NCBI RefSeq assembly: GCF_004115745.1
Contig: NZ_QXIL01000005.1
Coordinates: 1 to 64,000 of the forward strand
Origin: Levilactobacillus suantsaii
GTDB lineage: Bacteria > Bacillota > Bacilli > Lactobacillales > Lactobacillaceae
Direction: 5' to 3'
Length of the DNA stretch: 64,000 bases
How positions within the stretch are numbered: the first letter of the stretch is position 1; every line of letters starts with the position of its first letter. Below are positions 1-64,000 of this stretch, one piece after another. Below the pieces are notes generated by a model. That model searched no databases. It was not told the origin of the DNA and saw only the letters and a list, made by a program, of their open reading frames with translations. The position numbers and the translations under genes were made by a program.

Positions 1-1
1 G

Positions 2-109
2 GGGGGCCAATTGGTCGCAACGGGCACGCCACAAGCCGTCAGTGATAACGAGCAAAGTGTCACCGGCCGTTATTTGAAACAGGCGTTAACGCAGACCAAA
101 ATGGACTGA
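2..109 (+). CDS. UvrA-type excinuclease ABC subunit A, C-terminal end (partial)
   Basis: Only the last 35 codons are in the window; the gene begins upstream. The reading frame ends GGQLVATGTPQ...TGRYLKQAL.. and stops with TGA at 107-109. This matches the usual end of UvrA-family proteins, where a glycine-rich segment is followed by GTPE-x-V and a TG-x-(Y/F)-L-K tail. UvrA is the ATP-dependent damage-recognition subunit of nucleotide excision repair. With so little sequence, a UvrA paralogue (for example a drug-resistance-type UvrA-like ABC protein) cannot be excluded. Confidence 0.6.
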   Translation, partial: GGQLVATGTPQAVSDNEQSVTGRYLKQALTQTKMD

Positions 110-176
110 TTTGGCCTAAAGGGGGCGGAAGTGTCAATCCTAGACACTGTCATTAAAACTTAAGCGTCAAGTGAAT

Positions 177-219
177 GAAGCGTGTTCCAACTACATAAAG
201 CGTAGCTGGGACACGCTTC
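177..219 (+). terminator. Hairpin after the UvrA-like gene
   Basis: Arms 177-188 and 208-219 (GAAGCGTGTTCC / GGGACACGCTTC) pair over 12 bp with one G-T wobble around a 19-nt loop. The following bases are only mildly T-rich, so this is a probable but not textbook rho-independent terminator. Confidence 0.5.
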
Positions 220-395
220 TTAAGTAATGGGCTAGGGGTCCTTAGTGAACTGGTAAGCTGTTAATTTCAACAAGATCCCCCCGCGCAACCGGTTGGGGTG
301 GGCCTAAGCCGGCACTACACGGTAAAATCTGATTTGGGTCAGGTTAGGAAGCGTGGTAAACTAAATGTAGGTTTTCTAGGCCCCGTGGTTGACGA

Positions 396-414
396 GCTAC
401 CATAAAATGGTAGC
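396..414. promoter_or_regulatory. Perfect palindrome upstream of the GH13 gene (candidate operator)
   Basis: GCTACCAT-aaa-ATGGTAGC is an exact 8-bp inverted repeat with a 3-bp centre, about 110 bp before the glucosidase start. It looks like a dimeric regulator site and may overlap a promoter. The rest of 220-525 holds no gene that can be supported; the gap is a long 5' region for the glucosidase. Confidence 0.35.
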
Positions 415-525
415 GCTTCCTGAACTGTTGGACTGGAATCCCATCAATGGCTCAACTGCCAGATGAATGCTTAGTCATTTACCCGGTGGCATGGGACATT
501 GATTAAGCTGAGGAGGGTTATCGAA

Positions 526-2199
526 GTGGCAGAAAAAAAGTGGTTTCAAGACGCCGTCGTGTATCAGATTTATCCGATGAGTTTTCAGGACAGTAATCAC
601 GACGGCATTGGTGATTTGAACGGTATTGTCCAGCGGCTCCCGTATTTACAGAAATTAGGGGTCGACGTGCTGTGGTTGAACCCGATTTACAAGTCCCCAA
701 ACAAGGATAACGGGTACGACATCGCGGACTATAAGGCGTTGAATCCGGTTTACGGTACGATGGCCGACTTTGACCATTTGTTGGCGGAGACCCACCGGCA
801 CGGCATGAAACTCTTGATGGACTTGGTCGTTAACCACACCTCCGATCAAAACGCGTGGTTCCAAGCCAGCCAGCAATCGCGGACTAATCCCTACGCCGAT
901 TATTACATCTGGCGCGATCCGGTCGACGGGCACGAACCGAACAACTGGCAAGCGGCCTTTGGGGGTCCAGCCTGGACCTTCGTTCCGGCGCGGGGGCAGT
1001 ATTACTTACACCTCTTTGCCCCGGCTCAACCCGATTTGAACTGGGAAAATCCCAAGGTGCGTGAAAGCGTCTGGGACATCATGCGCTTCTGGTTGGATAA
1101 AGGGGTCAACGGCTTTCGGATGGACGTCATCAATTACATCTCCAAACCAGCGGGCTTGCCCGATGCGCCCGATGGTGGGACGGCCGGTGCCGTGGGGGAC
1201 TTAGTCGCCGACGGCCCGAAACTAAACGACTACTTACACGAAATGAACGACAAGGTCCTGTCCCATTATGACGTGATGACGGTGGGCGAGATGCCCGGGT
1301 CCAAGCCAGAAGACGCCATTCAATACACGGGGTTGGACAGCCACGAGTTGAACATGGTCTTCCAGTTCGAACACGTGTCGCTAAGTCCCAACCCAGATAC
1401 CCGTTTAGGCAAGTGGAACGATCAACCGGTCAAGCTGACGGAACTCAAGCACTCCTTGAGTCGCTGGCAGACCGAACTGGACGGCAAGGGCTGGAATAGT
1501 CTGTACTGGAACAACCACGACCAACCGCGCGCCGTGTCCCGCTTTGGCGATGACCGACCGGAATACCGGGCCTTGTCCGCCAAGGCGTTAGGAACGGCGT
1601 TGCACATGCTGCAGGGGACCCCGTACGTGTTCGAAGGCGAGGAACTGGGGATGACCAACGTCCACTACACCCAATTGAGCGACTACGAGGACTTGGAATC
1701 AATCAACTTCTACCATGAGTTCGTGGACCAAAAGCACCTCGTCGATGGCCCGACCATGTTGAAGTATTTGGCCAACATTTCGCGGGACAACGCCCGGACG
1801 CCGATGCAGTGGAGTGCCGAGAAGCACGCCGGGTTTACGGATGCGACGCCGTGGTTTGCGCTGAACCCCAACTATAAGCAGATTAACGTCGACGCCGAAT
1901 TGGCCGACCAGGATTCGGTCTATTACTACTACCAGCAGTTGATCAAGTTGCGCCACGAAAATGCCATTATCCTCTACGGGACTTACGAGGAAATCGACCC
2001 GCAAGACGATCAGGTCATGACGTACCGGCGTCATTATCAGGGCCAAACGTTACTGGTCATGGTCAACTTTACGGACCAGACCGTGACACGCGACTACCAG
2101 CAAGCCAAAGCGGACCGCTTACTCATCAGCAACTATGCCGATGACCAGGGGACCACGTTGCGGCCGTACGAAAGCAAGGTCTACTTGTTACAAGATTAA
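526..2199 (+). CDS. malL: GH13 alpha-glucosidase, oligo-1,6-glucosidase type
   Basis: Intracellular glycoside hydrolase of family GH13 that releases glucose from the non-reducing end of short alpha-glucosides. The 557-aa length is typical. Visible motifs are the (beta/alpha)8 regions: QIYPMSFQDSNHDGIGDL near the N-terminus, the nucleophile in GFRMDVIN (D200), the general acid in VGEMPG (E255) and the third acid in NNHDQPR (D332). The Val after the nucleophile is the residue usually linked to alpha-1,6 activity (isomaltose, panose, dextran oligomers), so oligo-1,6-glucosidase or dextran glucosidase is favoured over an alpha-1,4 enzyme; trehalose-6-phosphate hydrolase is a less likely alternative. 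GTG at 526 is chosen because AGGAGG sits about 9 nt upstream; an upstream TTG at 499 has no such site. No sugar transporter lies beside it, so it stands alone behind a long 5' region with a palindrome. Confidence 0.85.
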   Translation: MAEKKWFQDAVVYQIYPMSFQDSNHDGIGDLNGIVQRLPYLQKLGVDVLWLNPIYKSPNKDNGYDIADYKALNPVYGTMADFDHLLAETHRHGMKLLMDLVVNHTSDQNAWFQASQQSRTNPYADYYIWRDPVDGHEPNNWQAAFGGPAWTFVPARGQYYLHLFAPAQPDLNWENPKVRESVWDIMRFWLDKGVNGFRMDVINYISKPAGLPDAPDGGTAGAVGDLVADGPKLNDYLHEMNDKVLSHYDVMTVGEMPGSKPEDAIQYTGLDSHELNMVFQFEHVSLSPNPDTRLGKWNDQPVKLTELKHSLSRWQTELDGKGWNSLYWNNHDQPRAVSRFGDDRPEYRALSAKALGTALHMLQGTPYVFEGEELGMTNVHYTQLSDYEDLESINFYHEFVDQKHLVDGPTMLKYLANISRDNARTPMQWSAEKHAGFTDATPWFALNPNYKQINVDAELADQDSVYYYYQQLIKLRHENAIILYGTYEEIDPQDDQVMTYRRHYQGQTLLVMVNFTDQTVTRDYQQAKADRLLISNYADDQGTTLRPYESKVYLLQD

Positions 2200-2266
2200 G
2201 GTGTCTTGGACTGAAAGGCTGGTGGGTGGGAGCTTAGTTTCCATTTACTTCAATCACGAAAAGTTT

Positions 2267-2304
2267 AAAGGGCCCCACCGGCAAGCGCGCTGGTGGGGCC
2301 CTTT
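2267..2304. terminator. Bidirectional terminator between the GH13 gene and the small minus-strand gene
   Basis: Perfect 13-bp stem AAAGGGCCCCACC / GGTGGGGCCCTTT with a 12-nt loop, located between two convergent genes. The minus-strand side is followed by a T-rich run. Confidence 0.8.
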
Positions 2305-2322
2305 AGAAGGTCTAAAAAGACG

Positions 2323-2571
2323 TTAGAGTTCTTTAGAAACGGTGTAACGTTTGGAAGATTCATTTTCGGTGATTTGGTTACCCAGTTTTTGGTCCGCCAA
2401 GAAGATGTCAAAGGACGGCTCGCCCTGGGGACTCTTGACCACGAGCACGTGGCCCGATTGGGCGTGCCGGGCCCGGTAGATTTGGGCCGTTTGCACGGCT
2501 TCGTTGTAATCATGAAAGTTACCAATTGAGTTTCCTGGATTGAAAAATACAACTTCATCCATCATCATCAT
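2323..2571 (-). CDS. Small conserved-looking protein of unknown function (about 79-82 aa)
   Basis: Short cytosolic protein without a signal or membrane segment; no family recognised. The message starts with four consecutive ATG codons (2560-2571) right after AAAGGA, so initiation probably uses the third or fourth ATG (start near 2562-2565), which gives better spacing. The sequence contains HDYNEAVQTAQIYRARHAQSGHV and reads like a compact alpha/beta fold. It is supported as a real gene by its ribosome site, a normal amino-acid mix and a strong terminator directly after its stop. Function cannot be inferred from neighbours; it lies between a glucosidase and a broken dipeptidase gene. Confidence 0.6.
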   Translation of the reverse strand: MMMMDEVVFFNPGNSIGNFHDYNEAVQTAQIYRARHAQSGHVLVVKSPQGEPSFDIFLADQKLGNQITENESSKRYTVSKEL

Positions 2572-2631
2572 TCCTTTCAGAATTAGATTCTAAGGTCATT
2601 ATACCGCACTCGTTATGAAAACGATATCACT

Positions 2632-4038
2632 TTACAGTTGGGAATCCATGGCAAACGAAAGCGCCGATTGTTCGGCGTTGGCCTGGACCAACGCCCCAAT
2701 GTGGGCCTGCAAAGCCGTAGCGAAGCTAGCTGCGGTCGCCACGTTGAACTCGCCGAGGGTCGTTGGGGTGCTAGGTGTTAGGTCATCACCCGCTTGGACC
2801 CGTTGAATTCCGCGTTGCTGGCTGGCCTGCAAGAAATGGTCAATGAGCCCGCGATTCTGGTGGTAGTGGGCTTCACTTAAGACCTCGACCAGCTTAGCTT
2901 GCCAGTACGGGTTGGTGGCGCTGTAGGTTGGATTAGCCACGGCGTAAGTGGGCGCCAACTGGTCGCCGGCCGCAAAGAACGGCACGTAGGGCGTAAACGC
3001 CGGGTTCCCGAAGCCCTGCCACACGATGCCAGCGCGTAAGGGTGGGACGTTGCGGCGGAGTTGTAAGATGTGGCTGTTCTGGGTTCGCGCCAAGCCAATC
3101 GCCCGGTAAGCGGTCCGTTCGGTAGCCGTCCCGTGGCCTAGCGGATCGTAAGGGGTGCCGTTGTAGTGGGAACCTAAGATCGTGGCCACGTCATCGAGAC
3201 CGATTTTACGTTCGGCGTGTTGGATAAAGGGCAACGTCATATCGGTCGGATTCTCAAAGGCGCTGGGCGTCAAAATTTTATGACCGTACCAGACCCGTGG
3301 CGTGTTGTAATGGGCGTCTTGCTCGCTGTGGGTGCCGAAGATGTGCCGGGAATTGAACCCCCCACCGTCTGGATTCAAGCGGTGGCTTTGGACGAACTGG
3401 CGCAGATTTGGTGAGGTCAAGAAGTTGGGGCTATCGAAGTCGACTTCTTCGATAGCCAGTTGGTTGGCGACCACGGCGTAAGCGTCGTCCGGGATGCGTT
3501 GAGCGACTCAGTGATGACCACTGACGATTTCCATGTACCAGACTTCGTCGAGGTCACTGAAGAGCACCCCGTTGGTCTCGGCGGCGCCTTGGGTGTGCAC
3601 CAGGTGGCCTAGCCGTTGAATGCCAGCTTGGGCGGAGTCGATATAAGGCAGAATCACCGTTAGCATGGCATCTTCGGCGATACCGTTAGGGACCAACGGA
3701 TCGACACCCAGCACGCGACTGTTAGTGTAGGCACTCTCGGTGGCGCTCATGGCGACTTGGTGGGCGTTGATGCCACTTTCGCCGTAATCGCCGGCACTCG
3801 AGTCGCTGTCGGGCACCGCCGTGTACTGGGCGGCGGCTTGCGGCAGGGAGGTCGTGAACTGATTGTTTTTCGAGACGAAGTGGGTGGTGCCACTCGTGCT
3901 GGCGGGATGACTGACGGCTTGTTTCGGCCAGATGGCCACCGCATTGTCTTCGTTACGGGCGATGAGTGGGCTGCCATCCAGGGTGGCTAACTTGCCGACT
4001 AAAACTGAGGTGCAGGCTTGATGGGGTAAACGGGTCAC
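2632..4038 (-). pseudogene. pepD: C69 (U34) family dipeptidase, interrupted by one stop codon
   Basis: Dipeptidases of peptidase family C69 (PepD) are N-terminal nucleophile hydrolases that cleave dipeptides in the cytoplasm of lactobacilli. The N-terminus MTRLPHQACTSVLVG carries the expected nucleophile Cys9 and the family signature DGS-x-LIARNED. The start is GTG at 4036-4038 after AAGGAGG. After 176 codons the frame meets TGA at 3508-3510, just after the conserved stretch VWYMEIVSGHH. The next codons in the same frame read VAQRIPDDAYAVVANQLAIEEVDF, which is normal PepD sequence continuing for 291 aa to the stop at 2632. The family usually has Trp after this HH, so a single TGG to TGA change explains the break. 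Unless the stop is read through or is a sequencing error, no active enzyme is made. Confidence 0.85.
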
Positions 4039-4212
4039 AAAAATTCCTCCTTGAAAGGGTGCGATTAACCGTCCCATTAGGTGTGGGGCGTGAAAGTGAC
4101 CTTAATATAGCACATTTTGCGCGGCCACGTTGGAATGGGACAATCAGTTTTAATAAAAAAACTGGGGGAAGTTTGCTAAAATGGAAGAGAATAGGAAGGG
4201 ATGGTTGGTAAC

Positions 4213-4917
4213 ATGGCAGCAGAAATTGAGTCACATCAACACAGCTTGGCCCGCGAATTGGAATGTGTCTCCGGAGTGCCCATCTTTCAACAACTCGCAC
4301 ACAACCAGATGATTTCGGTCGCCGAAGTCACCCGTGCCATCCACGCCCAAAAGGGTCAGATCGTCTTCCGGCCGGATGCGGTCTCCCAGACGTTGTATAT
4401 CGTGAATACTGGCCAGGTCCGGCTGTACCACCTGGCCGATGACGGCAAGGAACGGGTCTTGCGGGTGCTGAATCCCGGCGACTTCATCGGGGAGATTGCG
4501 CTGTTTACCGACGAAATCCACAGCGATTACGCCGAAGCCACCCAGACCACGGAACTTTGCACGATTTCGCGAACTGACTTGACTCAACTGGTTCGGCGAT
4601 TGCCGACGTTAGCGTTGGCGCTCTTGAACGCGTTGGCGCAACGCTTGAAGACCGCCGAACATCAAGCCACCTTATTGGCGATTCCTGATGCTTTGCCGCG
4701 GTTAGCGGGGTACCTGTTAGACTTGAGTCAGAGTCAAGCGACTACGGTGACTTTACCCATGAGTAAGCAGGACTTAGCCGCGTATTTGGGGATGACGCCG
4801 GAGTCGTTGAGTCGCAAGTTGAAACAACTGGTCACGCTGGGGGCGATTACCACGCATGGTCGGCGTGAGATTACGATTGTGACGCTCGCCAAATTACAAG
4901 CCGTAGCGCCACAGTGA
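4213..4917 (+). CDS. Crp/Fnr family transcriptional regulator, Flp-like
   Basis: Dimeric DNA-binding regulator with an N-terminal cyclic-nucleotide-binding-type beta-roll (residues about 20-140, including GQVRLYHLADDGKERVLRVLNPGDFIGE), a long dimer helix and a C-terminal winged helix (LPMSKQDLAAYLGMTPESLSRKLKQL). The recognition helix has the E-S-L-S-R pattern of FNR/Flp proteins. Two cysteines, in ELECVSG near the N-terminus and in TTELCTIS in the roll, resemble the cysteine pair used as a disulfide switch in the Flp proteins of lactobacilli; the four-cysteine iron-sulfur cluster of true FNR is absent. ATG 4213 is preferred because AGGAAGG lies about 13 nt upstream; ATG 4201 is too close to it. 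A redox-responsive role is inferred. Confidence 0.8.
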   Translation: MAAEIESHQHSLARELECVSGVPIFQQLAHNQMISVAEVTRAIHAQKGQIVFRPDAVSQTLYIVNTGQVRLYHLADDGKERVLRVLNPGDFIGEIALFTDEIHSDYAEATQTTELCTISRTDLTQLVRRLPTLALALLNALAQRLKTAEHQATLLAIPDALPRLAGYLLDLSQSQATTVTLPMSKQDLAAYLGMTPESLSRKLKQLVTLGAITTHGRREITIVTLAKLQAVAPQ

Positions 4918-4973
4918 CTTAATCTTTGCGCTCCGGTTAAGAATCTTAAATAGCATGGTATTCCCAAATTAAA

Positions 4974-4984
4974 TTTGCTAAAAT
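4974..4984 (+). promoter_or_regulatory. Extended -10 promoter element for the asparagine synthase gene
   Basis: TTTGCTAAAAT contains TGC-TAAAAT (TGn plus -10) about 70 nt before the asnB start. A very similar TTTGCTAAAATG block precedes the Crp/Fnr gene near 4172-4183. The -35 is poor. Confidence 0.45.
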
Positions 4985-5051
4985 GATGGGTGTTGTGTTT
5001 CAATAGAGGCTTAGAGTAAAAACGCAGATTAAATTAAAAGGGGATACGCAC

Positions 5052-6932
5052 ATGTGTGGATTCGTTGGTTATGTGAACCAGAAGGATGTTCCCGCTAATA
5101 CCATCAACGATATGGCGGATCGCATCAAGCACCGGGGACCGGATGACGAGGCCTATTTCAGCGATGACCAAGCTGTGATGGGATTCCGGCGGCTGTCAAT
5201 CATTGACTTAGCCCACGGAAAGCAACCGATGTACAACCGGGACCAAACTAAAGTTTTGACCTTTAACGGTGAAATCTATAACTACCAAGAGATTCGGGCT
5301 GACTTACAAAAGCTAGGGTACGAATTCCAAACGGATGTGGATTCCGAAGTTTTGATTCACGGCTACGACGCCTGGGGACCAAAATTGTTGGACCGGTTAC
5401 GGGGGATGTACGCCTTCGTCATCTACGATAAAACAAATAATGAAGTGTTCGGGGCCAGAGACCACTTTGGCATCAAGCCATTGTACTACTATGATGATGG
5501 CGAGACCTTCCTGTGGGGTTCCGAAATCAAGGCGTTCTTGGAACACCCGAACTTTAAAAAAGAATTTAATGAAGAACTCTTGCCGATTCACTTGAGCTTT
5601 GAGTTCATTCCGTCGCGCGACACCATGTTCAAGCACGTGTACAAGGTCTTACCGGGCCAGTACTTCCTGCACAAGGCGGGCAAGACCGAAACGCATCGCT
5701 ACTTCAAGTACAGCTACGACCACATCGACAACAGTCAGACGGTCGAAGGTGACGCCAAGAAGATTCGCCAGATTGTCGACGAATCCGTCAAGGCCCACAT
5801 GATTGCTGACGTGGAAGTCGGCAGTTTCTTGTCCAGTGGGATTGATTCTTCTTATGTCTTGAACGAAGCGGCCAAGTTAAAGCCGATTCAATCCTTCTCC
5901 TTGGGCTTCAAGAATTCCAAGTACAGTGAATTGAGCTGGTCCACGGAATTTGCTAAGGAAATCAAGCAAAAGAACACGCCACTTTACATGACCGGTGACG
6001 ACTACTTCGATATTTTACCGACCATCATGTACTACATGGACGAACCGTTGTCCAACCCATCGGCGATGCAACTGTACTACCTATCTAAGGGCACGCGCAA
6101 GAGCGTGAAGGTTGCCTTGTCCGGGGAAGGGGCCGACGAGTTCTTCGGTGGCTATAACACTTATCTGGAAGCCATCCCGTTCGAACGCTACCAGAAGTGG
6201 GTACCCAAGCCGATTCGTAAGGGCTTAGGCGCGATTGCCGATAAGTTGCCACGGTTCCATGGCCGGCGGTTCTTGGTCCGTGGGGCCGAACCGTTGAGTG
6301 AACGGTACTACCGGGTCAACTACGTGTTCGACTACCATGACCGCAATAAGATCTTAAAGAACCCAGCCTTGAATCAAGATGCCGGGGCTTACACCCAACA
6401 CCTCTTCGATGACGTGAAGGGCTTAGACGAAATGACGCAGATGCAGTACTTTGACATCAATACTTGGTTGCCGTACGACATCTTGCACAAGGCAGACCGG
6501 ATGAGCATGGCCAACTCCCTAGAAGTGCGGACGCCGTTAGTCGACAAGGAAGTCGCCAAGTTTGCGGCCACCATGCCGGTCAAGACGCGGATCCATGCAG
6601 ATGAGACTAAGGTCTCGTTGCGGACCGCGGCGGAAGCCGAACTGCCGGAACGGGTCGCGAAGAAGGAAAAGATGGGCTTCCCATCCCCAATCGCCACCTG
6701 GATCAAGGAAGAACCTTACAAGTCCCGGATTATCGAGGCGTTCAACTCGGATGTGGCCCACAAGTTCTTCAATACGGACGCGTTGATGGATATCTTGCAC
6801 GAACATATCAATGGAAAATCCAGTATGCAAAAGATTTTCACCATCTACACCTTTATCTTGTGGTACGAAGTTTACTTCCCTGAAAATACCACGGCCAAGA
6901 CGGTTGACCTGGTTCACCGGACGCAAATTTAA
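5052..6932 (+). CDS. asnB: Glutamine-hydrolysing asparagine synthase (AsnB/AsnH type)
   Basis: Two-domain amidotransferase of 626 aa. The class II glutaminase domain starts with MCGFVGY, where Cys2 becomes the N-terminal nucleophile, and contains RHRGPDDE-type and FNGEIYN motifs. The synthase domain has the PP-loop LSSGIDSSYV around residue 260 and later SGEGADEFFGGY, both typical. The textbook reaction makes asparagine from aspartate, glutamine and ATP. In lactic acid bacteria a paralogue, AsnH, instead amidates D-aspartate of the peptidoglycan cross-bridge. Here the gene is followed by a D-aspartate ligase-like gene and an aspartate racemase, so the AsnH role is a serious possibility. The start follows AAAAGGGG. 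A hairpin after the gene separates it from the next two. Confidence 0.88.
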   Translation: MCGFVGYVNQKDVPANTINDMADRIKHRGPDDEAYFSDDQAVMGFRRLSIIDLAHGKQPMYNRDQTKVLTFNGEIYNYQEIRADLQKLGYEFQTDVDSEVLIHGYDAWGPKLLDRLRGMYAFVIYDKTNNEVFGARDHFGIKPLYYYDDGETFLWGSEIKAFLEHPNFKKEFNEELLPIHLSFEFIPSRDTMFKHVYKVLPGQYFLHKAGKTETHRYFKYSYDHIDNSQTVEGDAKKIRQIVDESVKAHMIADVEVGSFLSSGIDSSYVLNEAAKLKPIQSFSLGFKNSKYSELSWSTEFAKEIKQKNTPLYMTGDDYFDILPTIMYYMDEPLSNPSAMQLYYLSKGTRKSVKVALSGEGADEFFGGYNTYLEAIPFERYQKWVPKPIRKGLGAIADKLPRFHGRRFLVRGAEPLSERYYRVNYVFDYHDRNKILKNPALNQDAGAYTQHLFDDVKGLDEMTQMQYFDINTWLPYDILHKADRMSMANSLEVRTPLVDKEVAKFAATMPVKTRIHADETKVSLRTAAEAELPERVAKKEKMGFPSPIATWIKEEPYKSRIIEAFNSDVAHKFFNTDALMDILHEHINGKSSMQKIFTIYTFILWYEVYFPENTTAKTVDLVHRTQI

Positions 6933-6963
6933 GACCAGTCGGCTAATTTAGTCGGCACCACCG

Positions 6964-7003
6964 ATCAAGGTTGCTATTGGATTCGTCCGTTAACAACCTT
7001 GAT
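6964..7003 (+). terminator. Terminator after the asparagine synthase gene
   Basis: Arms ATCAAGGTTG (6964-6973) and CAACCTTGAT (6994-7003) pair perfectly and are followed by TCTGTTT. Confidence 0.6.
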
Positions 7004-7032
7004 TCTGTTTACGATTAAAAATAAATATTTTT

Positions 7033-7164
7033 GTTGACCCCAGCCTAATGGGGCGAGGTGGGGGAATTCCGGCTTCGCCCCCACGGCTAAGCCCATTGGT
7101 CAAAGCTGACCGGGGGTTTAGCCGTGAGTCAGCCCCTGCGGCGAATTAGGCGGGCGCGGTCAAC
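7033..7164 (+). ncRNA. Highly structured intergenic segment before the D-Asp ligase gene
   Basis: Nested inverted repeats fill this stretch. Outer arms GTTGACC (7033-7039) and GCCTAAT (7043-7049) pair with ATTAGGC (7145-7151) and GGTCAAC (7158-7164). Inside is a 13-bp stem 7082-7094 / 7114-7126 with one wobble, capped by GGTCA-aagc-TGACC. It may be the 5' leader of the following gene, an independent RNA or a small mobile hairpin element. It matches no riboswitch class recognised here. Confidence 0.4.
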
Positions 7165-7198
7165 GACATTTTGCAGTTGTGAAGGGACTTTTTGAGTT

Positions 7199-8455
7199 AT
7201 GGAAACGAATGGAGCAAAATTCACCCCGGTTTTGCTGGGGAGCGATTTTAACGTTTATGGGATGGCCCGGTCGTTTTACGACCTGTACCACGAACCCGTG
7301 CAGGCTTTTGCCAGCATCCAATTGGCGCCGACCCGCTACACCAAGATTGTGAATCTAGAACTCATCCCGGGCTTCGATGAGGACCCAGTCTGGATTGAGA
7401 CCATGCGGAAGCTGAAGGAACGTTACGCCAACCACCCGGAACCCGTCATTTTGATTGGGTGCGGGGATGGCTACGCTGAATTGATCAGTAAGCACAAGGC
7501 CGAACTAGAAGACGTCTTTATCTGTCCGTACGTGGATTACGATTTATTGCGGCAACTGAATAATAAGGAAAGCTTCTACAAGGTCTGTGACAAGTACGGT
7601 TTGCCGTACCCGCACACCCGCATCATCACCAAGGCGGAAGCCACGGGCGATGCGCCCATTGAACAACCCTTTGGTTACCCGGTCGCGTTGAAACCGGCCA
7701 ACAGTGTTGAGTGGTTGGACGTGCACTTCGAGGGCCGTAAGAAGGCCTTTCGAATCCAATCCGAAGCCGAATTCAAAGATATCGTGCATAAAATTTATAC
7801 CAACGGGTACACGTCCGATTTGATCTTACAGGACTTCATCCCCGGCGATGACAGCAATATGCGGGTGGTCAACGCCTACGTCGACCAGGACCACCATGTC
7901 AAAATGATGTGCCTGGGGCACCCGTTATTGGAAGATTGTGCACCGTCCGCTATCGGAAATTATGTGGCTATCATCCCTGAATACAACGAGACGATTTACC
8001 ACGACATCCAGAATTTCTTGGAAGCTATCGACTTTACCGGCTACGCCAACTTTGACATGAAGTATGACGTGCGCGACCACTCGTTCAAGTTATTTGAAAT
8101 CAATTTGCGTCAGGGTCGGAGTAGTTTCTTCGTCACCCTCAACGGCTATAATCTGGCCGATTGGGTGGTCAAAGACTACGTCAAGCACAGTTTGAAGGAC
8201 GCGCCTACGGTCTACGGTAACCAAGACGAACAGCAACACGCCTTGTGGTTGGGGGTTCCCGTTAAGGTTTTTAAGCGCTATACTCGAGAAAACGCAGATA
8301 AAGAGCGCGCCTTGAAGTTGATCGCGGCGGGGCAATACGGCACCACCTACCGGTACCAACCGGACTTGAGCTTGAAACGACGGTTGTTGATCAAGTGGAT
8401 GGAACACAACTATACGGTGAACTTTAAGAAGTACTTTGCGGAAAATAAGGGGTAA
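7199..8455 (+). CDS. ATP-grasp carboxylate-amine ligase, probable D-aspartate ligase
   Basis: ATP-grasp protein of 418 aa. Visible segments include the ATP-binding lysine region YPVALKPANSVEW (about residues 160-172), the central ILQDFIPGDDSNMRVV and the metal-binding FKLFEINLRQGRSSFF near residues 300-315. This arrangement matches the D-aspartate ligase family (Aslfm of Enterococcus faecium and its lactobacillus homologues), which ligates beta-activated D-aspartate to the lysine side chain of the peptidoglycan precursor. The neighbour 5 nt downstream is an aspartate racemase, which supplies D-Asp, as in E. faecium. The other option is an unrelated peptide ligase of the same fold. The start ATG lacks a strong AGGAGG; AAGGGA lies about 12 nt upstream. 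A structured leader precedes it. Confidence 0.8.
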   Translation: METNGAKFTPVLLGSDFNVYGMARSFYDLYHEPVQAFASIQLAPTRYTKIVNLELIPGFDEDPVWIETMRKLKERYANHPEPVILIGCGDGYAELISKHKAELEDVFICPYVDYDLLRQLNNKESFYKVCDKYGLPYPHTRIITKAEATGDAPIEQPFGYPVALKPANSVEWLDVHFEGRKKAFRIQSEAEFKDIVHKIYTNGYTSDLILQDFIPGDDSNMRVVNAYVDQDHHVKMMCLGHPLLEDCAPSAIGNYVAIIPEYNETIYHDIQNFLEAIDFTGYANFDMKYDVRDHSFKLFEINLRQGRSSFFVTLNGYNLADWVVKDYVKHSLKDAPTVYGNQDEQQHALWLGVPVKVFKRYTRENADKERALKLIAAGQYGTTYRYQPDLSLKRRLLIKWMEHNYTVNFKKYFAENKG

Positions 8456-8460
8456 GAATA

Positions 8461-9177
8461 ATGAGAAAATTCTTTACGATTATTGGCGGCATGGGCACGA
8501 TGGCGACCGAAAGTTACATTCACCAGTTGAATTTGCGCACCCCGGCGCACGCCGACCAAGACTATTTGAACTATATTTTGGTCAATCACGCCACGGTACC
8601 GGACCGGACGGCCTACATCTTAGACCACACCCAGGCAAGTCCGTTGCCTGGCTTGTTGGAAGATATCCAGCAACAGAGCCAGTTGAAGCCGGAATTTTTC
8701 ACCTTGCCGTGCAACACGGCCCACTATTTCTTTGATGACTTACAGGCCGCTACGGAGATCCCCATCCTGCACATGCCGCGCGAAACCGTTAAGGAGATTC
8801 AGCGCAAGTACCCGGAAGCTAAGCGTATCGGCATTACCGGGACACGGGGGACCATCACGGATAAAATCTACGAACACGAGATTACCAACGCGGGATTGAC
8901 GCCGGTGTTACCGACCGAGACCATCGAAGCCCAGACCATGCGCCTGATCTACGACAACATCAAGGCTCATAACGTGGTCGATGCGCGCTTGTTCCACACC
9001 ATCATTCAAGAAATGATTCAGGAACAAAAGGCCGACGTGGTGATTCTGGGGTGTACCGAATTATCACTGGCCCAAGAACGGGAACCGGAAACGACTTACC
9101 CGGTCGCCGACAGTCAGTCGATTTTAGTCGACCGGACGTTGGAAAAGGCCTTAGCTTTAAAGCCCGAAAAAGCTTAA
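8461..9177 (+). CDS. racD: Aspartate racemase (aspartate/glutamate racemase family)
   Basis: Cofactor-independent racemase of 238 aa that interconverts L- and D-aspartate. The two catalytic cysteines are seen in the conserved blocks LPCNTAHYFFDD (near residue 82) and ILGCTELSLA (near residue 197); the N-terminal GGMGTMAT is also typical of the aspartate branch. It starts 5 nt after the stop of the ATP-grasp ligase, so the two genes are co-transcribed and presumably translationally coupled. The natural reading is that this enzyme makes the D-Asp used by the ligase for the peptidoglycan bridge. A strong terminator follows directly, closing the unit. Confidence 0.88.
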   Translation: MRKFFTIIGGMGTMATESYIHQLNLRTPAHADQDYLNYILVNHATVPDRTAYILDHTQASPLPGLLEDIQQQSQLKPEFFTLPCNTAHYFFDDLQAATEIPILHMPRETVKEIQRKYPEAKRIGITGTRGTITDKIYEHEITNAGLTPVLPTETIEAQTMRLIYDNIKAHNVVDARLFHTIIQEMIQEQKADVVILGCTELSLAQEREPETTYPVADSQSILVDRTLEKALALKPEKA

Positions 9178-9194
9178 GTGACCAAAAATTAAAA

Positions 9195-9240
9195 CGGATT
9201 GTTCCAGCCAAAACTGGCTGGAACAATCCGCTTTTTGTTT
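9195..9240 (+). terminator. Rho-independent terminator after racD
   Basis: Perfect 15-bp stem CGGATTGTTCCAGCC / GGCTGGAACAATCCG with a 6-nt loop, followed by CTTTTTGTTT. Confidence 0.92.
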
Positions 9241-9265
9241 AACTGAAAGATTAGACTATCGAAAG

Positions 9266-9607
9266 TTACTTGAAAGCCAGCATCAAGCCTAGCCCGGCAG
9301 TAATCAACCCGACGATGCCCATCACGAAGTAGACCAGGTGCGTCTGGTCGCGTTCCATTTTGCGTCCGAAACTGATTTCGATGAGGGCAATCGTGGCGAT
9401 TCCCAGGGCAAACTTGAAACTGACCAGTAACGGGGCGTGCCCGAAGGTCCGAATGCTTAGGACGACGCCACTAATGATCATGACCAAATAGGCGCACCGG
9501 GCCAAGAGGAGAAATTGAATGACCCGTTTTTCAGCGTGACGAGTCAATCCCAACAACACCGCTAAGGTCAAGACAATCCAAGTCCAAAAATGGACGGCTA
9601 ACCACAT
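9266..9607 (-). CDS. DUF1516 (YisL-type) small membrane protein
   Basis: Hydrophobic protein of 113 aa with four predicted membrane helices: HFWTWIVLTLAVLLGL, FLLLARCAYLVMIISGVVLS, LVSFKFALGIATIALIEISF and LVYFVMGIVGLITAGLGLML. Size, helix pattern and the conserved FKFALGI and N-terminal HFWTW match the DUF1516/YisL family of Firmicutes, whose function is unknown. GGAAGG precedes the ATG. It is transcribed toward the racD terminator and away from the 150-bp region it shares with the next minus-strand gene, in which no further gene was seen. Confidence 0.8.
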   Translation of the reverse strand: MWLAVHFWTWIVLTLAVLLGLTRHAEKRVIQFLLLARCAYLVMIISGVVLSIRTFGHAPLLVSFKFALGIATIALIEISFGRKMERDQTHLVYFVMGIVGLITAGLGLMLAFK

Positions 9608-9760
9608 CTAATCGCTTCCTTCCCCCAAACTCGGTTAACTTTAGCCTACCATATTCTGGGGGCCGTGGGCGCTTAATTTAGCCGTTAATAAGGTTAATTT
9701 AATCTGTGCCCTTTAAATGGGGACAGATGTAGTCACCTGGGGGAGAAAAATCCGTGGGGG

Positions 9761-10720
9761 TTAGCGGGTTTCGTCTTGCTGGTGGTCTCGCTTCAGTAAG
9801 GTGAGCAGTTGTTGGTCACGTTGAGCGACAATAGCTTGCCCACGGTCACCGGTCCAATCGAATAGGCCCTGTCCCGTCTTGAGCCCCAATTGGTGGGCCG
9901 CTACTTGGCGTGCCAGAGTAGGATCGGCATCGGTTTCGTTTGCCAAATCGGCATAGAGGTAACGGCTGATGTTGTTGAAGACGTCTAACCCACTGAGGTC
10001 GGCACTGGCAAGGGGACCGACTAGACTCCAGCGGCGTCCCAGACTGTATTTGACGATGTCGTCGACGGCACTAGGCGTGGCGATACCTTCCTGAACGATA
10101 TGTAGAGCTTCTCGCAAGACGGCCAGTTGGATACGATTGCCCACGAAGCCTAGCGACTCTTTTTTGAGGGGAACGGCGTGTTTCCCGATAGCAGTCATTA
10201 GTGCCACCGTGGTCGTGACCGTGGCGGGAGCGGTCTGCTCACCTGGCACGACTTCAACTAACGGCATCAATTGGGCCGGGTTCCAGAAGTGGGCGACGAC
10301 GAAGCGGTCGGGATGGGTTAAGACCCGTTGGATGGCGGACGGACTGAGGCCGGAAGTGTTGGTGGCTAACAGGGTGTCTTGGGGCACGACTTGTTCGACG
10401 TGTTGCCAGACTTGGCGTTTGACAGCGAGATCCTCAACTACGGATTCAATCACGAAGTCAGCAGTGTGTAGGGCCTGCTGGTAATCGGTCGTGAGATGAA
10501 TCCGCGCTAAGATGATGGCCGGGTCGTCTGTAAGTAAGTCGTTTTCCTGGAAGGTCTTCAGGTCATTTTTGATCAGCTGTAACCCGTGGTCTAATGCCTC
10601 TTGGCTGGTATCTAGCAAATTCACGGTGTAACCGTGTAAGGCAAACTGCAGAGCAGTCGCGTGGCCCATGGTACCGGCGCCGATATTGCCGATGGTTTTG
10701 AAACGTTGAAGTGAAGTCAT
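9761..10720 (-). CDS. 3-hydroxyacyl-CoA dehydrogenase family protein
   Basis: NAD-dependent dehydrogenase of 319 aa. The Rossmann motif GNIGAGTMGHATA is at the N-terminus, VAHFWNPAQLMPLVEVV holds the catalytic His, and KESLGFVGNRIQ starts the C-terminal helical dimerisation domain. Family members include 3-hydroxybutyryl-CoA dehydrogenase and L-gulonate 3-dehydrogenase. Lactobacilli usually lack beta-oxidation, and no acyl-CoA genes are nearby, so a small hydroxy-acid substrate is more plausible than a fatty acyl-CoA; this is an inference. AAAGGAGA lies upstream of the ATG. The gene is monocistronic as far as can be seen. Confidence 0.82.
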   Translation of the reverse strand: MTSLQRFKTIGNIGAGTMGHATALQFALHGYTVNLLDTSQEALDHGLQLIKNDLKTFQENDLLTDDPAIILARIHLTTDYQQALHTADFVIESVVEDLAVKRQVWQHVEQVVPQDTLLATNTSGLSPSAIQRVLTHPDRFVVAHFWNPAQLMPLVEVVPGEQTAPATVTTTVALMTAIGKHAVPLKKESLGFVGNRIQLAVLREALHIVQEGIATPSAVDDIVKYSLGRRWSLVGPLASADLSGLDVFNNISRYLYADLANETDADPTLARQVAAHQLGLKTGQGLFDWTGDRGQAIVAQRDQQLLTLLKRDHQQDETR

Positions 10721-10882
10721 TGAAAAAATCTCCTTTGTAGCGGGTGAGAGGGTCTAAAACTCGCGCAACCTATCAACTGGTTGCCGAAAGTAGTCGGTGA
10801 TGGTTAGCGCTTTCAAGAATTAGCATACCAAGCTCAGTTTAGAAATGCAATGCGTGAAGAGATGCACAAATGGGCTTTAAAA

Positions 10883-10911
10883 AAGGCCCGCGGCAATCGC
10901 CGCGGGCCCTT
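10883..10911 (-). terminator. Terminator of the secreted amidase gene
   Basis: Stem GGCCCGCGGC / GCCGCGGGCC (10885-10894 and 10899-10908) with a 4-nt loop. On the minus strand it is followed by a run of seven T. Confidence 0.9.
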
Positions 10912-10925
10912 AATCGTTGTGAGTA

Positions 10926-12173
10926 TTAGAAAGTGAGGTTAGCTGCTTGCGTCCAGTATGGTTTGCCGTTTAAGATGAGCCGGTACCAAGTGGTCCCATC
11001 ACTTGCCTTGTAGCCTTTCTTGTTGACCGTGACTTGGGTGTCAGCGGCATAGCTACCGGTGTGGCCCATGGTTTTGGACAAGTAAGTCGAGTTCAGCACG
11101 TGGTTGTACAACGGGGCGTTAGTGGCCGTGTTCAACGTCGCCTTCCCACTGGCGTCACTGTAAGTGACCTTCGGGAAGTTCAAGACCTTACGGTAGACCC
11201 AGTACTTGTGAGTCGAATTCTTAGCGAAACGGATTCGGTACCAGGTACCGCTCCAGCCGCCGCGTTTTACGCCACGACTGTCGACGTAGACTTTGGTGCC
11301 ACGGTGGTCACTACTCAGGTTGCCCCAACCGATCCGCCGGGAATTACTGGTTCCCTTGACGTGAGTGTAGACCGTCCAGTTGGTGTAGTTGTTCGCCAAC
11401 GTCGCCGTTTCGTTGTTGCCCCCATGATTGTAGGTGACGGTCTTCTTTTGCGCGGTAACGTGCGGGGTGCTGGTCGTGGTGTTAGAATCAGCCGTCGTGA
11501 CCGTGCCCCCGAGGTTGGCGTACTGCGTGTTGACCAAAGCGACAAAGTTCGTCATGGTGTAGGTCGTCCCGAAGTATTTCTTAGCGTTCGTCGACCAGTA
11601 CCCATCCGGGTCGGTATGGGTGGTGCCACCTAGGCGCGTTGAAACGTCGTGGTGGGACAGGACCGTGGTGTAACGTTTCGGAGTTAACCCGTATTGCTTC
11701 AAGATGTAGGCCGTGTAGTAGGCGGCGTTGTTCAATTCGGAAGCGAAGGCACTCTTGGAGTGGACTTCAACTTGTTCGAACTGGACGTAACGCTCGTTTC
11801 CCATGGGACCAGAGCCCCACGCTAAGTACTTGGTGTTCGCGATGTTGATGATGTGACTGGCATCGACGAACGTGTGCACGAAGGCGTTTTGATAGTTACG
11901 CTTCATGTAGGAAATTTCATTATAGATGGTCGAATCTGGGTTAGCCGTTTCGTGGACCACGACCCCCTCAGGGTGGCCATTCCGATAGCTTAACTTGGGA
12001 AATTCGGACCAGATACTACTGGTGATCTTGGGCGTCGAATAATCTTGACGCGCAATGTAATCGTTGATGCTGTTGGCGCTGGCGGATGTCGTGGCCCCTA
12101 ACCACAATCCGAAACAACCAGCGACGAGGGCGGTACCTCGAACCACCCAATGTTGCCATGTCTTCATTTTCAC
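10926..12173 (-). CDS. Secreted N-acetylmuramoyl-L-alanine amidase with C-terminal GW/SH3-like repeats
   Basis: Peptidoglycan hydrolase of 415 aa that would cut the amide bond between MurNAc and the stem peptide. Residues 1-33 form a signal peptide ending near TSASA. The Amidase_2 domain follows (about 40-215), with zinc-ligand candidates in VVVHETAN, LSHHDVS and THTDPDGYW. A Thr-rich linker precedes two SH3-type GW modules (about 245-330 and 335-415), shown by repeated TWYRI/TWYRL and YWVYR/YWTQ motifs; such modules bind wall polymers such as lipoteichoic acid. The GTG start overlaps an optimal AGGAGG site with 5-nt spacing; an ATG two codons later is an alternative. Probable role: autolysis, daughter-cell separation or lysis of neighbours. 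Confidence 0.85.
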   Translation of the reverse strand: MKMKTWQHWVVRGTALVAGCFGLWLGATTSASANSINDYIARQDYSTPKITSSIWSEFPKLSYRNGHPEGVVVHETANPDSTIYNEISYMKRNYQNAFVHTFVDASHIINIANTKYLAWGSGPMGNERYVQFEQVEVHSKSAFASELNNAAYYTAYILKQYGLTPKRYTTVLSHHDVSTRLGGTTHTDPDGYWSTNAKKYFGTTYTMTNFVALVNTQYANLGGTVTTADSNTTTSTPHVTAQKKTVTYNHGGNNETATLANNYTNWTVYTHVKGTSNSRRIGWGNLSSDHRGTKVYVDSRGVKRGGWSGTWYRIRFAKNSTHKYWVYRKVLNFPKVTYSDASGKATLNTATNAPLYNHVLNSTYLSKTMGHTGSYAADTQVTVNKKGYKASDGTTWYRLILNGKPYWTQAANLTF

Positions 12174-12226
12174 ATTCTCCTCCTATAAGTGGCTCATCCT
12201 CAATTTCTTCGTACTGCAACAAGTTG

Positions 12227-12232
12227 ATTATA
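12227..12232 (-). promoter_or_regulatory. Consensus -10 (TATAAT) upstream of the amidase gene
   Basis: TATAAT on the minus strand, about 54 nt before the GTG start. No good -35 is seen at 16-18 bp. The 335-bp gap 12174-12508 holds this element, an AT-rich stretch and the promoter of the DUF2187 gene on the plus strand; no gene was found. Confidence 0.45.
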
Positions 12233-12445
12233 ACGTATCTGTGTGAACTTGGGTATAAATTATTTTTAAGCTGTCATACTTAATTGTTCGCAAATCAACC
12301 GTATTTTAACGACTAAGGCGGCTATAATGGGGTTATCTAACGACTTTTTGCCGAATAAGGCGTAAATAATAATTAAAGTTCGGCTTTTATCTTTTGTTGC
12401 AAAAAGCTTACAATTAGATTGCAGGTCAAGCTGAGACATTATGAC

Positions 12446-12474
12446 TTGCGGTCTGCTAATAAGATGGGTATAAT
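12446..12474 (+). promoter_or_regulatory. Sigma-A type promoter for the DUF2187 gene
   Basis: TTGCGG, 17-bp spacer, TATAAT, placed 35 nt before the coding start. Confidence 0.75.
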
Positions 12475-12511
12475 GATATTTTGTATGATGAGATGAAAGG
12501 GGCGATCAGTG

Positions 12512-12754
12512 ATGGCTGAAGCAGCTGATAACACTGGTAAGACGGAACTTAAGGTTGGCAATTACATTGCGGCCAAGAAGTTTGGGCCGTTAGAACATGA
12601 TTTTACGGGTGAAATTACCAAAGTGTATGATAATTCAGTCCTCGTTGAAATCCGTCAGTACGATCCCGCCGATAAAACGGCGGTCGGTGACATGAACAAC
12701 CGCGCCGTAGTGCGGAAGTCGGTCGCTAAATTGACGACAGCTCCAGAGAACTAA
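12512..12754 (+). CDS. DUF2187 (YkvS-type) small protein
   Basis: Cytosolic protein of 80 aa. The core VGNYIAAKKFGPLEHDFTGEITKVYDNSVLVEI is a small KOW/SH3-like beta barrel typical of the DUF2187 family in Firmicutes; the function is unknown. The C-terminus is basic with alternating hydrophobic residues (RAVVRKSVAKLTT). AAAGGGG is 9 nt from ATG 12512 and 6 nt from an adjacent GTG at 12509, so either codon may be used. It has its own consensus promoter and is followed by a tRNA gene. Confidence 0.72.
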   Translation: MAEAADNTGKTELKVGNYIAAKKFGPLEHDFTGEITKVYDNSVLVEIRQYDPADKTAVGDMNNRAVVRKSVAKLTTAPEN

Positions 12755-12796
12755 ACATCATAAAAATAGATATTTTGAATTTTTTTGCAAAAAGTA

Positions 12797-12825
12797 ATGA
12801 CAACTCACAAATGGTATGATATACT
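12797..12825 (+). promoter_or_regulatory. Promoter of the tRNA-Gly gene
   Basis: ATGACA, 17-bp spacer, TATACT, 12 nt before the mature tRNA 5' end. Confidence 0.65.
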
Positions 12826-12837
12826 CATTTGTGTTGT

Positions 12838-12908
12838 GCGGGTGTAGTTTAGTGGTAAAATTCAAGCTTCCCAAGCTTGCGTCGCGGGTCCGATTCCCGT
12901 CACCCGCT
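12838..12908 (+). tRNA. tRNA-Gly, anticodon CCC
   Basis: A full cloverleaf folds: acceptor stem GCGGGTG / CACCCGC with discriminator T, D arm GTTT...AAAT, anticodon stem CAAGC / GCTTG around loop TTCCCAA (anticodon CCC), and T stem GCGGG / CCCGT. The T loop reads TCCGATT rather than the usual TTCRANT, a slight oddity. CCA is not encoded. A promoter and terminator flank it, so it is a single-gene unit. Confidence 0.92.
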
Positions 12909-12916
12909 TTCGAAGG

Positions 12917-12940
12917 AGGCGGCCAGTGGCCGTCTTTATT
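12917..12940 (+). terminator. Terminator of the tRNA-Gly gene
   Basis: Stem AGGCGGCC / GGCCGTCT with a 3-nt loop, followed by TTATTATTATT. Confidence 0.6.
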
Positions 12941-12974
12941 ATTATTCGAAAGTTTAGGCGTTAGAATAGTAGGT

Positions 12975-13148
12975 TAGCTCATGTGATTAAGCGAGTCCGG
13001 GAGGGTGAAAGCCGGATTGACAAACTAGCCGAACGGACTAACCAAGTTCAAGACAGAAACTGATCATTTAAGTGGACCGTGAACGGTCAATTAGAGTGGT
13101 ACCGCGGGCTAAACTCGTCTCTTACAAGGATGTAAGGGGCGTTTTTTT
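12975..13148 (+). promoter_or_regulatory. T-box riboswitch controlling argS
   Basis: The conserved T-box core TGGTACCGCG is at 13097-13106 in the context TTAGAGTGGTACCGCGGGC. It is followed by a terminator stem GTCTCTTACA / TGTAAGGGGC (13118-13140) and a run of seven T. Upstream lie the Stem I sequences. CGG at 13034-13036, followed by A, is a plausible Arg specifier codon, which is an inference. Uncharged tRNA-Arg would stabilise the antiterminator and allow transcription of argS. Confidence 0.9.
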
Positions 13149-13184
13149 GTCCCATGATTGTCAACAATCAAGGAGGAAATTTGG

Positions 13185-14876
13185 ATGGATTACAAACAAC
13201 AGGCCGTGACTGCGTTGGTTGCTGCCTTAGATGGCCAATTAACGGCTGATGAAGTGACCAATAAGTTAGAACGTCCCAAGACGTCTGATAAAGGGGATTT
13301 AGCGTTCCCGACGTTTACCTTAGCCAAGACGCTGCACCAAGCGCCCCAACAGATCGCCCAGGATTTAGCTGCCAAGTTAGACACCACCGGCTTCGAAAAG
13401 GTGGAAGTCGTGGGACCTTATTTGAACTTCTTCTTTGATAAGGCGGCTTACAGTGCGGATACCCTAGAGACGGTTTTGAGTGCTGGCGCAGCTTACGGCC
13501 AGAACCAGGACGGTCAAAACGGGAACGTCCCGATTGATATGTCGTCCCCGAACATCGCTAAGCCGATGTCGATGGGGCACTTACGCTCCACGGTGATTGG
13601 GAACGCCATCGCCAACATCTTGACTAAGAATGGTTACCATCCTATCAAGGATAACCATTTAGGGGATTGGGGGACCCAATTTGGGAAGCTGATCACCGCC
13701 TACAAGCTGTGGGGGAACGAAGCCGACGTCAAGAAAGATCCCATCAACAAGTTGGTCGAATACTACGTGCGTTTCCATAAGGAAGACGTCGACAAGCCCG
13801 AATTAGATGATGTGGCCCGCGAGTGGTTCCGCAAGCTGGAAAACGGTGACCCCGAAGCCCACAAACTCTGGGAATGGTTCCGCGAAGTTTCCTTACAGGA
13901 ATTCAACGACGTTTACCAGGAACTAGGGGTTAAATTTGATACCTACCACGGGGAAGCCTTCTACAATGATAAGTTAGAAGAAGTCGTGCAGATTTTACGC
14001 GACAAGCACCTGTTGGTCGAATCGCAAGGCGCCCAGGTCGTAGATTTGAGCAAGTACGACTTGAACCCGGCCTTGATTCTGAAAAGTGATGGCGCATCGC
14101 TGTACATCACGCGAGACATCGCCACGGCCCTTTACCGGGACCGGACTTACAGCCCCGTGAAGAATTTGTACGTCGTGGGGTCCGAACAGACCTACTACTT
14201 CAAGCAATTGAAGGCCGTCTTACAGGAAATGGGCGTGAAGTCGGCCCCAAACTTGCAACACGTGCCGTTCGGACTGATCACCGCTGATGGTAAGAAACTC
14301 TCGACGCGGTCCGGCCGGATCATCTTGTTGGCCAAGGTCTTGGAAGAATCCGTCAAGTTGGCCCAAGAAGAAATCGCTGAAAAGAACCCATCTTTGGCCA
14401 ACAAAGATGAGGTGGCCCGTCAAGTCGGCGTTGGTGCCATCGTCTTTGGTGATTTGAAGAATGAACGGACCAACAACATCGACTTTGTCTTAGCCGACCA
14501 GTTGAAGTTCGAAGGGGAGACTGGACCATATGTACAATACGCCCATGCCCGGGCCGAAAGCATCTTGCGCAAGGCGCCACACGTGACCGTTGCGGCGGCT
14601 GGCAATGAATTGGCCGATCCGTTAGCTTGGGACACTATCAAGACGTTGGCGGACTTCCCGCAAATCGTGAAGATGGCTTGTGCCGAACTCGAACCATCCG
14701 TCATTGCCAAGTACGCGATTCGCTTAGCCAAGACCTTCAACAAGTACTACGCACACGCTAAGGTCTTGACCGATGACGCGCAATTACCAGCCCGCTTGGC
14801 CTTAGTCAAGGCAGTCTCCGGGGTCTTGAAGGAAGCTCTGCGCTTGTTGGGTGTCGAATCTCCTGACGAAATGTAA
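13185..14876 (+). CDS. argS: Arginyl-tRNA synthetase
   Basis: Class I aminoacyl-tRNA synthetase of 563 aa that charges tRNA-Arg in the cytoplasm. The N-terminal Arg-tRNA synthetase domain is followed by the HIGH-like motif SPNIAKPMSMGHLRSTVIGNA (about residue 125) and the KMSKS-like GKKLSTRSG (about residue 370). The C-terminal DALR anticodon-binding domain is seen around EPSVIAKYAIRLAKTFNKYYAH. ATG 13185 is chosen over an upstream in-frame GTG (13158) because AAGGAGG is 9 nt before it and the family begins near MDYK. Expression is governed by the T-box just upstream; a terminator follows. Confidence 0.96.
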   Translation: MDYKQQAVTALVAALDGQLTADEVTNKLERPKTSDKGDLAFPTFTLAKTLHQAPQQIAQDLAAKLDTTGFEKVEVVGPYLNFFFDKAAYSADTLETVLSAGAAYGQNQDGQNGNVPIDMSSPNIAKPMSMGHLRSTVIGNAIANILTKNGYHPIKDNHLGDWGTQFGKLITAYKLWGNEADVKKDPINKLVEYYVRFHKEDVDKPELDDVAREWFRKLENGDPEAHKLWEWFREVSLQEFNDVYQELGVKFDTYHGEAFYNDKLEEVVQILRDKHLLVESQGAQVVDLSKYDLNPALILKSDGASLYITRDIATALYRDRTYSPVKNLYVVGSEQTYYFKQLKAVLQEMGVKSAPNLQHVPFGLITADGKKLSTRSGRIILLAKVLEESVKLAQEEIAEKNPSLANKDEVARQVGVGAIVFGDLKNERTNNIDFVLADQLKFEGETGPYVQYAHARAESILRKAPHVTVAAAGNELADPLAWDTIKTLADFPQIVKMACAELEPSVIAKYAIRLAKTFNKYYAHAKVLTDDAQLPARLALVKAVSGVLKEALRLLGVESPDEM

Positions 14877-14903
14877 CTCTGAATTTAAAATCTGTGTCAC
14901 CGC

Positions 14904-14939
14904 GACTCCGTTGGCAATCCGCCAATGGGGTCTTTTTTT
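14904..14939 (+). terminator. Terminator after argS
   Basis: 12-bp stem GACTCCGTTGGC / GCCAATGGGGTC with wobbles, 5-nt loop, followed by seven T. Confidence 0.85.
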
Positions 14940-15052
14940 GCGTTGAAAACGAATATTTGGTACACTGAGTTCATAAATATTCAACGATAGAGGGTGGAAG
15001 TCCCTTTCTTAGAATTGACGCAATGAAAGTTTATGCGGAGGGGGCTATTGTC

Positions 15053-15520
15053 ATGAAGAAAAGCATTCGCCAGGCACGGATCGAACAACTGATCAATCAA
15101 TATCCCATTGGGACCCAAGAGGAACTGATGGAGCGACTGCAGGAAGTGGATATTCAGGCCACACAAGCGACAATTTCCCGTGATATTCGTGAGATGCAGA
15201 TTGTGAAGGCGCAGGACGGCCACGGCCATCTGCGGTATACGATTTTTAAGGCAGGCAACCGCAGTGAAGAAGAGCACCTCCGCGAGACCATCAACGAAGT
15301 GGTCACTGGCCTGACCCGGGTTGAGTTTGTCAACATTTTGAAAACGCTGCCGAGTAACGGTAATCTCTTAGCTGCCATCTTCGATGACCTCAATCTCCCG
15401 GAGATTGCGGGGACCTTAGCGGGACACGATACCATCTTTATTATCAGTCCCAGCGCAACGATTGCGGCTAAGCTCCACGACCGGATCGCCGCGGAAATGA
15501 ATCCCGAAATCGTGCATTAA
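15053..15520 (+). CDS. argR: ArgR/AhrC-family arginine repressor
   Basis: Regulator of 155 aa with an N-terminal winged helix (KSIRQARIEQLINQYPIGTQEELMERL...ATQATISRDIREM) and a C-terminal oligomerisation and arginine-binding domain. ArgR proteins form hexamers that bind ARG boxes when arginine is present. In most members the ligand site reads GTIAGDDTI; here it reads GTLAGHDTIF, so the first of the two conserved Asp residues is His125. This may weaken arginine binding, which fits a paralogue that acts with another ArgR, as described for lactobacilli with two repressors. ATG 15053 follows GGAGGGG; an earlier in-frame ATG at 15023 has no ribosome site. It lies directly downstream of argS. Confidence 0.88.
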   Translation: MKKSIRQARIEQLINQYPIGTQEELMERLQEVDIQATQATISRDIREMQIVKAQDGHGHLRYTIFKAGNRSEEEHLRETINEVVTGLTRVEFVNILKTLPSNGNLLAAIFDDLNLPEIAGTLAGHDTIFIISPSATIAAKLHDRIAAEMNPEIVH

Positions 15521-15534
15521 ATGAGCAGTCCACA

Positions 15535-15567
15535 CGGCCGGCTCCGTTTTGACGGACCGGTCGTTTT
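15535..15567 (+). terminator. Terminator after the ArgR gene
   Basis: Imperfect stem CGGCCGG-CTCCG / CGGA-CCGGTCG followed by TTTT. Confidence 0.6.
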
Positions 15568-15788
15568 GGTGTGGGGGCTAAAGACTTTTCTAAAGTTTTC
15601 GTGCCCAACGAAACGGAGCGGGAAGTCTATGCTAAAATAGACCATATTATCCGGAGTTCTGTCTTTGAGAATCCCGAATGTGCGGCTCTTACTGATGTGG
15701 GGGCTCACCGACACGTTTCAGGTGATGTGGCGAGTGGTGATGACCATTGCGCGTCCACGTCTATTTTCTAATTAGAAGAGGCTATTTC

Positions 15789-17897
15789 ATGAATAACCAA
15801 CAACCGAATCAACCTACTGAACGGGGGTTCAAGGCCCACTTTAAGCGGTTTTGGCGCCGGTTTCAGCTGACCCGCTGGCTCATCGTGATCGTCTTGACCG
15901 GGTTCTTAGTGCTGAGTGGCTACTTGACCTTTATTGCTAAGACCGCCAACGTCGGCGATTTAAAGGCGGCTTTAGATAACCCAACGCAGATTTATGACCG
16001 GAAGAATAACAAGGCGGGGACCCTCTACTCCCAAAAAGGGACGTCGGTTCCGTTACGTAAGATTTCCACGAACCTGCAAAAGGCCGTTATTTCAACGGAA
16101 GACCGGAATTTCTATCATGAGCATGGGTTTTCCGTCAAGGGGATTGGCCGGGCGCTGTTTTTGTACGCTAAAAACAAACTACTGGGTCGCGATTACATCA
16201 GTGGCGGGGGCAGTACACTTACCCAACAACTGGTAAAAAATGCTTACTTGACGCAGGAACAGACCTTTACCCGGAAGTTCAAAGAGCTCTTCTTGGCGAT
16301 TGAAGTGGAGAACGTCTACAACAAAAAAGATATCTTGGCGATGTATTTGACCAACGCCTACTTCGGTAACGGGGTCTGGGGCGTCCAGGACGCTTCGGAG
16401 CGTTATTTTGGCACCTCGGCAGCCAACCTCACGGTATCGCAATCGGCGGTTTTAGCGGGGATGTTGACCAACCCCAACGGCTATAACCCAATCTACCACC
16501 CCAAGGCGGCTAAGCAACGCCGTAACGTGGTGCTGGATCTGATGGTCGAGAATGGGGACTTGAGTCAGACCCAGGCCAAGCGCGACCAGGCCACGGCGAT
16601 TGTGACCAATGACGATTACACCTATAAAAATTCGTACAAGTACCCGTACTACTTTGACGCCGTCATCAATGAGGCGATTAAGAAGTACGGTTTGACGGAA
16701 TCCGAAATCATGAACAAGGGATATAAGATTTACACGACCCTAGATCAGGACAATCAAAAACAGATGCAGACGCTGTTCAAAAACAACAGCTACTTCCCGT
16801 CTAACGCGAGTGATGGCACCAAGGTCCAGGCCGCTAGCATCGCCATTGACCCTAACACGGGTGGTGTCGAGGCGGTCGTCGGGGGCCGAGGCAAGCACGT
16901 CTTTCGGGGTTATAACCGGGCGACGCAGATGCGGCGGCAACCCGGATCGACCATCAAACCGTTAGCGGTGTACACTCCCGCGCTCGAAAACGGCTATTTC
17001 TACGATTCACAATTGACCGATAAGAAGAAGTCTTATGGTAGTAACCACTACACGCCGCATAACTATGGTGGCACTTACAGTGGAAAATTGCCGATGTACC
17101 AAGCGTTAGCGCAAAGTACCAATGCGCCGGCCGTGTGGTTATTGAACAAGATAGGGGTCGACAAGGGTTACGAATCCGTGAAGAAGTTCGGCCTGCCCGT
17201 CAGCAAGTCGGATAAGAACCTGGCCTTAGCGCTAGGGGGCTTGAAGACCGGGGTCTCCCCGCAACAGTTGGCACAGGCTTACACGGCCTTTGCCGACAAC
17301 GGTGTCCGGCATTCGGCCCATTACATCCGTAAGATTGTGGACGCCTCCGGGAACGTGGTGGTATCGACAGACGACACGCAGGCCAAGACCAAGAAGGTCA
17401 TGTCCAAGAAGACGGCCAAGCAGATGACCAGTATGATGATGGGCGTCTTCAACTATGGGACCGGGACTACGGCTAAACCTTACGGCTACACGATTGCCGG
17501 GAAGACTGGGAGTACCGAAGCCGACGGGGATGCCGATGCGACCCGGGACAAATGGATTGTGGGTTACACCCCCGACGTGGTCGTGACCACCTGGGAAGGA
17601 TTCGACAGTACCAGCAGTAAACAGCACTTGGAAGACGTCAGTGGGACCGGAGAAGGCCCATTGTTCCAAGCTGAAATGCAGGGGATTTTGCCGAACACCA
17701 AGGGCACGTCGTTTGACACCAAGGATGCGTCGACGCTGGCCAAGGCTCAAAATAATAGCTCGTCTTCATCGTCGAATTCGTCCAGTGATATTTGGGATTC
17801 GGTCCAAAAGGGCATCGATAATGCTGGCAAGTCATTCAATAATGTGGCCGACAAGGTCAAGTCCTGGTGGGAAAAGGCCAAATCAGCCGTTGATTAA
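15789..17897 (+). CDS. pbpA: Class A penicillin-binding protein (PBP1A)
   Basis: Bifunctional peptidoglycan synthase of 702 aa. A basic cytoplasmic tail is followed by one membrane helix (WLIVIVLTGFLVLSGYLTF). The GT51 glycosyltransferase domain has STEDRNFYHEHGF (catalytic Glu about 104) and GGSTLTQQLVKN. The transpeptidase domain has SxxK in GSTIKP (Ser about 387), SxN in STNAPA (about 443) and KTG in AGKTGSTE (about 572). A Ser-rich segment (NNSSSSSSNSSSD) joins it to an amphipathic C-terminal tail. ATG 15789, after AGAAGAGG, is preferred to an in-frame GTG at 15747. The enzyme polymerises lipid II and cross-links strands at the outer membrane face. Confidence 0.93.
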   Translation: MNNQQPNQPTERGFKAHFKRFWRRFQLTRWLIVIVLTGFLVLSGYLTFIAKTANVGDLKAALDNPTQIYDRKNNKAGTLYSQKGTSVPLRKISTNLQKAVISTEDRNFYHEHGFSVKGIGRALFLYAKNKLLGRDYISGGGSTLTQQLVKNAYLTQEQTFTRKFKELFLAIEVENVYNKKDILAMYLTNAYFGNGVWGVQDASERYFGTSAANLTVSQSAVLAGMLTNPNGYNPIYHPKAAKQRRNVVLDLMVENGDLSQTQAKRDQATAIVTNDDYTYKNSYKYPYYFDAVINEAIKKYGLTESEIMNKGYKIYTTLDQDNQKQMQTLFKNNSYFPSNASDGTKVQAASIAIDPNTGGVEAVVGGRGKHVFRGYNRATQMRRQPGSTIKPLAVYTPALENGYFYDSQLTDKKKSYGSNHYTPHNYGGTYSGKLPMYQALAQSTNAPAVWLLNKIGVDKGYESVKKFGLPVSKSDKNLALALGGLKTGVSPQQLAQAYTAFADNGVRHSAHYIRKIVDASGNVVVSTDDTQAKTKKVMSKKTAKQMTSMMMGVFNYGTGTTAKPYGYTIAGKTGSTEADGDADATRDKWIVGYTPDVVVTTWEGFDSTSSKQHLEDVSGTGEGPLFQAEMQGILPNTKGTSFDTKDASTLAKAQNNSSSSSSNSSSDIWDSVQKGIDNAGKSFNNVADKVKSWWEKAKSAVD

Positions 17898-17978
17898 CCG
17901 AATCCTGGGCTAGGGTCCCACTGCAAAGCATGGTACAATGATTGATGAACGATTTAAATTTGAGGAGGAACTTCATTT

Positions 17979-18323
17979 ATGGCTGAAACTCTGCAAGATC
18001 TAGGTGCGACCGTGGCCAAAACGCTGCAAGCAACGCCGGAATTCAAAGCACTACAAGCCGCTTTTGCTGAGATGAAGGCGGACGCGGACACTTACCAACT
18101 GTTTCAAGATTTCCAAGCCCTGCAAACGAAGCTGCAACAAAAGCAAATGGGCGGTCAAAAGCTGACCGATGATGAGTTGAAACAAGCCCAAGACCTGGCA
18201 ACGCAGGTGGGGTCCAAGCCGGCTATCAAGACGCTGATGGCTAAGGAAAAGGATGTTAATGCGCTCTTAAACGAGTTGAATAACACGATTACCAAGCCGA
18301 TTCAAGCAATTTACCAAGGCTAA
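17979..18323 (+). CDS. YlbF/YheA family (UPF0342) protein
   Basis: Acidic, helical cytosolic protein of 114 aa. The pattern FKALQAAFAEMKADADTYQLFQDFQALQTKLQQKQMGGQKLTDDELKQAQ, followed by a second helical half, matches the YheA branch of the YlbF/YmcA family. YlbF and YmcA of Bacillus act with YaaT on RNase Y; a role for the YheA branch is not established. GAGGAGG precedes the ATG. It sits just before yhaO-yhaN-yhaM, the same neighbourhood as yheA in several Firmicutes, and is separated from that operon by a strong terminator. Confidence 0.85.
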   Translation: MAETLQDLGATVAKTLQATPEFKALQAAFAEMKADADTYQLFQDFQALQTKLQQKQMGGQKLTDDELKQAQDLATQVGSKPAIKTLMAKEKDVNALLNELNNTITKPIQAIYQG

Positions 18324-18328
18324 AATTC

Positions 18329-18377
18329 AAACCGTCGGTGTTTTCCTCTGTGTGAGGGGGACACCGGCGGTTTTTTT
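18329..18377 (+). terminator. Terminator after the YheA-type gene
   Basis: Stem AAACCGtCGGTGT / ACACCGgCGGTTT followed by seven T. The ribosome site of yhaO comes right after it. Confidence 0.88.
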
Positions 18378-18392
18378 AAGGAGTGATGCGGC

Positions 18393-19604
18393 GTGAAATT
18401 TATCCATGCAGCGGATTTACATCTCGATAGTCCGTTTTTAGGGCTGACTAGCTTACCGCCAGCGTTTCTGACCCAGGTCCAACGCTCGACATTCGCTGCG
18501 GCGACCAAGATCTTTGACCGGGCGTTAGCCGAACACGTGGACTTCGTGTTATTGGCGGGGGACTTATTCGACCGGGCCGAACAGAGTGTGGCGGCTCAGG
18601 CCTACTTATTCGACCAGTTCAACCGGCTTAACGCTGCCCAGATTCCGGTGCTGATCAGTTTTGGCAATCACGACTATGCGACCGACCAACACCAGACGTT
18701 GGCTTATCCCGATAACGTTACGGTCTTTGGGTCGCAAGTCACGACACACACGCTGACCTTAGCCTCCGGGGAAACCGTGGCCGTGAGTGGATTCAGCTAC
18801 CCGCAACGCTGGGTCGCCGACGATGTATTGGCGGACTATCCGGACCACGCGGCGACGGATTGGCACGTGGGGATGCTCCACGGGGCGGTCAGAAGTGGCG
18901 GCCCGGCCGACCACTACGCGCCGTTTACCGTGGCCGAATTACAGGCGAAACACTATGATTATTGGGCGTTGGGTCATATCCATCACCATCAACTGTTGGC
19001 CAGTGACCCCCCCATCGTGTATGCGGGGAACCCACAGGGCCGTTCCGTCAAAGAGACGGGGGCCCGGGGGGCTTATTTGGTAACCAGTCACGGAACTAAG
19101 CTGGTACCAGAATTCTTCCCTACGGCGGCAATTATGTGGGAACCAGTCACCCTGGACAGTTCGGCCACCACGTTGGTCGAATTGGGCCAGAAGCTCGTGG
19201 CCTGGCTGCAAGCTCATCCAGCGTCACAACCCACGCTGACGGTGTTACACGTCACGTTAGGCCAAGCGTTGTCCGCGAGCGATACGGCGCAATTGACGGA
19301 CTGGGTGGCATTGTTTCAACGAACCCAACACAAAGTACTGCAAACTGCGCAACGTGAATTCGTCCGGGTCACGGTCCAGCAAGCTGCCGAACCGTTGACC
19401 GCCCCCAAGTTAGATCAGACTTATTGGAAACGAGGCGGTCAGCAAGTCTTTACCGTAGCTAATCAACAGGACCTTTTGGGTAAGCTATTGCAAGAACCGT
19501 CCTTAGCAGCGTGGGCGCAAGACTTATCACCAGCGGACCTCAAACAAGCTGCAACGGAACGGCTTAACCAACGTCTACGAGAGGGGGGCGACCATGAATC
19601 TTAA
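18393..19604 (+). CDS. yhaO: YhaO, SbcD/Mre11-like metallophosphoesterase
   Basis: Putative DNA nuclease of 403 aa. The calcineurin-like metal-binding motifs are MKFIHAADLHLDSP (DLH), LAGDLFDR (GDxxD), SFGNHDYA (GNHD) and GHIHHH (GHxH), in the expected order within the first 210 residues, followed by a C-terminal capping region. It pairs with the SMC-like ATPase YhaN, whose gene overlaps its end by 11 nt, in the same way as SbcD with SbcC or Mre11 with Rad50. GTG 18393 follows AAGGAGTG. A DNA end-processing or repair role is inferred from the family. Confidence 0.9.
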   Translation: MKFIHAADLHLDSPFLGLTSLPPAFLTQVQRSTFAAATKIFDRALAEHVDFVLLAGDLFDRAEQSVAAQAYLFDQFNRLNAAQIPVLISFGNHDYATDQHQTLAYPDNVTVFGSQVTTHTLTLASGETVAVSGFSYPQRWVADDVLADYPDHAATDWHVGMLHGAVRSGGPADHYAPFTVAELQAKHYDYWALGHIHHHQLLASDPPIVYAGNPQGRSVKETGARGAYLVTSHGTKLVPEFFPTAAIMWEPVTLDSSATTLVELGQKLVAWLQAHPASQPTLTVLHVTLGQALSASDTAQLTDWVALFQRTQHKVLQTAQREFVRVTVQQAAEPLTAPKLDQTYWKRGGQQVFTVANQQDLLGKLLQEPSLAAWAQDLSPADLKQAATERLNQRLREGGDHES

Positions 19605-22221
19605 AACTTTAACGTTGTTTGGGTTTGGTCAATTTCACGACCAGACTTTTCACCTTCAAGCGGGCTTCAACGTTTTATTGGGCCCCAATGAGGCGGGAAA
19701 GTCGACCATCACGCAATTTATTACGGCGATTTTGTTTGGGTTTCCGACCAAAAAGCACCCCGAATTGCGCTACGAACCATTAGACGGCAGCCGTTTCGGG
19801 GGTGCCATCGAATTCGAGCAGGATGACGTGACTTACCGGGTGACCCGGGTGGACGGACCGCGCGGCGGGAAAGTCACGTTACAGAACCTGACCACGGACC
19901 TCCCCCTTCCGGCCAGCCAGCTTGAGCGCTTGTTGGCCCCGGTGGACGCGCAATTGTTCATGGCAGTATATGCACTCAATGAAAGCCGGTTAGGGACGGT
20001 CTTTCAAGCGTCGAAGCAAGCGTTGATCGACCGTTTACGCCACGTGGGTGCCGTGGGGAGTGATTTTTGGCTGGACCAGGCCCACGCACTGGACCAAACG
20101 TCGGCCACACGTTATAAGCCCCAGGGCCGCAAACCCACGTTGAATCAATTATTGGCCGAACATGCCGCGTTGACGGCTAAGTTGACGAAAGCTAATGCGG
20201 CCTATCAAACGTACTTAACGTTGCGTGAGCAACAAACCGCTAATAAACGCCAGCAAACTGAGTTGACGACACAACTGCACCAGCAACGGCAGGTGACCAC
20301 CGCTAAGGAGCACTTGTTACAAGCGTGGCCAGTCTATCAGCAGTGGCAAGCCTTGCAAGCGACTCCCAAAGTTGCGGCCAGTGGGTTTACCCAAGCGGAC
20401 ATGACGACTTTTGAACGGCTGAGTAGTCAGGTGAAAGCGGCTCAAACGACCCTCCAGACGGATCAGCGCCAATTGCAGACCCTACAGGCCCACACGCAGT
20501 TGCCCAAATTATTCCAGGCCTATCTAGCGGTAAGTGACCAGGTGACGCCACTCTTTGACGACCTGGCCGCCGTGACGGCGCGTGACCAGGAACGCAATCA
20601 ACTCCTCACGCAAAAAAAGGACCTCGAACAACGGACTAATGATTACGAACGACAGTATGCCGATGCTAACGGCCAGATGCCCCAAGCATTTTCGTTAGCC
20701 ACGACCCAGAAATTCAAACAGCTCCAGTCCAGTCTGGCGTTAGCGACCCAGAAACGCCACCGGTTGCAACAGCAGTTGAACCAGGCCAACGAAACTTACC
20801 GCCAGCTGCGACCGACGCGCCAGCGCCAAAATTTATTGGCTAATAAACAAGTTGGTTGGTTGATTGCGGGCTTAGTGGTCTTGGTCGGAGCCATGTTTTT
20901 ACCGGGTGCCTTGATCAAGCTCATTGGGGCCGCGGGAGGAGTTGCCATCGGTTATTACGGCGTCTTTATCGTCGACGGGGAAACGCCAGTTGGTCGGGAA
21001 CTCCAACAGTTATCGACGGAATTTCAAGATTTGCAGGCCCAATTGCGCGAAGGGGGCCAACGCCTCGATGAGTTGACCACGCAGATCGACGCCATCGGCA
21101 CGGCCCACGATCTCGACCGGCTCCCGGCCGAACAGTGGTTAGCGGTGCAGCGGGCGATTAGCGATTGGGAACGCTTGACGCACCAACTTGACCAGGTCCA
21201 CCAGCGGTTGACGACGATTGATGAAGCGCAACACCACTTCTTGACGCAGGTGACTACGGCGTTACCAACGCTGGCGAACCAATCCGTCGCCGCGGTGGTC
21301 GAGCAATTAACCCGGTTGCGGACGACGCAGCGGCAATTGGCAAGTCAAAATGGTGAGTTGGCGGACTTGAGCGGCCGGCTGAAACGCGACCAGCAAGCAC
21401 TGACCACGGCCCAAACGGCCCGAGACACCTTTCTGCAGACCCGGAACGTGGCGACCAGTGGGGTCTTTTATCAGCGGTACCAAGCTGCGCGGGAACAGGG
21501 CAACCAACAAGCTCAACGACAAGCCTTGGCCGACCAATTGGGCACTAAACGATTGGCGCAACTCCAGCAGACCACTCAAGCACAAGTCACCCAGGATGTA
21601 GCGACGGCGAAACAAACGACTACCAATCTCCAACATGATCTTGACGCGGTCACGACACACTTAGCGACGTTGGCCGGGCAGTTGGAGCAGTTGACCACTA
21701 GTGGGACGCAGGCAACGTTACGCCAAAAACTGGCTAACTTAGAGACCAGGATGCAACTGACGGCCCGTGATTGGCTCGTCGATCGGCTAGCCAGTCAATG
21801 GATCGAAGCGACCCTCGAGGCGGCTTCTGGCGACCGGTTTCCCCAAATCGTGACCCAAGCAGGGGATTTCTATGCAGAATTGACCGAAAACCGGTATACT
21901 AAAATTGAGTTGACCGCGGCGACACTGCGGGTGCAACGGGCCGATGGTCAGTGGCGGACGGTGGGGCAGTTGTCCCGCGGGACGGCCGAACAACTCGACT
22001 TGGCCGTGAAATTAGCCTTTGCCGTCGTGATGCAGGCGCAAGCCGCGATGCCCGTGGTAATCGACGACGGGTTTGTGAACTTTGATGCCGCTCGACGCCA
22101 AGCAGCCTACCGATTATTGAACCGGGTCTCACAACAGTTACAGGTGATTTTGCTCACGGCAGACCCAGCGGCCGGGACTGCGGTCGCGGATCAACGGGTC
22201 CTAAAATTGACCGCAAATTAG
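19594..22221 (+). CDS. yhaN: YhaN, SMC/Rad50-like AAA ATPase
   Basis: Large ATPase of 875 aa. The N-terminal half has Walker A in VLLGPNEAGKSTI (about residue 35). A long Gln-rich coiled coil follows, then two membrane-type hydrophobic segments (about residues 422-460, LIAGLVVLVGAMFLPGAL and GGVAIGYYGVFIV), a second coiled coil, and a C-terminal half with the ABC signature LSRGTAEQLDLAVKLAFA and Walker B MPVVIDDGFVNFD. The membrane segments in the coil distinguish YhaN from SbcC. AGAGGGGGG precedes the ATG. The gene overlaps yhaO by 11 nt and is followed by yhaM after 11 nt, so the three form one operon. Confidence 0.9.
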   Translation: MNLKTLTLFGFGQFHDQTFHLQAGFNVLLGPNEAGKSTITQFITAILFGFPTKKHPELRYEPLDGSRFGGAIEFEQDDVTYRVTRVDGPRGGKVTLQNLTTDLPLPASQLERLLAPVDAQLFMAVYALNESRLGTVFQASKQALIDRLRHVGAVGSDFWLDQAHALDQTSATRYKPQGRKPTLNQLLAEHAALTAKLTKANAAYQTYLTLREQQTANKRQQTELTTQLHQQRQVTTAKEHLLQAWPVYQQWQALQATPKVAASGFTQADMTTFERLSSQVKAAQTTLQTDQRQLQTLQAHTQLPKLFQAYLAVSDQVTPLFDDLAAVTARDQERNQLLTQKKDLEQRTNDYERQYADANGQMPQAFSLATTQKFKQLQSSLALATQKRHRLQQQLNQANETYRQLRPTRQRQNLLANKQVGWLIAGLVVLVGAMFLPGALIKLIGAAGGVAIGYYGVFIVDGETPVGRELQQLSTEFQDLQAQLREGGQRLDELTTQIDAIGTAHDLDRLPAEQWLAVQRAISDWERLTHQLDQVHQRLTTIDEAQHHFLTQVTTALPTLANQSVAAVVEQLTRLRTTQRQLASQNGELADLSGRLKRDQQALTTAQTARDTFLQTRNVATSGVFYQRYQAAREQGNQQAQRQALADQLGTKRLAQLQQTTQAQVTQDVATAKQTTTNLQHDLDAVTTHLATLAGQLEQLTTSGTQATLRQKLANLETRMQLTARDWLVDRLASQWIEATLEAASGDRFPQIVTQAGDFYAELTENRYTKIELTAATLRVQRADGQWRTVGQLSRGTAEQLDLAVKLAFAVVMQAQAAMPVVIDDGFVNFDAARRQAAYRLLNRVSQQLQVILLTADPAAGTAVADQRVLKLTAN

Positions 22222-22232
22222 GAGGGTTTCAA

Positions 22233-23204
22233 GTGACGACCAAAAAACAATTACTAGATTACGCTGTCGATGAGGCGGTGGATTTGTTCGTATTACTGAA
22301 GTCGGCTGATGTTCGGACGGCGAAGAACGGGAAACCGTATATCGCCATGGTGTTCGAAGACCGGTCAGGAGAAATCTCCGGCAAATATTGGGACGCCTCG
22401 GCGCAGGACATTGATACCTTCGTGGCGGGACAAGTGGTTCATCTGCAGGGACGCCGGGAGAATTACCAGACCCACCCACAGATTAAGATTTTTCACTTGC
22501 AGTTAGCGCCGACTAATGTGGGGCTGACCGCCAGTGACTTCATTGAACGGGCGCCGATGACGCGGGCGGCCATGGAAGACTACATCAACCAGACCTTATT
22601 TGAGATTGAACAACCAACTTGGCAACGATTAGTGCGTGAGTTGGTGACGCGCTATCACGACCAGTTCTTTACTTACCCGGCGGCTAAAAGCAACCACCAC
22701 GCGTTTCAAGGGGGCTTGGCATTCCACACGATTTCGATCTTGAAGTTAGCCCATCACGTGGTCAAACAATATCCCGATTTGAACGGTTCGCTTTTGTTTG
22801 CGGGCGCCATCTTACACGATTTAGGCAAGACGATTGAACTATCCGGCCCTAAAGCGACCACCTATACGTTGGCGGGCAACCTAGTCGGTCACATCGTCTT
22901 GTTGGACGGGGAACTGGTCCGGGCTTGTGACCCGTTGAAATTGGACCCCCAGGCGGAAGACGTGTTGCTTTTACGCCATATGGTACTAAGTCACCACGGA
23001 TTGTTGGAGTACGGGTCGCCGGTCCGACCAGCGCTTAAGGAGGCGGAAGTCCTACACCAGTTGGATGAACTCGATGCCTCCATCATGATGCTGGACACCG
23101 TAGTGGGACACACGGAACCGGGCGAATTCTCCGAGCGGGTCTTCGCGCTCGATGGGCGGCGGTTCTACCGACCGGATTTACCCCAGGCTAAAAAGCCGGA
23201 TTAG
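22233..23204 (+). CDS. yhaM: YhaM, 3'-5' exoribonuclease
   Basis: Exonuclease of 323 aa with an N-terminal OB-fold nucleic-acid-binding domain (AKNGKPYIAMVFEDRSGEISGKYWDAS) and a C-terminal HD metal-binding domain. The HD ligands are in HHAFQGGLAFHTISI, AILHDLGKTIEL and LSHHGLLEYGSP. YhaM trims 3' ends of RNA (and DNA) in Gram-positive cells. GTG 22233 lies after AGGAGGG with good spacing. It closes the yhaO-yhaN-yhaM operon and a terminator follows. Confidence 0.93.
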   Translation: MTTKKQLLDYAVDEAVDLFVLLKSADVRTAKNGKPYIAMVFEDRSGEISGKYWDASAQDIDTFVAGQVVHLQGRRENYQTHPQIKIFHLQLAPTNVGLTASDFIERAPMTRAAMEDYINQTLFEIEQPTWQRLVRELVTRYHDQFFTYPAAKSNHHAFQGGLAFHTISILKLAHHVVKQYPDLNGSLLFAGAILHDLGKTIELSGPKATTYTLAGNLVGHIVLLDGELVRACDPLKLDPQAEDVLLLRHMVLSHHGLLEYGSPVRPALKEAEVLHQLDELDASIMMLDTVVGHTEPGEFSERVFALDGRRFYRPDLPQAKKPD

Positions 23205-23237
23205 AGGGCACAACGACTTAAAAATAAGGTTATATCA

Positions 23238-23286
23238 TGGTCTGTGGCCACTAGTCAGGTGCTCACAGACCATTTTGGACTTTTTA
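23238..23286 (+). terminator. Terminator after yhaM
   Basis: Arms TGGTCTGTG (23238-23246) and CACAGACCA (23264-23272) pair perfectly; T-rich sequence follows. Confidence 0.7.
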
Positions 23287-23314
23287 GTCCCAGTCACCCC
23301 GATAGGATTAAGCC

Positions 23315-23360
23315 AAACGCCGCTTTACAGCAACCTGTTGGTTACCGTAAAGCGGCGTTT
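23315..23360. terminator. Second hairpin between yhaM and katA, probably the katA terminator
   Basis: Perfect 14-bp stem AAACGCCGCTTTAC / GTAAAGCGGCGTTT with an 18-nt loop, between convergent genes. Confidence 0.7.
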
Positions 23361-23412
23361 CGTCGTTCTTTATTCTGCTAGCTCACCACCAAAAGTTGGT
23401 GTGACGCTGGAT

Positions 23413-24876
23413 TTATTTGGTGGTGTCATCCTTGAGGAGGTCATCGATCGAAAAACCGAGGGCTTTGGCGACGCGGGTACCGTAATCCTTATCGGCGGCG
23501 TAGAACTGTTTGATTTCCAGTTCCTTGACGCCGGGCAAGGTCACTTGACCCAGGGCACCTTTAATGGTCTCAATCAATCGGTCCTGCTCGTCGGCGGACA
23601 TCAGCCGGTATAAGTCACCGGCCTGGGTCGTATAATCCACTTTATAACGGTAAGGTTGAGCGCCGGTCTGGCCAGACACGGTGTCCGGGGAGACTTCAGC
23701 ACTGGTATCTTCCACCGGACCGTTTTGACCATTTGGCTCGTAGTTGACCTGGTCGTCTTGGCTGTTCTTCATGGCGCCGTCACGAGCGTAGTTGTGGACG
23801 GGGACGATGGGCCGGTTCACCGGCAAGTCTTCGAAGTTGGCCCCTAACCGGTAGCGCTGGGCGTCCTTGTAGGAGAACAAGCGGCCCTGTAACAGTTTGT
23901 CTGGTGAGGGTTCGATGCCGGGAACAAAGTTGGCCGGGGACATGGCGGCTTCTTCGACGTCGGTAAAGTTATTGGTCGGGTTCTCATTCAAAGTCAGCTT
24001 GCCGACCTTGATCAGCGGGTAATCCTTGTGGGAAATGACCTTGGTGATGTCGAAAATGTCCCACTTGTAGTCCAAGCCGTCCTGGTACGGCAGAATCTGC
24101 ACGTAGAGGGTCCAGGATGGATAGTTCTTCTTTTCAATCGCATCGTAGAGGTCGTCTTGTAGGTAGTCGACGTTTTGGACCATGGCTTTTTCGGCCGCCT
24201 TGGCGGACATGTTTTTCACGCCCTGATCAGAGAGTAGGTGATACTTGATCCAGAATTGTTCGCCGTCTTGGTTGACCCACTTGAACGTGTGTGACCCGTA
24301 GCCGTTCATCGTCCGGTAGGAGGCGGGGAGGCCACGGTCACCCATGAGGTAAGTCACCTGGTGGAGCGATTCTGGTGAGTGTGACCAAAAATCCCACTGC
24401 ATGTTCTGCGTCCGGCGGTTGGTCTTAGGGTCCCGCTTTTGGGAATGAATGAAGTCGGGGAACTTCAGCGGGTCGTTCACGAAGAAGACCGGGGTGTTGT
24501 TGCCGACCAGATCGTAATTACCTTCCTGCGTGTAGAACTTCAACGAGAAACCCCGCACATCACGCACCGTGTCCGGATACCCTTTTTCACCAGCGACCTG
24601 CGAAAAGCGGATGATGAGGGGCGTCTTTTTGCCAACACCGTTAAATAGGTCGGCTTTGGTGTAGCGACTCATATCGTTTTCTAGCACAAAAACGCCCTTG
24701 GCGCCGGCACCCTTTGCGTGGACTACCCGTTCCGGAATCCGTTCACGGTCGAAGTGGGCCAGTTTTTCCAGGAGATCGTAATCCTGCATCAGTACCGGAC
24801 CTCGAGCGCCCGCAGTTTGGGAATGTTCGTTATGAGCCCACGGTTGGCCGGAACTAGTGGTTAATTTATCAGTCAT
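23413..24876 (-). CDS. katA: Heme catalase
   Basis: Monofunctional clade-3-type catalase of 487 aa that disproportionates hydrogen peroxide. The distal His is H53 in ERVVHAKGAG, the distal Asn is in DLVGNNTPVFFVND (about residue 126), and the proximal heme-ligand Tyr is in RLFSYKDAQRYRLG. Lactobacilli do not usually make heme, so activity would depend on heme from the medium. GAAAGGA precedes the ATG, and a promoter is visible at 24925-24953. It is divergent from a flavoprotein oxidoreductase gene across a 207-bp shared region, which suggests a joint oxidative-stress function. Confidence 0.95.
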   Translation of the reverse strand: MTDKLTTSSGQPWAHNEHSQTAGARGPVLMQDYDLLEKLAHFDRERIPERVVHAKGAGAKGVFVLENDMSRYTKADLFNGVGKKTPLIIRFSQVAGEKGYPDTVRDVRGFSLKFYTQEGNYDLVGNNTPVFFVNDPLKFPDFIHSQKRDPKTNRRTQNMQWDFWSHSPESLHQVTYLMGDRGLPASYRTMNGYGSHTFKWVNQDGEQFWIKYHLLSDQGVKNMSAKAAEKAMVQNVDYLQDDLYDAIEKKNYPSWTLYVQILPYQDGLDYKWDIFDITKVISHKDYPLIKVGKLTLNENPTNNFTDVEEAAMSPANFVPGIEPSPDKLLQGRLFSYKDAQRYRLGANFEDLPVNRPIVPVHNYARDGAMKNSQDDQVNYEPNGQNGPVEDTSAEVSPDTVSGQTGAQPYRYKVDYTTQAGDLYRLMSADEQDRLIETIKGALGQVTLPGVKELEIKQFYAADKDYGTRVAKALGFSIDDLLKDDTTK

Positions 24877-24924
24877 TGTGCATGTCCTTTCTCTGATTTA
24901 CCTTTAAATACTGTAACCGCTTAA

Positions 24925-24953
24925 AAATTACCATGATTAGCAGAGAGTTTCAA
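24925..24953 (-). promoter_or_regulatory. katA promoter
   Basis: On the minus strand TTGAAA, 17-bp spacer, TAATTT, about 50 nt before the katA start. Confidence 0.55.
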
Positions 24954-25018
24954 CGAAAGCGAATTGTGAATGGTATCAGCAGTGTGCAAAAACAATCCCC
25001 AGTGACGATGCGTAATGG

Positions 25019-25047
25019 TTGGTCCAGTCCGGCGTTTAGCTTAAAAT
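25019..25047 (+). promoter_or_regulatory. Promoter of the flavoprotein oxidoreductase gene
   Basis: TTGGTC, 17-bp spacer, TAAAAT, 37 nt before the start codon. Confidence 0.55.
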
Positions 25048-25083
25048 GGAATCGATAACAAAAAAGCTTATGGAGGCGATCGA

Positions 25084-26292
25084 ATGAGTGAGACGACAAA
25101 GGATAACCAGTATCGCTATGTAATCGTGGGCGGCGGTATGGTGGCTGGCTATGCGGTCAAGGGGATTCGCCAGCAAGACCCTACCGGTGCCATTTTGGTG
25201 ATTTCGGCGGAAGCGGACGCCCCGTACGAACGGCCCGCCCTGAGTAAAAAATTATGGCTAGATGATGAATTCACAGAAGAAGACATTCGTATCGGCGCGG
25301 AAGATTGCGCCAACGTCACGTTTCGATTCAAGACGACCGTAACGCAGATTGACCGGCAAACGCAGACCCTGACGTTAGCGGCGGGGGACCCGGTCCACTA
25401 CGACAAGTTGTTATTGGCAACGGGGTGTGCCCCGCGCAAACTCGACGGGCCGGACGATTCGCACGTCCTAACTTTTCGGCAATGGTCGGACTATCGGAAA
25501 TTGCGTAAATTCAGTGGCCAGAACCAGCACGTGGTCATCGTCGGTGGCGGGTTCGTCGGCACCGAACTCGCGGCTTCATTGGCCCAAAACCAGACGCAAG
25601 TCACGCTGGTTTTCCCCGAAGAAGATCTGGGGATGGGCAAATTCCCGGAAGACTTGCAAAAAGAATTTGCGACGACCTTTGAACGTAACGGCGTCGAACT
25701 ATGTAATCAGCAAGTCGTTGCGTCCTATCAACGTGAAGACGACCACTTGGTCCTGACGACTAAAGATGGTACGACGCTCACGGCAGACACCATTGTGATG
25801 GGCCTCGGGGTCACGCCACGGCTTGATTTGGCCCGTGACAGTGACTTGAAGCTGACGGAAGGTGGCGTGGAAGTCGACCAATACTTGCAGACCAGCGATC
25901 CCCACATTTGGGCGGCCGGTGACATTGCGGCTTATCCAGATAAGTTATTGGGGCGGCAGCGCTTCGAACACGTTGACCATGCCCGGTTGTCCGGAGAATT
26001 AGCGGGGGCTAATTTGGCAGGCGCCCATCAAGTCTACCAACACACCCCGTATTTCTACTCGATGACTTTCGACATTTCCTGGCAAGCAATCGGCAATATC
26101 GACTTAGCGTTAGACCAGCAGGCTGAGCGTCGGGGCATGGGGACCATCGTGTACTTTCTGGACGCCGGTAAATTGGCGGGCGTCCTGGTTTGGAACGTGG
26201 CCGTCGATTTGGATGATGTCCGCAAGTTGTTGGCGAATCCGCCGAAAGACCCGCAACGTTTGCTAGGGTCACTGCCCGTGAAAGAGGAATAA
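25084..26292 (+). CDS. FAD/NAD(P)-dependent oxidoreductase, AIF / ferredoxin-reductase-like
   Basis: Flavoprotein of 402 aa with an N-terminal FAD-binding Rossmann fold (VIVGGGMVAGYAVKGI), a central NAD(P)-binding fold (VVIVGGGFVGTELAASLA, about residues 155-172) and a second FAD motif (IWAAGDIAAYPD, about 278). The stretch HVDHARLSGELAGANLAG resembles apoptosis-inducing factor and rhodocoxin/ferredoxin reductases. The CxxxxC disulfide of glutathione-reductase-type enzymes is missing, and no NADH-oxidase active-site Cys is obvious. The electron acceptor is unknown; divergence from katA hints at oxygen or peroxide metabolism. GGAGGCGATCGA precedes the ATG. Confidence 0.85.
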   Translation: MSETTKDNQYRYVIVGGGMVAGYAVKGIRQQDPTGAILVISAEADAPYERPALSKKLWLDDEFTEEDIRIGAEDCANVTFRFKTTVTQIDRQTQTLTLAAGDPVHYDKLLLATGCAPRKLDGPDDSHVLTFRQWSDYRKLRKFSGQNQHVVIVGGGFVGTELAASLAQNQTQVTLVFPEEDLGMGKFPEDLQKEFATTFERNGVELCNQQVVASYQREDDHLVLTTKDGTTLTADTIVMGLGVTPRLDLARDSDLKLTEGGVEVDQYLQTSDPHIWAAGDIAAYPDKLLGRQRFEHVDHARLSGELAGANLAGAHQVYQHTPYFYSMTFDISWQAIGNIDLALDQQAERRGMGTIVYFLDAGKLAGVLVWNVAVDLDDVRKLLANPPKDPQRLLGSLPVKEE

Positions 26293-26307
26293 TCGGTTTT
26301 GAAACGC

Positions 26308-26351
26308 AAACGCGTCCTGGTTTGGCCTGAGTGCCGAATCGGGGCGCGTTT
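26308..26351 (+). terminator. Terminator after the flavoprotein gene
   Basis: Arms AAACGCGTCC and GGGGCGCGTTT surround a 23-nt loop; TT follows. Confidence 0.5.
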
Positions 26352-26414
26352 TAGTGGTGTTTGGCATCGTGCGTGTCCGATAGCCAGGGCAATGAGCATG
26401 AGAAGATGGGACAC

Positions 26415-26444
26415 AAAAAAGGACCCGGAAAGCTCCGGGCCCTT
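26415..26444 (-). terminator. prsA terminator
   Basis: Stem GGACCCGGA / TCCGGGCCC with one wobble on the minus strand, followed there by TTTTTTGTG. Confidence 0.85.
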
Positions 26445-26466
26445 TGATGAATTTGTCTGGTTAGGT

Positions 26467-27387
26467 TTACTTCGAAGAAGAAGAGGATGATGATGATGAA
26501 GAGCTGCTGGACAAGTAGTCCGACAAGATGTTCTTCATGTCGCTATCCTTGATGGAAACATTACCCTTCTTCAGAACCTTGGAAACGACGTTGTGTAAGA
26601 CCGTGCTGTCACTCATATCACTAGTGATGATCTGTTGCTTCAGTTCAGCCTTGTGTTGCTTCAACGTCCCCTTACCAGGGTTCTTCTTCATCAAGATAAC
26701 GTGGTAGCCGTATTGGGTCTTAACTGGCGTCGTGGTGTATTCGTCAGTCTTCAACTTGAAGGCCGCCTTCTTGAAGTCTGAATCCAAGGAAGTGTCCGTG
26801 CTATCAAAGGAGCTTAACACGCCACCCTTTTTCTTCGTAGCCGTATCCGTGGAGTACTTCTTCGCCAACTTGGAGAATTCGCTAGTCAAGTCGCTCTTCT
26901 TGGTGTCCTTCAATTTGTCGATGACCTTGTTGGCCGTGGCTTTCTTGGAGACCAGAATGTGAGCAACCGTGACCTTAGGTTCGTAACTCTTGAATTGCTT
27001 CTTGAGTTGCTTGTTGGTGATCGTCACGTTGTCCTTAACGGCTTCCTTCAGCAGTAAGTTCGACCGGATTTCGGTCTTCAAACTGGATTGCGTCATACCA
27101 CTTTGGGTCAGAACGCTGTTAAAGGAAGACCCGTATTGGGACTTGTACTTGTTGAATTGCTTAGTTACGGCAGACTTGCTGACCTTGCTCCCGTATTGCT
27201 TCTCTAAGACCTTGTTTAAAATCATTTGTTGCAAGACCTGCTTACCAGAAGAAGTCCCTTTCAGGCTGCTGTAGTAAGCACTCTCGGTGATTTTGCCACC
27301 GTTAGTCGTTGCAACGGTCTGGCTCCCACAACCGGCAAGCGTGACGGATAAAAGCACGCCGGCCAGGGCGATAAACCATTTCTTCAT
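26467..27387 (-). CDS. prsA: PrsA foldase lipoprotein (parvulin-type peptidyl-prolyl isomerase)
   Basis: Lipoprotein of 306 aa that helps secreted proteins fold at the membrane-wall interface. The N-terminus [22 protein letters not shown] has a signal peptide and lipobox LAGC, giving a lipid-modified Cys. A SurA-like helical region precedes a PpiC/parvulin domain ([11 protein letters not shown]... to [12 protein letters not shown], about residues 140-245). The tail is a Ser run ([13 protein letters not shown]). ATG 27387 is preferred over an upstream ATG (27405) because TTGAGGAA is next to it and the signal peptide then starts normally. It is typically close to hit and ecsAB, as here. Secreted amidase, PBP1A or the large surface protein could be clients. 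Confidence 0.93.
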
Positions 27388-27438
27388 ATTCCTCAACACA
27401 TCCATTCATCAAAATTGGTGTAAACACCATACTCAGAC

Positions 27439-27467
27439 ATCATAACACAAAAAATGACAAACCTAAA
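27439..27467 (-). promoter_or_regulatory. prsA promoter
   Basis: On the minus strand TTTAGG, 17-bp spacer, TATGAT, about 52 nt before the start. Confidence 0.5.
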
Positions 27468-27493
27468 AAGGTCCCAGAACTTTTATAAAACCT

Positions 27494-27820
27494 TCAAGAT
27501 TGGTGATTTTCCAGGTGGCTCACTGTTTCTTCGATGGCCGCCACACGTGGGGCAATTTTGAATTGAAATTGTTCGATCTGATGTTGAATGGTGGTCAGGG
27601 CCTGTGTCCCGTCTTCTAGGGCAGAGGTCAGCTTGGTCACGTTAGAAATGACCCGGTCTTTGGCGTGCTTGACGTCGGTGAGGTCCGCCTTGGTTTGGGT
27701 GACCGAGTGCTTGACTTTACGCCCCCAGGTGCGGGGATCCTGCTTGGTGACAGTTAGGTAAGTGGCCAATCCAAGGCCGGCCGCTAAGCCGACTCCAGCC
27801 ACGAAACGTCCTACGCTCAT
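27494..27820 (-). CDS. YtxH-like membrane-anchored coiled-coil protein
   Basis: Protein of 108 aa with one N-terminal membrane helix (VGRFVAGVGLAAGLGLATYLTV) followed by a charged helical region of about 85 residues that looks coiled-coil. This layout fits the YtxH/YhaH general-stress family. The function is unknown. It begins 3 nt after the stop of the HIT gene and is read on the same strand, so the two are co-transcribed; in Bacillus yhaH also lies close to hit and prsA. Confidence 0.7.
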   Translation of the reverse strand: MSVGRFVAGVGLAAGLGLATYLTVTKQDPRTWGRKVKHSVTQTKADLTDVKHAKDRVISNVTKLTSALEDGTQALTTIQHQIEQFQFKIAPRVAAIEETVSHLENHQS

Positions 27821-27823
27821 AAG

Positions 27824-28282
27824 CTAGTCCTCCAATTGTGCTTTGATCTGGTCTTGAATCGCGGTGTATTTCGCCGGCGTATAGTTAGCGCCGTTGTCTT
27901 TGAAAAGCATCTTGAAGTCGTCTTGGTCCGAATAACGTGGAATCAAGTGGAAATGTGAATGGAATACGGACTGGTAGGCGACCTTGCCGTTGTTATTGAT
28001 GATGTTCATACCGATGATGGTCGGGTCGGCAGCTTTGATTGCCCGGGCGATTTTGGGAATCCGGGCGAAGACCGCCGCGGCTAAATCGGGGTCGTAAGCA
28101 AAGATGTCTTTGACGTGGGTCTTGGGGATGACCAAGGTGTGGCCGGGCGTCCCCTGCGAAATGTCTAAGAAGGCCTTAACAATGTTGTCTTCATAAACGG
28201 TATAACTCGGGATGTCCCCCTGCAAAATCTTGCAAAAGACACAATCATCAGCGTAATGGGGGTCAAGGGTCATTGGTTCCAT
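27824..28282 (-). CDS. hit: HIT family nucleotide hydrolase/transferase
   Basis: Cytosolic protein of 152 aa with a zinc-type Cys pair (DDCVFCKIL) and the histidine triad HSHFHLIPR, whose middle His is the catalytic nucleophile for nucleoside phosphoramidates or dinucleotides. The true start is taken as ATG 28282 because AGAAGGAG is just upstream; the frame is open to an ATG at 28315 without such a site. It is divergent from ecsAB, the standard hit-ecsAB arrangement in Firmicutes. Confidence 0.93.
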   Translation of the reverse strand: MEPMTLDPHYADDCVFCKILQGDIPSYTVYEDNIVKAFLDISQGTPGHTLVIPKTHVKDIFAYDPDLAAAVFARIPKIARAIKAADPTIIGMNIINNNGKVAYQSVFHSHFHLIPRYSDQDDFKMLFKDNGANYTPAKYTAIQDQIKAQLED

Positions 28283-28370
28283 GGAAACTCCTTCTTTCAT
28301 ATCAGTTTCATTCATTATACACCAGGTCGCCGTTCCGTTCAGACGTTAGCCGCGTTTACGAGCCGGTCTA

Positions 28371-28379
28371 TGGTATAAT
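28371..28379 (+). promoter_or_regulatory. Extended -10 promoter of ecsAB
   Basis: TGGTATAAT, a consensus TGn extended -10, lies 34 nt before the ecsA start; no clear -35. Confidence 0.65.
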
Positions 28380-28412
28380 GGGGCGGTTAATTATAGAAGA
28401 AATGAGGGGATA

Positions 28413-29150
28413 ATGATGGCATTAACAGTGAGCCATGTTGTGGGGGGCTACTCCCAGATTCCCGTCTTAAAAGATATCAGTTTTGATGTGCGAGACGGTG
28501 AACTAGTCGGGCTGATTGGGCTGAACGGGGCCGGAAAATCAACCACGATCAATCACATTATTGGGCTCTTGACGCCCCACAAAGGAAAGATCACCCTGAA
28601 CGGCGTGACAATCGCCCAGGATAGTCAGGCGTATAAGCAACAGATCGCCTACATTCCAGAGACGCCAGTCCTTTACCAGGAGCTGACGCTACGCGAGCAC
28701 TTGGAGATGACCATGATGGCCTACGATTTGGACCAGGACCAAGCGTGGGTCACGGCTAAGCAACTCTTAAAGACGTTCCGGCTGGCGAACAAGTTAGACT
28801 GGTTTCCGGCCAACTTCTCTAAGGGGATGAAGCAAAAGGTGATGATCGTTTGTGCCTTTTTGACCCAGGCCAAACTCTACATCATCGACGAACCCTTCTT
28901 GGGCTTGGACCCCTTGGCGGTCAACGACTTGTTGAACCTGATTGAAGAGCGGAAAAAGCAGGGGGCCAGCATCCTGATGTCGACTCACGTGCTGGACACC
29001 GCCCAGCGTTACTGTGACCGTTTCGTCCTGTTGCATTCCGGCCAAGTCGAAGCCGAAGGGACCTTGAACGACTTGCGGCAAGCCTTACCCAAGGCGGGGG
29101 AGTCATTGAGCGATATCTACTTATCCATGACCGAGGTCGATCGCGCATGA
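28413..29150 (+). CDS. ecsA: ABC transporter ATP-binding protein EcsA
   Basis: ATPase subunit of 245 aa. Walker A is GLNGAGKSTT, the signature is NFSKGMKQK, and Walker B with the catalytic Glu is LYIIDEPFLGLD, followed by the switch His in MSTHVLD. In Bacillus EcsAB affects secretion, competence and regulated proteolysis of membrane proteins. The start codons ATG-ATG follow GAGGGG. It overlaps ecsB by 4 nt (ATGA), showing translational coupling. The divergent hit gene upstream supports the identification. Confidence 0.93.
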   Translation: MMALTVSHVVGGYSQIPVLKDISFDVRDGELVGLIGLNGAGKSTTINHIIGLLTPHKGKITLNGVTIAQDSQAYKQQIAYIPETPVLYQELTLREHLEMTMMAYDLDQDQAWVTAKQLLKTFRLANKLDWFPANFSKGMKQKVMIVCAFLTQAKLYIIDEPFLGLDPLAVNDLLNLIEERKKQGASILMSTHVLDTAQRYCDRFVLLHSGQVEAEGTLNDLRQALPKAGESLSDIYLSMTEVDRA

Positions 29151-30373
29151 AGGTACTTTTTAAAACTCGTAAACAACGCCACCTTCGCGAAATGGCCAAA
29201 TACTTACGGTTGGTCTTCAACGATTTCTTCGTCTTTGCGCTACTATTCTTCTTGGGGGGCTTGGGCCTAGGCTACTCCAACGTCTTAAAGCAGTTACGCC
29301 CCGGTTTCTGGTGGGCACCGCTGGTGGCGTTGGTGGTGCTCGCTATCACGGCACAAGTCGGCCGGTTCGCCACGTTGATTGAAGATGCCGACCGAGTCTT
29401 CTTGTTACCCAAGGAACGGGCGATGCACGACTATTTGGTTGCCGCCCGCCGGTACAGCCAGGGCCTAGCCCAGGCGACGCAGTTGATTATCCTGTTCATT
29501 CTGACGCCGTTTTTACGGGTTACCCTGAATTGGTCGTTATTGCAGGTCCTCATCCTGGTCGTTGCGCAGGTGCTCTTAAAAGATGCGCTTTTACGATTGG
29601 ATCTGGCCAGTGCTTACCAAGTTACGGGGCAAAGGCGAATGAACCACTGGCTGATCAAGTGGGGTGTGAGTCTGATAGTGCTAGCTTGTGGTCTCTGGCT
29701 GACCCCATGGTTGGCAGTGGTCTTAAGCTTGGTGGTCGATGTGCTCGTGGCCGATTGGTTACGCCGCCACTGGGCTAGCCAGCAGATTCGCTGGCGGCAA
29801 CAGATTGCCAGTGAAGACAACCGGATGCTCGGAATTTACCGCTTCTTTAACCTCTTCACGGACGTGCCGATGGTGCAGGGGACTATCCACCGCCGCCGGT
29901 ACTTAGATGGCTTGTTACGGCGGATTCCCGTGCGTCACGATAAGACCTACCTCTACTTGTATAGTCGCGGGATGTTACGGGGCACCGAATTTAGTGGCCT
30001 GGTCGTGCGGCTGACCGTGATTGGGATGTTGTTGTTGGCCTTTATCCAGGGCCGCTGGTTACCGGTGATCCTGACGGCGCTGTTCATCTATCTGATTGGT
30101 TTTCAACTCCTGCCATTCTTTCAACAATACGATGACGTTGTGTTCACCCACGTCTACCCGTTGAGTTGGGACCAACGTCTGCACAGTTTCGTGACGCTGA
30201 TTACCATTATTTTGTCCACGACGGCGCTCTTATTATGGCTGGTGGTCGTGGCAGTGAACCGCGACTGGACGACTATCGGAGTGACGTTACTGGTCGCCAT
30301 CGTCGAGGTCGCCTACCTTGCACGAGGCTACACCCCGCAACGCTTGAAGCGCGCGGCTGAAAATAAAGGTTGA
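29147..30373 (+). CDS. ecsB: ABC transporter permease EcsB
   Basis: Polytopic membrane protein of 408 aa. Hydrophobic helices are clear at FFVFALLFFLGGLGLGY, FWWAPLVALVVLAITA, LIILFILTPFLRV, VLILVVAQVLL, WGVSLIVLACGLWLTPWLAVVLSLVVDVLV, LTVIGMLLLAFI, LPVILTALFIYLIGF and LHSFVTLITIILSTTALLLWLVVV. It forms the channel partner of EcsA, whose gene overlaps by 4 nt. The substrate is unknown. Confidence 0.9.
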   Translation: MKVLFKTRKQRHLREMAKYLRLVFNDFFVFALLFFLGGLGLGYSNVLKQLRPGFWWAPLVALVVLAITAQVGRFATLIEDADRVFLLPKERAMHDYLVAARRYSQGLAQATQLIILFILTPFLRVTLNWSLLQVLILVVAQVLLKDALLRLDLASAYQVTGQRRMNHWLIKWGVSLIVLACGLWLTPWLAVVLSLVVDVLVADWLRRHWASQQIRWRQQIASEDNRMLGIYRFFNLFTDVPMVQGTIHRRRYLDGLLRRIPVRHDKTYLYLYSRGMLRGTEFSGLVVRLTVIGMLLLAFIQGRWLPVILTALFIYLIGFQLLPFFQQYDDVVFTHVYPLSWDQRLHSFVTLITIILSTTALLLWLVVVAVNRDWTTIGVTLLVAIVEVAYLARGYTPQRLKRAAENKG

Positions 30374-30431
30374 CGCTGGTTCGCTAGCCCTTTAAAATGG
30401 ATGATAGCTGACAAATTGAGGAAGGGGTGGC

Positions 30432-31226
30432 ATGATGACACCAAATATCCGTGATGGCTGGCAGTTATCCCCCTTGGGCGGTAATACCGGAACGGCGTTT
30501 ATGGGCACGAAAGCCTCCGAAAAGGTTTTCTTGAAGCAAAACGCGTCACCGTTTCTAGCCGCCCTATCGATGGAGGGGATTACGCCCCGGTTAGTCTGGA
30601 CGCAACGCTTAGCTAGCGGCGATGTGATGACCGCTCAAGAATGGTTGAACGGCCGGACGCTTCACCGGACTGAGATGCGTCAGCAAAGAGTGGCCCGTTT
30701 GATTCATCGGGTGCACCATTCTGATTTACTTCATAACATGTTGACCAAAGTCGGCGGCCGTTCTACGACGCCCGCCCAATTGCTGGACCGCTTGGCCCCG
30801 ACCATTGCGCCGGAGCTCAGTGAACATCCGTTGATTCAACGCGCTGTCCAAGCGCTCAAGACGGAACAGCCCCAATTGCCCACGACTGCGTATGAAGTTT
30901 GTCACGGAGATTTAAACCATAAAAATTGGCTGTTGTCAGACCGGCAACGCCTGTATCTGGTTGACTGGGACGCCGCGACGTTTGCGGACCCGGCGTTCGA
31001 TCTGGGGGCCTTGCTCTGTGAGTATGTGCCGCTGGATGAATGGCGCCGCTGGTTGCAAGACTACGGTGAACGGGTCACGCCCGCTTTGAATGCTCGGGTC
31101 AACTGGTACGCGCGGATTCATTGCTTGAGCGTGATTACCGAAAGTTACCGGCAACAACGTTTTCAAATTATGAACCAACACTTGATTTTATTAGAGAAAC
31201 TGACGCGTCAGTCAGTTCACGATTAA
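30432..31226 (+). CDS. ytmP: Aminoglycoside/choline-kinase-fold phosphotransferase (YtmP type)
   Basis: Protein of 264 aa with the kinase-like APH fold. The catalytic loop is VCHGDLNHKNWLL (HGDxxxxN) and the metal-binding Asp lies in YLVDWDAATFADPAFDLG. No substrate is known; the family is named from Bacillus YtmP and lies next to trmB in many Firmicutes, as it does here. GAAGGGG precedes the ATG-ATG start. It is separated from ecsB by 58 nt and from trmB by a weak hairpin. Confidence 0.88.
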   Translation: MMTPNIRDGWQLSPLGGNTGTAFMGTKASEKVFLKQNASPFLAALSMEGITPRLVWTQRLASGDVMTAQEWLNGRTLHRTEMRQQRVARLIHRVHHSDLLHNMLTKVGGRSTTPAQLLDRLAPTIAPELSEHPLIQRAVQALKTEQPQLPTTAYEVCHGDLNHKNWLLSDRQRLYLVDWDAATFADPAFDLGALLCEYVPLDEWRRWLQDYGERVTPALNARVNWYARIHCLSVITESYRQQRFQIMNQHLILLEKLTRQSVHD

Positions 31227-31231
31227 ACTTG

Positions 31232-31267
31232 ACGGCGGGGTGGAAAGACCATTTCCACACCCGCCGT
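31232..31267 (+). terminator. Hairpin between ytmP and trmB
   Basis: Stem ACGGCGGGgTGGAAA / TTTCCAcACCCGCCGT with a short loop and a modest T-rich tail. Confidence 0.5.
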
Positions 31268-31291
31268 TCGTCTTAAGGAGGACGTTTCAAC

Positions 31292-31942
31292 ATGCGTGTA
31301 CGCAATAAACCCTGGGCCAAGGATTACCTGGCCAATCATCCTGACCACCTTGTTTCCCAACCAGAGACTCTCAAGGGAAACTGGCAGAGCCGCTTCCCGC
31401 AAGACCAACCGATTGGGGTCGAGATCGGCACGGGGATGGGCCAATTCATCGTCGAAATGGCTCGTGAACACCCTGAACGCAACTTCGTGGGGATTGAAAT
31501 CCAAGAATCCGTGGTGGCCACAGCATTACGCAAGGTCGTGGATAGCGGCTTGACCAACGTTCAAATGGTCCATACGGACGGCGAGGCGGTGAACACGTTC
31601 TTTGCTCCCGGCGAAGTCAGCGCGTTATACCTGAACTTTTCTGATCCGTGGCCCAAAAAACGCCACACCAAGCGGCGGTTAACGTCACCGATTTTCTTGG
31701 CGCATTACCAGGACGTCTTGGCTTCAGGCGGACAGTTACAGTTCAAGACCGACAATCGGGGCTTGTTCGAGTACTCTTTACAGGGTCTGAATAACTTCCC
31801 GATGGTCTTTGACGGCGTGTGGTTAGACCTGCACCAAGCGACCGACGACGTGGAAGATATCCAAACGGAGTACGAGCAAAAATTCTCCGCTAAGGGTCCT
31901 ATCTACCAAGTGATTGCCCATTTTCCAGAATCAACGAACTAA
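31292..31942 (+). CDS. trmB: tRNA (guanine-N7-)-methyltransferase
   Basis: SAM-dependent enzyme of 216 aa that makes m7G46 in the tRNA variable loop. The SAM motif is VEIGTGMGQFIVEMA, and the family signature LNFSDPWPKKRHTKRRL is complete. AAGGAGG lies 11 nt before the ATG. Its neighbour ytmP and the terminator after it are as expected. Confidence 0.96.
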   Translation: MRVRNKPWAKDYLANHPDHLVSQPETLKGNWQSRFPQDQPIGVEIGTGMGQFIVEMAREHPERNFVGIEIQESVVATALRKVVDSGLTNVQMVHTDGEAVNTFFAPGEVSALYLNFSDPWPKKRHTKRRLTSPIFLAHYQDVLASGGQLQFKTDNRGLFEYSLQGLNNFPMVFDGVWLDLHQATDDVEDIQTEYEQKFSAKGPIYQVIAHFPESTN

Positions 31943-31954
31943 AGTCAACTGACT

Positions 31955-31991
31955 GGCCTGGTGCTCGTTTATGCGGGCATCAGGCCTTTTT
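31955..31991 (+). terminator. Terminator after trmB
   Basis: Stem GGCCTGGTGCTCG / CGGGCATCAGGCC with wobbles, followed by five T. Confidence 0.85.
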
Positions 31992-32098
31992 CGGATGCGA
32001 TTTTGAAATCGTTTTACTTTGCTTTTGCCCCCTGAACGTTTAGACTGTGTCCCGTAAACAATGATTATGGCACACGTAGACTTGAAGGAGGAACTTAC

Positions 32099-32965
32099 AT
32101 GACGGTTTTTGATGAAACGTTCACGTTGAATAATGGGATTAAGATTCCGCGCTTTGCCTTGGGTGTTTGGGAGATTCCAGATGACCAGGTCGCAACGGCG
32201 GTCCAACACGCCCTGGAAATCGGTTACCGCCACGTGGATACCGCGCAAGCGTACGGTAATGAACGTGGGGTGGGCGAAGCCATTCGAAATTCAGATATCC
32301 CCCGGGACCAGCTCTTCGTCAACTCGAAGGTCGCGGCCGAACACAAGGACTATGATAGCGCTAAAGACTCAATCGACACTACGTTGGACAAGATGGGCTT
32401 GGACTACTTGGACATGATGATCATCCATAACCCGCAACCCTGGAAGGAAGTCAACCAGTCCGACGACCGCCACTTTGAAGGCAATCTCGAGGCTTGGCGC
32501 GCCATGGAAGACGCGATGAAGGCCGGTAAGCTCAAGACGATTGGGGTCTCGAGCTTTGAAAAGGCCGACTTGGATAACTTGATTCAAAATAGCATCACCA
32601 AGCCGGCCGTCAATCAAGTGCAGGTGCACATCGGGGAAACCCCGCTCGACATCATCAAGTATTCGCAGGATAACGACATTGCGGTCGAAGCCTTTTCGCC
32701 GGTGGCCCACGGGGCGGCCATGAATGACGACCGGATCGTGAAGATGGCCCAAAAGTATCAAGTCAGCGTGCCCCAATTGTGTATTCGCTACGATTGGCAA
32801 CTGAACACCATCGTGTTACCGAAGTCGGCCAACCCGGATCATATGCGGGCCAACGCCGAAATTGATTTTGAAATTAGCGCAGATGACATGCAGGCCCTCG
32901 CTAAGGTGGGGAATCTGTCATATGGCGACGCGAGTGCTTACCCCGTTTTTGGTGGTAAACTTTAA
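32099..32965 (+). CDS. Aldo/keto reductase (2,5-diketo-D-gluconate reductase type)
   Basis: NADPH-dependent carbonyl reductase of 288 aa with a TIM-barrel fold. The catalytic tetrad is visible: Asp and Tyr in YRHVDTAQAYGNE, Lys in VNSKVAAEH and His in MMIIHNPQP. The C-terminal cofactor region VLPKSANPDHMRAN is the AKR5-type variant. Many lactobacillus paralogues exist and the substrate cannot be told. GAAGGAGG precedes the ATG. The gene is a single unit between two terminators. Confidence 0.9.
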   Translation: MTVFDETFTLNNGIKIPRFALGVWEIPDDQVATAVQHALEIGYRHVDTAQAYGNERGVGEAIRNSDIPRDQLFVNSKVAAEHKDYDSAKDSIDTTLDKMGLDYLDMMIIHNPQPWKEVNQSDDRHFEGNLEAWRAMEDAMKAGKLKTIGVSSFEKADLDNLIQNSITKPAVNQVQVHIGETPLDIIKYSQDNDIAVEAFSPVAHGAAMNDDRIVKMAQKYQVSVPQLCIRYDWQLNTIVLPKSANPDHMRANAEIDFEISADDMQALAKVGNLSYGDASAYPVFGGKL

Positions 32966-33053
32966 ATTCTAATTGACTAGAACCGACAAATAAAACATGA
33001 TGAATTGACGGTTCTTGAGTGGGGCAGCGCCAACTCAGGAGCGCATCTGCGTG

Positions 33054-33094
33054 GCGGTGTTTTCAGGCTTTAAAGTCTGGAAACACCGCTTTTT
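33054..33094 (+). terminator. Terminator after the aldo/keto reductase gene
   Basis: Perfect 13-bp stem GCGGTGTTTTCAG / CTGGAAACACCGC (one wobble), followed by five T. Confidence 0.9.
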
Positions 33095-33153
33095 AGGTGG
33101 GACAACAACCAGAAGCAATTTCTTTACGGAGTTAGTGCTAAGGAGGCGATGAG

Positions 33154-34209
33154 TTGTTAATTGCAGAATTAGCCCACCACCTGATCGACGCACGGGCGGC
33201 TACTCGGCGCCCTGATTACCGTTGTCCGGCTTGTCACGGGCCAGTCCGCTTGCATCGCGGCCAGCAGGTCGGCCCGTATTTTGCCCACCTGCCCGCGAGT
33301 CCTTGTCGGTTGGCCGGCGAGGGGGAGACGGCCGAACACTTACGGGGCAAACGTCAGTTGGCGACCTTTTTTGCGTCGTGGGGCCTGACCACGTTGGAGC
33401 GCGTCTTACCCGCGATTCAACAACGCGCCGACGTGTGGGTCGACCGGGCTACCCAGCCAGTGGCCGTGGAGTTTCAATGTAGCCCGCTGAGTGTTCACGG
33501 TGTGACCCACCGCACCGCTGGCTACCACCGCCTCGGCTGTTATCCGTTGTGGGTGTTGGGCCACCGCTACGCTCACCAGAAGCTGAACTGGTCGTTACTC
33601 GAACGATTCATGACTTGGCTGCCACGGTGGGAGCTGTGCCTGTTATTTTGGGATGTCACGACTAATCGGCTACGCGTGGTCCATCATTTATACCAGGATG
33701 CGGCGGGACGTTACGGGGGTCAGACGACCGTGGTGGGTAGTGTCGCAGCATTGATGGTGGGGCCCACCCACATGGTGACTTACCCGTCCTTGGATTTAGC
33801 GGCGGTCCAGCGGCGATGGACCCGTCAACTGGCCCGCTCAGCCCCAGCTTTACGGCCGATTCAAGAACAGGTGTATCTCACGGGGCACCATTTACTGGGG
33901 TTTCCGCTGGCGTTTGCAACAACGGCGATTACCCCGCCATTTCTGGGGCGGGGGTTGCTATTGTGGCGCATCGTGTTCGGAACCTGGCTGTTTGCGACCA
34001 CCGCGCCCTTGACGCAACAGCGCGTGACCGCCTTGGCCCATCGCAGTTTTTGCTTGGTCGCGGCCCACGACCAAGCCGTACGGGTCCAAGTGCCGCACTT
34101 ATGCGACCACCTCCGGACGCAATTTCTTGCGGAACTGACGACCGCGGGGTATTTACGGGCCACCGCCACGGGGTGGGTAATTTGCCGACAACCTCAGTGG
34201 CGGCACTGA
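33154..34209 (+). CDS. coiA: CoiA-like competence protein
   Basis: Protein of 351 aa. The N-terminal part has a zinc-finger-like YRCPACHGPVRLH and GPYFAHLPASPC block followed by GETAEHLRGKRQLATFFASWG and the nuclease-like RADVWVDRATQPVAVEFQCSPLS, the standard CoiA signature. CoiA helps recombine incoming DNA during transformation. TTG 33154 follows AAGGAGG with good spacing. It sits directly upstream of pepF, the same order as coiA/yjbF-pepF in Bacillus and streptococci. Confidence 0.88.
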   Translation: MLIAELAHHLIDARAATRRPDYRCPACHGPVRLHRGQQVGPYFAHLPASPCRLAGEGETAEHLRGKRQLATFFASWGLTTLERVLPAIQQRADVWVDRATQPVAVEFQCSPLSVHGVTHRTAGYHRLGCYPLWVLGHRYAHQKLNWSLLERFMTWLPRWELCLLFWDVTTNRLRVVHHLYQDAAGRYGGQTTVVGSVAALMVGPTHMVTYPSLDLAAVQRRWTRQLARSAPALRPIQEQVYLTGHHLLGFPLAFATTAITPPFLGRGLLLWRIVFGTWLFATTAPLTQQRVTALAHRSFCLVAAHDQAVRVQVPHLCDHLRTQFLAELTTAGYLRATATGWVICRQPQWRH

Positions 34210-34281
34210 AGAATCAAGGGCGCTGACGCCTGGAAAGTGCTAAACTGGGGCTTAGATAACTTTTAAGGAGGATGATGTAAG

Positions 34282-36087
34282 ATGCGACAAATTCCAGAAC
34301 GTTCGGCGGTCCCCACGGCGTTGACCTGGGACCTGACCACCATTTACGCTGACGATGCGGCCTTTACCCAGGCGCTAGCGAAAATCAAGCAACAAGCGCA
34401 AACGGTCGCCAAGTTGAAGGGCCAGTTGGCCACTAGCGGTGCCGACCTGTACCGGGTCACGATGGCCGTCATGGACTTGAACCGGCAACTTGAACGAGCT
34501 TACGTCTACGCATCGTTGAAGAACGACCAGGATACCGGCAACGCCACGTATCAGGATTTCGCGGACCAGGCGAGCGGCTTGGTCGCAACTGTGGCCACAG
34601 CGACGGCCTGGTACGAACCCGAAGTGTTGGCGTTATCGGCTGAGCAATTGCAAGCCTTGATCGACGCGGAACCCCGCTTAGCGGACTACCAACATGTCTT
34701 TGATGTGTTGGGGCAACAGCGACCCCACACCTTGTCGATTCCAGAAGAGCGGCTCTTGGCCGGCGCCAGTGACATCTTCGACGCGTCGGAAAAGACGTTT
34801 GGCGTTTTGGACAACGCGGACTTACAATTCCCTGTCGTCCAAGACGAAAACGGCAACGACGTGCGCCTGTCGCAGGGATTGTACGGTATCTTATTGGAAT
34901 CCACGACGCCGAAAGTCCGGGAACAAGCTTTCAAAGCGTTATACAGCGTCTACCAACAATTCCGCCACACCTTTGCCTCAACGTTGGCCAGTGAAGTCAA
35001 GACCCATAACTTCGAAGCACAGGTCCGGCACTACGGCAGTGCGCGCGAAGCAGCGATGAGTCAAAACAACGTGCCGGCCGTGGTTTATGACACGCTGGTC
35101 AAGACGGTTGACCAACACCTGGACCTCTTACACCAGTACGTCGCGTTGCGCAAGAAGCTTTTGGGCGTTTCCGAGTTACACATGTACGATCTTTACACGC
35201 CGTTGACCGGGGAACCGAGCCTGAGTTACACCTACGACCAGGCCAAGGAAGAGGCGCTCAAGGCCTTAGCGGTGCTGGGACCAGATTACGTGGCCAACGT
35301 CCAACAGATGTTCGACCAACGCAGCATCGATGTCGTGGAAAACAAGGGCAAGCGTTCCGGCGCTTACTCCGGTGGGATGTATGATACCAAGCCGTATATC
35401 CTGTTGAACTGGCAGGATAGCTTGGAAAGCCTGTACACGCTGGTCCACGAAATGGGCCACAGCATGCACAGTCACTATACCCGGACCAACCAGCCCTACC
35501 AGTACGGCGACTACTCGATCTTCGTGGCGGAAATCGCCTCGACCACGAACGAGAACCTCCTGACCGACTACCTCTTGAAGACCCAAACGGATCCGCAAGT
35601 TCGGGCCTACGTGTTGAACCAATACCTCGACGGGTTCAAGGGGACTATTTACCGTCAGACCCAATTTGCGGAGTTTGAAGATTACATTCACCGTCAAGCG
35701 GCGGCAGGAAAGTCGTTGACGGCGGACTTTATGAGCGACTTCTACGGCAAGCTCAACGCTCGTTACTACGGGGATGCGGTCATCTCAGATCCGCAGATTG
35801 CGGACGAATGGACCCGGATTCCGCATTTCTACTATAACTACTACGTCTACCAGTACGCGACCGGCTTTGCAGCGGCGACGACGCTCTCGCAACGCATTTT
35901 AAGCGGCGACGATGCCAAGCGAACGGCTTACTTGAATTACCTGAAGGCCGGCAGTTCGGCATTACCGCTCGATGTGATGCGGCAAGCTGGGGTCGATATG
36001 ACCCAACCGGATTACCTGGAAACGGCCTTTCAGACCTTCGCCGACCGGTTGAAGGAATTCAGCCAGTTAGCACAAAACTTAAAGTAA
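34282..36087 (+). CDS. pepF: Oligoendopeptidase F (M3B)
   Basis: Cytosolic zinc metallopeptidase of 601 aa that cuts oligopeptides of about 7-17 residues. The HExxH motif is LVHEMGHSMHSHYTR (near residue 390), with the third ligand Glu in VAEIASTTNENLL. The length is exactly that of the family. AAGGAGGATGATGTAAG precedes the ATG. It lies between coiA and spxH and ends in a bidirectional terminator. Confidence 0.95.
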   Translation: MRQIPERSAVPTALTWDLTTIYADDAAFTQALAKIKQQAQTVAKLKGQLATSGADLYRVTMAVMDLNRQLERAYVYASLKNDQDTGNATYQDFADQASGLVATVATATAWYEPEVLALSAEQLQALIDAEPRLADYQHVFDVLGQQRPHTLSIPEERLLAGASDIFDASEKTFGVLDNADLQFPVVQDENGNDVRLSQGLYGILLESTTPKVREQAFKALYSVYQQFRHTFASTLASEVKTHNFEAQVRHYGSAREAAMSQNNVPAVVYDTLVKTVDQHLDLLHQYVALRKKLLGVSELHMYDLYTPLTGEPSLSYTYDQAKEEALKALAVLGPDYVANVQQMFDQRSIDVVENKGKRSGAYSGGMYDTKPYILLNWQDSLESLYTLVHEMGHSMHSHYTRTNQPYQYGDYSIFVAEIASTTNENLLTDYLLKTQTDPQVRAYVLNQYLDGFKGTIYRQTQFAEFEDYIHRQAAAGKSLTADFMSDFYGKLNARYYGDAVISDPQIADEWTRIPHFYYNYYVYQYATGFAAATTLSQRILSGDDAKRTAYLNYLKAGSSALPLDVMRQAGVDMTQPDYLETAFQTFADRLKEFSQLAQNLK

Positions 36088-36098
36088 AATCACTTAAA

Positions 36099-36141
36099 AA
36101 ACGTGGTCCCCAGAGCCGATTTGGCTGTGAGGACCACGTTT
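36099..36141. terminator. Bidirectional terminator between pepF and degV
   Basis: Stem AAACGTGGTCC / GGACCACGTTT with a smaller inner pairing CAG / CTG, between convergent genes. Confidence 0.8.
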
Positions 36142-36160
36142 ATCGTGGAGAAAGTTAGGG

Positions 36161-37021
36161 TTAGAATTCTTGCCAGTCCTGTTGCCAGAACAGGCCCATG
36201 GTCTTTTCGCCGGTGTGGATGCTGATAGCGGGGCCCAACTGGCTTTGAGTAAAGCGGACCTGGGGGAAGGCGGTGGTGAGGTGTTCCCGCCACTGCGCGG
36301 CTAAGTCGGGATTGTTGGCGTCGATTACCGTGGCGGCTACCGGGTAGTCGACCGTTTTGAGGTCGGTAGCGAGGTGCGACTCCATGTACTGAAAGGCCCG
36401 GCGCATGGTGCGTTCCTTAGCGATGGCCACGATTTGACCGTCAGCGTTAAAAGTTAATAACGGTTTGATGTTGAGCAGGCTACCGACTAAGGCCGAACGG
36501 TTCGAGAGCCGCCCGGTCCGGGCCAGATGCCGCAGACTGTCGACGGCGAAGTACACGTGTTGAGTATCACGGAAGGTCACTAAGGCGTGAGCGATGCACG
36601 CGGCGTCATAACCGGCTTCAATCAGTCGACCAGCCAACAGGCACAGATTGGCTTCGCTGGCGCTGGCCATCAACGAATCGATGGGGAAGATCTCGGCCTT
36701 GGTGTAGGTCCGGCAAAACGCCCGCAGGTTATCCATGAAGGACGTGATGCCACTGGACAGGTGGATGGAGATGATTTGGGTAACACCCTGGCTTACCAGG
36801 TGGTCGTAGGCCGTTTCGATTTGGCCCAATGAGACCTGAGCCGTCGTTGGCAGTGGCTGGTCACTGTTCAAGTAATCGTAAAAGGTCGCCGCGGTCAACT
36901 CGGATTCGGGGTACTGGTGGGCCCCTAAAATTACGGTGATGGGTAAAGCGGTGATGTGATATCGGTTAAGTTGCGCCGGTGTCAGGTAGGCTGCGGAATC
37001 GGTAACGATGGCAATAGACAT
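36161..37021 (-). CDS. DegV family fatty-acid-binding protein
   Basis: Protein of 286 aa with the DegV/FakB fold: MSIAIVTDSAAYLTP at the N-terminus, the TTAQVSLGQ loop, IISIHLSSGITSF and the GSLLNIKPLLTF segment near the centre. FakB-type members carry fatty acids for phosphorylation by FakA; most DegV paralogues in lactobacilli are uncharacterised. ATG 37021 follows GAAGGGGCG; an in-frame ATG at 37042 overlaps that site. It is inserted in minus orientation between pepF and spxH, where Bacillus has no degV. Confidence 0.88.
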   Translation of the reverse strand: MSIAIVTDSAAYLTPAQLNRYHITALPITVILGAHQYPESELTAATFYDYLNSDQPLPTTAQVSLGQIETAYDHLVSQGVTQIISIHLSSGITSFMDNLRAFCRTYTKAEIFPIDSLMASASEANLCLLAGRLIEAGYDAACIAHALVTFRDTQHVYFAVDSLRHLARTGRLSNRSALVGSLLNIKPLLTFNADGQIVAIAKERTMRRAFQYMESHLATDLKTVDYPVAATVIDANNPDLAAQWREHLTTAFPQVRFTQSQLGPAISIHTGEKTMGLFWQQDWQEF

Positions 37022-37167
37022 AAGTGTCGCCCCTTCGGTCAAGTAATGAGTCCATCATACCATATTTGGAGGGCCGAATTGGCGAGGGGCAAAATAGTTC
37101 GTAAACTAAAAAAAGGCTTGGGGCTGAACCCAAACACTTTAATAGTAAAACGATTCAGTTTGCTGAC

Positions 37168-37827
37168 TTACAACATATGCAGGTGGGGATGTTGATGACT
37201 AGCACTGGCAGTGGCAGTGGCAGAAGTTGTAGCGTCCGCGTAATTGAGTTCCTGCATCAAGGATTCCTTGGTGGCCACGCCTTGGTTCTCACAAACGTCG
37301 CAAAGCGCGTCGTAGGTGACGTCGTTTAACAGTAAGCCGTATTGCGATACGTCACAGTTGAAAATGACAGCTGAAGAAGATTGTTGAATCTTCATTTCTG
37401 CGGCGAGCTTTTGGTCGGTCTGGAAGGACTGTTTAGCGAGGTCCGAGTCCCAATCTTCAAGAAACATCGGTAAGTCGAGGTGACAATCTTTAGCCAGCGC
37501 AATCACTAAATCGTTGGAAAGCTTTTGGTGCTGATTAATAATGGCAGTTTGCAAATCTAATAAGAAGTTTCGCCCCTTGCGTTTCCCCTGAAATAGGGCG
37601 GCTTTATAGGCTAAGATAGCTTGATAATAAGTCGTGAAGCAGGCATTGCGCTCGGCTAACGTCGGGTGTGTGGTGGCTAATGCCTGTTCGACGATCTGTT
37701 GCGTGAGTAGTGGGACAAACTGAAATGAAACCTTAGTAGTGAGATGGTCGGCCAACTTTAGGATGTTGCGCTCGGACTGCATACATCGTGCACCCAGTGG
37801 GTTGACAAACAAATAAACTTCTAACAC
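37168..37827 (-). CDS. spxH: SpxH (YjbH)-like ClpXP adaptor / DsbA-fold protein
   Basis: Protein of 219 aa with the DsbA-like fold of the SpxH/YjbH family. SpxH hands the regulator Spx to ClpXP for destruction. The N-terminal strand reads EVYLFVNPLGARCMQSE, so the CxxC of thioredoxin-type proteins is reduced to GxxC: only the second Cys remains. A further Cys pair is seen in YDALCDVCENQ. The C-terminus is a low-complexity Ala/Thr/Ser stretch ending SHQHPHLHML, an unusual His-rich tail. The GTG start follows AGGAGG. The position between pepF and relQ supports the call. Adaptor function with this altered motif is inferred. Confidence 0.78.
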   Translation of the reverse strand: MLEVYLFVNPLGARCMQSERNILKLADHLTTKVSFQFVPLLTQQIVEQALATTHPTLAERNACFTTYYQAILAYKAALFQGKRKGRNFLLDLQTAIINQHQKLSNDLVIALAKDCHLDLPMFLEDWDSDLAKQSFQTDQKLAAEMKIQQSSSAVIFNCDVSQYGLLLNDVTYDALCDVCENQGVATKESLMQELNYADATTSATATASASHQHPHLHML

Positions 37828-37861
37828 ATTGCTTCCTCCTATAATCCGTCCTCAATAATTG

Positions 37862-38240
37862 GCGCGTTGAGGCACCAAACTTAAAAGTCACAATATAATT
37901 ACATTAGCAAAAAATGAAAAAAACGCAATCGGAACATGCGTTCTAAGTCGTTCATGCCCCTTACGTTTTGGCACAACTTAATCATGCAACATTTTTCCGG
38001 GGAGGTAAAGTTAAACGCCTTATAAAAATCAGTGTGAAAAGTGGGGGCTTTAAAATTTATCGCTTCCAATGGCGCGATGCCGGGGAAGACCGGTCTTGCG
38101 GGAAAAATTAAGTGGTTAATGCACTTAGTTTGCAAGCTGACCTAACCGTTTATTTATGGTTGAGAAGGGTTTCACAATTCGAGGGGAATGTGATGAATTA
38201 GAGTCGGCTACGGACGAAATATGGTAAAATCAAGGGGTAA
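37862..38240. other. Intergenic region between spxH and relQ
   Basis: The AT-rich gap holds divergent promoters in principle; an extended -10 TGGTAAAAT (38222-38230) points toward relQ. No gene was found. The yjbK/yjbL genes that lie here in Bacillus are absent. Confidence 0.4.
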
Positions 38241-38270
38241 AATGTGGAAACAAGGCTGGGGGAAGTTGTT

Positions 38271-38921
38271 ATGATCGAAAATTGGGATCAATTTTTACTA
38301 CCTTATCAGCAAGCAGTCAGTGAGCTGAAGGTGAAATTACGTGGGATGCGTAAACAATTTGAAAACCAAAATCAGCGTTCGCCCATCGAGTTTGTGACGG
38401 GGCGGGTCAAGCCGGTCCCGAGCATCCAGGAAAAAATGACGCGTCGTCACGTGAGTGAAGCCCGGCTGGAAAGGGACATGCAAGACATTGCCGGGTTACG
38501 AATCATGTGCCAGTTCGTCGAAGACATCTACCAAGTCGTCGACCTCTTACGGCAACGGACCGATTTAACGATTTTGGAAGAACGTGACTACATCCACAAT
38601 GAAAAACCAAGTGGGTACCGTTCGTATCATATCGTGGTAGAATATCCGGTCCAGTTAGTGACGGGCGAAAAGAAAATTTTAGCGGAAATTCAGGTGCGGA
38701 CCCTGGCCATGAACTTTTGGGCTACGATTGAGCACTCGTTAAACTATAAGTATCAAGGGGCCTTTCCGGAAGACCTCAGCCAGCGGTTGCAACGTACGGC
38801 GGAGGCGGCCTTTAAGCTGGATACCGAAATGTCAGAAATTAGAGAAGAGATTCAAGAAGCGCAACATTACACACCGGGCAAGACCGATGCGACGCCACCA
38901 ACGGCGCACCACGTCGAGTAG
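38271..38921 (+). CDS. relQ: Small alarmone synthetase RelQ (YjbM)
   Basis: Single-domain (p)ppGpp synthetase of 216 aa that transfers pyrophosphate from ATP to GDP or GTP. RelA/SpoT synthetase motifs are present in order: DMQDIAGLRIMCQFVEDIY, RDYIHNEKPSGYRSYHIVVE and EIQVRTLAMNFWATIEHSLNYK. The hydrolase domain of long Rel proteins is missing, as expected. ATG 38271 follows GGGGGAAG; an ATG at 38244 in the same frame lacks a site. It starts the relQ-ppnK-rluD unit. Confidence 0.94.
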   Translation: MIENWDQFLLPYQQAVSELKVKLRGMRKQFENQNQRSPIEFVTGRVKPVPSIQEKMTRRHVSEARLERDMQDIAGLRIMCQFVEDIYQVVDLLRQRTDLTILEERDYIHNEKPSGYRSYHIVVEYPVQLVTGEKKILAEIQVRTLAMNFWATIEHSLNYKYQGAFPEDLSQRLQRTAEAAFKLDTEMSEIREEIQEAQHYTPGKTDATPPTAHHVE

Positions 38922-38966
38922 TCCTGATTAATCAGTCATCAAATGATTTAGGAGGTGAAGCGGGCC

Positions 38967-39023
38967 ATGCTGCTGGTGATCAGTGGTGATTGGCCCGTTG
39001 TTCATGAAAGTATCCATTTATAG
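38967..39023 (+). CDS. Possible 18-codon leader peptide overlapping the NAD kinase start
   Basis: The best ribosome site in this junction, AGGAGGTG at 38950-38957, is ideally spaced from ATG 38967, not from the ppnK start 47 nt away. The frame reads [18 protein letters not shown] and stops at TAG 39021-39023, running 20 nt past the ppnK ATG in another frame. It may couple translation of ppnK to relQ. It could equally be chance. Confidence 0.3.
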
Positions 39024-39807
39024 TAATGACGGCCAAGCGTCCCGCAAAGTGGCGACGGCATTGCATCAGGGCTTAGTCGCCGGCGGGGTCGAAATCGATA
39101 GTCTGAACCCCGACATCGTGGTCACGGTGGGGGGCGACGGGACGTTGTTGTCGGCGTTTCACCACTACTCCGACCGCTTGGACAAGATTCGTTTCGTGGG
39201 AATCCATACTGGGCACCTGGGGTTTTATACGGATTGGCGCGACTACGAGGTCCAAGCGCTCATCCAAAGTTTGGTCCAGGATAATGGCCAAAGTGTCAGC
39301 TACCCGTTACTCACGATTCGCGTCGATTACGCCGATGGGACCCAACCAGACCAGGCGTTGGCGTTAAACGAATCGACCATCAAAAAGGTCTCGGGAACCA
39401 TGGTGGCCGATGTCTACATCAAAGATGAATTTTTTGAAAGTTTCCGGGGGGATGGCCTGTGTATCTCCACGCCGACCGGCTCGACGGCTTATAATAAGTC
39501 CGTTGGTGGTGCCGTGATCAACCCCCGTTTCAACGCGATTCAAATGGCCGAGATTGCGTCCATCAACAATTTGGTCTTTCGAACGTTGGGCTCGCCCCTG
39601 ATTATTCCCGATGATGAATGGATCCGCATCGAACCGGTCAAATCCGCCGGCAACGTCTTGATGTGTGACCAACTCAGTATCGAGGGTCGGCCCATCAAGG
39701 CCATCACCTACCGTATCGCCCAGCAGCGCATCTCCTTTGCGGAGTATCGACACACGCATTTCTGGCAACGGGTGGAGACGTCTTTTATCGGGAGAGAACG
39801 CCTATGA
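39004..39807 (+). CDS. nadK: NAD kinase
   Basis: Cytosolic kinase of 267 aa that phosphorylates NAD to [15 protein letters not shown] (about residue 42) and the [16 protein letters not shown]-like motif [15 protein letters not shown] (about 160) are intact. The family starts at MKVSIYSND, so ATG 39004 is chosen; its own ribosome site is weak and the strong AGGAGGTG upstream serves a different frame. It overlaps rluD by 4 nt (ATGA). This relQ-ppnK-rluD order is conserved from Bacillus yjbM-yjbN-yjbO. Confidence 0.94.
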
Positions 39808-40706
39808 CGGCCTTTGAATGGGCGGTCACGGGGGACGCGCCGATGCACGTGCGCACGGTGCTCATGGCCCACGGGGTCACACGGACCTATCTCAAACGCG
39901 TCAAGTTCCACGGCGGGGTCGTGACACTCGATGGGCAAGCCGTCCGGGTGATTGCCATGGCACACCCGGGGCAGACTGTGGGATTGCAGTTGCCCCCGGA
40001 AGCGCCCAACCCGCACGTGGCGACGTCGTTTCAGCCACTAGACATCTTATATGAAGACGACCATTTTCTGGTGGTCAATAAGCCCGCGGGGATGGCGAGT
40101 GTCCCATCGCATCTGTACCCGGATGATACGTTGGCCAACCGAGTCAAAGGCCACCTCACGACGATTCACGCGCCCAGCACGGTGACTCACATCGTGACAC
40201 GCCTAGACCGGGACACCAGTGGAGCGGTCCTGTTTGCTAAACACCACTTTGCCCATTCCATCTTGGATAAGCAGTTGAAGTTGGGTCAACTGGATAAACG
40301 CTACATTGCGGTCGCTACTGGCCGAGTCGAACCCGACCACCAGGTGATCACGTACCCGCTGGGGCGCGCGGAGGGGTCCTTTATCAAGCGGACCGTGCGC
40401 GCCTCAGGGCAGGCGGCCAAGACGGAACTCTGGTGTCGGCGGCGGTCGACGACGGCCACGTTGTTGGCAATTAAGCTGCATACTGGTCGGACGCACCAGA
40501 TTCGGGTCCATTGTCAGGCCATTGGCCATCCTTTGATGGGGGATTGGCTGTACGGCGATGCTACTAATCCGTGGATTCACCGCCAAGCCTTGCACTGTGC
40601 ACGGTTGCGGTTCTACCAGCCGTTTTTGGAACGCTGGATAACTTGCTACGCACCTTTACCGACCGATTTGGCCAGCTTGATTACGCATGAAGGACTAGAT
40701 TCCTAA
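39804..40706 (+). CDS. rluD: RluD-family pseudouridine synthase
   Basis: RNA pseudouridine synthase of 300 aa. An N-terminal S4-like domain ([21 protein letters not shown]) is followed by the catalytic domain with the Asp in [17 protein letters not shown], and by [23 protein letters not shown]. The target is probably 23S rRNA (RluD/YjbO branch). The start codon overlaps the end of the NAD kinase gene, showing coupling. A strong terminator closes the unit. Confidence 0.92.
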
Positions 40707-40722
40707 CCAAAAATTTAAAACG

Positions 40723-40768
40723 AACCGTCCATGATCGATGAATTTTGTCGATCATGGACGGTTTTTTT
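40723..40768 (+). terminator. Terminator after rluD
   Basis: Perfect 16-bp stem AACCGTCCATGATCGA / TCGATCATGGACGGTT with a 9-nt loop, followed by T residues. Confidence 0.95.
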
Positions 40769-40769
40769 G

Positions 40770-41392
40770 AACGAAAATTTTGACGATAAGGGCAGAAAAT
40801 CGTGTGCAATTAAGGGGTGTAAAAGAATCTCGACGCAATTTTTGAAGCAATTCCTTCCAAAAATGAGTTGTCCATTTAAACTTTTTTGTCTAAAACCACA
40901 GTAAAAAAAGCCACAATAATTTATACACAAGACATTAAAAATGGGCAAAAATATTGTATTGGTCTAGATATTATTTTTTTAATTATTATGGAATTAATAC
41001 ACAAATCAAAAATAAATATTTCGTTAAAAATGTTTTTGCAAGCGCGTACTTGCGGCGTTTGATGGTATTTTAATCGTTTTCTTTAGCGGCATAGAGCGAT
41101 TTTGTCGATTGAGTTAGAACTCTAATATTTTTTCTTATTTTATAAAAAATAATGTATTAAGTCGTGAAACGAATCGCTAATTATCTTTTAGTTATGAATC
41201 ATATTTGGATTAAATAGTTCCTTTTTTAATGGTATATATGATGTATTTGTGATAACATTTCTTATGAATAAGCGTTTGTTTTCAATATGAACAAATTATA
41301 GATGCAATCGCTTATCTTACTTAATGGTCTCATACATCAATTTTAGGGAGAGTTATTTTTCGAGTGAGTAATTTAAAAGGAGGACGTATAAA
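40770..41392 (+). promoter_or_regulatory. 620-bp AT-rich non-coding region upstream of the surface protein gene
   Basis: Base composition drops sharply compared with both flanks. No coding frame is convincing. GCAAG-cgcgta-CTTGC (near 41039-41054) and TTGTT-ttcaatat-GAACAA (near 41277-41295) are inverted repeats that could be operator sites. Several AT-rich -10-like hexamers exist, but no -35/-10 pair stands out. It ends in an optimal AAAGGAGG site for the surface protein. Confidence 0.5.
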
Positions 41393-44300
41393 GTGAAATT
41401 CATGCGGAATAAAGCTTTTTACGGTGATCCGAAGCTGAGATACAAGATGTTTAAGGTTGGGAAGATCTGGGTCTTCACTGCTATGGCATCGTTCTCACTT
41501 TTGGGGGCACCTCAAATGATGGCTCATGCGGATACCTCCGCACAAGCTGAAAGCAGTAGTGTAGTTACTAAGGATACAACGACAGAGTCTGAGATCCAGT
41601 CTAATTCGAGCAGTACTAGTAGTGCGGCGACGAGTTCGAGCGCCGCAAGTAGCAGTTCGAGTAGTACCAGTAGCAGTTCAGCTACCAGTTCGAGCGCCAC
41701 GAGCAGCAGTTCGAGTAGTACCAGTAGCAGTTCAGCTACTAGCTCGAGTGCCGCAAGTAGTAGTTCGAGCAGTACCAGTAGCAGTTCAGCTACCAGCTCA
41801 AGCGCGAGTAGTGCAGCTTCAAGCAGCGTAACTGTCGCCAGTGAAGCCCTGAGTTCAGCTACGACGAGTTCTAGTGCCACGTCAGCGGTCAGCGCAGCCA
41901 CAACTGAATCGAGTCAAACATCGGCGGTGGCCACTAGTACGGCTACGGCCGACCAAACGATTAATTCGGCCGCAAGTTCAGCCGCCGCAACTGTTGCGGA
42001 TGTGACGTTAACGACTAACATTACGTCGGCCGTCACCCAAACGACTACGACTAGTAAAAGCGCTACGACGGCCGTGGCCACTGCAGCAACTGTGTCGTCT
42101 GCAGCGTCTACAGAATCGGCTGCGGCATTAACTGCAGAGGATAAGCTGAGTAGCGAATATGCTTCAGTTGCCACTGCAGCTGCTAGTACCGCGGCTAGTG
42201 CGTCTTCCGCTGCGATGGCTGCCAGCAGCTATGCAGAAATATTCAATACTTCTGGCGCCTCTTCTGTTTCGACTGATAACCCAGTTTCGGCCGCTAATTC
42301 AGTGGCTCAAAGTGCTTATATCGCAACATCAACGGCTGCTGACTTAGCCTTGCACTACAATAGTTTGGCATCAATGTATATAGATGCATTAGATGTCGCT
42401 TCGGTACCATCAGACATGTCGATTAGCTATGGAAAAGCTTCAACGGCCGCAGATTCATATGTTCAAGCAGCCGTTAGTTACGCTAGTGTAGCTACAAGCG
42501 CAGCCGAAGCGGCAGAATTAGCGGCAGCTCAAAACCTTAATAGTTTGGTCAGCAGCACGAATAGTACGACTTACTCTGAAGCCAGTGCCGCGAATTCCAT
42601 GGCTACTACGGCTTCGGCGGCAGCTAGTGCCGCTTATGAGTCGATGCAATACGATAAAACCAATTCGACAGCTGCAAACGCTTACTCGCAAGCCAACAGT
42701 GCTGCTAAGGTTGCCTCGAGTGCCGCGATTACCGCTAACAGCTTAGCGACTGCCGCTCAAGCAGCTTACAGCACAGCCAATAGTGCCGCTGAAAGTGGCG
42801 ATTACACGGCAGCCAGTGATGCTTTAGTCACGGCTCAAACATTAGCCAGTCAAAGTAGCGATAATTATGCTATTGCCAGCACCGCAACCAGCACGGCTGA
42901 ATCGGCGGCCAGTCTGGCGACGACTACAACGGTCAGCACAGCCGCAAGCATGGCCAGCAGCAGTGCTCAGTTAGCGGCTAGTTCCGCAACTGACGCAACA
43001 AGTTATGCCAGTGATGCCGCTCAGTATAGTGGCGGATCGCAGTCTGCACTGTATGTTGTAGCGGCTTCTGAATATGCATCTACTGCGCAATCAGCAGCGG
43101 CAGTAGCCAGCAGCGCGGCATCTGCGGCAGCGGTAGCATCGACTACCAAAGAAGCTAATTCGTTATACCGGGTAGCTTCGAGTGCGGCTAACACGACACA
43201 GGAAGCAACCTTACAAGCTTCGAGTGCCGCCATGTACGCGCAAGAATTTTACGCAGATGTTGATAATGCACAAACTGGTGAAGATAGTAGCGTTTCAGTA
43301 GCAGTGGATGTGACGAACGATACTTTATCTGTTGGCGACAGTGTCAATATTGATGCCACCGTTTCGAATTCAGCATCACTTAGTTCAACGTCAAATATTA
43401 CTTATACTTGGTATATGTCGACAGATGGTAAAACCTGGACACAGGTCCAGACTTCAGCATCAACGACTTCAAGCAAAACGGATAGCTACACGGCAACAAT
43501 AGCCTCGGCAGGAACTTATTACTATCAACTCCTTGTTACTGGGAAAAAGGGCTTACTGGGAACCAGCTTTAGTGTAGCATCTGATGTTGTAACGGTCGTT
43601 GTAACGGATGAAAACGGGGATTACACAACGCAGGCGAAGAGTTCAGCAAGTCTGGCATCGGATTACGCTTCAGCGGCTAATTCTGCAGCCACTGCAGCAA
43701 GTTCGGCAATCGACAACATGTATGACATTGCCAATGTAAGCGGTGTTACGCCAAGTTCTTACGCGACTAAAGCCGTTGCTAGTTACAATGAAGCTAGTTC
43801 GTACGCAACTTTAGCAACTTCAGCCGCTACAGCAGCTAGTGAAGCCCAAAGCTTAGCCGCTGAAAACGAAACTAACGGGAGTTACGATCTCGCGAGTTCC
43901 TACGCGGTTAACGCGGCTTCTTATGCGACGGTTGCCAGTTCATACAGCGTTCAGACCAGTACGGCGGCAAGCACTGCATTGAGTTATGTTGATACGGCCT
44001 TACAGAAAGCGGCTGCGGGTTCTGGACAGGACTCAACCGCGAATTATTTGGCTTCCAGTTATGCGGAAACGGCGGCTTCCTTAGCTAGTGCGGCTTCTAG
44101 TGTTGCCACTATAGCTAATTCGCACGCGAACGATGCGAACAATGCTTACTCGTCTGCACCGGACTTTAATTCAACCGCAACAGATTATATGAATGCGGCT
44201 AATTCAGCAGCTAGTGCGGCTGCTTCTAACGCGGCGGCTGCCAGTTCAGCAGCTTCTTTAGCGGCAACCTTTACGGGATCAGACTTCGCTGAAGCCTCTA

Positions 44301-45826
44301 GTGCCGCCGATGACGCGAACACTTATTTGGCTCTGGTCAATGATAATCTTAGTGCGGCTTCTAGTGCTGCCGCAGCAGCGACCCAGAGCGTGGTTGATGC
44401 GCAATCATCTTATACAAATTCCGTTGCCACGGCAGCGACTGAAGCTGCTTCAGCAGCTAATGAATTAGGCTCCTCGGCGGCTTCGGTTGCTTCATCCTTA
44501 GCAGCAGCTAATACGACTAATACGAGTTTAGGGGCTTCCTACACAGCTATGACCGCCAGTTATGCTCAAGACGCACAATCCGCGGCAGCAATGGGCAGTG
44601 AAGCGGCTTCGGCAGCGACAAGTTACATGACGATGGCCTCTTCAGCAGTTGCAGCTGGTAGTTTCAACGAAGCTAGTTCTTATGTCACTGCCGCAAATGA
44701 TGCCATGTCTGAAGCTAGTTCTTACGCTACGGCGGCGACGACTGCTGCTAGTTTGGGTAGTTCGGCAGCGGTGGACGCAGTAAATTACTCGAATAACCTG
44801 TCATCCTGGCAGTCAAAGCCAACAGGTGATGCCACGAAGATCTTTGGCTGGACAGTTTTGGGCGGGATTACGCAACAACCTGCTACGGTAACCTCGACGA
44901 CTTCCGGAAGTACCTTTACGTTAACGGGGGCGGCTAGAACTGGCGCAATCGCAGTTAATGGCGCAACGAAGGCCTACTGGTATGTTCAATATAATGGAGA
45001 ATGGTATAATCTTACGACGGGTAATGTCCCGGATGTTATTACAGTGAGCCAGGCAGCAAATACGAGTGTCTGGGATTTGGCTAACCTTTCCAGTACCTTA
45101 ACGGTAACGGTCGATTCTAGTTTTACCGGAAACCTAACGTTCCAATTCCGTGCGGCTTATGGCTTGTCGACAATATCGTACACCACCAATTACTACAGTA
45201 ATTTAGCTGAAGTCGATGTTTACGATAAGGACATTGACGCATCAGGAATCGAAGTCTCCGGGGATGACTACCTGTTGAACACCGAAACGGGTGTTTACAC
45301 GGCTACCACGAATCCGGGGAACGCTACGGGAACAATTACTTGGACCAGCAGTGATACGTCGATTGCAACTATTAATGATGATGGTTATGTTGCCCCAGTG
45401 ACTGGTGCAAGTGGAACGATTACGTTGACGGCCACAATCACCAACGCAGATGGCACCACTTATTCGGCCTCGAAGGAAATTACAATCGGTAGCGGACTGG
45501 AAGATCAAACAGTCGATGCAGGTAGTAAACTTGACTGGAAGCCAGTTGGTGGTACCACTTCCGATGATGACTCTGTCACTTATCAGTGGTACTACTCCAC
45601 AACTGATGCCACTTCTGGTGGTACGGCAATTTCCGGAGCGACAGATGCAACTCTGAGTTTAAGTAATGTTAAGTCCAGCGATGCAGGGTACTACTACCTG
45701 GTTGTAACATCTGGTACAGCAACGACTACGTTAGGTGCCGGTCAATTGACGGTCAACGCAACGGCTAGTGAAGCTGCTTCATCCTCCGCAACGATGGCGT
45801 CTTCTGCGGCTAACGAAGCCGGATAA
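41393..45826 (+). CDS. Giant Ser/Ala-rich surface adhesin with KxYKxGKxW signal (N-terminal ORF, cut by a TAA)
   Basis: Secreted protein; this frame encodes 1477 aa. The N-terminus RYKMFKVGKIWVFTAM matches the KxYKxGKxW signal motif (Phe in place of Tyr), with likely cleavage after MMAHA. Residues about 50-200 are a Ser-rich tract with an 18-aa unit (ATSSSAASSSSSSTSSSS) in three copies. Long Ala/Ser-rich helical blocks (SSYAS, AASSAAS and similar) make up most of the rest. Three beta domains interrupt them: an Ig-like domain near 630-745 (YTWYMSTDGKTW...YYYQLLVTG), a Big_2-like domain near 1285-1365 (ITWTSSDTSIATINDDGYV) and an Ig-like domain near 1370-1450 (YQWYYSTTDATSG...DAGYYYLVV). GTG 41393 follows AGGAGG. 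The frame stops at TAA 45824-45826, yet the same frame continues seamlessly, so the intact protein would be about 1950 aa. The Ser load and the adjacent glycosyltransferases suggest an O-glycosylated adhesin. Confidence 0.85.
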   Translation: MKFMRNKAFYGDPKLRYKMFKVGKIWVFTAMASFSLLGAPQMMAHADTSAQAESSSVVTKDTTTESEIQSNSSSTSSAATSSSAASSSSSSTSSSSATSSSATSSSSSSTSSSSATSSSAASSSSSSTSSSSATSSSASSAASSSVTVASEALSSATTSSSATSAVSAATTESSQTSAVATSTATADQTINSAASSAAATVADVTLTTNITSAVTQTTTTSKSATTAVATAATVSSAASTESAAALTAEDKLSSEYASVATAAASTAASASSAAMAASSYAEIFNTSGASSVSTDNPVSAANSVAQSAYIATSTAADLALHYNSLASMYIDALDVASVPSDMSISYGKASTAADSYVQAAVSYASVATSAAEAAELAAAQNLNSLVSSTNSTTYSEASAANSMATTASAAASAAYESMQYDKTNSTAANAYSQANSAAKVASSAAITANSLATAAQAAYSTANSAAESGDYTAASDALVTAQTLASQSSDNYAIASTATSTAESAASLATTTTVSTAASMASSSAQLAASSATDATSYASDAAQYSGGSQSALYVVAASEYASTAQSAAAVASSAASAAAVASTTKEANSLYRVASSAANTTQEATLQASSAAMYAQEFYADVDNAQTGEDSSVSVAVDVTNDTLSVGDSVNIDATVSNSASLSSTSNITYTWYMSTDGKTWTQVQTSASTTSSKTDSYTATIASAGTYYYQLLVTGKKGLLGTSFSVASDVVTVVVTDENGDYTTQAKSSASLASDYASAANSAATAASSAIDNMYDIANVSGVTPSSYATKAVASYNEASSYATLATSAATAASEAQSLAAENETNGSYDLASSYAVNAASYATVASSYSVQTSTAASTALSYVDTALQKAAAGSGQDSTANYLASSYAETAASLASAASSVATIANSHANDANNAYSSAPDFNSTATDYMNAANSAASAAASNAAAASSAASLAATFTGSDFAEASSAADDANTYLALVNDNLSAASSAAAAATQSVVDAQSSYTNSVATAATEAASAANELGSSAASVASSLAAANTTNTSLGASYTAMTASYAQDAQSAAAMGSEAASAATSYMTMASSAVAAGSFNEASSYVTAANDAMSEASSYATAATTAASLGSSAAVDAVNYSNNLSSWQSKPTGDATKIFGWTVLGGITQQPATVTSTTSGSTFTLTGAARTGAIAVNGATKAYWYVQYNGEWYNLTTGNVPDVITVSQAANTSVWDLANLSSTLTVTVDSSFTGNLTFQFRAAYGLSTISYTTNYYSNLAEVDVYDKDIDASGIEVSGDDYLLNTETGVYTATTNPGNATGTITWTSSDTSIATINDDGYVAPVTGASGTITLTATITNADGTTYSASKEITIGSGLEDQTVDAGSKLDWKPVGGTTSDDDSVTYQWYYSTTDATSGGTAISGATDATLSLSNVKSSDAGYYYLVVTSGTATTTLGAGQLTVNATASEAASSSATMASSAANEAG
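41627..41788 (+). repeat. 54-bp tandem repeat (three copies) in the Ser-rich tract
   Basis: Three 54-bp units each encode ATSSSAASSSSSSTSSSS with one Ala/Thr change in the middle copy. Copies are nearly identical at the DNA level, so recombination could change copy number. Confidence 0.75.
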
Positions 45827-47245
45827 TATGCTTCCGTCGCAAATTCTTACGCGAATGTGGCGGATCAATATAGTGGTCAGAATTCGGCAGCTAGCTCATA
45901 TGCAGCTCAAGCTACAAATGCTGCTAGTGAAGCTGCTTCTGCAGCCACTGCTGCTTCTTCCGCGGCTGCAGCTGCCTCCGAAGCTTATGAAAATGCTAAT
46001 TCCGCTGAAGCAGCGGGTGATAACTCGGCTGCTCAAAGTCACGCTGCAGAGGCCTCTGATGCAGCATCTACTGCAGCAGAGTCAAAAGACAAGGCTTCTA
46101 GTTCAGCCAGTGATGCGCACTCTTACGCTAATTTAGCAATTGGCGCTGAAGATAATTCTGATTCCGATGATAGCGATGACGAAGGCGACAGTGACGCAGA
46201 CTCCGATAGTGATACCGATTCCGACACTGACAGTGATACGGACTCTGATAGCGACACTGATTCGGATACTGACAGTGATTCCGATACTGACAGCGATACG
46301 GACTCTGATAGCGACACGGACAGCGATACCGACACCGATAGCGATACGGACTCTGACACCGACAGTGATTCGGATACTGACAGTGATACGGACAGCGATA
46401 GCGACACTGATTCGGATACCGACAGTGATTCCGACACTGACAGCGATACGGACTCCGACACCGACAGTGATACTGACAGCGATAGCGATACTGATTCGGA
46501 TACTGACAGTGACACGGACTCCGATAGCGATACCGATTCCGACACCGACAGCGATACGGACAGCGATAGCGATACCGACAGTGATATGGATTCCGATAGC
46601 GACAGTGACTCCGACACTGACAGCGATTCCGATACTGACAGTGATACGGACTCTGATAGCGACACCGATGCAGATACCGGCTCAGCAGGTGATGCTGGAA
46701 CTGGCAACGGTAATGGATCCAACACTGGTTCCAACACCAATAATGGATCTGGGACTACTACCGGTGGCACTAACAACGGTTCAGGAACCACGACTACTGG
46801 AACCACTAATGCAACGAACAGTGGGGCTGGTAACCAAGGAACCGCTACGCAAACGGCAGTGGCAACCAACTTAGCTGCAACGCCAATTTACCGGGGTGTC
46901 AACCCAAGTGAAACGGCAACGGCAGCAACGGCGTCAGCACCACAAGCACCGGCACCGCAAGCACCAGTTGATTTGACCACTGCAGCTTCAGCGGATCAAG
47001 CAGTCAGCGATTCTGATTCCGATACTAACAATTCGGATAAGAAGCAAGCAGCCAACAAGAAGAAAGCTGCGGATGGCTCGCAAGCTGCAACCGCGGGTGA
47101 AACGAATGACGGCGTCAACCGCTCAGCTGATGAGCAATCGGATCACAAGACGTTGTGGGGTGCTCTTGCAGCCGCCCTCATTGCCTTGGCTGGTGGCTCC
47201 TGGTGGTTCTTCGCTGGCAAGCGGCGTAAGCACGATGATAATTAA
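45827..47245 (+). pseudogene. C-terminal part of the surface adhesin, stranded behind a stop codon
   Basis: This segment is in the same frame as the adhesin and begins [17 protein letters not shown], directly continuing the Ala/Ser helical pattern on the other side of TAA 45824-45826. It encodes 472 aa: about 105 aa of helical repeats, a Ser-Asp/Thr-Asp stalk (46153-46680), a Gly/Asn/Thr linker, [10 protein letters not shown], a hydrophobic helix ([20 protein letters not shown]) and the tail [10 protein letters not shown]. No ribosome site precedes the first in-frame GTG (45857), so separate translation is unlikely. A CAA to TAA change is the simplest explanation for the stop. An LPxTG sortase motif was looked for and is absent, although the hydrophobic helix and basic tail look like a sorting signal. 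Confidence 0.75.
46153..46680 (+). repeat. Ser-Asp / Thr-Asp dipeptide repeat stalk
   Basis: About 175 codons of near-perfect (S/T)D dipeptides with GAY-AGY/TCY/ACN codons. The DNA repeats in 6-, 12- and 18-bp periods. This resembles the SD stalk of Clf/Sdr surface proteins and is prone to length change by slippage. Confidence 0.9.
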
Positions 47246-47302
47246 AAACGAGACTAAATAGTTTCGTTTGTGCAACAAGATTAGTACAATCGAGTTAGGC
47301 AA

Positions 47303-47336
47303 GAAACTTCCATAGGTTTTACCTGTGGAAGTTTCT
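47303..47336 (+). terminator. Hairpin between adhesin gene and glycosylation cluster
   Basis: Stem GAAACTTCCA / TGGAAGTTTC with extra inner pairs AGG / CCT and little T tail. It could be a partial terminator allowing some read-through. Confidence 0.55.
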
Positions 47337-47385
47337 GCGTACATATGAGTTTTTAAATTTAATGATTAAGGTGGGCGGTTATCCA

Positions 47386-49038
47386 ATGAAGAAGACAATT
47401 GTGAAAGAACTCAAAGCGCGGGTGGCTGATTTAGGCGACCTCTGTGATGTAGCGACCGGGACCTTTACTTTGGCGGTCTCAACGTCTGATCAGCGACACC
47501 GAGACGAGGTCCATTTCTTCCGGGGAACGAGCTTTAATCAGGCCTGGGACCAAGTAGCAACGCTCATGGCATCGACACCCAATACAGCCTGGGTCCGCAT
47601 CGACGTGCCCCAAGCCATTCAAAAGATTGAACTGAGTCGGTTGCAGCAGCAACTGAAGAAACTATTTCGGATGAACTATTGGCGCCGGGGAATTAGCTTT
47701 GATTCCGACTTTAAGACCGCATTACTAGAAATGGAAATCAACGGTCATGAGTTCATCAGGCCCGGGAAAGGCCATAAAATTGGTAAGACGGCCTCCAATA
47801 GCTATCTTGATTTCCCGGCTATGACAAAGTACCTGACCCGCCGCAATGGGGAACAACCACAAGATTTGGCTGAGTCTTCATTTGTATGGACGTTTTTGAC
47901 GGCAGGCATCTTCTATGATGGCGATAAAATTCGCAAACTGAGCCAAGATGTCCATGGCCAGGGGATTCGCCAACTGACGGATTTGAATACCGAGTTACGC
48001 ACAACGATTACAGCAGGCGAAGCTTTCTTATGCCGGCAAATCAAAGATAGCGGTCAGTTTATCTATGGATACTACCCAGCCCGGCAACGTATCTTGAGCA
48101 GTTATAACAGCGTGCGCCATTTTTCCTCGCTTTACGCTTTATTGGAAGCGATTAATTTTACGGGGCGAACGGCAGATCTGCCCAAAGTCAAGTCAGCGCT
48201 TCAATGGGGAATTAAAAACTTGGTTCTTACTAAAGGTGACGCCATCTTCGTCAGTGAACCCCGAAAAGATGGTAGTATTGAGTTGAAGCTGGGCGGTCAG
48301 GCAATGCTGATGTTGGCACTATGTAAATATCAAGAAGTCACCCAGGATGATGAGTATTTACCCATCATCCAGCAAGCTTTTGCTGGAATCACGAGTTTCT
48401 TGAAGCCGTCAGGACAGTTCAATCACGTGCTCAATGCCGACTTAACGGTCAAAGATGCTTTCCGGATTATTTACTATGAAGGGGAAATCACCTTTGCGAT
48501 GGCGCGTTACTATGAACTAGTTCCTAACGACCAGGTTGCGCAACTGATGCAACAAACTTTGGACTTTATGGTGGCGCACCATTACGGTAAGTACCATGAC
48601 CACTGGTTGTCTTACGCTATTAATGAAGCCTTGCAGATTTTCCCAGCCAACCGTGATTACATGCAGATGGGGTTGGAGAACGTCTACAACCATTTGACCT
48701 TTATCGAGGAACGGGATACGTCTTACCCGACCTTGTTGGAACTTCTGGATGCGGCAATCAAGATGACCGATCTCATTAAGCGAACCGGTAACGATGATTT
48801 GCTGGCGCCATATGATTTAGGCCGGCTCCATCGGGCTTGGCGTTACCGAGCGAGTTATGAACTGGAAACGGGAAGCTTCCAGCCAGAACTGGCGATGTAC
48901 TTTTACCATCCATCGAAATTCGTTGGGGGCTTCTTCGCCCGGCACGACCACTTCCGGACGCGAATCGATGATTGTGAACATTTCCTATCAGGACTGCTTA
49001 ACTACTATAGCTATACCAATCAAGGGGTGAGCCTATGA
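47386..49038 (+). CDS. Unknown 550-aa protein of the glycosylation cluster, possible (alpha/alpha)-barrel fold
   Basis: No family is recognised with confidence. The N-terminal 130 residues look alpha/beta (LAVSTSDQRHRDEVHFFRG). The rest is mostly helical with repeated hydrophobic helix pairs and sequences such as GQFIYGYYPARQRILSSYNSVRHFSSLYALLEA, LGGQAMLMLALCKY, FRIIYYEGEITFAMARYYEL and WLSYAINEAL. This helix-hairpin spacing resembles six-hairpin glycosidase-like folds, so a sugar-processing or lipid-linked glycan role is possible but not shown. No signal peptide or membrane helix is present. ATG 47386 follows AAGGTGG; an in-frame ATG at 47362 lies before that site. The gene overlaps the next by 4 nt and leads a run of glycosyltransferase genes. 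Confidence 0.6.
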   Translation: MKKTIVKELKARVADLGDLCDVATGTFTLAVSTSDQRHRDEVHFFRGTSFNQAWDQVATLMASTPNTAWVRIDVPQAIQKIELSRLQQQLKKLFRMNYWRRGISFDSDFKTALLEMEINGHEFIRPGKGHKIGKTASNSYLDFPAMTKYLTRRNGEQPQDLAESSFVWTFLTAGIFYDGDKIRKLSQDVHGQGIRQLTDLNTELRTTITAGEAFLCRQIKDSGQFIYGYYPARQRILSSYNSVRHFSSLYALLEAINFTGRTADLPKVKSALQWGIKNLVLTKGDAIFVSEPRKDGSIELKLGGQAMLMLALCKYQEVTQDDEYLPIIQQAFAGITSFLKPSGQFNHVLNADLTVKDAFRIIYYEGEITFAMARYYELVPNDQVAQLMQQTLDFMVAHHYGKYHDHWLSYAINEALQIFPANRDYMQMGLENVYNHLTFIEERDTSYPTLLELLDAAIKMTDLIKRTGNDDLLAPYDLGRLHRAWRYRASYELETGSFQPELAMYFYHPSKFVGGFFARHDHFRTRIDDCEHFLSGLLNYYSYTNQGVSL

Positions 49039-49238
49039 CAATCGTGGGAGCAGTAATTGCTTATAAGAATATTCAGTTTTTCTTGCGCATGCTGCTATAC
49101 ATCATTTTGGGTATTATTGTTTTATGTGTTCGCGCGCATAATAAGAAGAAGACCCGTAAGCGTATCGATAAGCGGACCGAATATATGATGAAGCACACCA
49201 AGAAAGACCGCAATGGTAAGTACCCGTGGGAATATTAA
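49035..49238 (+). CDS. Small single-span membrane protein in the glycosylation cluster
   Basis: 67-aa protein: an N-terminal membrane helix of about 22 residues (FFLRMLLYIILGIIVLCV), then a strongly basic tail (HNKKKTRKRIDKRTEYMMKHTKKDRNGKYPWEY). No family is recognised. It overlaps the upstream gene by 4 nt (ATGA) and is followed after 19 nt by the first glycosyltransferase, so it is translated as part of the operon. It could tether soluble glycosyltransferases to the membrane or to the Sec channel; that is speculation. Confidence 0.65.
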   Translation: MTIVGAVIAYKNIQFFLRMLLYIILGIIVLCVRAHNKKKTRKRIDKRTEYMMKHTKKDRNGKYPWEY

Positions 49239-49257
49239 GTAGAATGGAGTGAGTGCC

Positions 49258-50781
49258 GTGTTTTACTTTATTAATGAATATATTTTGCAAAAAAACTCAA
49301 GTGTTGAACATACCGCGATGAAGCGGGTCAAATTGTTCAACCATTACAAACAACCCGCTAAAATCGTAACCAAGATTTATGACCGGCTCCTGCACCGGAC
49401 GATGGACACCTTTGGGTTGGGAAATCATGACGTTGTCAACATGTTCGACTTCTTTCAAGAAGCTACCGATTTGGGGACCCCGAAAGTCCTACATACGGAC
49501 GACATTCACCTGCCAGTTGAATCGGAAGTCATGGTTGGAGCCAACTTCAGCCGGGTCTTTGAAGGTGACGTGCAGACCGGTAACGTCGGCTTTATCCCGG
49601 GCACCATTGGCCGAGTTTTCTACCAGGAATTCATGGATTCGCTAGGTAACGTGATTGAGACTGATCTGTGGGATTGGCGGGGGTTCAAGTCCGCTACCCA
49701 GTACTTTGGTCAGAACGGGAAATTGATGATGCAACGGTACTACACCCCGACTGGACGTATCGTGATGGATGAATACCTGGTTCCGGATACGGCAGGGAAC
49801 CCGCTGACATCGCGAATTATCTTGAAGAATTATCAAGGGAAGGGTGACCGGTTCTTCCAAAACAGTGACGATTTGTTTAGCTTCTTCTTGGAAGAGTTAG
49901 CTCGCCAGGATACTGGTCAGACCACCTTTATCGGTGACCGGCCGGGAACGGCGGTTCAACCGTTATTGGGCTTGACCAGTGCGGCGAAGAAATACCTGTA
50001 CTTACCGATTAATCACGTGAAGGACCCCAGTGATCCCTTGCACGCGGAACTCGACGGTTTCTTACAACCGGCCTTCGAGCATTACCAACAGTTTGATGGC
50101 TTTATCACGGCGACCACCAAGCAAGCTGACCACTTGTCCGCCCGTTTTCCGGGCATCCGGGTGGCGGCCGTACCACCGGTCACCACGACGCCGGCTAACA
50201 AGACCAAAGTGGTTCCGGTCACCGAACGGCCGGGGCACCAATTGCTATACGTGGGTCGGATCGCGCCAGACAAGCAAGTCGACCAACTCTTACGGATGTT
50301 TGCCTTGGTCAAGGACCGTGTTCCTGACGCCTCCTTTGATTTGTACGGGTACGGTCAAGCCGATTATGTCAAGCAAATGACTGCCTTGGTCAAGGAATTG
50401 AACCTGACGGATGCCGTAACCTTTAAGGATTACGACCCGCAACTGAGCCAGCATTACGACCGCTACCGGGCGATGGTCAACTTGTCCTTAGCCGATGCGG
50501 AACCACTCGGAATGCTGGAAGCCCTGAGTCATGGCGTTCCGGTCGTCAGTTATCCATTCAACTACGGCCCAAAGGAAGTCCTCGAATCGGGCACCAACGG
50601 GTACTTAGTCGCTCCTGGGAATCCACTCGCTGTGGCTGAAAAGATCGCCGACTTGTTCAAGGACCCCGATTTGTGGACTAAGTTGAGTACGGCGGCGTAC
50701 CATACGGCGCATACCACTTGGACGCAACAAAAGGTCTGGAACCGCTGGCAGAAGCTTTTAGGGCAACCAGTATTGGCGTAG
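49258..50781 (+). CDS. GtfA/GtfB (TagE5/TagE6)-like GT4 glycosyltransferase, first paralogue
   Basis: GT-B enzyme of 507 aa. The N-terminal MFYFINEYILQKNSSVEHTAMKRVKLF is the hallmark of lactobacillus TagE-type enzymes; the nucleotide-sugar half has LLYVGRIAPDKQVDQLLRMF and EALSHGVPVVSYPFNYGPKEVL. In Lactobacillus plantarum two such paralogues (TagE5/TagE6, renamed GtfA/GtfB) are both needed for protein O-glycosylation; others glucosylate poly(glycerol phosphate) teichoic acid. The paired copy next door and the Ser-rich protein upstream favour protein glycosylation. The EX7E motif reads DAEPLGMLE, so the first Glu position is Asp, while the partner has a normal EX7E. GTG 49258 is chosen from GGAG spacing and family N-terminus. 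Confidence 0.82.
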   Translation: MFYFINEYILQKNSSVEHTAMKRVKLFNHYKQPAKIVTKIYDRLLHRTMDTFGLGNHDVVNMFDFFQEATDLGTPKVLHTDDIHLPVESEVMVGANFSRVFEGDVQTGNVGFIPGTIGRVFYQEFMDSLGNVIETDLWDWRGFKSATQYFGQNGKLMMQRYYTPTGRIVMDEYLVPDTAGNPLTSRIILKNYQGKGDRFFQNSDDLFSFFLEELARQDTGQTTFIGDRPGTAVQPLLGLTSAAKKYLYLPINHVKDPSDPLHAELDGFLQPAFEHYQQFDGFITATTKQADHLSARFPGIRVAAVPPVTTTPANKTKVVPVTERPGHQLLYVGRIAPDKQVDQLLRMFALVKDRVPDASFDLYGYGQADYVKQMTALVKELNLTDAVTFKDYDPQLSQHYDRYRAMVNLSLADAEPLGMLEALSHGVPVVSYPFNYGPKEVLESGTNGYLVAPGNPLAVAEKIADLFKDPDLWTKLSTAAYHTAHTTWTQQKVWNRWQKLLGQPVLA

Positions 50782-50794
50782 AGGGGGAATGACG

Positions 50795-52336
50795 ATGTAC
50801 TACTTTTTAAATGATAATATGCAATTTTCTAAGTCCGGAATCGAACACGCCGAGATCAATCGGTTACGGCTCTTTAACCAGCATGGTATCCCGGCTAAAA
50901 TCGTGACGCGCATTTTTGCGATGAACTTGACCGATGTGTTGGAACAATCTGGGATTGACCGGAAAAATTTCGTGAACTTATTTGAGTTCTTCTGTGGCAG
51001 CAGTGACGTGGCACCGCGGGAGATGAGTTTGAAGACTTTGGCGCTTCCTGCGAATACCACGGTGAGCCAAAAGGATAAGCAATGTCAGGTCTTCATGCAG
51101 GGCAAGCTACTGATGATTGTCTACTTACGGTCAGCTGATTCGGATGTCATCAGCAACATCCAATATTTCGACGTCAATGGCCGGACTCTGAAGATGACCT
51201 GGTGGGATGTTCGGGGTTTCAAGTGCTTAGAGCAAAATTTCGACTGGGATGGCAAAATCGCGCTGGAACAATACTTCGGTCCTGACGGTCAAGTCCACGT
51301 CGAGAAGAGCCATCTGTTGAATCGGGCTGGTAAGGAACAAATCAGCTGGCGTGTCTTGAATTACAAGGGCCAAAGTTGGACCTTCCGCGGGATGAACGCG
51401 TTGACGCGGTTCTTCTACGATGAACTCAACAGTTTGAACGAGGAACGCAACGTGATGATCTGTGACCGGACCGTGGAATGTGACTGGGGATTGTTCAACA
51501 TGAAGACCCCGGTCTACCGGGTCTTGCACTTGCATAATAACCATGTCAGTGATTCAAACGACATGTTGCATTCACCGCTCAATAATAATTACCAAAATGC
51601 GCTGGTGAACTGGCAACAATGGGACGCGGTCATTTCGGCTACGCCAGAACAGACACGGGACGTCCAAGCCCGTTTTGGGACCGATATTCCAGCCTTCACG
51701 ATTCCAGTTGGGTACGTCAGCGATGCTACTTTGGCGGCCCCACACCATGACGGGACGCAACGGCAGAAACACCTGGTCATCCATGTGGCCCGTTTAGCTC
51801 CCGAAAAGCAACAGGAACACTCCATCAAGGCCTTTGCGCAGGTCCACCAGCAATTCCCAGACGCTAAGCTGGAACTATGGGGCTACGCCAACGGGGATAC
51901 TGCTAAGAAGTTGCATCAACAAGTTGCCAAGCTCCACTTAGGAGACGCGGTGTTGTTTAAGGGGTACACGATGGACGTCAACGCAGTTTACAACCGGGCA
52001 GAATTGGGCCTACTGCCAAGTCGGGCCGAAGGGTTCTCTTTGACCTTGCTGGAAGCCCAAGCCCATGGTGTGCCGATGATTGCTAACGACGTCAAATACG
52101 GCCCAAGTGATATCATTCAGGATGGTGTCAGTGGGATCTTGACGCAGGACGGTCAAGTCCAACAATTAGCCGACGCGATGCTGAAGTTATTCAATGATCC
52201 ACAATTGCTGGACCAGTACCGTGAAGCCGCATATGACAACGCTAAGCGCTACTCCGCCGCCGCGGTTTATGCCAAGTGGCAGGAATTGATCGATTACTTT
52301 GCGGCCAAAACGCCACAAGCTACGGTGACTGCTTAA
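50795..52336 (+). CDS. GtfA/GtfB (TagE5/TagE6)-like GT4 glycosyltransferase, second paralogue
   Basis: GT-B enzyme of 513 aa, clearly a paralogue of the previous gene (MYYFLNDNMQFSKSGIEHAEINRLRLF at the N-terminus). The C-terminal domain has HVARLAPEKQQEHSIKAFAQ and an intact EX7E motif in AEGFSLTLLEAQAHG, so this member probably carries the sugar-transfer activity of the pair. ATG 50795 is chosen because AGGGGGA ends just before it and the family begins M(F/Y)YF; ATG 50789 touches the ribosome site. Only 13 nt separate it from the previous stop. The streptococcal GtfA-GtfB complex adds GlcNAc to Ser/Thr of Ser-rich adhesins, and the analogous role is inferred here. Confidence 0.83.
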   Translation: MYYFLNDNMQFSKSGIEHAEINRLRLFNQHGIPAKIVTRIFAMNLTDVLEQSGIDRKNFVNLFEFFCGSSDVAPREMSLKTLALPANTTVSQKDKQCQVFMQGKLLMIVYLRSADSDVISNIQYFDVNGRTLKMTWWDVRGFKCLEQNFDWDGKIALEQYFGPDGQVHVEKSHLLNRAGKEQISWRVLNYKGQSWTFRGMNALTRFFYDELNSLNEERNVMICDRTVECDWGLFNMKTPVYRVLHLHNNHVSDSNDMLHSPLNNNYQNALVNWQQWDAVISATPEQTRDVQARFGTDIPAFTIPVGYVSDATLAAPHHDGTQRQKHLVIHVARLAPEKQQEHSIKAFAQVHQQFPDAKLELWGYANGDTAKKLHQQVAKLHLGDAVLFKGYTMDVNAVYNRAELGLLPSRAEGFSLTLLEAQAHGVPMIANDVKYGPSDIIQDGVSGILTQDGQVQQLADAMLKLFNDPQLLDQYREAAYDNAKRYSAAAVYAKWQELIDYFAAKTPQATVTA

Positions 52337-52394
52337 GTAGCCGGTTGCCCAGTCGTTAGGTTAAGTCAGTCAACAGGAGTTGGGAGATATAGCG

Positions 52395-52826
52395 ATGGAT
52401 CAAACAACCAGTTTAGTGGTCGACATTGACGGGACATTATGTGACTTGAAGACGTCGGAACAAAGTTACCTAGACGTGGCGCCGAAGACGCAAGTGATTG
52501 ACCAATTGCGACGCTACCAGGCCGCGGGATTTCATATCATCTTGTTTACGTCACGGCAGATGCGCACCTACAAGGGCAATCTCGGAAAAATCAACAAGTA
52601 CACGGCGCCCATGACCGCCCAGTGGCTGGCCAAATACGCGGTGCCCTACGATGAGATCCTCTTTGGTAAGCCCTGGGCGGGTCGTGGGGGATACTACATC
52701 GATGACCGGGCGTTTCGGCCCAGTGAGTTTATCACCCGCCCGAGGAACTGGAAGCGTTGGTCGCAAAGGAGCGTGACGTGCATTGAGGCGAACTCTAGTG
52801 ATGCTATCAGCCGCCAAGGTGGCTGA
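52395..52826 (+). CDS. HAD-superfamily capsule-biosynthesis phosphatase (EcbF/BcbF type), C-terminus frameshifted
   Basis: Small HAD phosphatase of about 143 aa. The nucleophile motif is VVDIDGTLCDL, motif II is ILFTSRQMRTY, and the family pattern GNLGKINKYTAPMTAQWLAKYAVPYDEILFGKPWAGRGGYYIDDRAFRPSEF is almost exactly that of EcbF/BcbF capsule phosphatases. After RPSEFITRP the frame becomes RNWKRWSQRSVTCIEANSS. One base off, the DNA encodes EELEALVAKERDVH and ends at TGA 52784-52786, overlapping the TTG start of the next gene as expected in an operon. A 1-base deletion near 52740-52742 explains this. The catalytic core is intact, so activity may survive. ATG 52395 follows GGGAGAT. Confidence 0.8.
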   Translation: MDQTTSLVVDIDGTLCDLKTSEQSYLDVAPKTQVIDQLRRYQAAGFHIILFTSRQMRTYKGNLGKINKYTAPMTAQWLAKYAVPYDEILFGKPWAGRGGYYIDDRAFRPSEFITRPRNWKRWSQRSVTCIEANSSDAISRQGG

Positions 52827-54432
52827 AGATATGCAAAATAATTTTGGTTCTATCTATCCCGCCATGATTCCCGTGACCGATGGTGAACGGATCATCGACC
52901 GAACCGTGACCCAGTATGCGGCCGCTTACGACCGGTTATTTATCGTGGTCAACGCCCAAGACACCACGATTACGGATTATATCCAAACTAAGCACTTAGT
53001 TATCAACCCCCTGGTGGTCGCCGATGGGCTGAGTCTGAGCGAGTCGGTCGCCCAGGCTTTGGCCCAGTTGCGGGACCAGGAACCGCTGGGAACCTTAACC
53101 ATCATCTTTGGCGATACCGTGGTCAAATCTGACGCCGTGACCCAACCGGACGTCATCTTGACGCACACGGTCGCCGACGCTGGGCGGTGGACCACCGTTA
53201 CGGTCGATGACCAGCACCATTTAGCCTTTAACGATAAGGTTGTGCCAGTCCCGACCAGCGAAACACTGCACGCTGCCGTGGGGGTCTTTACCCTGAGTGC
53301 GGGCGACTGGTTAGCTGAGCACTGGCAAGGCCAGCGGGGATTTTATGATAATTTATGTCGTTATGACCAGTACCAAACCTTGACGCCGGTAGATGCCCCC
53401 CACTGGATGGACTTTGGTCATCGTGATAAGTACATCGAGGCCAAAAAAGCGGTCGAAGCGCGGTTCTTCAATCACACGACCGTTGATTTCAAACGCGGCA
53501 TTTTGCGCAAAGAGAGTACCGATGTCGACAAATTCCTAGGTGAAATCAAGTGGTATTTGAAGCTGCCCAAGCGTTTGACTTACTTGGCGCCGCGAATCTT
53601 TGACTATTCGTTGAACTACAACGCACCGTTTGTTGAAATGGAATACTTCTCGTACGAGAGTCTCCATAATCTCTTTTTATACGGCAACTTGGAGATTGGG
53701 GTCTGGCGGGAGATTATCGACGAACTCTTCTTTTTGCGGGCCGAAATGGAACGCTACCAGGTGGACGTGGATGAAAGCGAGTATCGAACCACGGTCAGTG
53801 AAATGTATCTGACTAAAACCACTGACCGATTGCACCGGCTGATCAAGGAACAGGATTTCTTTGCTGAGATTGCCGATAAGCCGTTACAGATCAACGGTCA
53901 GACTTTTCCTAGTCTGACGACTATTTTGACAGCGCTACCGGAAGTCTTGGCTCAATCGGGCGTTTTGATCGGTCACCGGTTCAGCATCATTCACGGGGAC
54001 TTTTGTTTGAGCAATGTCTTGTACGACAACACGCAGCGGGTGATGCGCTTGATCGACCCGCGGGGTAAGTTCGGGCGCTTCGACATCTACGGGGATGCCA
54101 AGTACGACTATGCCAAGATGATGCACAGTTTTTCGGGCAAGTATGACTGCATTATTTCGGATATGTTCCAACTTGAGGCGGATACAACGGGAAAAATTAA
54201 CTACCAGTTAGATGTGACGGGAAATGAACAACAGGTCGGTGAGCTCTTCGAACGACAATTGCAGCAACATCTGGGGGATACAACGGTTTATCGTCAAATC
54301 CAACTGATTGAGGCGTTGCTGTTCTTGAGTATGATTCCGTTACACAAAGATAAACCAGAACGTCAAAAGGCCATGTTGGCGGTCGGGGTCACTAAGTTTG
54401 CGCCGTTTATGGCTCAAGTAAGGGAGGATTAG
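52783..54432 (+). CDS. Fused nucleotidyltransferase-like / APH-fold kinase
   Basis: Protein of 549 aa with two parts. Residues 1-225 look like a sugar-nucleotidyltransferase (GT-A-type) domain: LVMLSAAKVAEDMQNNFGSIYPAMIPVTDGERIIDRTV and a central FGDTVVKSDA. Residues about 240-549 form a choline/aminoglycoside-kinase-like domain with the catalytic loop IIHGDFCLSNVLYDN and the metal motif LIDPRGKFG. Such fusions occur in capsule loci and suggest activation of a sugar, polyol or choline-like group. TTG 52783 has AAAGGAG 11 nt upstream and overlaps the corrected stop of the HAD gene; ATG 52801 is the alternative. Substrate unknown. Confidence 0.72.
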   Translation: MRRTLVMLSAAKVAEDMQNNFGSIYPAMIPVTDGERIIDRTVTQYAAAYDRLFIVVNAQDTTITDYIQTKHLVINPLVVADGLSLSESVAQALAQLRDQEPLGTLTIIFGDTVVKSDAVTQPDVILTHTVADAGRWTTVTVDDQHHLAFNDKVVPVPTSETLHAAVGVFTLSAGDWLAEHWQGQRGFYDNLCRYDQYQTLTPVDAPHWMDFGHRDKYIEAKKAVEARFFNHTTVDFKRGILRKESTDVDKFLGEIKWYLKLPKRLTYLAPRIFDYSLNYNAPFVEMEYFSYESLHNLFLYGNLEIGVWREIIDELFFLRAEMERYQVDVDESEYRTTVSEMYLTKTTDRLHRLIKEQDFFAEIADKPLQINGQTFPSLTTILTALPEVLAQSGVLIGHRFSIIHGDFCLSNVLYDNTQRVMRLIDPRGKFGRFDIYGDAKYDYAKMMHSFSGKYDCIISDMFQLEADTTGKINYQLDVTGNEQQVGELFERQLQQHLGDTTVYRQIQLIEALLFLSMIPLHKDKPERQKAMLAVGVTKFAPFMAQVRED

Positions 54433-54434
54433 AC

Positions 54435-55169
54435 ATGCAACTTGTGATTACGATGGCGGGCCGCGGGTCGCGGTTCAAGCGGGTCGGTTACACCCAGCCC
54501 AAGCACGAAATTGAGGTGCGCGGGAAGACTTTATTTGAATGGGCGATGCGCTCACTGCAGGACTTTATCCACGAAAAGTTCTTTTTTGTGGTCCGGCAGG
54601 GACAGTACGACCCGGACCGGCTTAAGGAATTGATTGCGGCCGCTGGGATTCAAAATTACCAGTTGGTGGAGATTGATGCCTTGACATCGGGGCAAGCGGC
54701 GACCGTCATGGCGGCCTTGACCGTGGTGAACCCGCTGGAAAGTGTCGCGATTTATAACATCGACACCTACGTTGAACCCGGTCAAATTCTGCGGTCGGAT
54801 TTGACGAATTGTACCGGTCATTTGACCACCTTTTCCGCGCCGGGCGACCACTGGTCATTCGTGAAGTTGAACGATCAGGGTCAGGTGGTTGACGTGGTCG
54901 AAAAGAAACACATTTCATCGTTAGCGTCGGTCGGGTTTTATTACTTTGACCGTTTCTTGGATTTTGCCAACCTGTACCACCATCACGCGGCCCAGGTCCG
55001 TGAAGATTACGGCGAGACCTTCGTGGCCTCGTTTTATCATTATTTGATTCAAGATCACCCGGGGACGGTGACCACCAAGGAGATTCCGGCGAAGACGGTC
55101 CATGTGTTGGGTACGCCGGAAGAATTGGCCGTTTTTCGGGACGCTAAAAAGCCGTCAACGACGGACTAG
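54435..55169 (+). CDS. Sugar-phosphate nucleotidyltransferase-like protein
   Basis: Protein of 244 aa of the NTP-transferase fold. The N-terminal nucleotide loop reads VITMAGRGSRFKRVGYTQPKHEIEVRGKTLFEWAM, a variant of the usual AAGxGxR-x-PK motif (MAGRGSRF ... QPK). YNIDTYVEP takes the place of the metal-binding Asp region and VEKKHISSLASVGFYYFD is the product-binding region. It starts 2 nt after the kinase fusion stop with GGAGG upstream. Together with the HAD phosphatase and the fused kinase it could make a nucleotide-activated donor for the glycosyltransferases around it. The sugar is unknown. Confidence 0.75.
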   Translation: MQLVITMAGRGSRFKRVGYTQPKHEIEVRGKTLFEWAMRSLQDFIHEKFFFVVRQGQYDPDRLKELIAAAGIQNYQLVEIDALTSGQAATVMAALTVVNPLESVAIYNIDTYVEPGQILRSDLTNCTGHLTTFSAPGDHWSFVKLNDQGQVVDVVEKKHISSLASVGFYYFDRFLDFANLYHHHAAQVREDYGETFVASFYHYLIQDHPGTVTTKEIPAKTVHVLGTPEELAVFRDAKKPSTTD

Positions 55170-55181
55170 GAGGGATTCATT

Positions 55182-57057
55182 GTGCGAACTGTGTGGGCAG
55201 TCATTTGTGGAACGTTACGGGACGAAGTGGATTTTCGGTTGATGCTGGACTATTTGTTGCGGTGTCGCGACCAAGGCATCATTCAGGGTATCGTGTTGAG
55301 CACTTGGCGCGATGAGGTGGCCACCATTCCGGGTTTGGACCAGCAATTAGCTGCCAATCACGTGGCGGTAGTCACCTCACAGCCGCTCGAAAAGAAAATC
55401 GGTCGCTCGACGACGAACTCCTTTAATTATTGGCGCCAAGCCACACAGCTTCAGGCGGCTTTGGATTTTATTCCGGACGACGCCATCGTGATCAAGACCC
55501 GAACGGACCGGGCGTTACCGGCAACACGAAAATTGATGAAGATGTTGGATGAGCCGGATCCCTTGCCGTTGGTCCGTGAAGTGGCCGAGCAACGGGGCCT
55601 CACCGCGTTCCCGCAGGAATTTCACCGCCAAATTGCCATTTTCAAGGCGCGGTCTGGCCGGTTGGTCCAATTCGCGGACTTTGCGTTTATGGGGTATCGC
55701 GAGGATATGGCAAAGCTAATCAACTTTGACGCCGCCGAGTTATATCTGAACCGGGAATTAGTTGCTAACATCCAGTTTTTCATTTACCCGTTCGTCCGGG
55801 ACTATCCCGTTTTGCGTGATTACTATCGAGTCATTAATTTTCGGTTCTTGCTAAGGGATCTTAAGACCTACACAGAACAGGGGGGAACCCAATTTCCGCA
55901 ATTTTTCCAGCGGCTTTACGCGACGTACTTTGGGTTGCTTGCCACCCATTTTCGTATCGGTACTTTAGTTGCCGCGAAGAGTTTAGGCAAGGTGACTTTG
56001 CCCATCGAATTTTCCGACTTTTTCCATTCCGGTCAAGCGGGGCATTTGCGCCACAATGAACTCGGGGTCACTTTTAGGTCGCAAACGATTTTGGACCAGT
56101 TTTTGGCTCAACCCGTTACTGCGGAATCGACAGAGCCTAAACGTAAGCACTGGTGGCGTAAGTCGGCACCCGAACCCGAACAGCCACCAGTTAAAGAAGT
56201 GGCGACCAAGAATATTCTGCAAAAATTACAGCACCCCACGGCGGACCTTTTTGGTCGGATGACATCGGCGGAATACCAAGAGATGCAAGACTTTCGGCAG
56301 AATAAAGACTTCTCGCCGCGTGAGTGGTTGCGACCATTGGCGTCACCTTTAGCCGACCAACCGGGGGATTATGCCCAGTCAGTTCAGTATCAGTTGCCGG
56401 GTATCACGCCAGATCAAGCTGCCAAAATTTGGCGAACTTGCGAACGGGATGGGCGCGTCAGTCAGACCTTACTTGATTTCTGGTTGGAACACGATTTACA
56501 ACCAGCCGATAGTGCCCCTTATTTGATGAGTAGCGCTCGCACGGGGAACCGTTTCAGTACCTTGGTCGTGGGTTGGTTGCTCCGCCAGGGGGTCTTATCA
56601 CCAGGTGATCAAGCCGAAGCCTTGCGGCATCACGGATTTCTTCGGGCGTTTTCATATGCAACATCACCGGATGGACGCCGAAACGGCCGGTTATATTTTG
56701 GCCCGGTATCTATACTTTGTGGACCAGGGAAAACCGGTTGCCAAGAACAGCGTGGTACAGACCAAGTTCGTTTTTCAGGCGTTCTTCCCCACGGGATTTA
56801 AGGTGTTTGAAGAGGCAGTTGGAAAGGACCCGCAGAAAATGATTGCGCTGTTCGATGCCGAAATCGAACGATTACGAAAAGCTCAGAAACGTAAGACCCG
56901 TCAACGGGTGGTCGAAATGGCCTTAGAGATTACCCACGACGTCAAGTATTGGACGTATTTACAGAAGTTCTTCAACGGCCGGTTCAAGCGTTATGAACAA
57001 ACATACACCTATTTGGTGAAGCACCAGCTGTTTGGACCGATGAAACAAGCGAAGTAA
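55182..57057 (+). pseudogene. WavE-like glycosyltransferase, broken by a +1 frameshift
   Basis: The first frame (from GTG 55182, after AGGAGGG) starts TVWAVICGTLRDEVDFRLMLDYLLR and has VLSTWRDEV and the motif AIVIKTRTDRALP, matching the WavE family of cell-surface polysaccharide enzymes. A Pro/Glu-rich linker (about residues 325-345) leads to a helical C-terminal half. After EALRHHG the sense frame shifts: the other frame continues FFGRFHMQHHRMDAETAGYILARYLYF and runs to TAA 57055-57057. Removing one T from TTT at 56637-56639 restores a single frame of 624 aa. As sequenced, the first frame ends at 56801 with nonsense. Either a recent mutation or a sequencing error. Confidence 0.72.
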
Positions 57058-57237
57058 AGGTTAGCTCAGGACTAACTGAAAAGACGTTCCACGGAGATAT
57101 GAGGTGAAGTGGGGATGTCGATAGCTGTAAGTAAATGATTGTTTTCGTAAATGTGCCAACTTACGCGTCATGGTGGAGGGCCAGTTGAGTGACGACGAGC
57201 AATTGGTGCATTTTAACTTTGTGAGGAGGTCGATGGG

Positions 57238-58923
57238 ATGAAACCACTAACGATGCGGCAAATTTCAGCAATCGTAGGCGGAAAATGGGTGAAGGCACCA
57301 GCAGATATGGATCAACCTGTGCTGCATTATGCCCTGTATAAGGGTGAGTTGCGACAGGATATCGGGCCGGCAAATCTACTTTTTGCGATGTCGCTCAAGC
57401 ATTGGCAAGCGGGGACGAAAAACACCGGAATTTACGCCACGACGTTTCGTGACAATCATTCAATGGTTTTAACGCTACAGCCGTACATAGGAATGGCCAT
57501 TGTCGAACGGCCGGTTACTGAAGCCGAAGTTCCTCAATTGATGGTCCCAAACGCGTACGATGCTCTGGAAAAATTAGTCGTTGCGACGGCCAAAGATTAC
57601 ACCGGTAAGAGTATTGGCGTCACGGGGACGGTCGGTAAGAGTACGACCAGAAAATTTATCGCAGACTTACTGAGCCACATTGGCACGACCAGCACCACAC
57701 CAGGGAATCTCAACTCCCGGACCAGTGTCAAAATTCAGGCGATGAACCACGATTGTCGGCAATTCAACGTTTTAGAGATTGCTGCTACGGGACTGAGCTA
57801 CAAGGAACCCGGTCACGGGTTGGGTGGCGTAGCGTCGCTATTGTCGCTTGATTTGGCTGTCTTGACCCAAGTCGATGCGGGGCAAAAGGGCTGGAGTGCC
57901 AGTCGCACAGCGGACATTAAGACTCGGATGGGGGTCGCTTTAAAACCTGGTCAACCATTTTTAGTCAATGCGGACATTAAGAATATTGCGGAAGTTAAAA
58001 CCGACGTCTACCGGTTCACTAAAAATTTGGTCACGTACGGATTGGCTGCGGATAGTGATTATCGGGGGCAAGTCACGGATGGCCAATTAACATTATTTCA
58101 CGGGGAAAATAAGCTGACGACGCTATCGGTATCGGGATTAGATACGGGGACCATTAGTGATGTGATTGGCGCCTTAGCTGCCTACGATTTACTAGGAGGT
58201 ACCATGAGTTCCGCGATTATGGCCGAGTTCAGTCAGCAGTGCGCACATACAACTACCCGAAAAGTAATGCATTTTGAAGCGAATGAACGCCATGTCACGA
58301 TTATTGATGACACGCATAACGCTGAGCGACTATCGGTTAAGAATTTTATTGATTATGCCCAGAATTATCCTGTTGGGGAACGGACCCGAAAGATTTTTAT
58401 TGCGGGACGCATCATCAATTTGCGGCAGCACGCTTACCAGGTCCACAAGGAAGTCCTGGAATCATTAAATCAAGCGCATTTTGATCACTTTTATCTTTAT
58501 GGACCGGAAATCGACCAGGTGATTCCGGTAGCCCAACCAGGGACTTTTGCTGGTTACTATACGACACCCAATCAGATTTTACGGGCAATTGCTGCGGAAC
58601 CACACCAAGATTTGGTCATCTTTATCAAGGGAAGTAGCCGAGATAGCACAATCGATTCAATTGCCCCGCGGTTAGCAAAACGGTTGGCCTATACAAGTAG
58701 TGATCATAATCATTTTGCCATGTCGGTCGTGGCGGAAAATGAGGCGGCATACGTGACCATCGGTGTTGGCCGATTATTGGTCGTTTTGGAGGTACTTAAA
58801 CGCCTGGCGAACGGTAAATTACGGTTGACGGACCAGGTGCCCATCGTCACGGATCTAGCGGCGGAACGCAGTGTCAACAAGGTCGACGTCCGCAAGGGGA
58901 CCAGCTATTGGTCTATGAATTAG
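57238..58923 (+). CDS. MurF-like Mur ligase with start of a PBP-like (S11) domain
   Basis: 561 aa. The Mur-ligase part has an N-terminal MurF-type segment (TMRQISAIVGGKW), the ATP loop GVTGTVGKSTTRKFI (about residue 125), GNLNSRTSVKIQ and the C-terminal EANERHVTIIDDTHNAERLSVKNF. This is the MurF-related fold also used by CapB of poly-gamma-glutamate systems. From residue about 495 the sequence changes to FAMSVVAENEAAYVTIGVGRLLVVLEVLKRLANGKLRLTDQV, which aligns with the start of S11 D,D-carboxypeptidases, but the Ser-x-x-Lys motif is replaced by GVGR. The frame ends in the middle of that domain, and the following gene continues it one base out of frame. GAGGAGG precedes the ATG. Confidence 0.75.
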   Translation: MKPLTMRQISAIVGGKWVKAPADMDQPVLHYALYKGELRQDIGPANLLFAMSLKHWQAGTKNTGIYATTFRDNHSMVLTLQPYIGMAIVERPVTEAEVPQLMVPNAYDALEKLVVATAKDYTGKSIGVTGTVGKSTTRKFIADLLSHIGTTSTTPGNLNSRTSVKIQAMNHDCRQFNVLEIAATGLSYKEPGHGLGGVASLLSLDLAVLTQVDAGQKGWSASRTADIKTRMGVALKPGQPFLVNADIKNIAEVKTDVYRFTKNLVTYGLAADSDYRGQVTDGQLTLFHGENKLTTLSVSGLDTGTISDVIGALAAYDLLGGTMSSAIMAEFSQQCAHTTTRKVMHFEANERHVTIIDDTHNAERLSVKNFIDYAQNYPVGERTRKIFIAGRIINLRQHAYQVHKEVLESLNQAHFDHFYLYGPEIDQVIPVAQPGTFAGYYTTPNQILRAIAAEPHQDLVIFIKGSSRDSTIDSIAPRLAKRLAYTSSDHNHFAMSVVAENEAAYVTIGVGRLLVVLEVLKRLANGKLRLTDQVPIVTDLAAERSVNKVDVRKGTSYWSMN

Positions 58924-60428
58924 TCACCGCTGCTATCGTGGCGTCGGTTCCGGATGTCATTCTTAATTTGGCGGAATATCTGTATGGCAGTAACCATAAA
59001 GCGTTCATTGGGGTTCAACATATGGGTCGGACCTTAGGATTAACGGCAGATACCACGCATAACATTACCGGTCGGCCAACGAAGCGGGCTCAACGAACGT
59101 ACCTGGCGGATCTGAAAAAAATTGGGGCGGCTTATTGCCAACTCCCAAACGAAGTCTTTAGTTTATTGGGCGCACAACACGCCATGTTCAATGGCCACTG
59201 GCTGCAGAAACGGTCGCAATTGACGAAGACGGGTAAAACGCTAGGCTCGATTTTTCAAGATCAACAAGAGCGGACAGGGCTGCTGTTTTGGGTCGCTAAG
59301 CGGCAAAAACACGTGTTGGCAGTCTTGGATAGTCCCCACGTTGCCTATGCGGATGCGTTAGCAGAGGATATGGTGACCGTAGACGCACAGCCAGGGACAC
59401 CAAAGGTCGAATCCGTTACGTTGACGAGTCCAGTGGTCAACTTCTTGGCGGATACTTATTTTGGCGAGGACTATACGCGGCGCCGCAAGCGACACGGCAG
59501 GGAAGATGCTCTGCAAAAATTCGGCTATAGTCATTCGTTTGAAAAGCTCCGTCCATTCTTTGGGCGTGATGCGTACAATGTCTTTAACTTTGAAGCAGTA
59601 TTTGCCCAGGGGGTGAGTCCATTAGATGCCGTCAAACCGTTCGTCTTAGATGCGGCTGCAGCACCAACGTTAGCTGAGTTTAAGCATCTTCATTTTAATT
59701 TAGCTATGTTAGGGAACAATCACGCCAACGACTACGGGTCACGGGCACTGTCCACGACACTGACTCAATTTAATCAGGCGGGAATCTCGACCATTGGCGC
59801 GGGAAATGACCGGTTAGAAGCTCGTAAAATCGTTGAATTGACCTACGGCAATCAGCAAGTGGCGTTGTTTAATGGGTACTGGTACCGTAATCCAGCATAT
59901 AATCTGTTTGATTTTTACGCGAGTGCGGACCATGCCGGGGTGAATTGTCTAGATACGATGATGGCTGATGATATTCGGCAATATAAACAGAGCCATCCAG
60001 GGGCGACGGTCATCGTGAGTGCACACTGGGGGACCGATTACGGGGTCATTAAACCCGCGCAACGGACGACCGCTGAACGACTCGTGCGGGCGGGAGCGGA
60101 CTTAATTATTGGTCATGGGCCCCACCGTCTGCAACCGATCGAATACGTGGGGGCCGTACCAGTCCTTTACAGCATTGGCAATGGTGTCTTCAATAACGAT
60201 GGTGAGTTTGAACGCCGGGGGGTTCCGCCGTATGCGGCGGTTTTACGGTTAGATTTGGCCAAGCGACAACTCTATTGGTGCCCCATCTACGCCAATAACC
60301 TAAAAACTTTTTGGCAACCGGACTTTGTCTCGGCCGCTGACTTTGAGAAGGTGGCCCAGTTCAATCAACCGCGGTTTGCAGTGACGCAGTTGGCGGGGAA
60401 CGTCAATGCCCTAGTCCTCCCATTTTAG
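58908..60428 (+). CDS. CapA-family protein with the remainder of a PBP-like (S11) domain
   Basis: 506 aa from TTG 58908, overlapping the MurF-like frame by 16 nt. The first 140 residues (ELVTAAIVASVPDVILNLAEYLYGS... LGLTADTTHNITGRP) continue the S11 domain cut in the previous frame: this corresponds to the SxN region, where SGND is SVPD, and LTKTGKTLG keeps the KTG box. The rest is a CapA metallophosphatase-like domain: NFLADTYFGEDYTRRRK, LAMLGNNHANDYG, IVSAHWGTDYG and IGHGPHRLQPIE. AAGGGG lies upstream of the TTG, so separate initiation is possible, but the split domain argues for one original protein of about 1060 aa broken by a 1-base deletion. CapA proteins act in poly-gamma-glutamate capsule or related polymer systems. 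Confidence 0.75.
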   Translation: MVYELVTAAIVASVPDVILNLAEYLYGSNHKAFIGVQHMGRTLGLTADTTHNITGRPTKRAQRTYLADLKKIGAAYCQLPNEVFSLLGAQHAMFNGHWLQKRSQLTKTGKTLGSIFQDQQERTGLLFWVAKRQKHVLAVLDSPHVAYADALAEDMVTVDAQPGTPKVESVTLTSPVVNFLADTYFGEDYTRRRKRHGREDALQKFGYSHSFEKLRPFFGRDAYNVFNFEAVFAQGVSPLDAVKPFVLDAAAAPTLAEFKHLHFNLAMLGNNHANDYGSRALSTTLTQFNQAGISTIGAGNDRLEARKIVELTYGNQQVALFNGYWYRNPAYNLFDFYASADHAGVNCLDTMMADDIRQYKQSHPGATVIVSAHWGTDYGVIKPAQRTTAERLVRAGADLIIGHGPHRLQPIEYVGAVPVLYSIGNGVFNNDGEFERRGVPPYAAVLRLDLAKRQLYWCPIYANNLKTFWQPDFVSAADFEKVAQFNQPRFAVTQLAGNVNALVLPF

Positions 60429-60460
60429 CAAACAGAGTATTAGTCTCCTGATCAAAAATT

Positions 60461-60512
60461 AAAAGGCGGGAAGAAAAGTCCTCTAAAATCGAGGCTTTTC
60501 TTCCCACCTTTT
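60461..60512. terminator. Terminator between the CapA-like and cutC-like genes
   Basis: Long stem AAAAGG-GGGAAGAAAAG-CCTC / GAGG-CTTTTCTTCCC-CCTTTT between convergent genes; works in both directions. Confidence 0.9.
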
Positions 60513-60562
60513 GCTATGAAGCTTTAGTTAGACTACGAGCGACTTAGTCGTTTTTGCACGGT

Positions 60563-61186
60563 CTATAACGCTAAGCTATTCGTCCCGATGAAAAAGTTGA
60601 GGCCCAGTTTATCGGCCACTTCGGGGATGTCTGCTGCGGCGACTTCGGCCGCCACTAAGGTGATACCGACACTATCGGCGAGGCGCTTGGTCGTCTGCCA
60701 ATCGTTAAAGCGGTCTTTGGGGTTCCCCACGCTCATGAGTCGGTCAAAGCCCTGGGTGTTGAGCCAATCAATGGCGCCCCCACGATCTTGGGGCCGAATG
60801 GCATCCCAATCGCGGCTGAAGGTCATGGTCATTCCACCGGCGGCGGCTACTAGCGGCCGTAAGCCTTCACGGTCGATACGTTGGTTGGCGTCTAAGGCAC
60901 CAAAGATGACACCATCGACGCCGAGTTGTTGAGCTTCTAAGATATCGGCTTCCATGATTTTGATTTCAACGTCATCGTAGGGGGTGTTGCCACCTCTAGG
61001 GGCAATCACCAAATCAAGACTAACTTGGTGTTCGTGAGCGTAACGGACAGCTTCACCGATGACACCCTTGCTGACGGTAGTGCCACCGACGGCGAGGTTA
61101 TCGGCGAGAGCGACGCGTTTGGCCCCGGCTTCAACGGCGGTGACCAGGGGGCCGTAATTTTCAAGTAATGGTTCAATTAATCGCAA
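60563..61186 (-). CDS. cutC: CutC family protein
   Basis: TIM-barrel protein of 207 aa. The CutC pattern is seen in AVEAGAKRVALADNLAVGGTTVSKGVIGEAVRYA, VIAPRGGNTPYDDVEIKIMEADILEAQQLGVDGVIFGAL and GLNFFIGT. The family was linked to copper homeostasis, but the biochemical role is unsettled. The strand usually reading TFHRAFD is TFSRDWD here, so a normally conserved His-Arg pair is altered. The TTG start at 61186 follows AAAGGATG; an overlapping ATG there is out of frame. Confidence 0.82.
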   Translation of the reverse strand: MRLIEPLLENYGPLVTAVEAGAKRVALADNLAVGGTTVSKGVIGEAVRYAHEHQVSLDLVIAPRGGNTPYDDVEIKIMEADILEAQQLGVDGVIFGALDANQRIDREGLRPLVAAAGGMTMTFSRDWDAIRPQDRGGAIDWLNTQGFDRLMSVGNPKDRFNDWQTTKRLADSVGITLVAAEVAAADIPEVADKLGLNFFIGTNSLAL

Positions 61187-61362
61187 AAAAGGTCATCCTT
61201 TCTAAATTCGGCCGCGGACAGCGGGGAGTATGGTACAATTGATGCACTAATTTCACGAGCGTCCTTTGGCAACTGACGGGTAATCATGCACTCTACATTT
61301 TACGCAGGTTTGCGGTCGGAAGTAAAGGGGCGAGCCTCGTAGTGATGGGAGTAAGAAAAAAC

Positions 61363-62211
61363 ATGAAGAAAATTGAACGGGCGGCGGCCTTTTTATCCCG
61401 CCATGCCAGCCTGTTTCGCTGCCCCGTGTGTCACGCCGCTTACGATCACGTGGCCGGCAACAGCCTGATTTGTCCGGCTGGACACAATGTGGACCTGTCC
61501 AAGAAGGGGACGCTGTACTTTATGCAACGAGCGGTGGCCAGTGAATACGATGACGCGATGCTAGCGGCCCGCCGACGCATGCTACAAGCCGGATTGTTCA
61601 CGGGCATCACCACCGCGTTTGCCAACCAATTGCCCCAAGAGCCGCAGACGATTCTGGACGTGGGGTGTGGCGAGGGGACCCCGCTGACCGAAGTGTTGAG
61701 TCATCGCGCGGGAAACGACACGGCCGTGGGGTTCGATATCTCCAAGCCTGGGATCAACCTGGCCACCCAACTGGACACGCCAGCCTTTTTCTGTGTCGCC
61801 GATTTGGCCCAAATGCCGTTTACCGACCATCAATTCACGGCGGTCCTCGACCTCTTTTCCCCGTCGGCCTACCAGGAGTTTAACCGGATCATCGCCCCGG
61901 GCGGCCAGTTATTAAAGGTCATTCCGAATCCCGACTACCTAATCGAGTTGCGGCAGGCTTTGTTTGCCGCTGATAATCCGCACGCGCAGTATGATAATAG
62001 CAACGTATTGTCCCTGTTCAAGCGCCACTATCCGGAAGCGACCAGCCAACGAATCCGCTATCAGGTACCAATTGCGCCCGAACGCTTTAGTGATTTGATG
62101 CTGATGACACCGATGCATTGGGGCGCCAGTGAGGCACAGTTAGAACGGGTTGCCGCGGCGCCATTTTCCCAGATCACGGTCGACGTGACGCTCTTACAGG
62201 CCCGGTTTTAG
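61363..62211 (+). CDS. rlmA: 23S rRNA (guanine-N1)-methyltransferase, RlmA type
   Basis: SAM-dependent methyltransferase of 282 aa. A zinc-finger (LFRCPVCHAAYDHVAGNSLICPAGH) at residues about 20-45 is followed by the Rossmann domain with ILDVGCGEGTPL (about 103). RlmA enzymes methylate N1 of a guanine in helix 35 of 23S rRNA (G745 or G748, linked to macrolide/tylosin response). ATG 61363 after GGGAGTAAG fits the family start MKKIxxA; upstream in-frame GTG 61342 and ATG 61345 are alternatives. Confidence 0.85.
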   Translation: MKKIERAAAFLSRHASLFRCPVCHAAYDHVAGNSLICPAGHNVDLSKKGTLYFMQRAVASEYDDAMLAARRRMLQAGLFTGITTAFANQLPQEPQTILDVGCGEGTPLTEVLSHRAGNDTAVGFDISKPGINLATQLDTPAFFCVADLAQMPFTDHQFTAVLDLFSPSAYQEFNRIIAPGGQLLKVIPNPDYLIELRQALFAADNPHAQYDNSNVLSLFKRHYPEATSQRIRYQVPIAPERFSDLMLMTPMHWGASEAQLERVAAAPFSQITVDVTLLQARF

Positions 62212-62246
62212 TAAGGCTAGTGGGTGAATTATTTGCCCATTGCCCC

Positions 62247-62275
62247 TTGAAGACCGCGCAGGAGCGTGTTATATT
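62247..62275 (+). promoter_or_regulatory. Strong promoter of an intergenic RNA
   Basis: TTGAAG, 17-bp spacer, TATATT, with an extended TGn just before the -10. No coding sequence follows; a terminator lies about 110 nt downstream. Confidence 0.75.
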
Positions 62276-62281
62276 GAGCAA

Positions 62282-62391
62282 TGAGAAATCGTTTGGTAGT
62301 CGATATCAGCGGGTAACTGTTAGCGGCTGACAAGTAGTACTTCACTAAGGTAGTCCCTCGCCGTGCCCACACCGGGGAGCTACTTTTTTTG
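62282..62391 (+). ncRNA. Unidentified small RNA of about 110 nt
   Basis: The transcript would run from just after the promoter to a hairpin (GTAG...CTAC arms at 62350-62353 and 62380-62383 with further pairs between) ending in seven or eight T. It contains TCAGCGGGTAAC / GTTAGCGGCTGA, which can pair in part as a second stem. There is no start codon with a ribosome site. A separate promoter for trmL lies after the terminator, so it is not simply a leader. It matches neither a T-box, SRP RNA nor tRNA motif. Confidence 0.5.
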
Positions 62392-62431
62392 TGGGCTGAG
62401 CTTGAATCTGGGGACTTTTAAGCCCCACGCC

Positions 62432-62461
62432 TTGTCAAAGCCCAGGTGGGTTGACTATAAT
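62432..62461 (+). promoter_or_regulatory. trmL promoter
   Basis: TTGTCA, 18-bp spacer, TATAAT, 44 nt before the trmL start. Confidence 0.75.
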
Positions 62462-62505
62462 AATGAGACAGAACGAATGTTTGAGCAGAGGACGGAGAAA
62501 AATCT

Positions 62506-63018
62506 ATGACGAATCATATTGCTTTATTTGAACCGTTGTTTCCGGCAAACACCGGGAACATTGCACGGACCTGTGCCGGGACCGATACCGTGTTGGATTT
62601 GATTAAGCCCCTCGGGTTTTCGGTCGATGATACGCACTTGAAACGTGCCGGCCTAGATTACTGGGATAAGGTCGACGTACGGTATCACGAAAACCTGCCA
62701 GCCTTTTTGGCGACGATTCCGGACCAGACCCAGTTGTACTTGGTGTCAAAGTTTGCCGAACGCGACTACACCGAGCCCGATTACACGGTCAACGACAACG
62801 ACCACTACTTCTTGTTTGGCAAGGAGACCACGGGCTTGCCGGAATCCTTCATGCGCCAAAATCCGGAAAAATGTATCCGGATTCCGCAAGATGACAGCCA
62901 TATTCGGGCTTTGAACCTGTCGAACAGTGCGGCTATCGTGATTTACGAGGCTTTACGTCAACAGGCTTTTCCACAATTGGAACGGGTGCACCGGTACCCA
63001 CACGATAAATTAAAATAA
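62506..63018 (+). CDS. trmL: tRNA (cytidine(34)-2'-O)-methyltransferase
   Basis: SPOUT-class methyltransferase of 170 aa that 2'-O-methylates the wobble base of certain Leu tRNAs. The N-terminal HIALFEPLFPANTGNIARTCAGT and the knot sequences FLFGKETTGLPESF and RIPQDDSHIRALNLSNSAAIVIYEALRQ are complete. The length is normal for the TrmL/CspR branch. ATG 62506 follows GGACGGAG. It has a consensus promoter and is followed closely by the ftsK-type gene. Confidence 0.94.
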   Translation: MTNHIALFEPLFPANTGNIARTCAGTDTVLDLIKPLGFSVDDTHLKRAGLDYWDKVDVRYHENLPAFLATIPDQTQLYLVSKFAERDYTEPDYTVNDNDHYFLFGKETTGLPESFMRQNPEKCIRIPQDDSHIRALNLSNSAAIVIYEALRQQAFPQLERVHRYPHDKLK

Positions 63019-63045
63019 TCGTTTGAGCAGAAAGGAGGCCGCAAC

Positions 63046-64000
63046 TTGGCGACAAAACGAAAAACAACTCGCCGCAAGACTTCCCGGCGGCGTCCTGCGA
63101 AACGCAAAAGCACTCAACCGTTTCCGTATACGCGTAACGTCGTTGGCCTAGTCTTGCTGGTGTTAGCGGCGTTGGGGTTATTCAACTTAGGGATGTTAGG
63201 GACGTTGTGTGCCAATTTGACCCGGCTACTGGTCGGTGAATCGTACCAGGTTGGTCTGGTGGTCATTGGGGCATTAGGCGTCACGTTGGCCGTGACCAGC
63301 ACCTGGCCGGACTTACCACGGCACTATCTGGTGGGCAGTGGTATCGTGTATGCCGGGTGGCTCTTATGGGCTAGTGCGACCACGTTCACGGCGGCTAACC
63401 AACACAGCGGTTTTTTGGTGACCATCTGGAATAATGGGTTGGCTGACCTGGTCTCCGCTGGCCGGACCAGCGACTTGGGTGGCGGCCTGATTGGGGCGCT
63501 GGCGCTATCAGTCATCGCCTGGTTGATTGCCTTACTGGGTGCCCAGATTGCCGCGTGGGTCATCATGGCTGGCGGGGTTCTAGTCTTCTTCCAGATTCCA
63601 CTGACCGATGTCCAGCACGGTCTGCAACGGATCGGCCGATGGTTAGTGGCAGGGTTAGATTGGTTACAAGCCACTGTTGACCGGGGACGCGCAGCACTCA
63701 AGGCGCACCGGGAACGGACCGCTAAACAGGTGGCCACGTCGCCGGATTCATCGGCCGCCCCCAAAGATGAGCAACCGGCAGATCAGCCAGCACCCACGGC
63801 GCCCGCTCAGCCGGCGTCTTCGTCGGCCGAACCCAGTTATCACGTGACGGTGGCCGCTAACGAACACCCAGCACCGACACCGTCATCGGCAGCGTCGGCA
63901 CCAGAAACGTCGGCGCCGGATGATGGTGAAGAAGCTGAATCCGCGTTAGTGGGAACCACTGAAGTCGACCCGAATTACCAATTACCGACGGCTGACCTTT
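63046..64000 (+). CDS. ftsK: FtsK/SpoIIIE DNA translocase, N-terminal part (runs off the window)
   Basis: 318 codons are present before the window edge; no stop. TTG 63046 follows an optimal AAAGGAGG. The N-terminus is very basic (TKRKTTRRKTSRRRPAKRK), then come four membrane segments (VVGLVLLVLAALGLFNLGML, QVGLVVIGALGVTLAV, HYLVGSGIVYAGWLLW, GLIGALALSVIAWLIALLGAQIAAWVIMAGGVLVFF). A Pro/Ala/Ser-rich linker follows and ends DPNYQLPTADL, the typical junction before the motor domain. FtsK/SpoIIIE pumps chromosomal DNA at the division septum. Confidence 0.92.
   Translation, partial: MATKRKTTRRKTSRRRPAKRKSTQPFPYTRNVVGLVLLVLAALGLFNLGMLGTLCANLTRLLVGESYQVGLVVIGALGVTLAVTSTWPDLPRHYLVGSGIVYAGWLLWASATTFTAANQHSGFLVTIWNNGLADLVSAGRTSDLGGGLIGALALSVIAWLIALLGAQIAAWVIMAGGVLVFFQIPLTDVQHGLQRIGRWLVAGLDWLQATVDRGRAALKAHRERTAKQVATSPDSSAAPKDEQPADQPAPTAPAQPASSSAEPSYHVTVAANEHPAPTPSSAASAPETSAPDDGEEAESALVGTTEVDPNYQLPTADL

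Follow-up and report, generated by a model that had tools for sequence, protein, structure and literature searches.

We have analysed a window of 64,000 nucleotides of Levilactobacillus suantsaii in which a large surface protein is followed by a run of putative modification genes (positions 41393-60428). The ORF list shows all of these genes on the + strand, with short gaps or overlaps between them, as an earlier note on this sequence had described. The order given there had to be corrected, as the genes for a 550-aa protein (hereafter U558) and for a 67-aa protein (M67) actually precede the two glycosyltransferases. Relatives in the genus Levilactobacillus repeat the same arrangement, which makes it more than a chance grouping. 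The view that the enzymes belong with the surface protein is supported.

The adhesin gene starts with a KxYKxGKxW signal (30.1 bits against a cut-off of 18) that leads into a region rich in serine (20%), alanine (23%) and threonine (14%), and is interrupted by an in-frame TAA at 45824-45826, its N-terminal part being 41393..45826. The same frame resumes behind the stop and runs to 47245 (continuation 45827..47245, ORF 45857-47245), coding for a further S/A-rich stretch, a dipeptide stalk, a linker and a hydrophobic tail. The stalk (46187..46678) consists of 82 dipeptides, mostly SD and TD (xD from here on), and the SdrC model matches the protein at 46154-46792. The tail (47150..47242) reads TLWG...GGSWW...KRRK, without LPxTG, and among 20 tails of relatives selected by this motif none has LPxT in its last 90 residues. 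The giant Ser/Ala-rich adhesin of the earlier note is thus confirmed for the S/A/T-rich part, to which the stalk, the internal stop and the missing LPxTG have to be added.

Next comes U558 (47362..49038). Its predicted model is, over residues 199-550 (numbering from 47386), an alpha/alpha toroid of the AGE/cellobiose-2-epimerase class; the N-terminal 198 residues were not covered by structural matches. By sequence, the Pfam family GlcNAc_2-epim matched 1 of 42 members of the U558 family (E 0.013). The mouths of six helices of the predicted toroid hold 23 of the 55 invariant residues of U558, where random draws gave a mean of 7.5 and only 1 in 20000 was as high. A phage origin for U558 was discarded, given that only 8 records in the phage collection match it, all at < 60% identity. 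M67 (49035..49238) has one hydrophobic segment recognized by eye; three relatives that have no U558 at the locus still carry it next to the adhesin.

The two GT4 glycosyltransferases, GT_A (49249..50781) and GT_B (50789..52336), have SdgA (218 bits) and SdgB (270 bits) as their best NCBIfam models, both scores lying far below the exception cut-off of 800. The GtfA model gives them 100.3 and 164.3 bits, short of its cut-off of 574.6, and since SdgA and SdgB score higher, the GtfA/GtfB-type SRRP identity proposed before is not supported. The proposal had also invoked TagE5/TagE6 of Lactiplantibacillus plantarum, which we take to be Gtf1/Gtf2. Among solved chains the closest sequences to GT_B are 7ec1/7ec3, its best solved relative being SdgB, and TarM is a relative as well. 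According to the parts of PMC3794999 and PMC8561734 available to us, SdgA and SdgB of S. aureus act on SD repeats, and O-GlcNAc is the modification described for such stalks.

Three genes of donor type follow: a HAD phosphatase of the EcbF/BcbF type (52380..52826; 139 bits, cut-off 162), NTAPH (52783..54432), in which a weakly matched nucleotidyltransferase-like domain is fused to an APH-type kinase domain and for which a sequence search of the PDB gave nothing at E<=0.1, and NT (54435..55169), which is sugar-nucleotidyltransferase-like. Model matches thus bear out the reported KxYKxGKxW signal, two GT4 glycosyltransferases, HAD phosphatase and two nucleotidyltransferases. The same cannot be said of the WavE-like label of the next gene, a putative transferase (55182..57057) frameshifted into ORFs 55182-56801 and 56605-57057, whose intact relatives have ~600 aa. 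No Pfam family matched ORF 55182-56798 at E<=0.01, and the name is unsupported because the two intact relatives tested have none at E<=0.1. Against the PDB, the best match of its predicted model reached only E 0.02 (threshold 0.001), and nucleotidyl- or glycosyltransferases account for many of the sub-threshold rows listed.

The last gene (57238..60428) codes for a Mur ligase, an S11/beta-lactamase-like domain and a CapA-like (PGA_cap) part. Here the MurF/CapA-like domains announced earlier were found, not as two separate genes but as a single 1072-aa gene in 5 relatives, split in this strain into two overlapping frames (57238-58923 and 58908-60428). The Mur part is MurF-like (NCBIfam murF, 128.6 bits, below the cut-off of 288.6), and the CapA-like part passes Pfam PF09587 with 156.6 bits (cut-off 27). 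An active DD-peptidase was rejected, as SxxK was not seen by eye at the expected place of the S11/beta-lactamase-like domain in the sequences inspected, and so was a poly-gamma-glutamate (Pgs/Cap) system, with no CapB or CapC model match among the locus proteins scanned. A role in anti-phage defence was set aside as well, a PADLOC scan of four locus proteins having given no match.

Three genes of this copy are broken, the adhesin by its stop, the putative transferase by the frameshift and the Mur-CapA gene by the split, so that the cassette may do nothing in the L. suantsaii strain. These three lesions would be expected if the cassette were a dead remnant, or if they were assembly errors, while the frames of U558, M67, both glycosyltransferases, HAD, NTAPH and NT are open and roughly as long as those of relatives, which argues the other way; we give the remnant or assembly-error reading an even chance. 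It concerns this strain only.

Within Levilactobacillus, U558 is present in 25 of 35 genomes. SdrC-model matches occur in 24 of these 25 and in 5 of the 10 without U558, so U558 is optional; its presence and absence follow the SD matches only weakly within the genus, and the argument therefore rests on adjacency. We also surveyed 80 named U558 loci (kept from 140), counting as an xD tract 8 or more dipeptides. In Bacillota as well as Pseudomonadota, U558 is repeatedly found next to proteins with (S/T/A/G)D tracts: 60 of the 80 loci have such a tract, and 18 of the 20 tract-free ones are, by our reading of the rows, interrupted by contig or locus ends. When one Acinetobacter locus (A. nosocomialis) was extended, a tract of 8 dipeptides was present. 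In a second collection (54 records in all) the seven plasmid U558 loci fetched all have an xD tract, among them the S. epidermidis case, where it is sdrF that adjoins U558. The whole-genome SdrC search (E<=1e-4) matched in only 8 of 16 distant U558 genomes, with none in 6 of 7 Acinetobacter, 1 of 4 Pseudomonas (L128) and one Alkanindiges (L147). Short tracts such as the 8-dipeptide one of A. nosocomialis escape the model, but in the other matchless genomes no tract was seen. The feature common with distant relatives is the xD stalk, not the S/A region, and U558 is the constant component. That U558 accompanies surface proteins with aspartate repeats in a wide range of unrelated bacteria points to an undescribed kind of protein modification.

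The survey also bears on whether this is a locus for a cell-wall polymer (exopolysaccharide or teichoic acid) that has an adhesin as no more than a neighbour, with Mur- and CapA-like enzymes making or ligating the polymer. The relationship of GT_B to TarM, the CapA and capsule-phosphatase families in the locus and the annotation of some U558 relatives as poly(glycerol-phosphate) glucosyltransferase would all fit. However, the recurrent adjacency to xD-stalk proteins holds across Gram-positive and Gram-negative genera, with type I secretion genes alongside in three of the Gram-negative ones, and in L. brevis ATCC 14869 the adhesin is absent and U558 is broken together, so that we regard a polymer locus as very improbable. 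That strain (genome free of SdrC-model matches at E<=1e-8, U558 in pieces) has kept M67 and both transferases, the pair being intact despite the loss of the adhesin, and in L. andaensis U558 and adhesin are on separate contigs; clusters without an adhesin, against which the earlier note had set its own reading, therefore give a mixed picture.

That reading was ordinary O-glycosylation of the adhesin, in which the glycosyltransferase pair adds a sugar, other genes lengthen or cap the glycan and U558 is a sugar-processing helper. The pair does adjoin the adhesin, U558 is predicted to belong to the fold class of the sugar epimerases, and HAD, NTAPH and NT resemble nucleotide-donor enzymes. The composition of the stalks tells against it. 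Among the 60 tract loci, SdgA/B-type transferases (relatives down to 27% identity included) accompany only Ser/Thr-rich stalks: in all 24 loci with one within 7 kb, which are related loci and all Lactobacillaceae, the S+T fraction at x is 0.68 or more, and in 21 of the 36 without one it is < 0.2, the cases from Klebsiella, Enterococcus and S. epidermidis being few. These 21 Ala/Gly-Asp stalks do have U558, and for 15 of them, by our count, Mur or CapA genes lie no more than 7 kb away. Enterococcus lactis combines a pure AD stalk with U558 and a Mur ligase, with no SdgB-like match at E<=1e-8. Besides, 8 of the 80 loci carry U558 as a fusion with a Mur ligase (Pfam-confirmed on two), Pseudomonas among the hosts. 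With this evidence, plain O-glycosylation appears unlikely.

Export was examined too. The window, on contig C55, is indeed free of SecA2 and Asp2; the SecA-model matches of the genome are on contigs C2 and C11 and the Asp2 match on C2, where the search for secA2/secY2 elsewhere in the genome, suggested with the first reading, found accessory Sec genes. Asp2 is present in 7 of 35 genomes of the genus and missing from 25 of the 29 with SdrC-model matches, on which ground dependence of the stalk protein on accessory Sec was rejected.

We consider it probable that these genes form a cassette, partly broken here, whose task is to modify the Asp-containing dipeptide-repeat stalk of a single surface protein. 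Against this stands that only 38 of the 80 U558 loci have Mur or CapA genes within the 7 kb counted. In intact relatives the adhesin would be made in the cytosol, where U558 would engage the acidic xD tract, as catalytic enzyme or as docking part, and partner enzymes would then add substituents. The SdgA/SdgB-like transferases would put a sugar, GlcNAc by analogy with the staphylococcal precedent, on Ser/Thr of the SD/TD units. The Mur-ligase/CapA protein would add a second substituent. The best candidate for its site is the side-chain carboxylate of Asp, joined by an ATP-driven amide bond, because Mur ligases also accompany pure Ala-Asp stalks. HAD, NTAPH and NT would supply the putative transferase (55182-57057) with a nucleotide-activated donor, and M67 could be a small membrane partner. 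In most species, the decorated protein would leave the cell through ordinary Sec and stay attached by way of its hydrophobic C-terminal segment. Judged from sequence, this would be a system of modular make-up for modifying stalks, with aspartate as a possible target of the Mur ligases.

A bolder proposal, which we put forward tentatively and short of an even chance, is that U558 typifies a widespread system that has so far gone undescribed. As a toroid-fold enzyme it would read or prime the xD tract and pass this on to exchangeable partners, including a MurF-like ligase that builds amide-linked substituents on Asp side chains of the surface protein. We know of no Mur ligase with a protein as acceptor. 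In the literature consulted, mainly titles and the beginnings of abstracts, no description of U558 with repeat stalks was found. Alternatively, U558 could serve acidic repeat proteins without any catalysis, as a chaperone or docking factor in the manner of GtfB, its partners doing all the chemistry. Its fusion partners are of three kinds (one GT2 and one GT4 besides the Mur ligase), and a chaperone role is reported for GtfB in SRRP glycosylation in the part of PMC5796085 available to us. Yet the invariant residues line the mouths of the predicted toroid, and 6 of the 21 Ala/Gly-Asp loci have U558 but neither Mur ligase nor CapA within 7 kb, so that a purely docking role seems rather doubtful. 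If U558 and its partners do modify aspartates, a family annotated as hypothetical or as poly(glycerol-phosphate) glucosyltransferase would gain a testable role in many genera, the enzymes beside Ala-Asp stalks, which bear no hydroxyl, would be explained, and Mur-ligase chemistry would extend to protein side chains. SD-repeat stalks belong to known adhesins, e.g., SdrF and ClfA.

Among known systems, the staphylococcal glycosylation of SD repeats (SdgA/SdgB with ClfA and SdrC/D/E) is similar in that two GT4 enzymes likewise adjoin a surface protein bearing a serine-aspartate stalk. The Levilactobacillus locus differs by adding U558, M67, donor-type genes, the putative transferase and Mur-CapA, and no genes of these types are named for the staphylococcal system in the accessible parts of PMC3794999 and PMC8561734. 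The accessory Sec/SRRP system (GspB, Fap1) shares the KxYKxGKxW signal, a large S/A-rich protein and GtfA-related GT4 enzymes. Unlike it, our locus is without SecA2/SecY2/Asp1-3 and its adhesin has an acidic dipeptide stalk and no LPxTG; the suggestion that the gene set exceeds the classical SRRP system is supported. SpcB of Lacticaseibacillus rhamnosus is likewise a giant KxYKxGKxW protein rich in Ala and Ser; some strains have a GtfA-type pair close by, and the species has no annotated accessory Sec. SpcB differs in having LPXTG, and a dipeptide stalk, U558 or Mur-CapA go unmentioned in what we could consult of PMC3584209. The Gtf1/Gtf2 O-GlcNAc system of L. plantarum resembles ours by description, as paired transferases glycosylate low-complexity regions (PMC5796085, in part). 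The lasso-peptide epimerase MslH acts on a ribosomal peptide (PMC10406935, in part). The CapA-like part shows a short match to its model (41 bits, far below the cut-off of 700). Finally, Mur-type amide ligases other than MurC-F include CapB/PgsB and cyanophycin synthetase, which carry out ATP-dependent ligation to a carboxylate, that of the Asp side chain in the case of cyanophycin synthetase; the Mur part of our locus differs from both in being MurF-like in sequence.

All genes of the set at 41393-60428 lie on one strand (window ORFs), in the order adhesin, U558 (the 550-aa protein of the earlier note, with a predicted alpha/alpha toroid of the AGE/cellobiose-2-epimerase class), M67, the GT4 glycosyltransferases GT_A and GT_B, a HAD phosphatase, NTAPH (a nucleotidyltransferase-kinase fusion), NT (a second nucleotidyltransferase), a putative transferase, and Mur-ligase-like and CapA-like parts. 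The earlier note held that these genes form one set and that the set goes beyond the SRRP scheme, and both views were borne out. Its grouping stands, but the emphasis has to be moved: the key feature of the locus is the Asp-repeat stalk of the adhesin, i.e., a run of xD dipeptides (x being Ser, Thr, Ala or Gly), plus its recurrent partner U558.

The window copy of this cassette is damaged. The adhesin frame meets a TAA stop at 45824-45826 and then goes on in the same frame to 47245. The putative transferase is split over two frames (55182-56801 and 56605-57057), and is a single frame of about 600 aa in those 16 aligned relatives that no contig end truncates. Mur and CapA parts form a single 1072-aa ORF in five relatives, and the two window frames align to residues 8-562 and 559-1072 of the 1072-aa query. 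These lesions reflect either decay or assembly error.

The adhesin carries a KxYKxGKxW signal, an N-part rich in Ser, Ala and Thr, an xD stalk of 82 dipeptides, mostly SD and TD (46187-46678), and a C-terminal tail TLWG...GGSWW...KRRK without LPxTG (47150-47242). This tail is conserved in the window and in relatives (L015-L072); LPxT is absent from all 20 tails of relatives chosen by this motif, and the tail may serve as membrane anchor or as sorting signal in its own right. M67 (67 aa, 49035-49238) has one hydrophobic segment; its place next to the adhesin is kept in three relatives that have no U558 at the locus (L153-L155).

As for export, the earlier note had suggested looking for accessory Sec genes elsewhere in the genome, and SecA2, SecY2-like and Asp1-3 genes are indeed found on contig C2, with GtfA and GtfB-like genes (L018:4033-18971 and L019:1-3612), adjoining a 2765-aa KxYKxGKxW protein, one of eight KxYKxGKxW matches in the genome (2.43 Mb, 70 contigs). 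Asp2 was found in 7 of the 35 genus (Levilactobacillus) genomes and SdrC-model matches in 29; because only four carry both, 25 of the 29 stalk genomes are without Asp2, so that accessory Sec is not a general requirement of the stalk adhesin.

U558 is present in 25 of the 35 genus genomes (in four as a match in two pieces). Wherever the stretch is long enough to show the flanks, the site is bordered by rluD/nadK at one edge and by cutC, rlmA and trmL at the opposite one (e.g., L070, L093, L100). The modules downstream differ between species, with GT_A plus GT_B or other GT4s; HAD-NTAPH-NT with putative transferases occurs in 13 relatives, and CapA or Mur-CapA in 12 of the 35 genomes, all 12 also having U558. 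Since five of the ten genus genomes without U558 keep SdrC-model matches, U558 is optional in the genus. In a family sample of 251 genomes, 71 match the SdrC model at E≤1e-8, so SD-like tracts alone are common. Nineteen have U558, and 18 of these match the SdrC model (best E 3.6e-22 or lower), the SdrC matches on U558's contig lying, among the matches listed, just upstream of U558; E values from 6e-24 to 9e-22 are also reached by five genomes that have no U558. The nineteenth, L. brevis ATCC 14869, has no SdrC-model match: the adhesin is absent and U558 is broken into three ORFs, with M67 and both glycosyltransferases still open frames.

U558 also occurs outside the family. Our survey found 140 stretches encoding U558, of which 80 were kept (Enterococcus 25, Levilactobacillus 22, Acinetobacter 11, Lactiplantibacillus 8, Pseudomonas 7, others 7), and 60 of the 80 loci contain a tract of at least eight xD dipeptides. 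By reading of the locus maps, 18 of the other 20 run off the end of their contig or locus (10 Acinetobacter, L128, L089, L111, L118, L147, L102, L113, L115), leaving two real misses among the 80 (L082 and L103, the latter from L. brevis ATCC 14869). One truncated Acinetobacter locus, when extended, revealed a giant adhesin with an 8-dipeptide tract near its N-terminus. The search of whole genomes speaks the other way: among 16 distant genomes with U558, only 8 gave an SdrC-model match at E≤1e-4, and there was none in six of seven Acinetobacter (including the extended one), one of four Pseudomonas (L128) and one Alkanindiges (L147). The model overlooks short tracts, but apart from the extended one no tract was seen in these genomes. 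The tract protein lies 5-6 kb from U558 in six of seven Pseudomonas loci, with HlyD, ABC and OEP genes in between in the one scanned. In Enterococcus pallens (L106) a sortase gene separates the SD-stalk proteins from U558, behind which come HAD, NTAPH, NT, CapA, putative transferase and Mur-like genes, the module of the window at 27-50% identity.

A separate plasmid search gave 54 records, and all seven loci fetched have an xD tract (S. lugdunensis, S. simulans, E. gilvus, Klebsiella aerogenes, Nitratireductor, Rhizobium and S. epidermidis), reaching 602 dipeptides, mostly AD, in S. simulans and 224, AD, in Nitratireductor. Mur-ligase genes follow U558 in these two and, in two pieces, in S. 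lugdunensis. In K. aerogenes, type I secretion genes and SD-repeat fragments that bear the annotation "clumping factor" lie upstream of a U558-GT4 fusion. The hypothetical protein directly after sdrF in S. epidermidis is a U558 relative; a glycosyltransferase on the opposite strand comes after it. Some records name U558 poly(glycerol-phosphate) alpha-glucosyltransferase, which gets no support from the predicted fold. Further fusion partners of U558 are a Mur ligase, at seven Pseudomonas loci and one Magnetococcales locus among the 80 (Pfam on two of the eight), and a GT2 in Enterococcus L104, to which L105 and L108 are 71-74% identical there.

The pair TRANSFERASES (GT_A, GT_B) is, judged by sequence, Sdg-like. 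SdgA is the best model for GT_A (218 bits, GtfA 100) and SdgB for GT_B (270 bits, GtfA 164), scores to SdgA and SdgB that fall under the curated cut-offs; against solved sequences GT_B gives 201 bits with SdgB (7ec1/7ec3), 115 with Gtf1 and 107 with TarM. The 7ec1 sequence is identical to 7vfk, named SdgB, for which DSD is described as the minimum motif (PMC8561734); GlcNAc is reported to be placed stepwise on SD repeats by SdgB and SdgA (PMC3794999).

An SdgA/B-type glycosyltransferase, taking in relatives down to 27% identity, lies within 7 kb in 24 of the 60 tract loci, and there Ser and Thr together make up a fraction of 0.68 or higher of the x residues. In 21 of the other 36 this fraction is below 0.2, these stalks being mainly Ala- or Gly-Asp. 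Mur or CapA lies within 7 kb in 15 of the 21 versus 10 of the 39 other tract loci; more distant genes, which several Levilactobacillus have, fall outside these counts. Like all counts on tract loci, they cover loci related by descent, without tree correction. In E. lactis, where a pure AD stalk goes with U558 and a Mur ligase, a search at E≤1e-8 gives no SdgB-like match; the same search gives two in E. avium and one in A. pittii. From this and the Ala/Gly-Asp loci it follows that U558 is independent of Ser/Thr glycosylation; the residue that all these stalks share is Asp.

We would propose that U558 acts in the cytosol, where it engages or primes the xD tract, that the glycosyltransferases decorate Ser/Thr of the stalk, and that the MurF-like ligase attaches an amide-linked group, most simply at the Asp carboxylate, with HAD, NTAPH and NT providing a nucleotide-activated donor. 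The S11-like domain in the middle of the Mur-CapA protein has no SxxK (by eye), and may serve for binding rather than cutting. The CapA-like part matches the MslH model over a short stretch, MslH being described as a metal-dependent peptide epimerase (PMC10406935). The locus is best read as a form of SD-stalk modification, possibly with a new kind of chemistry.
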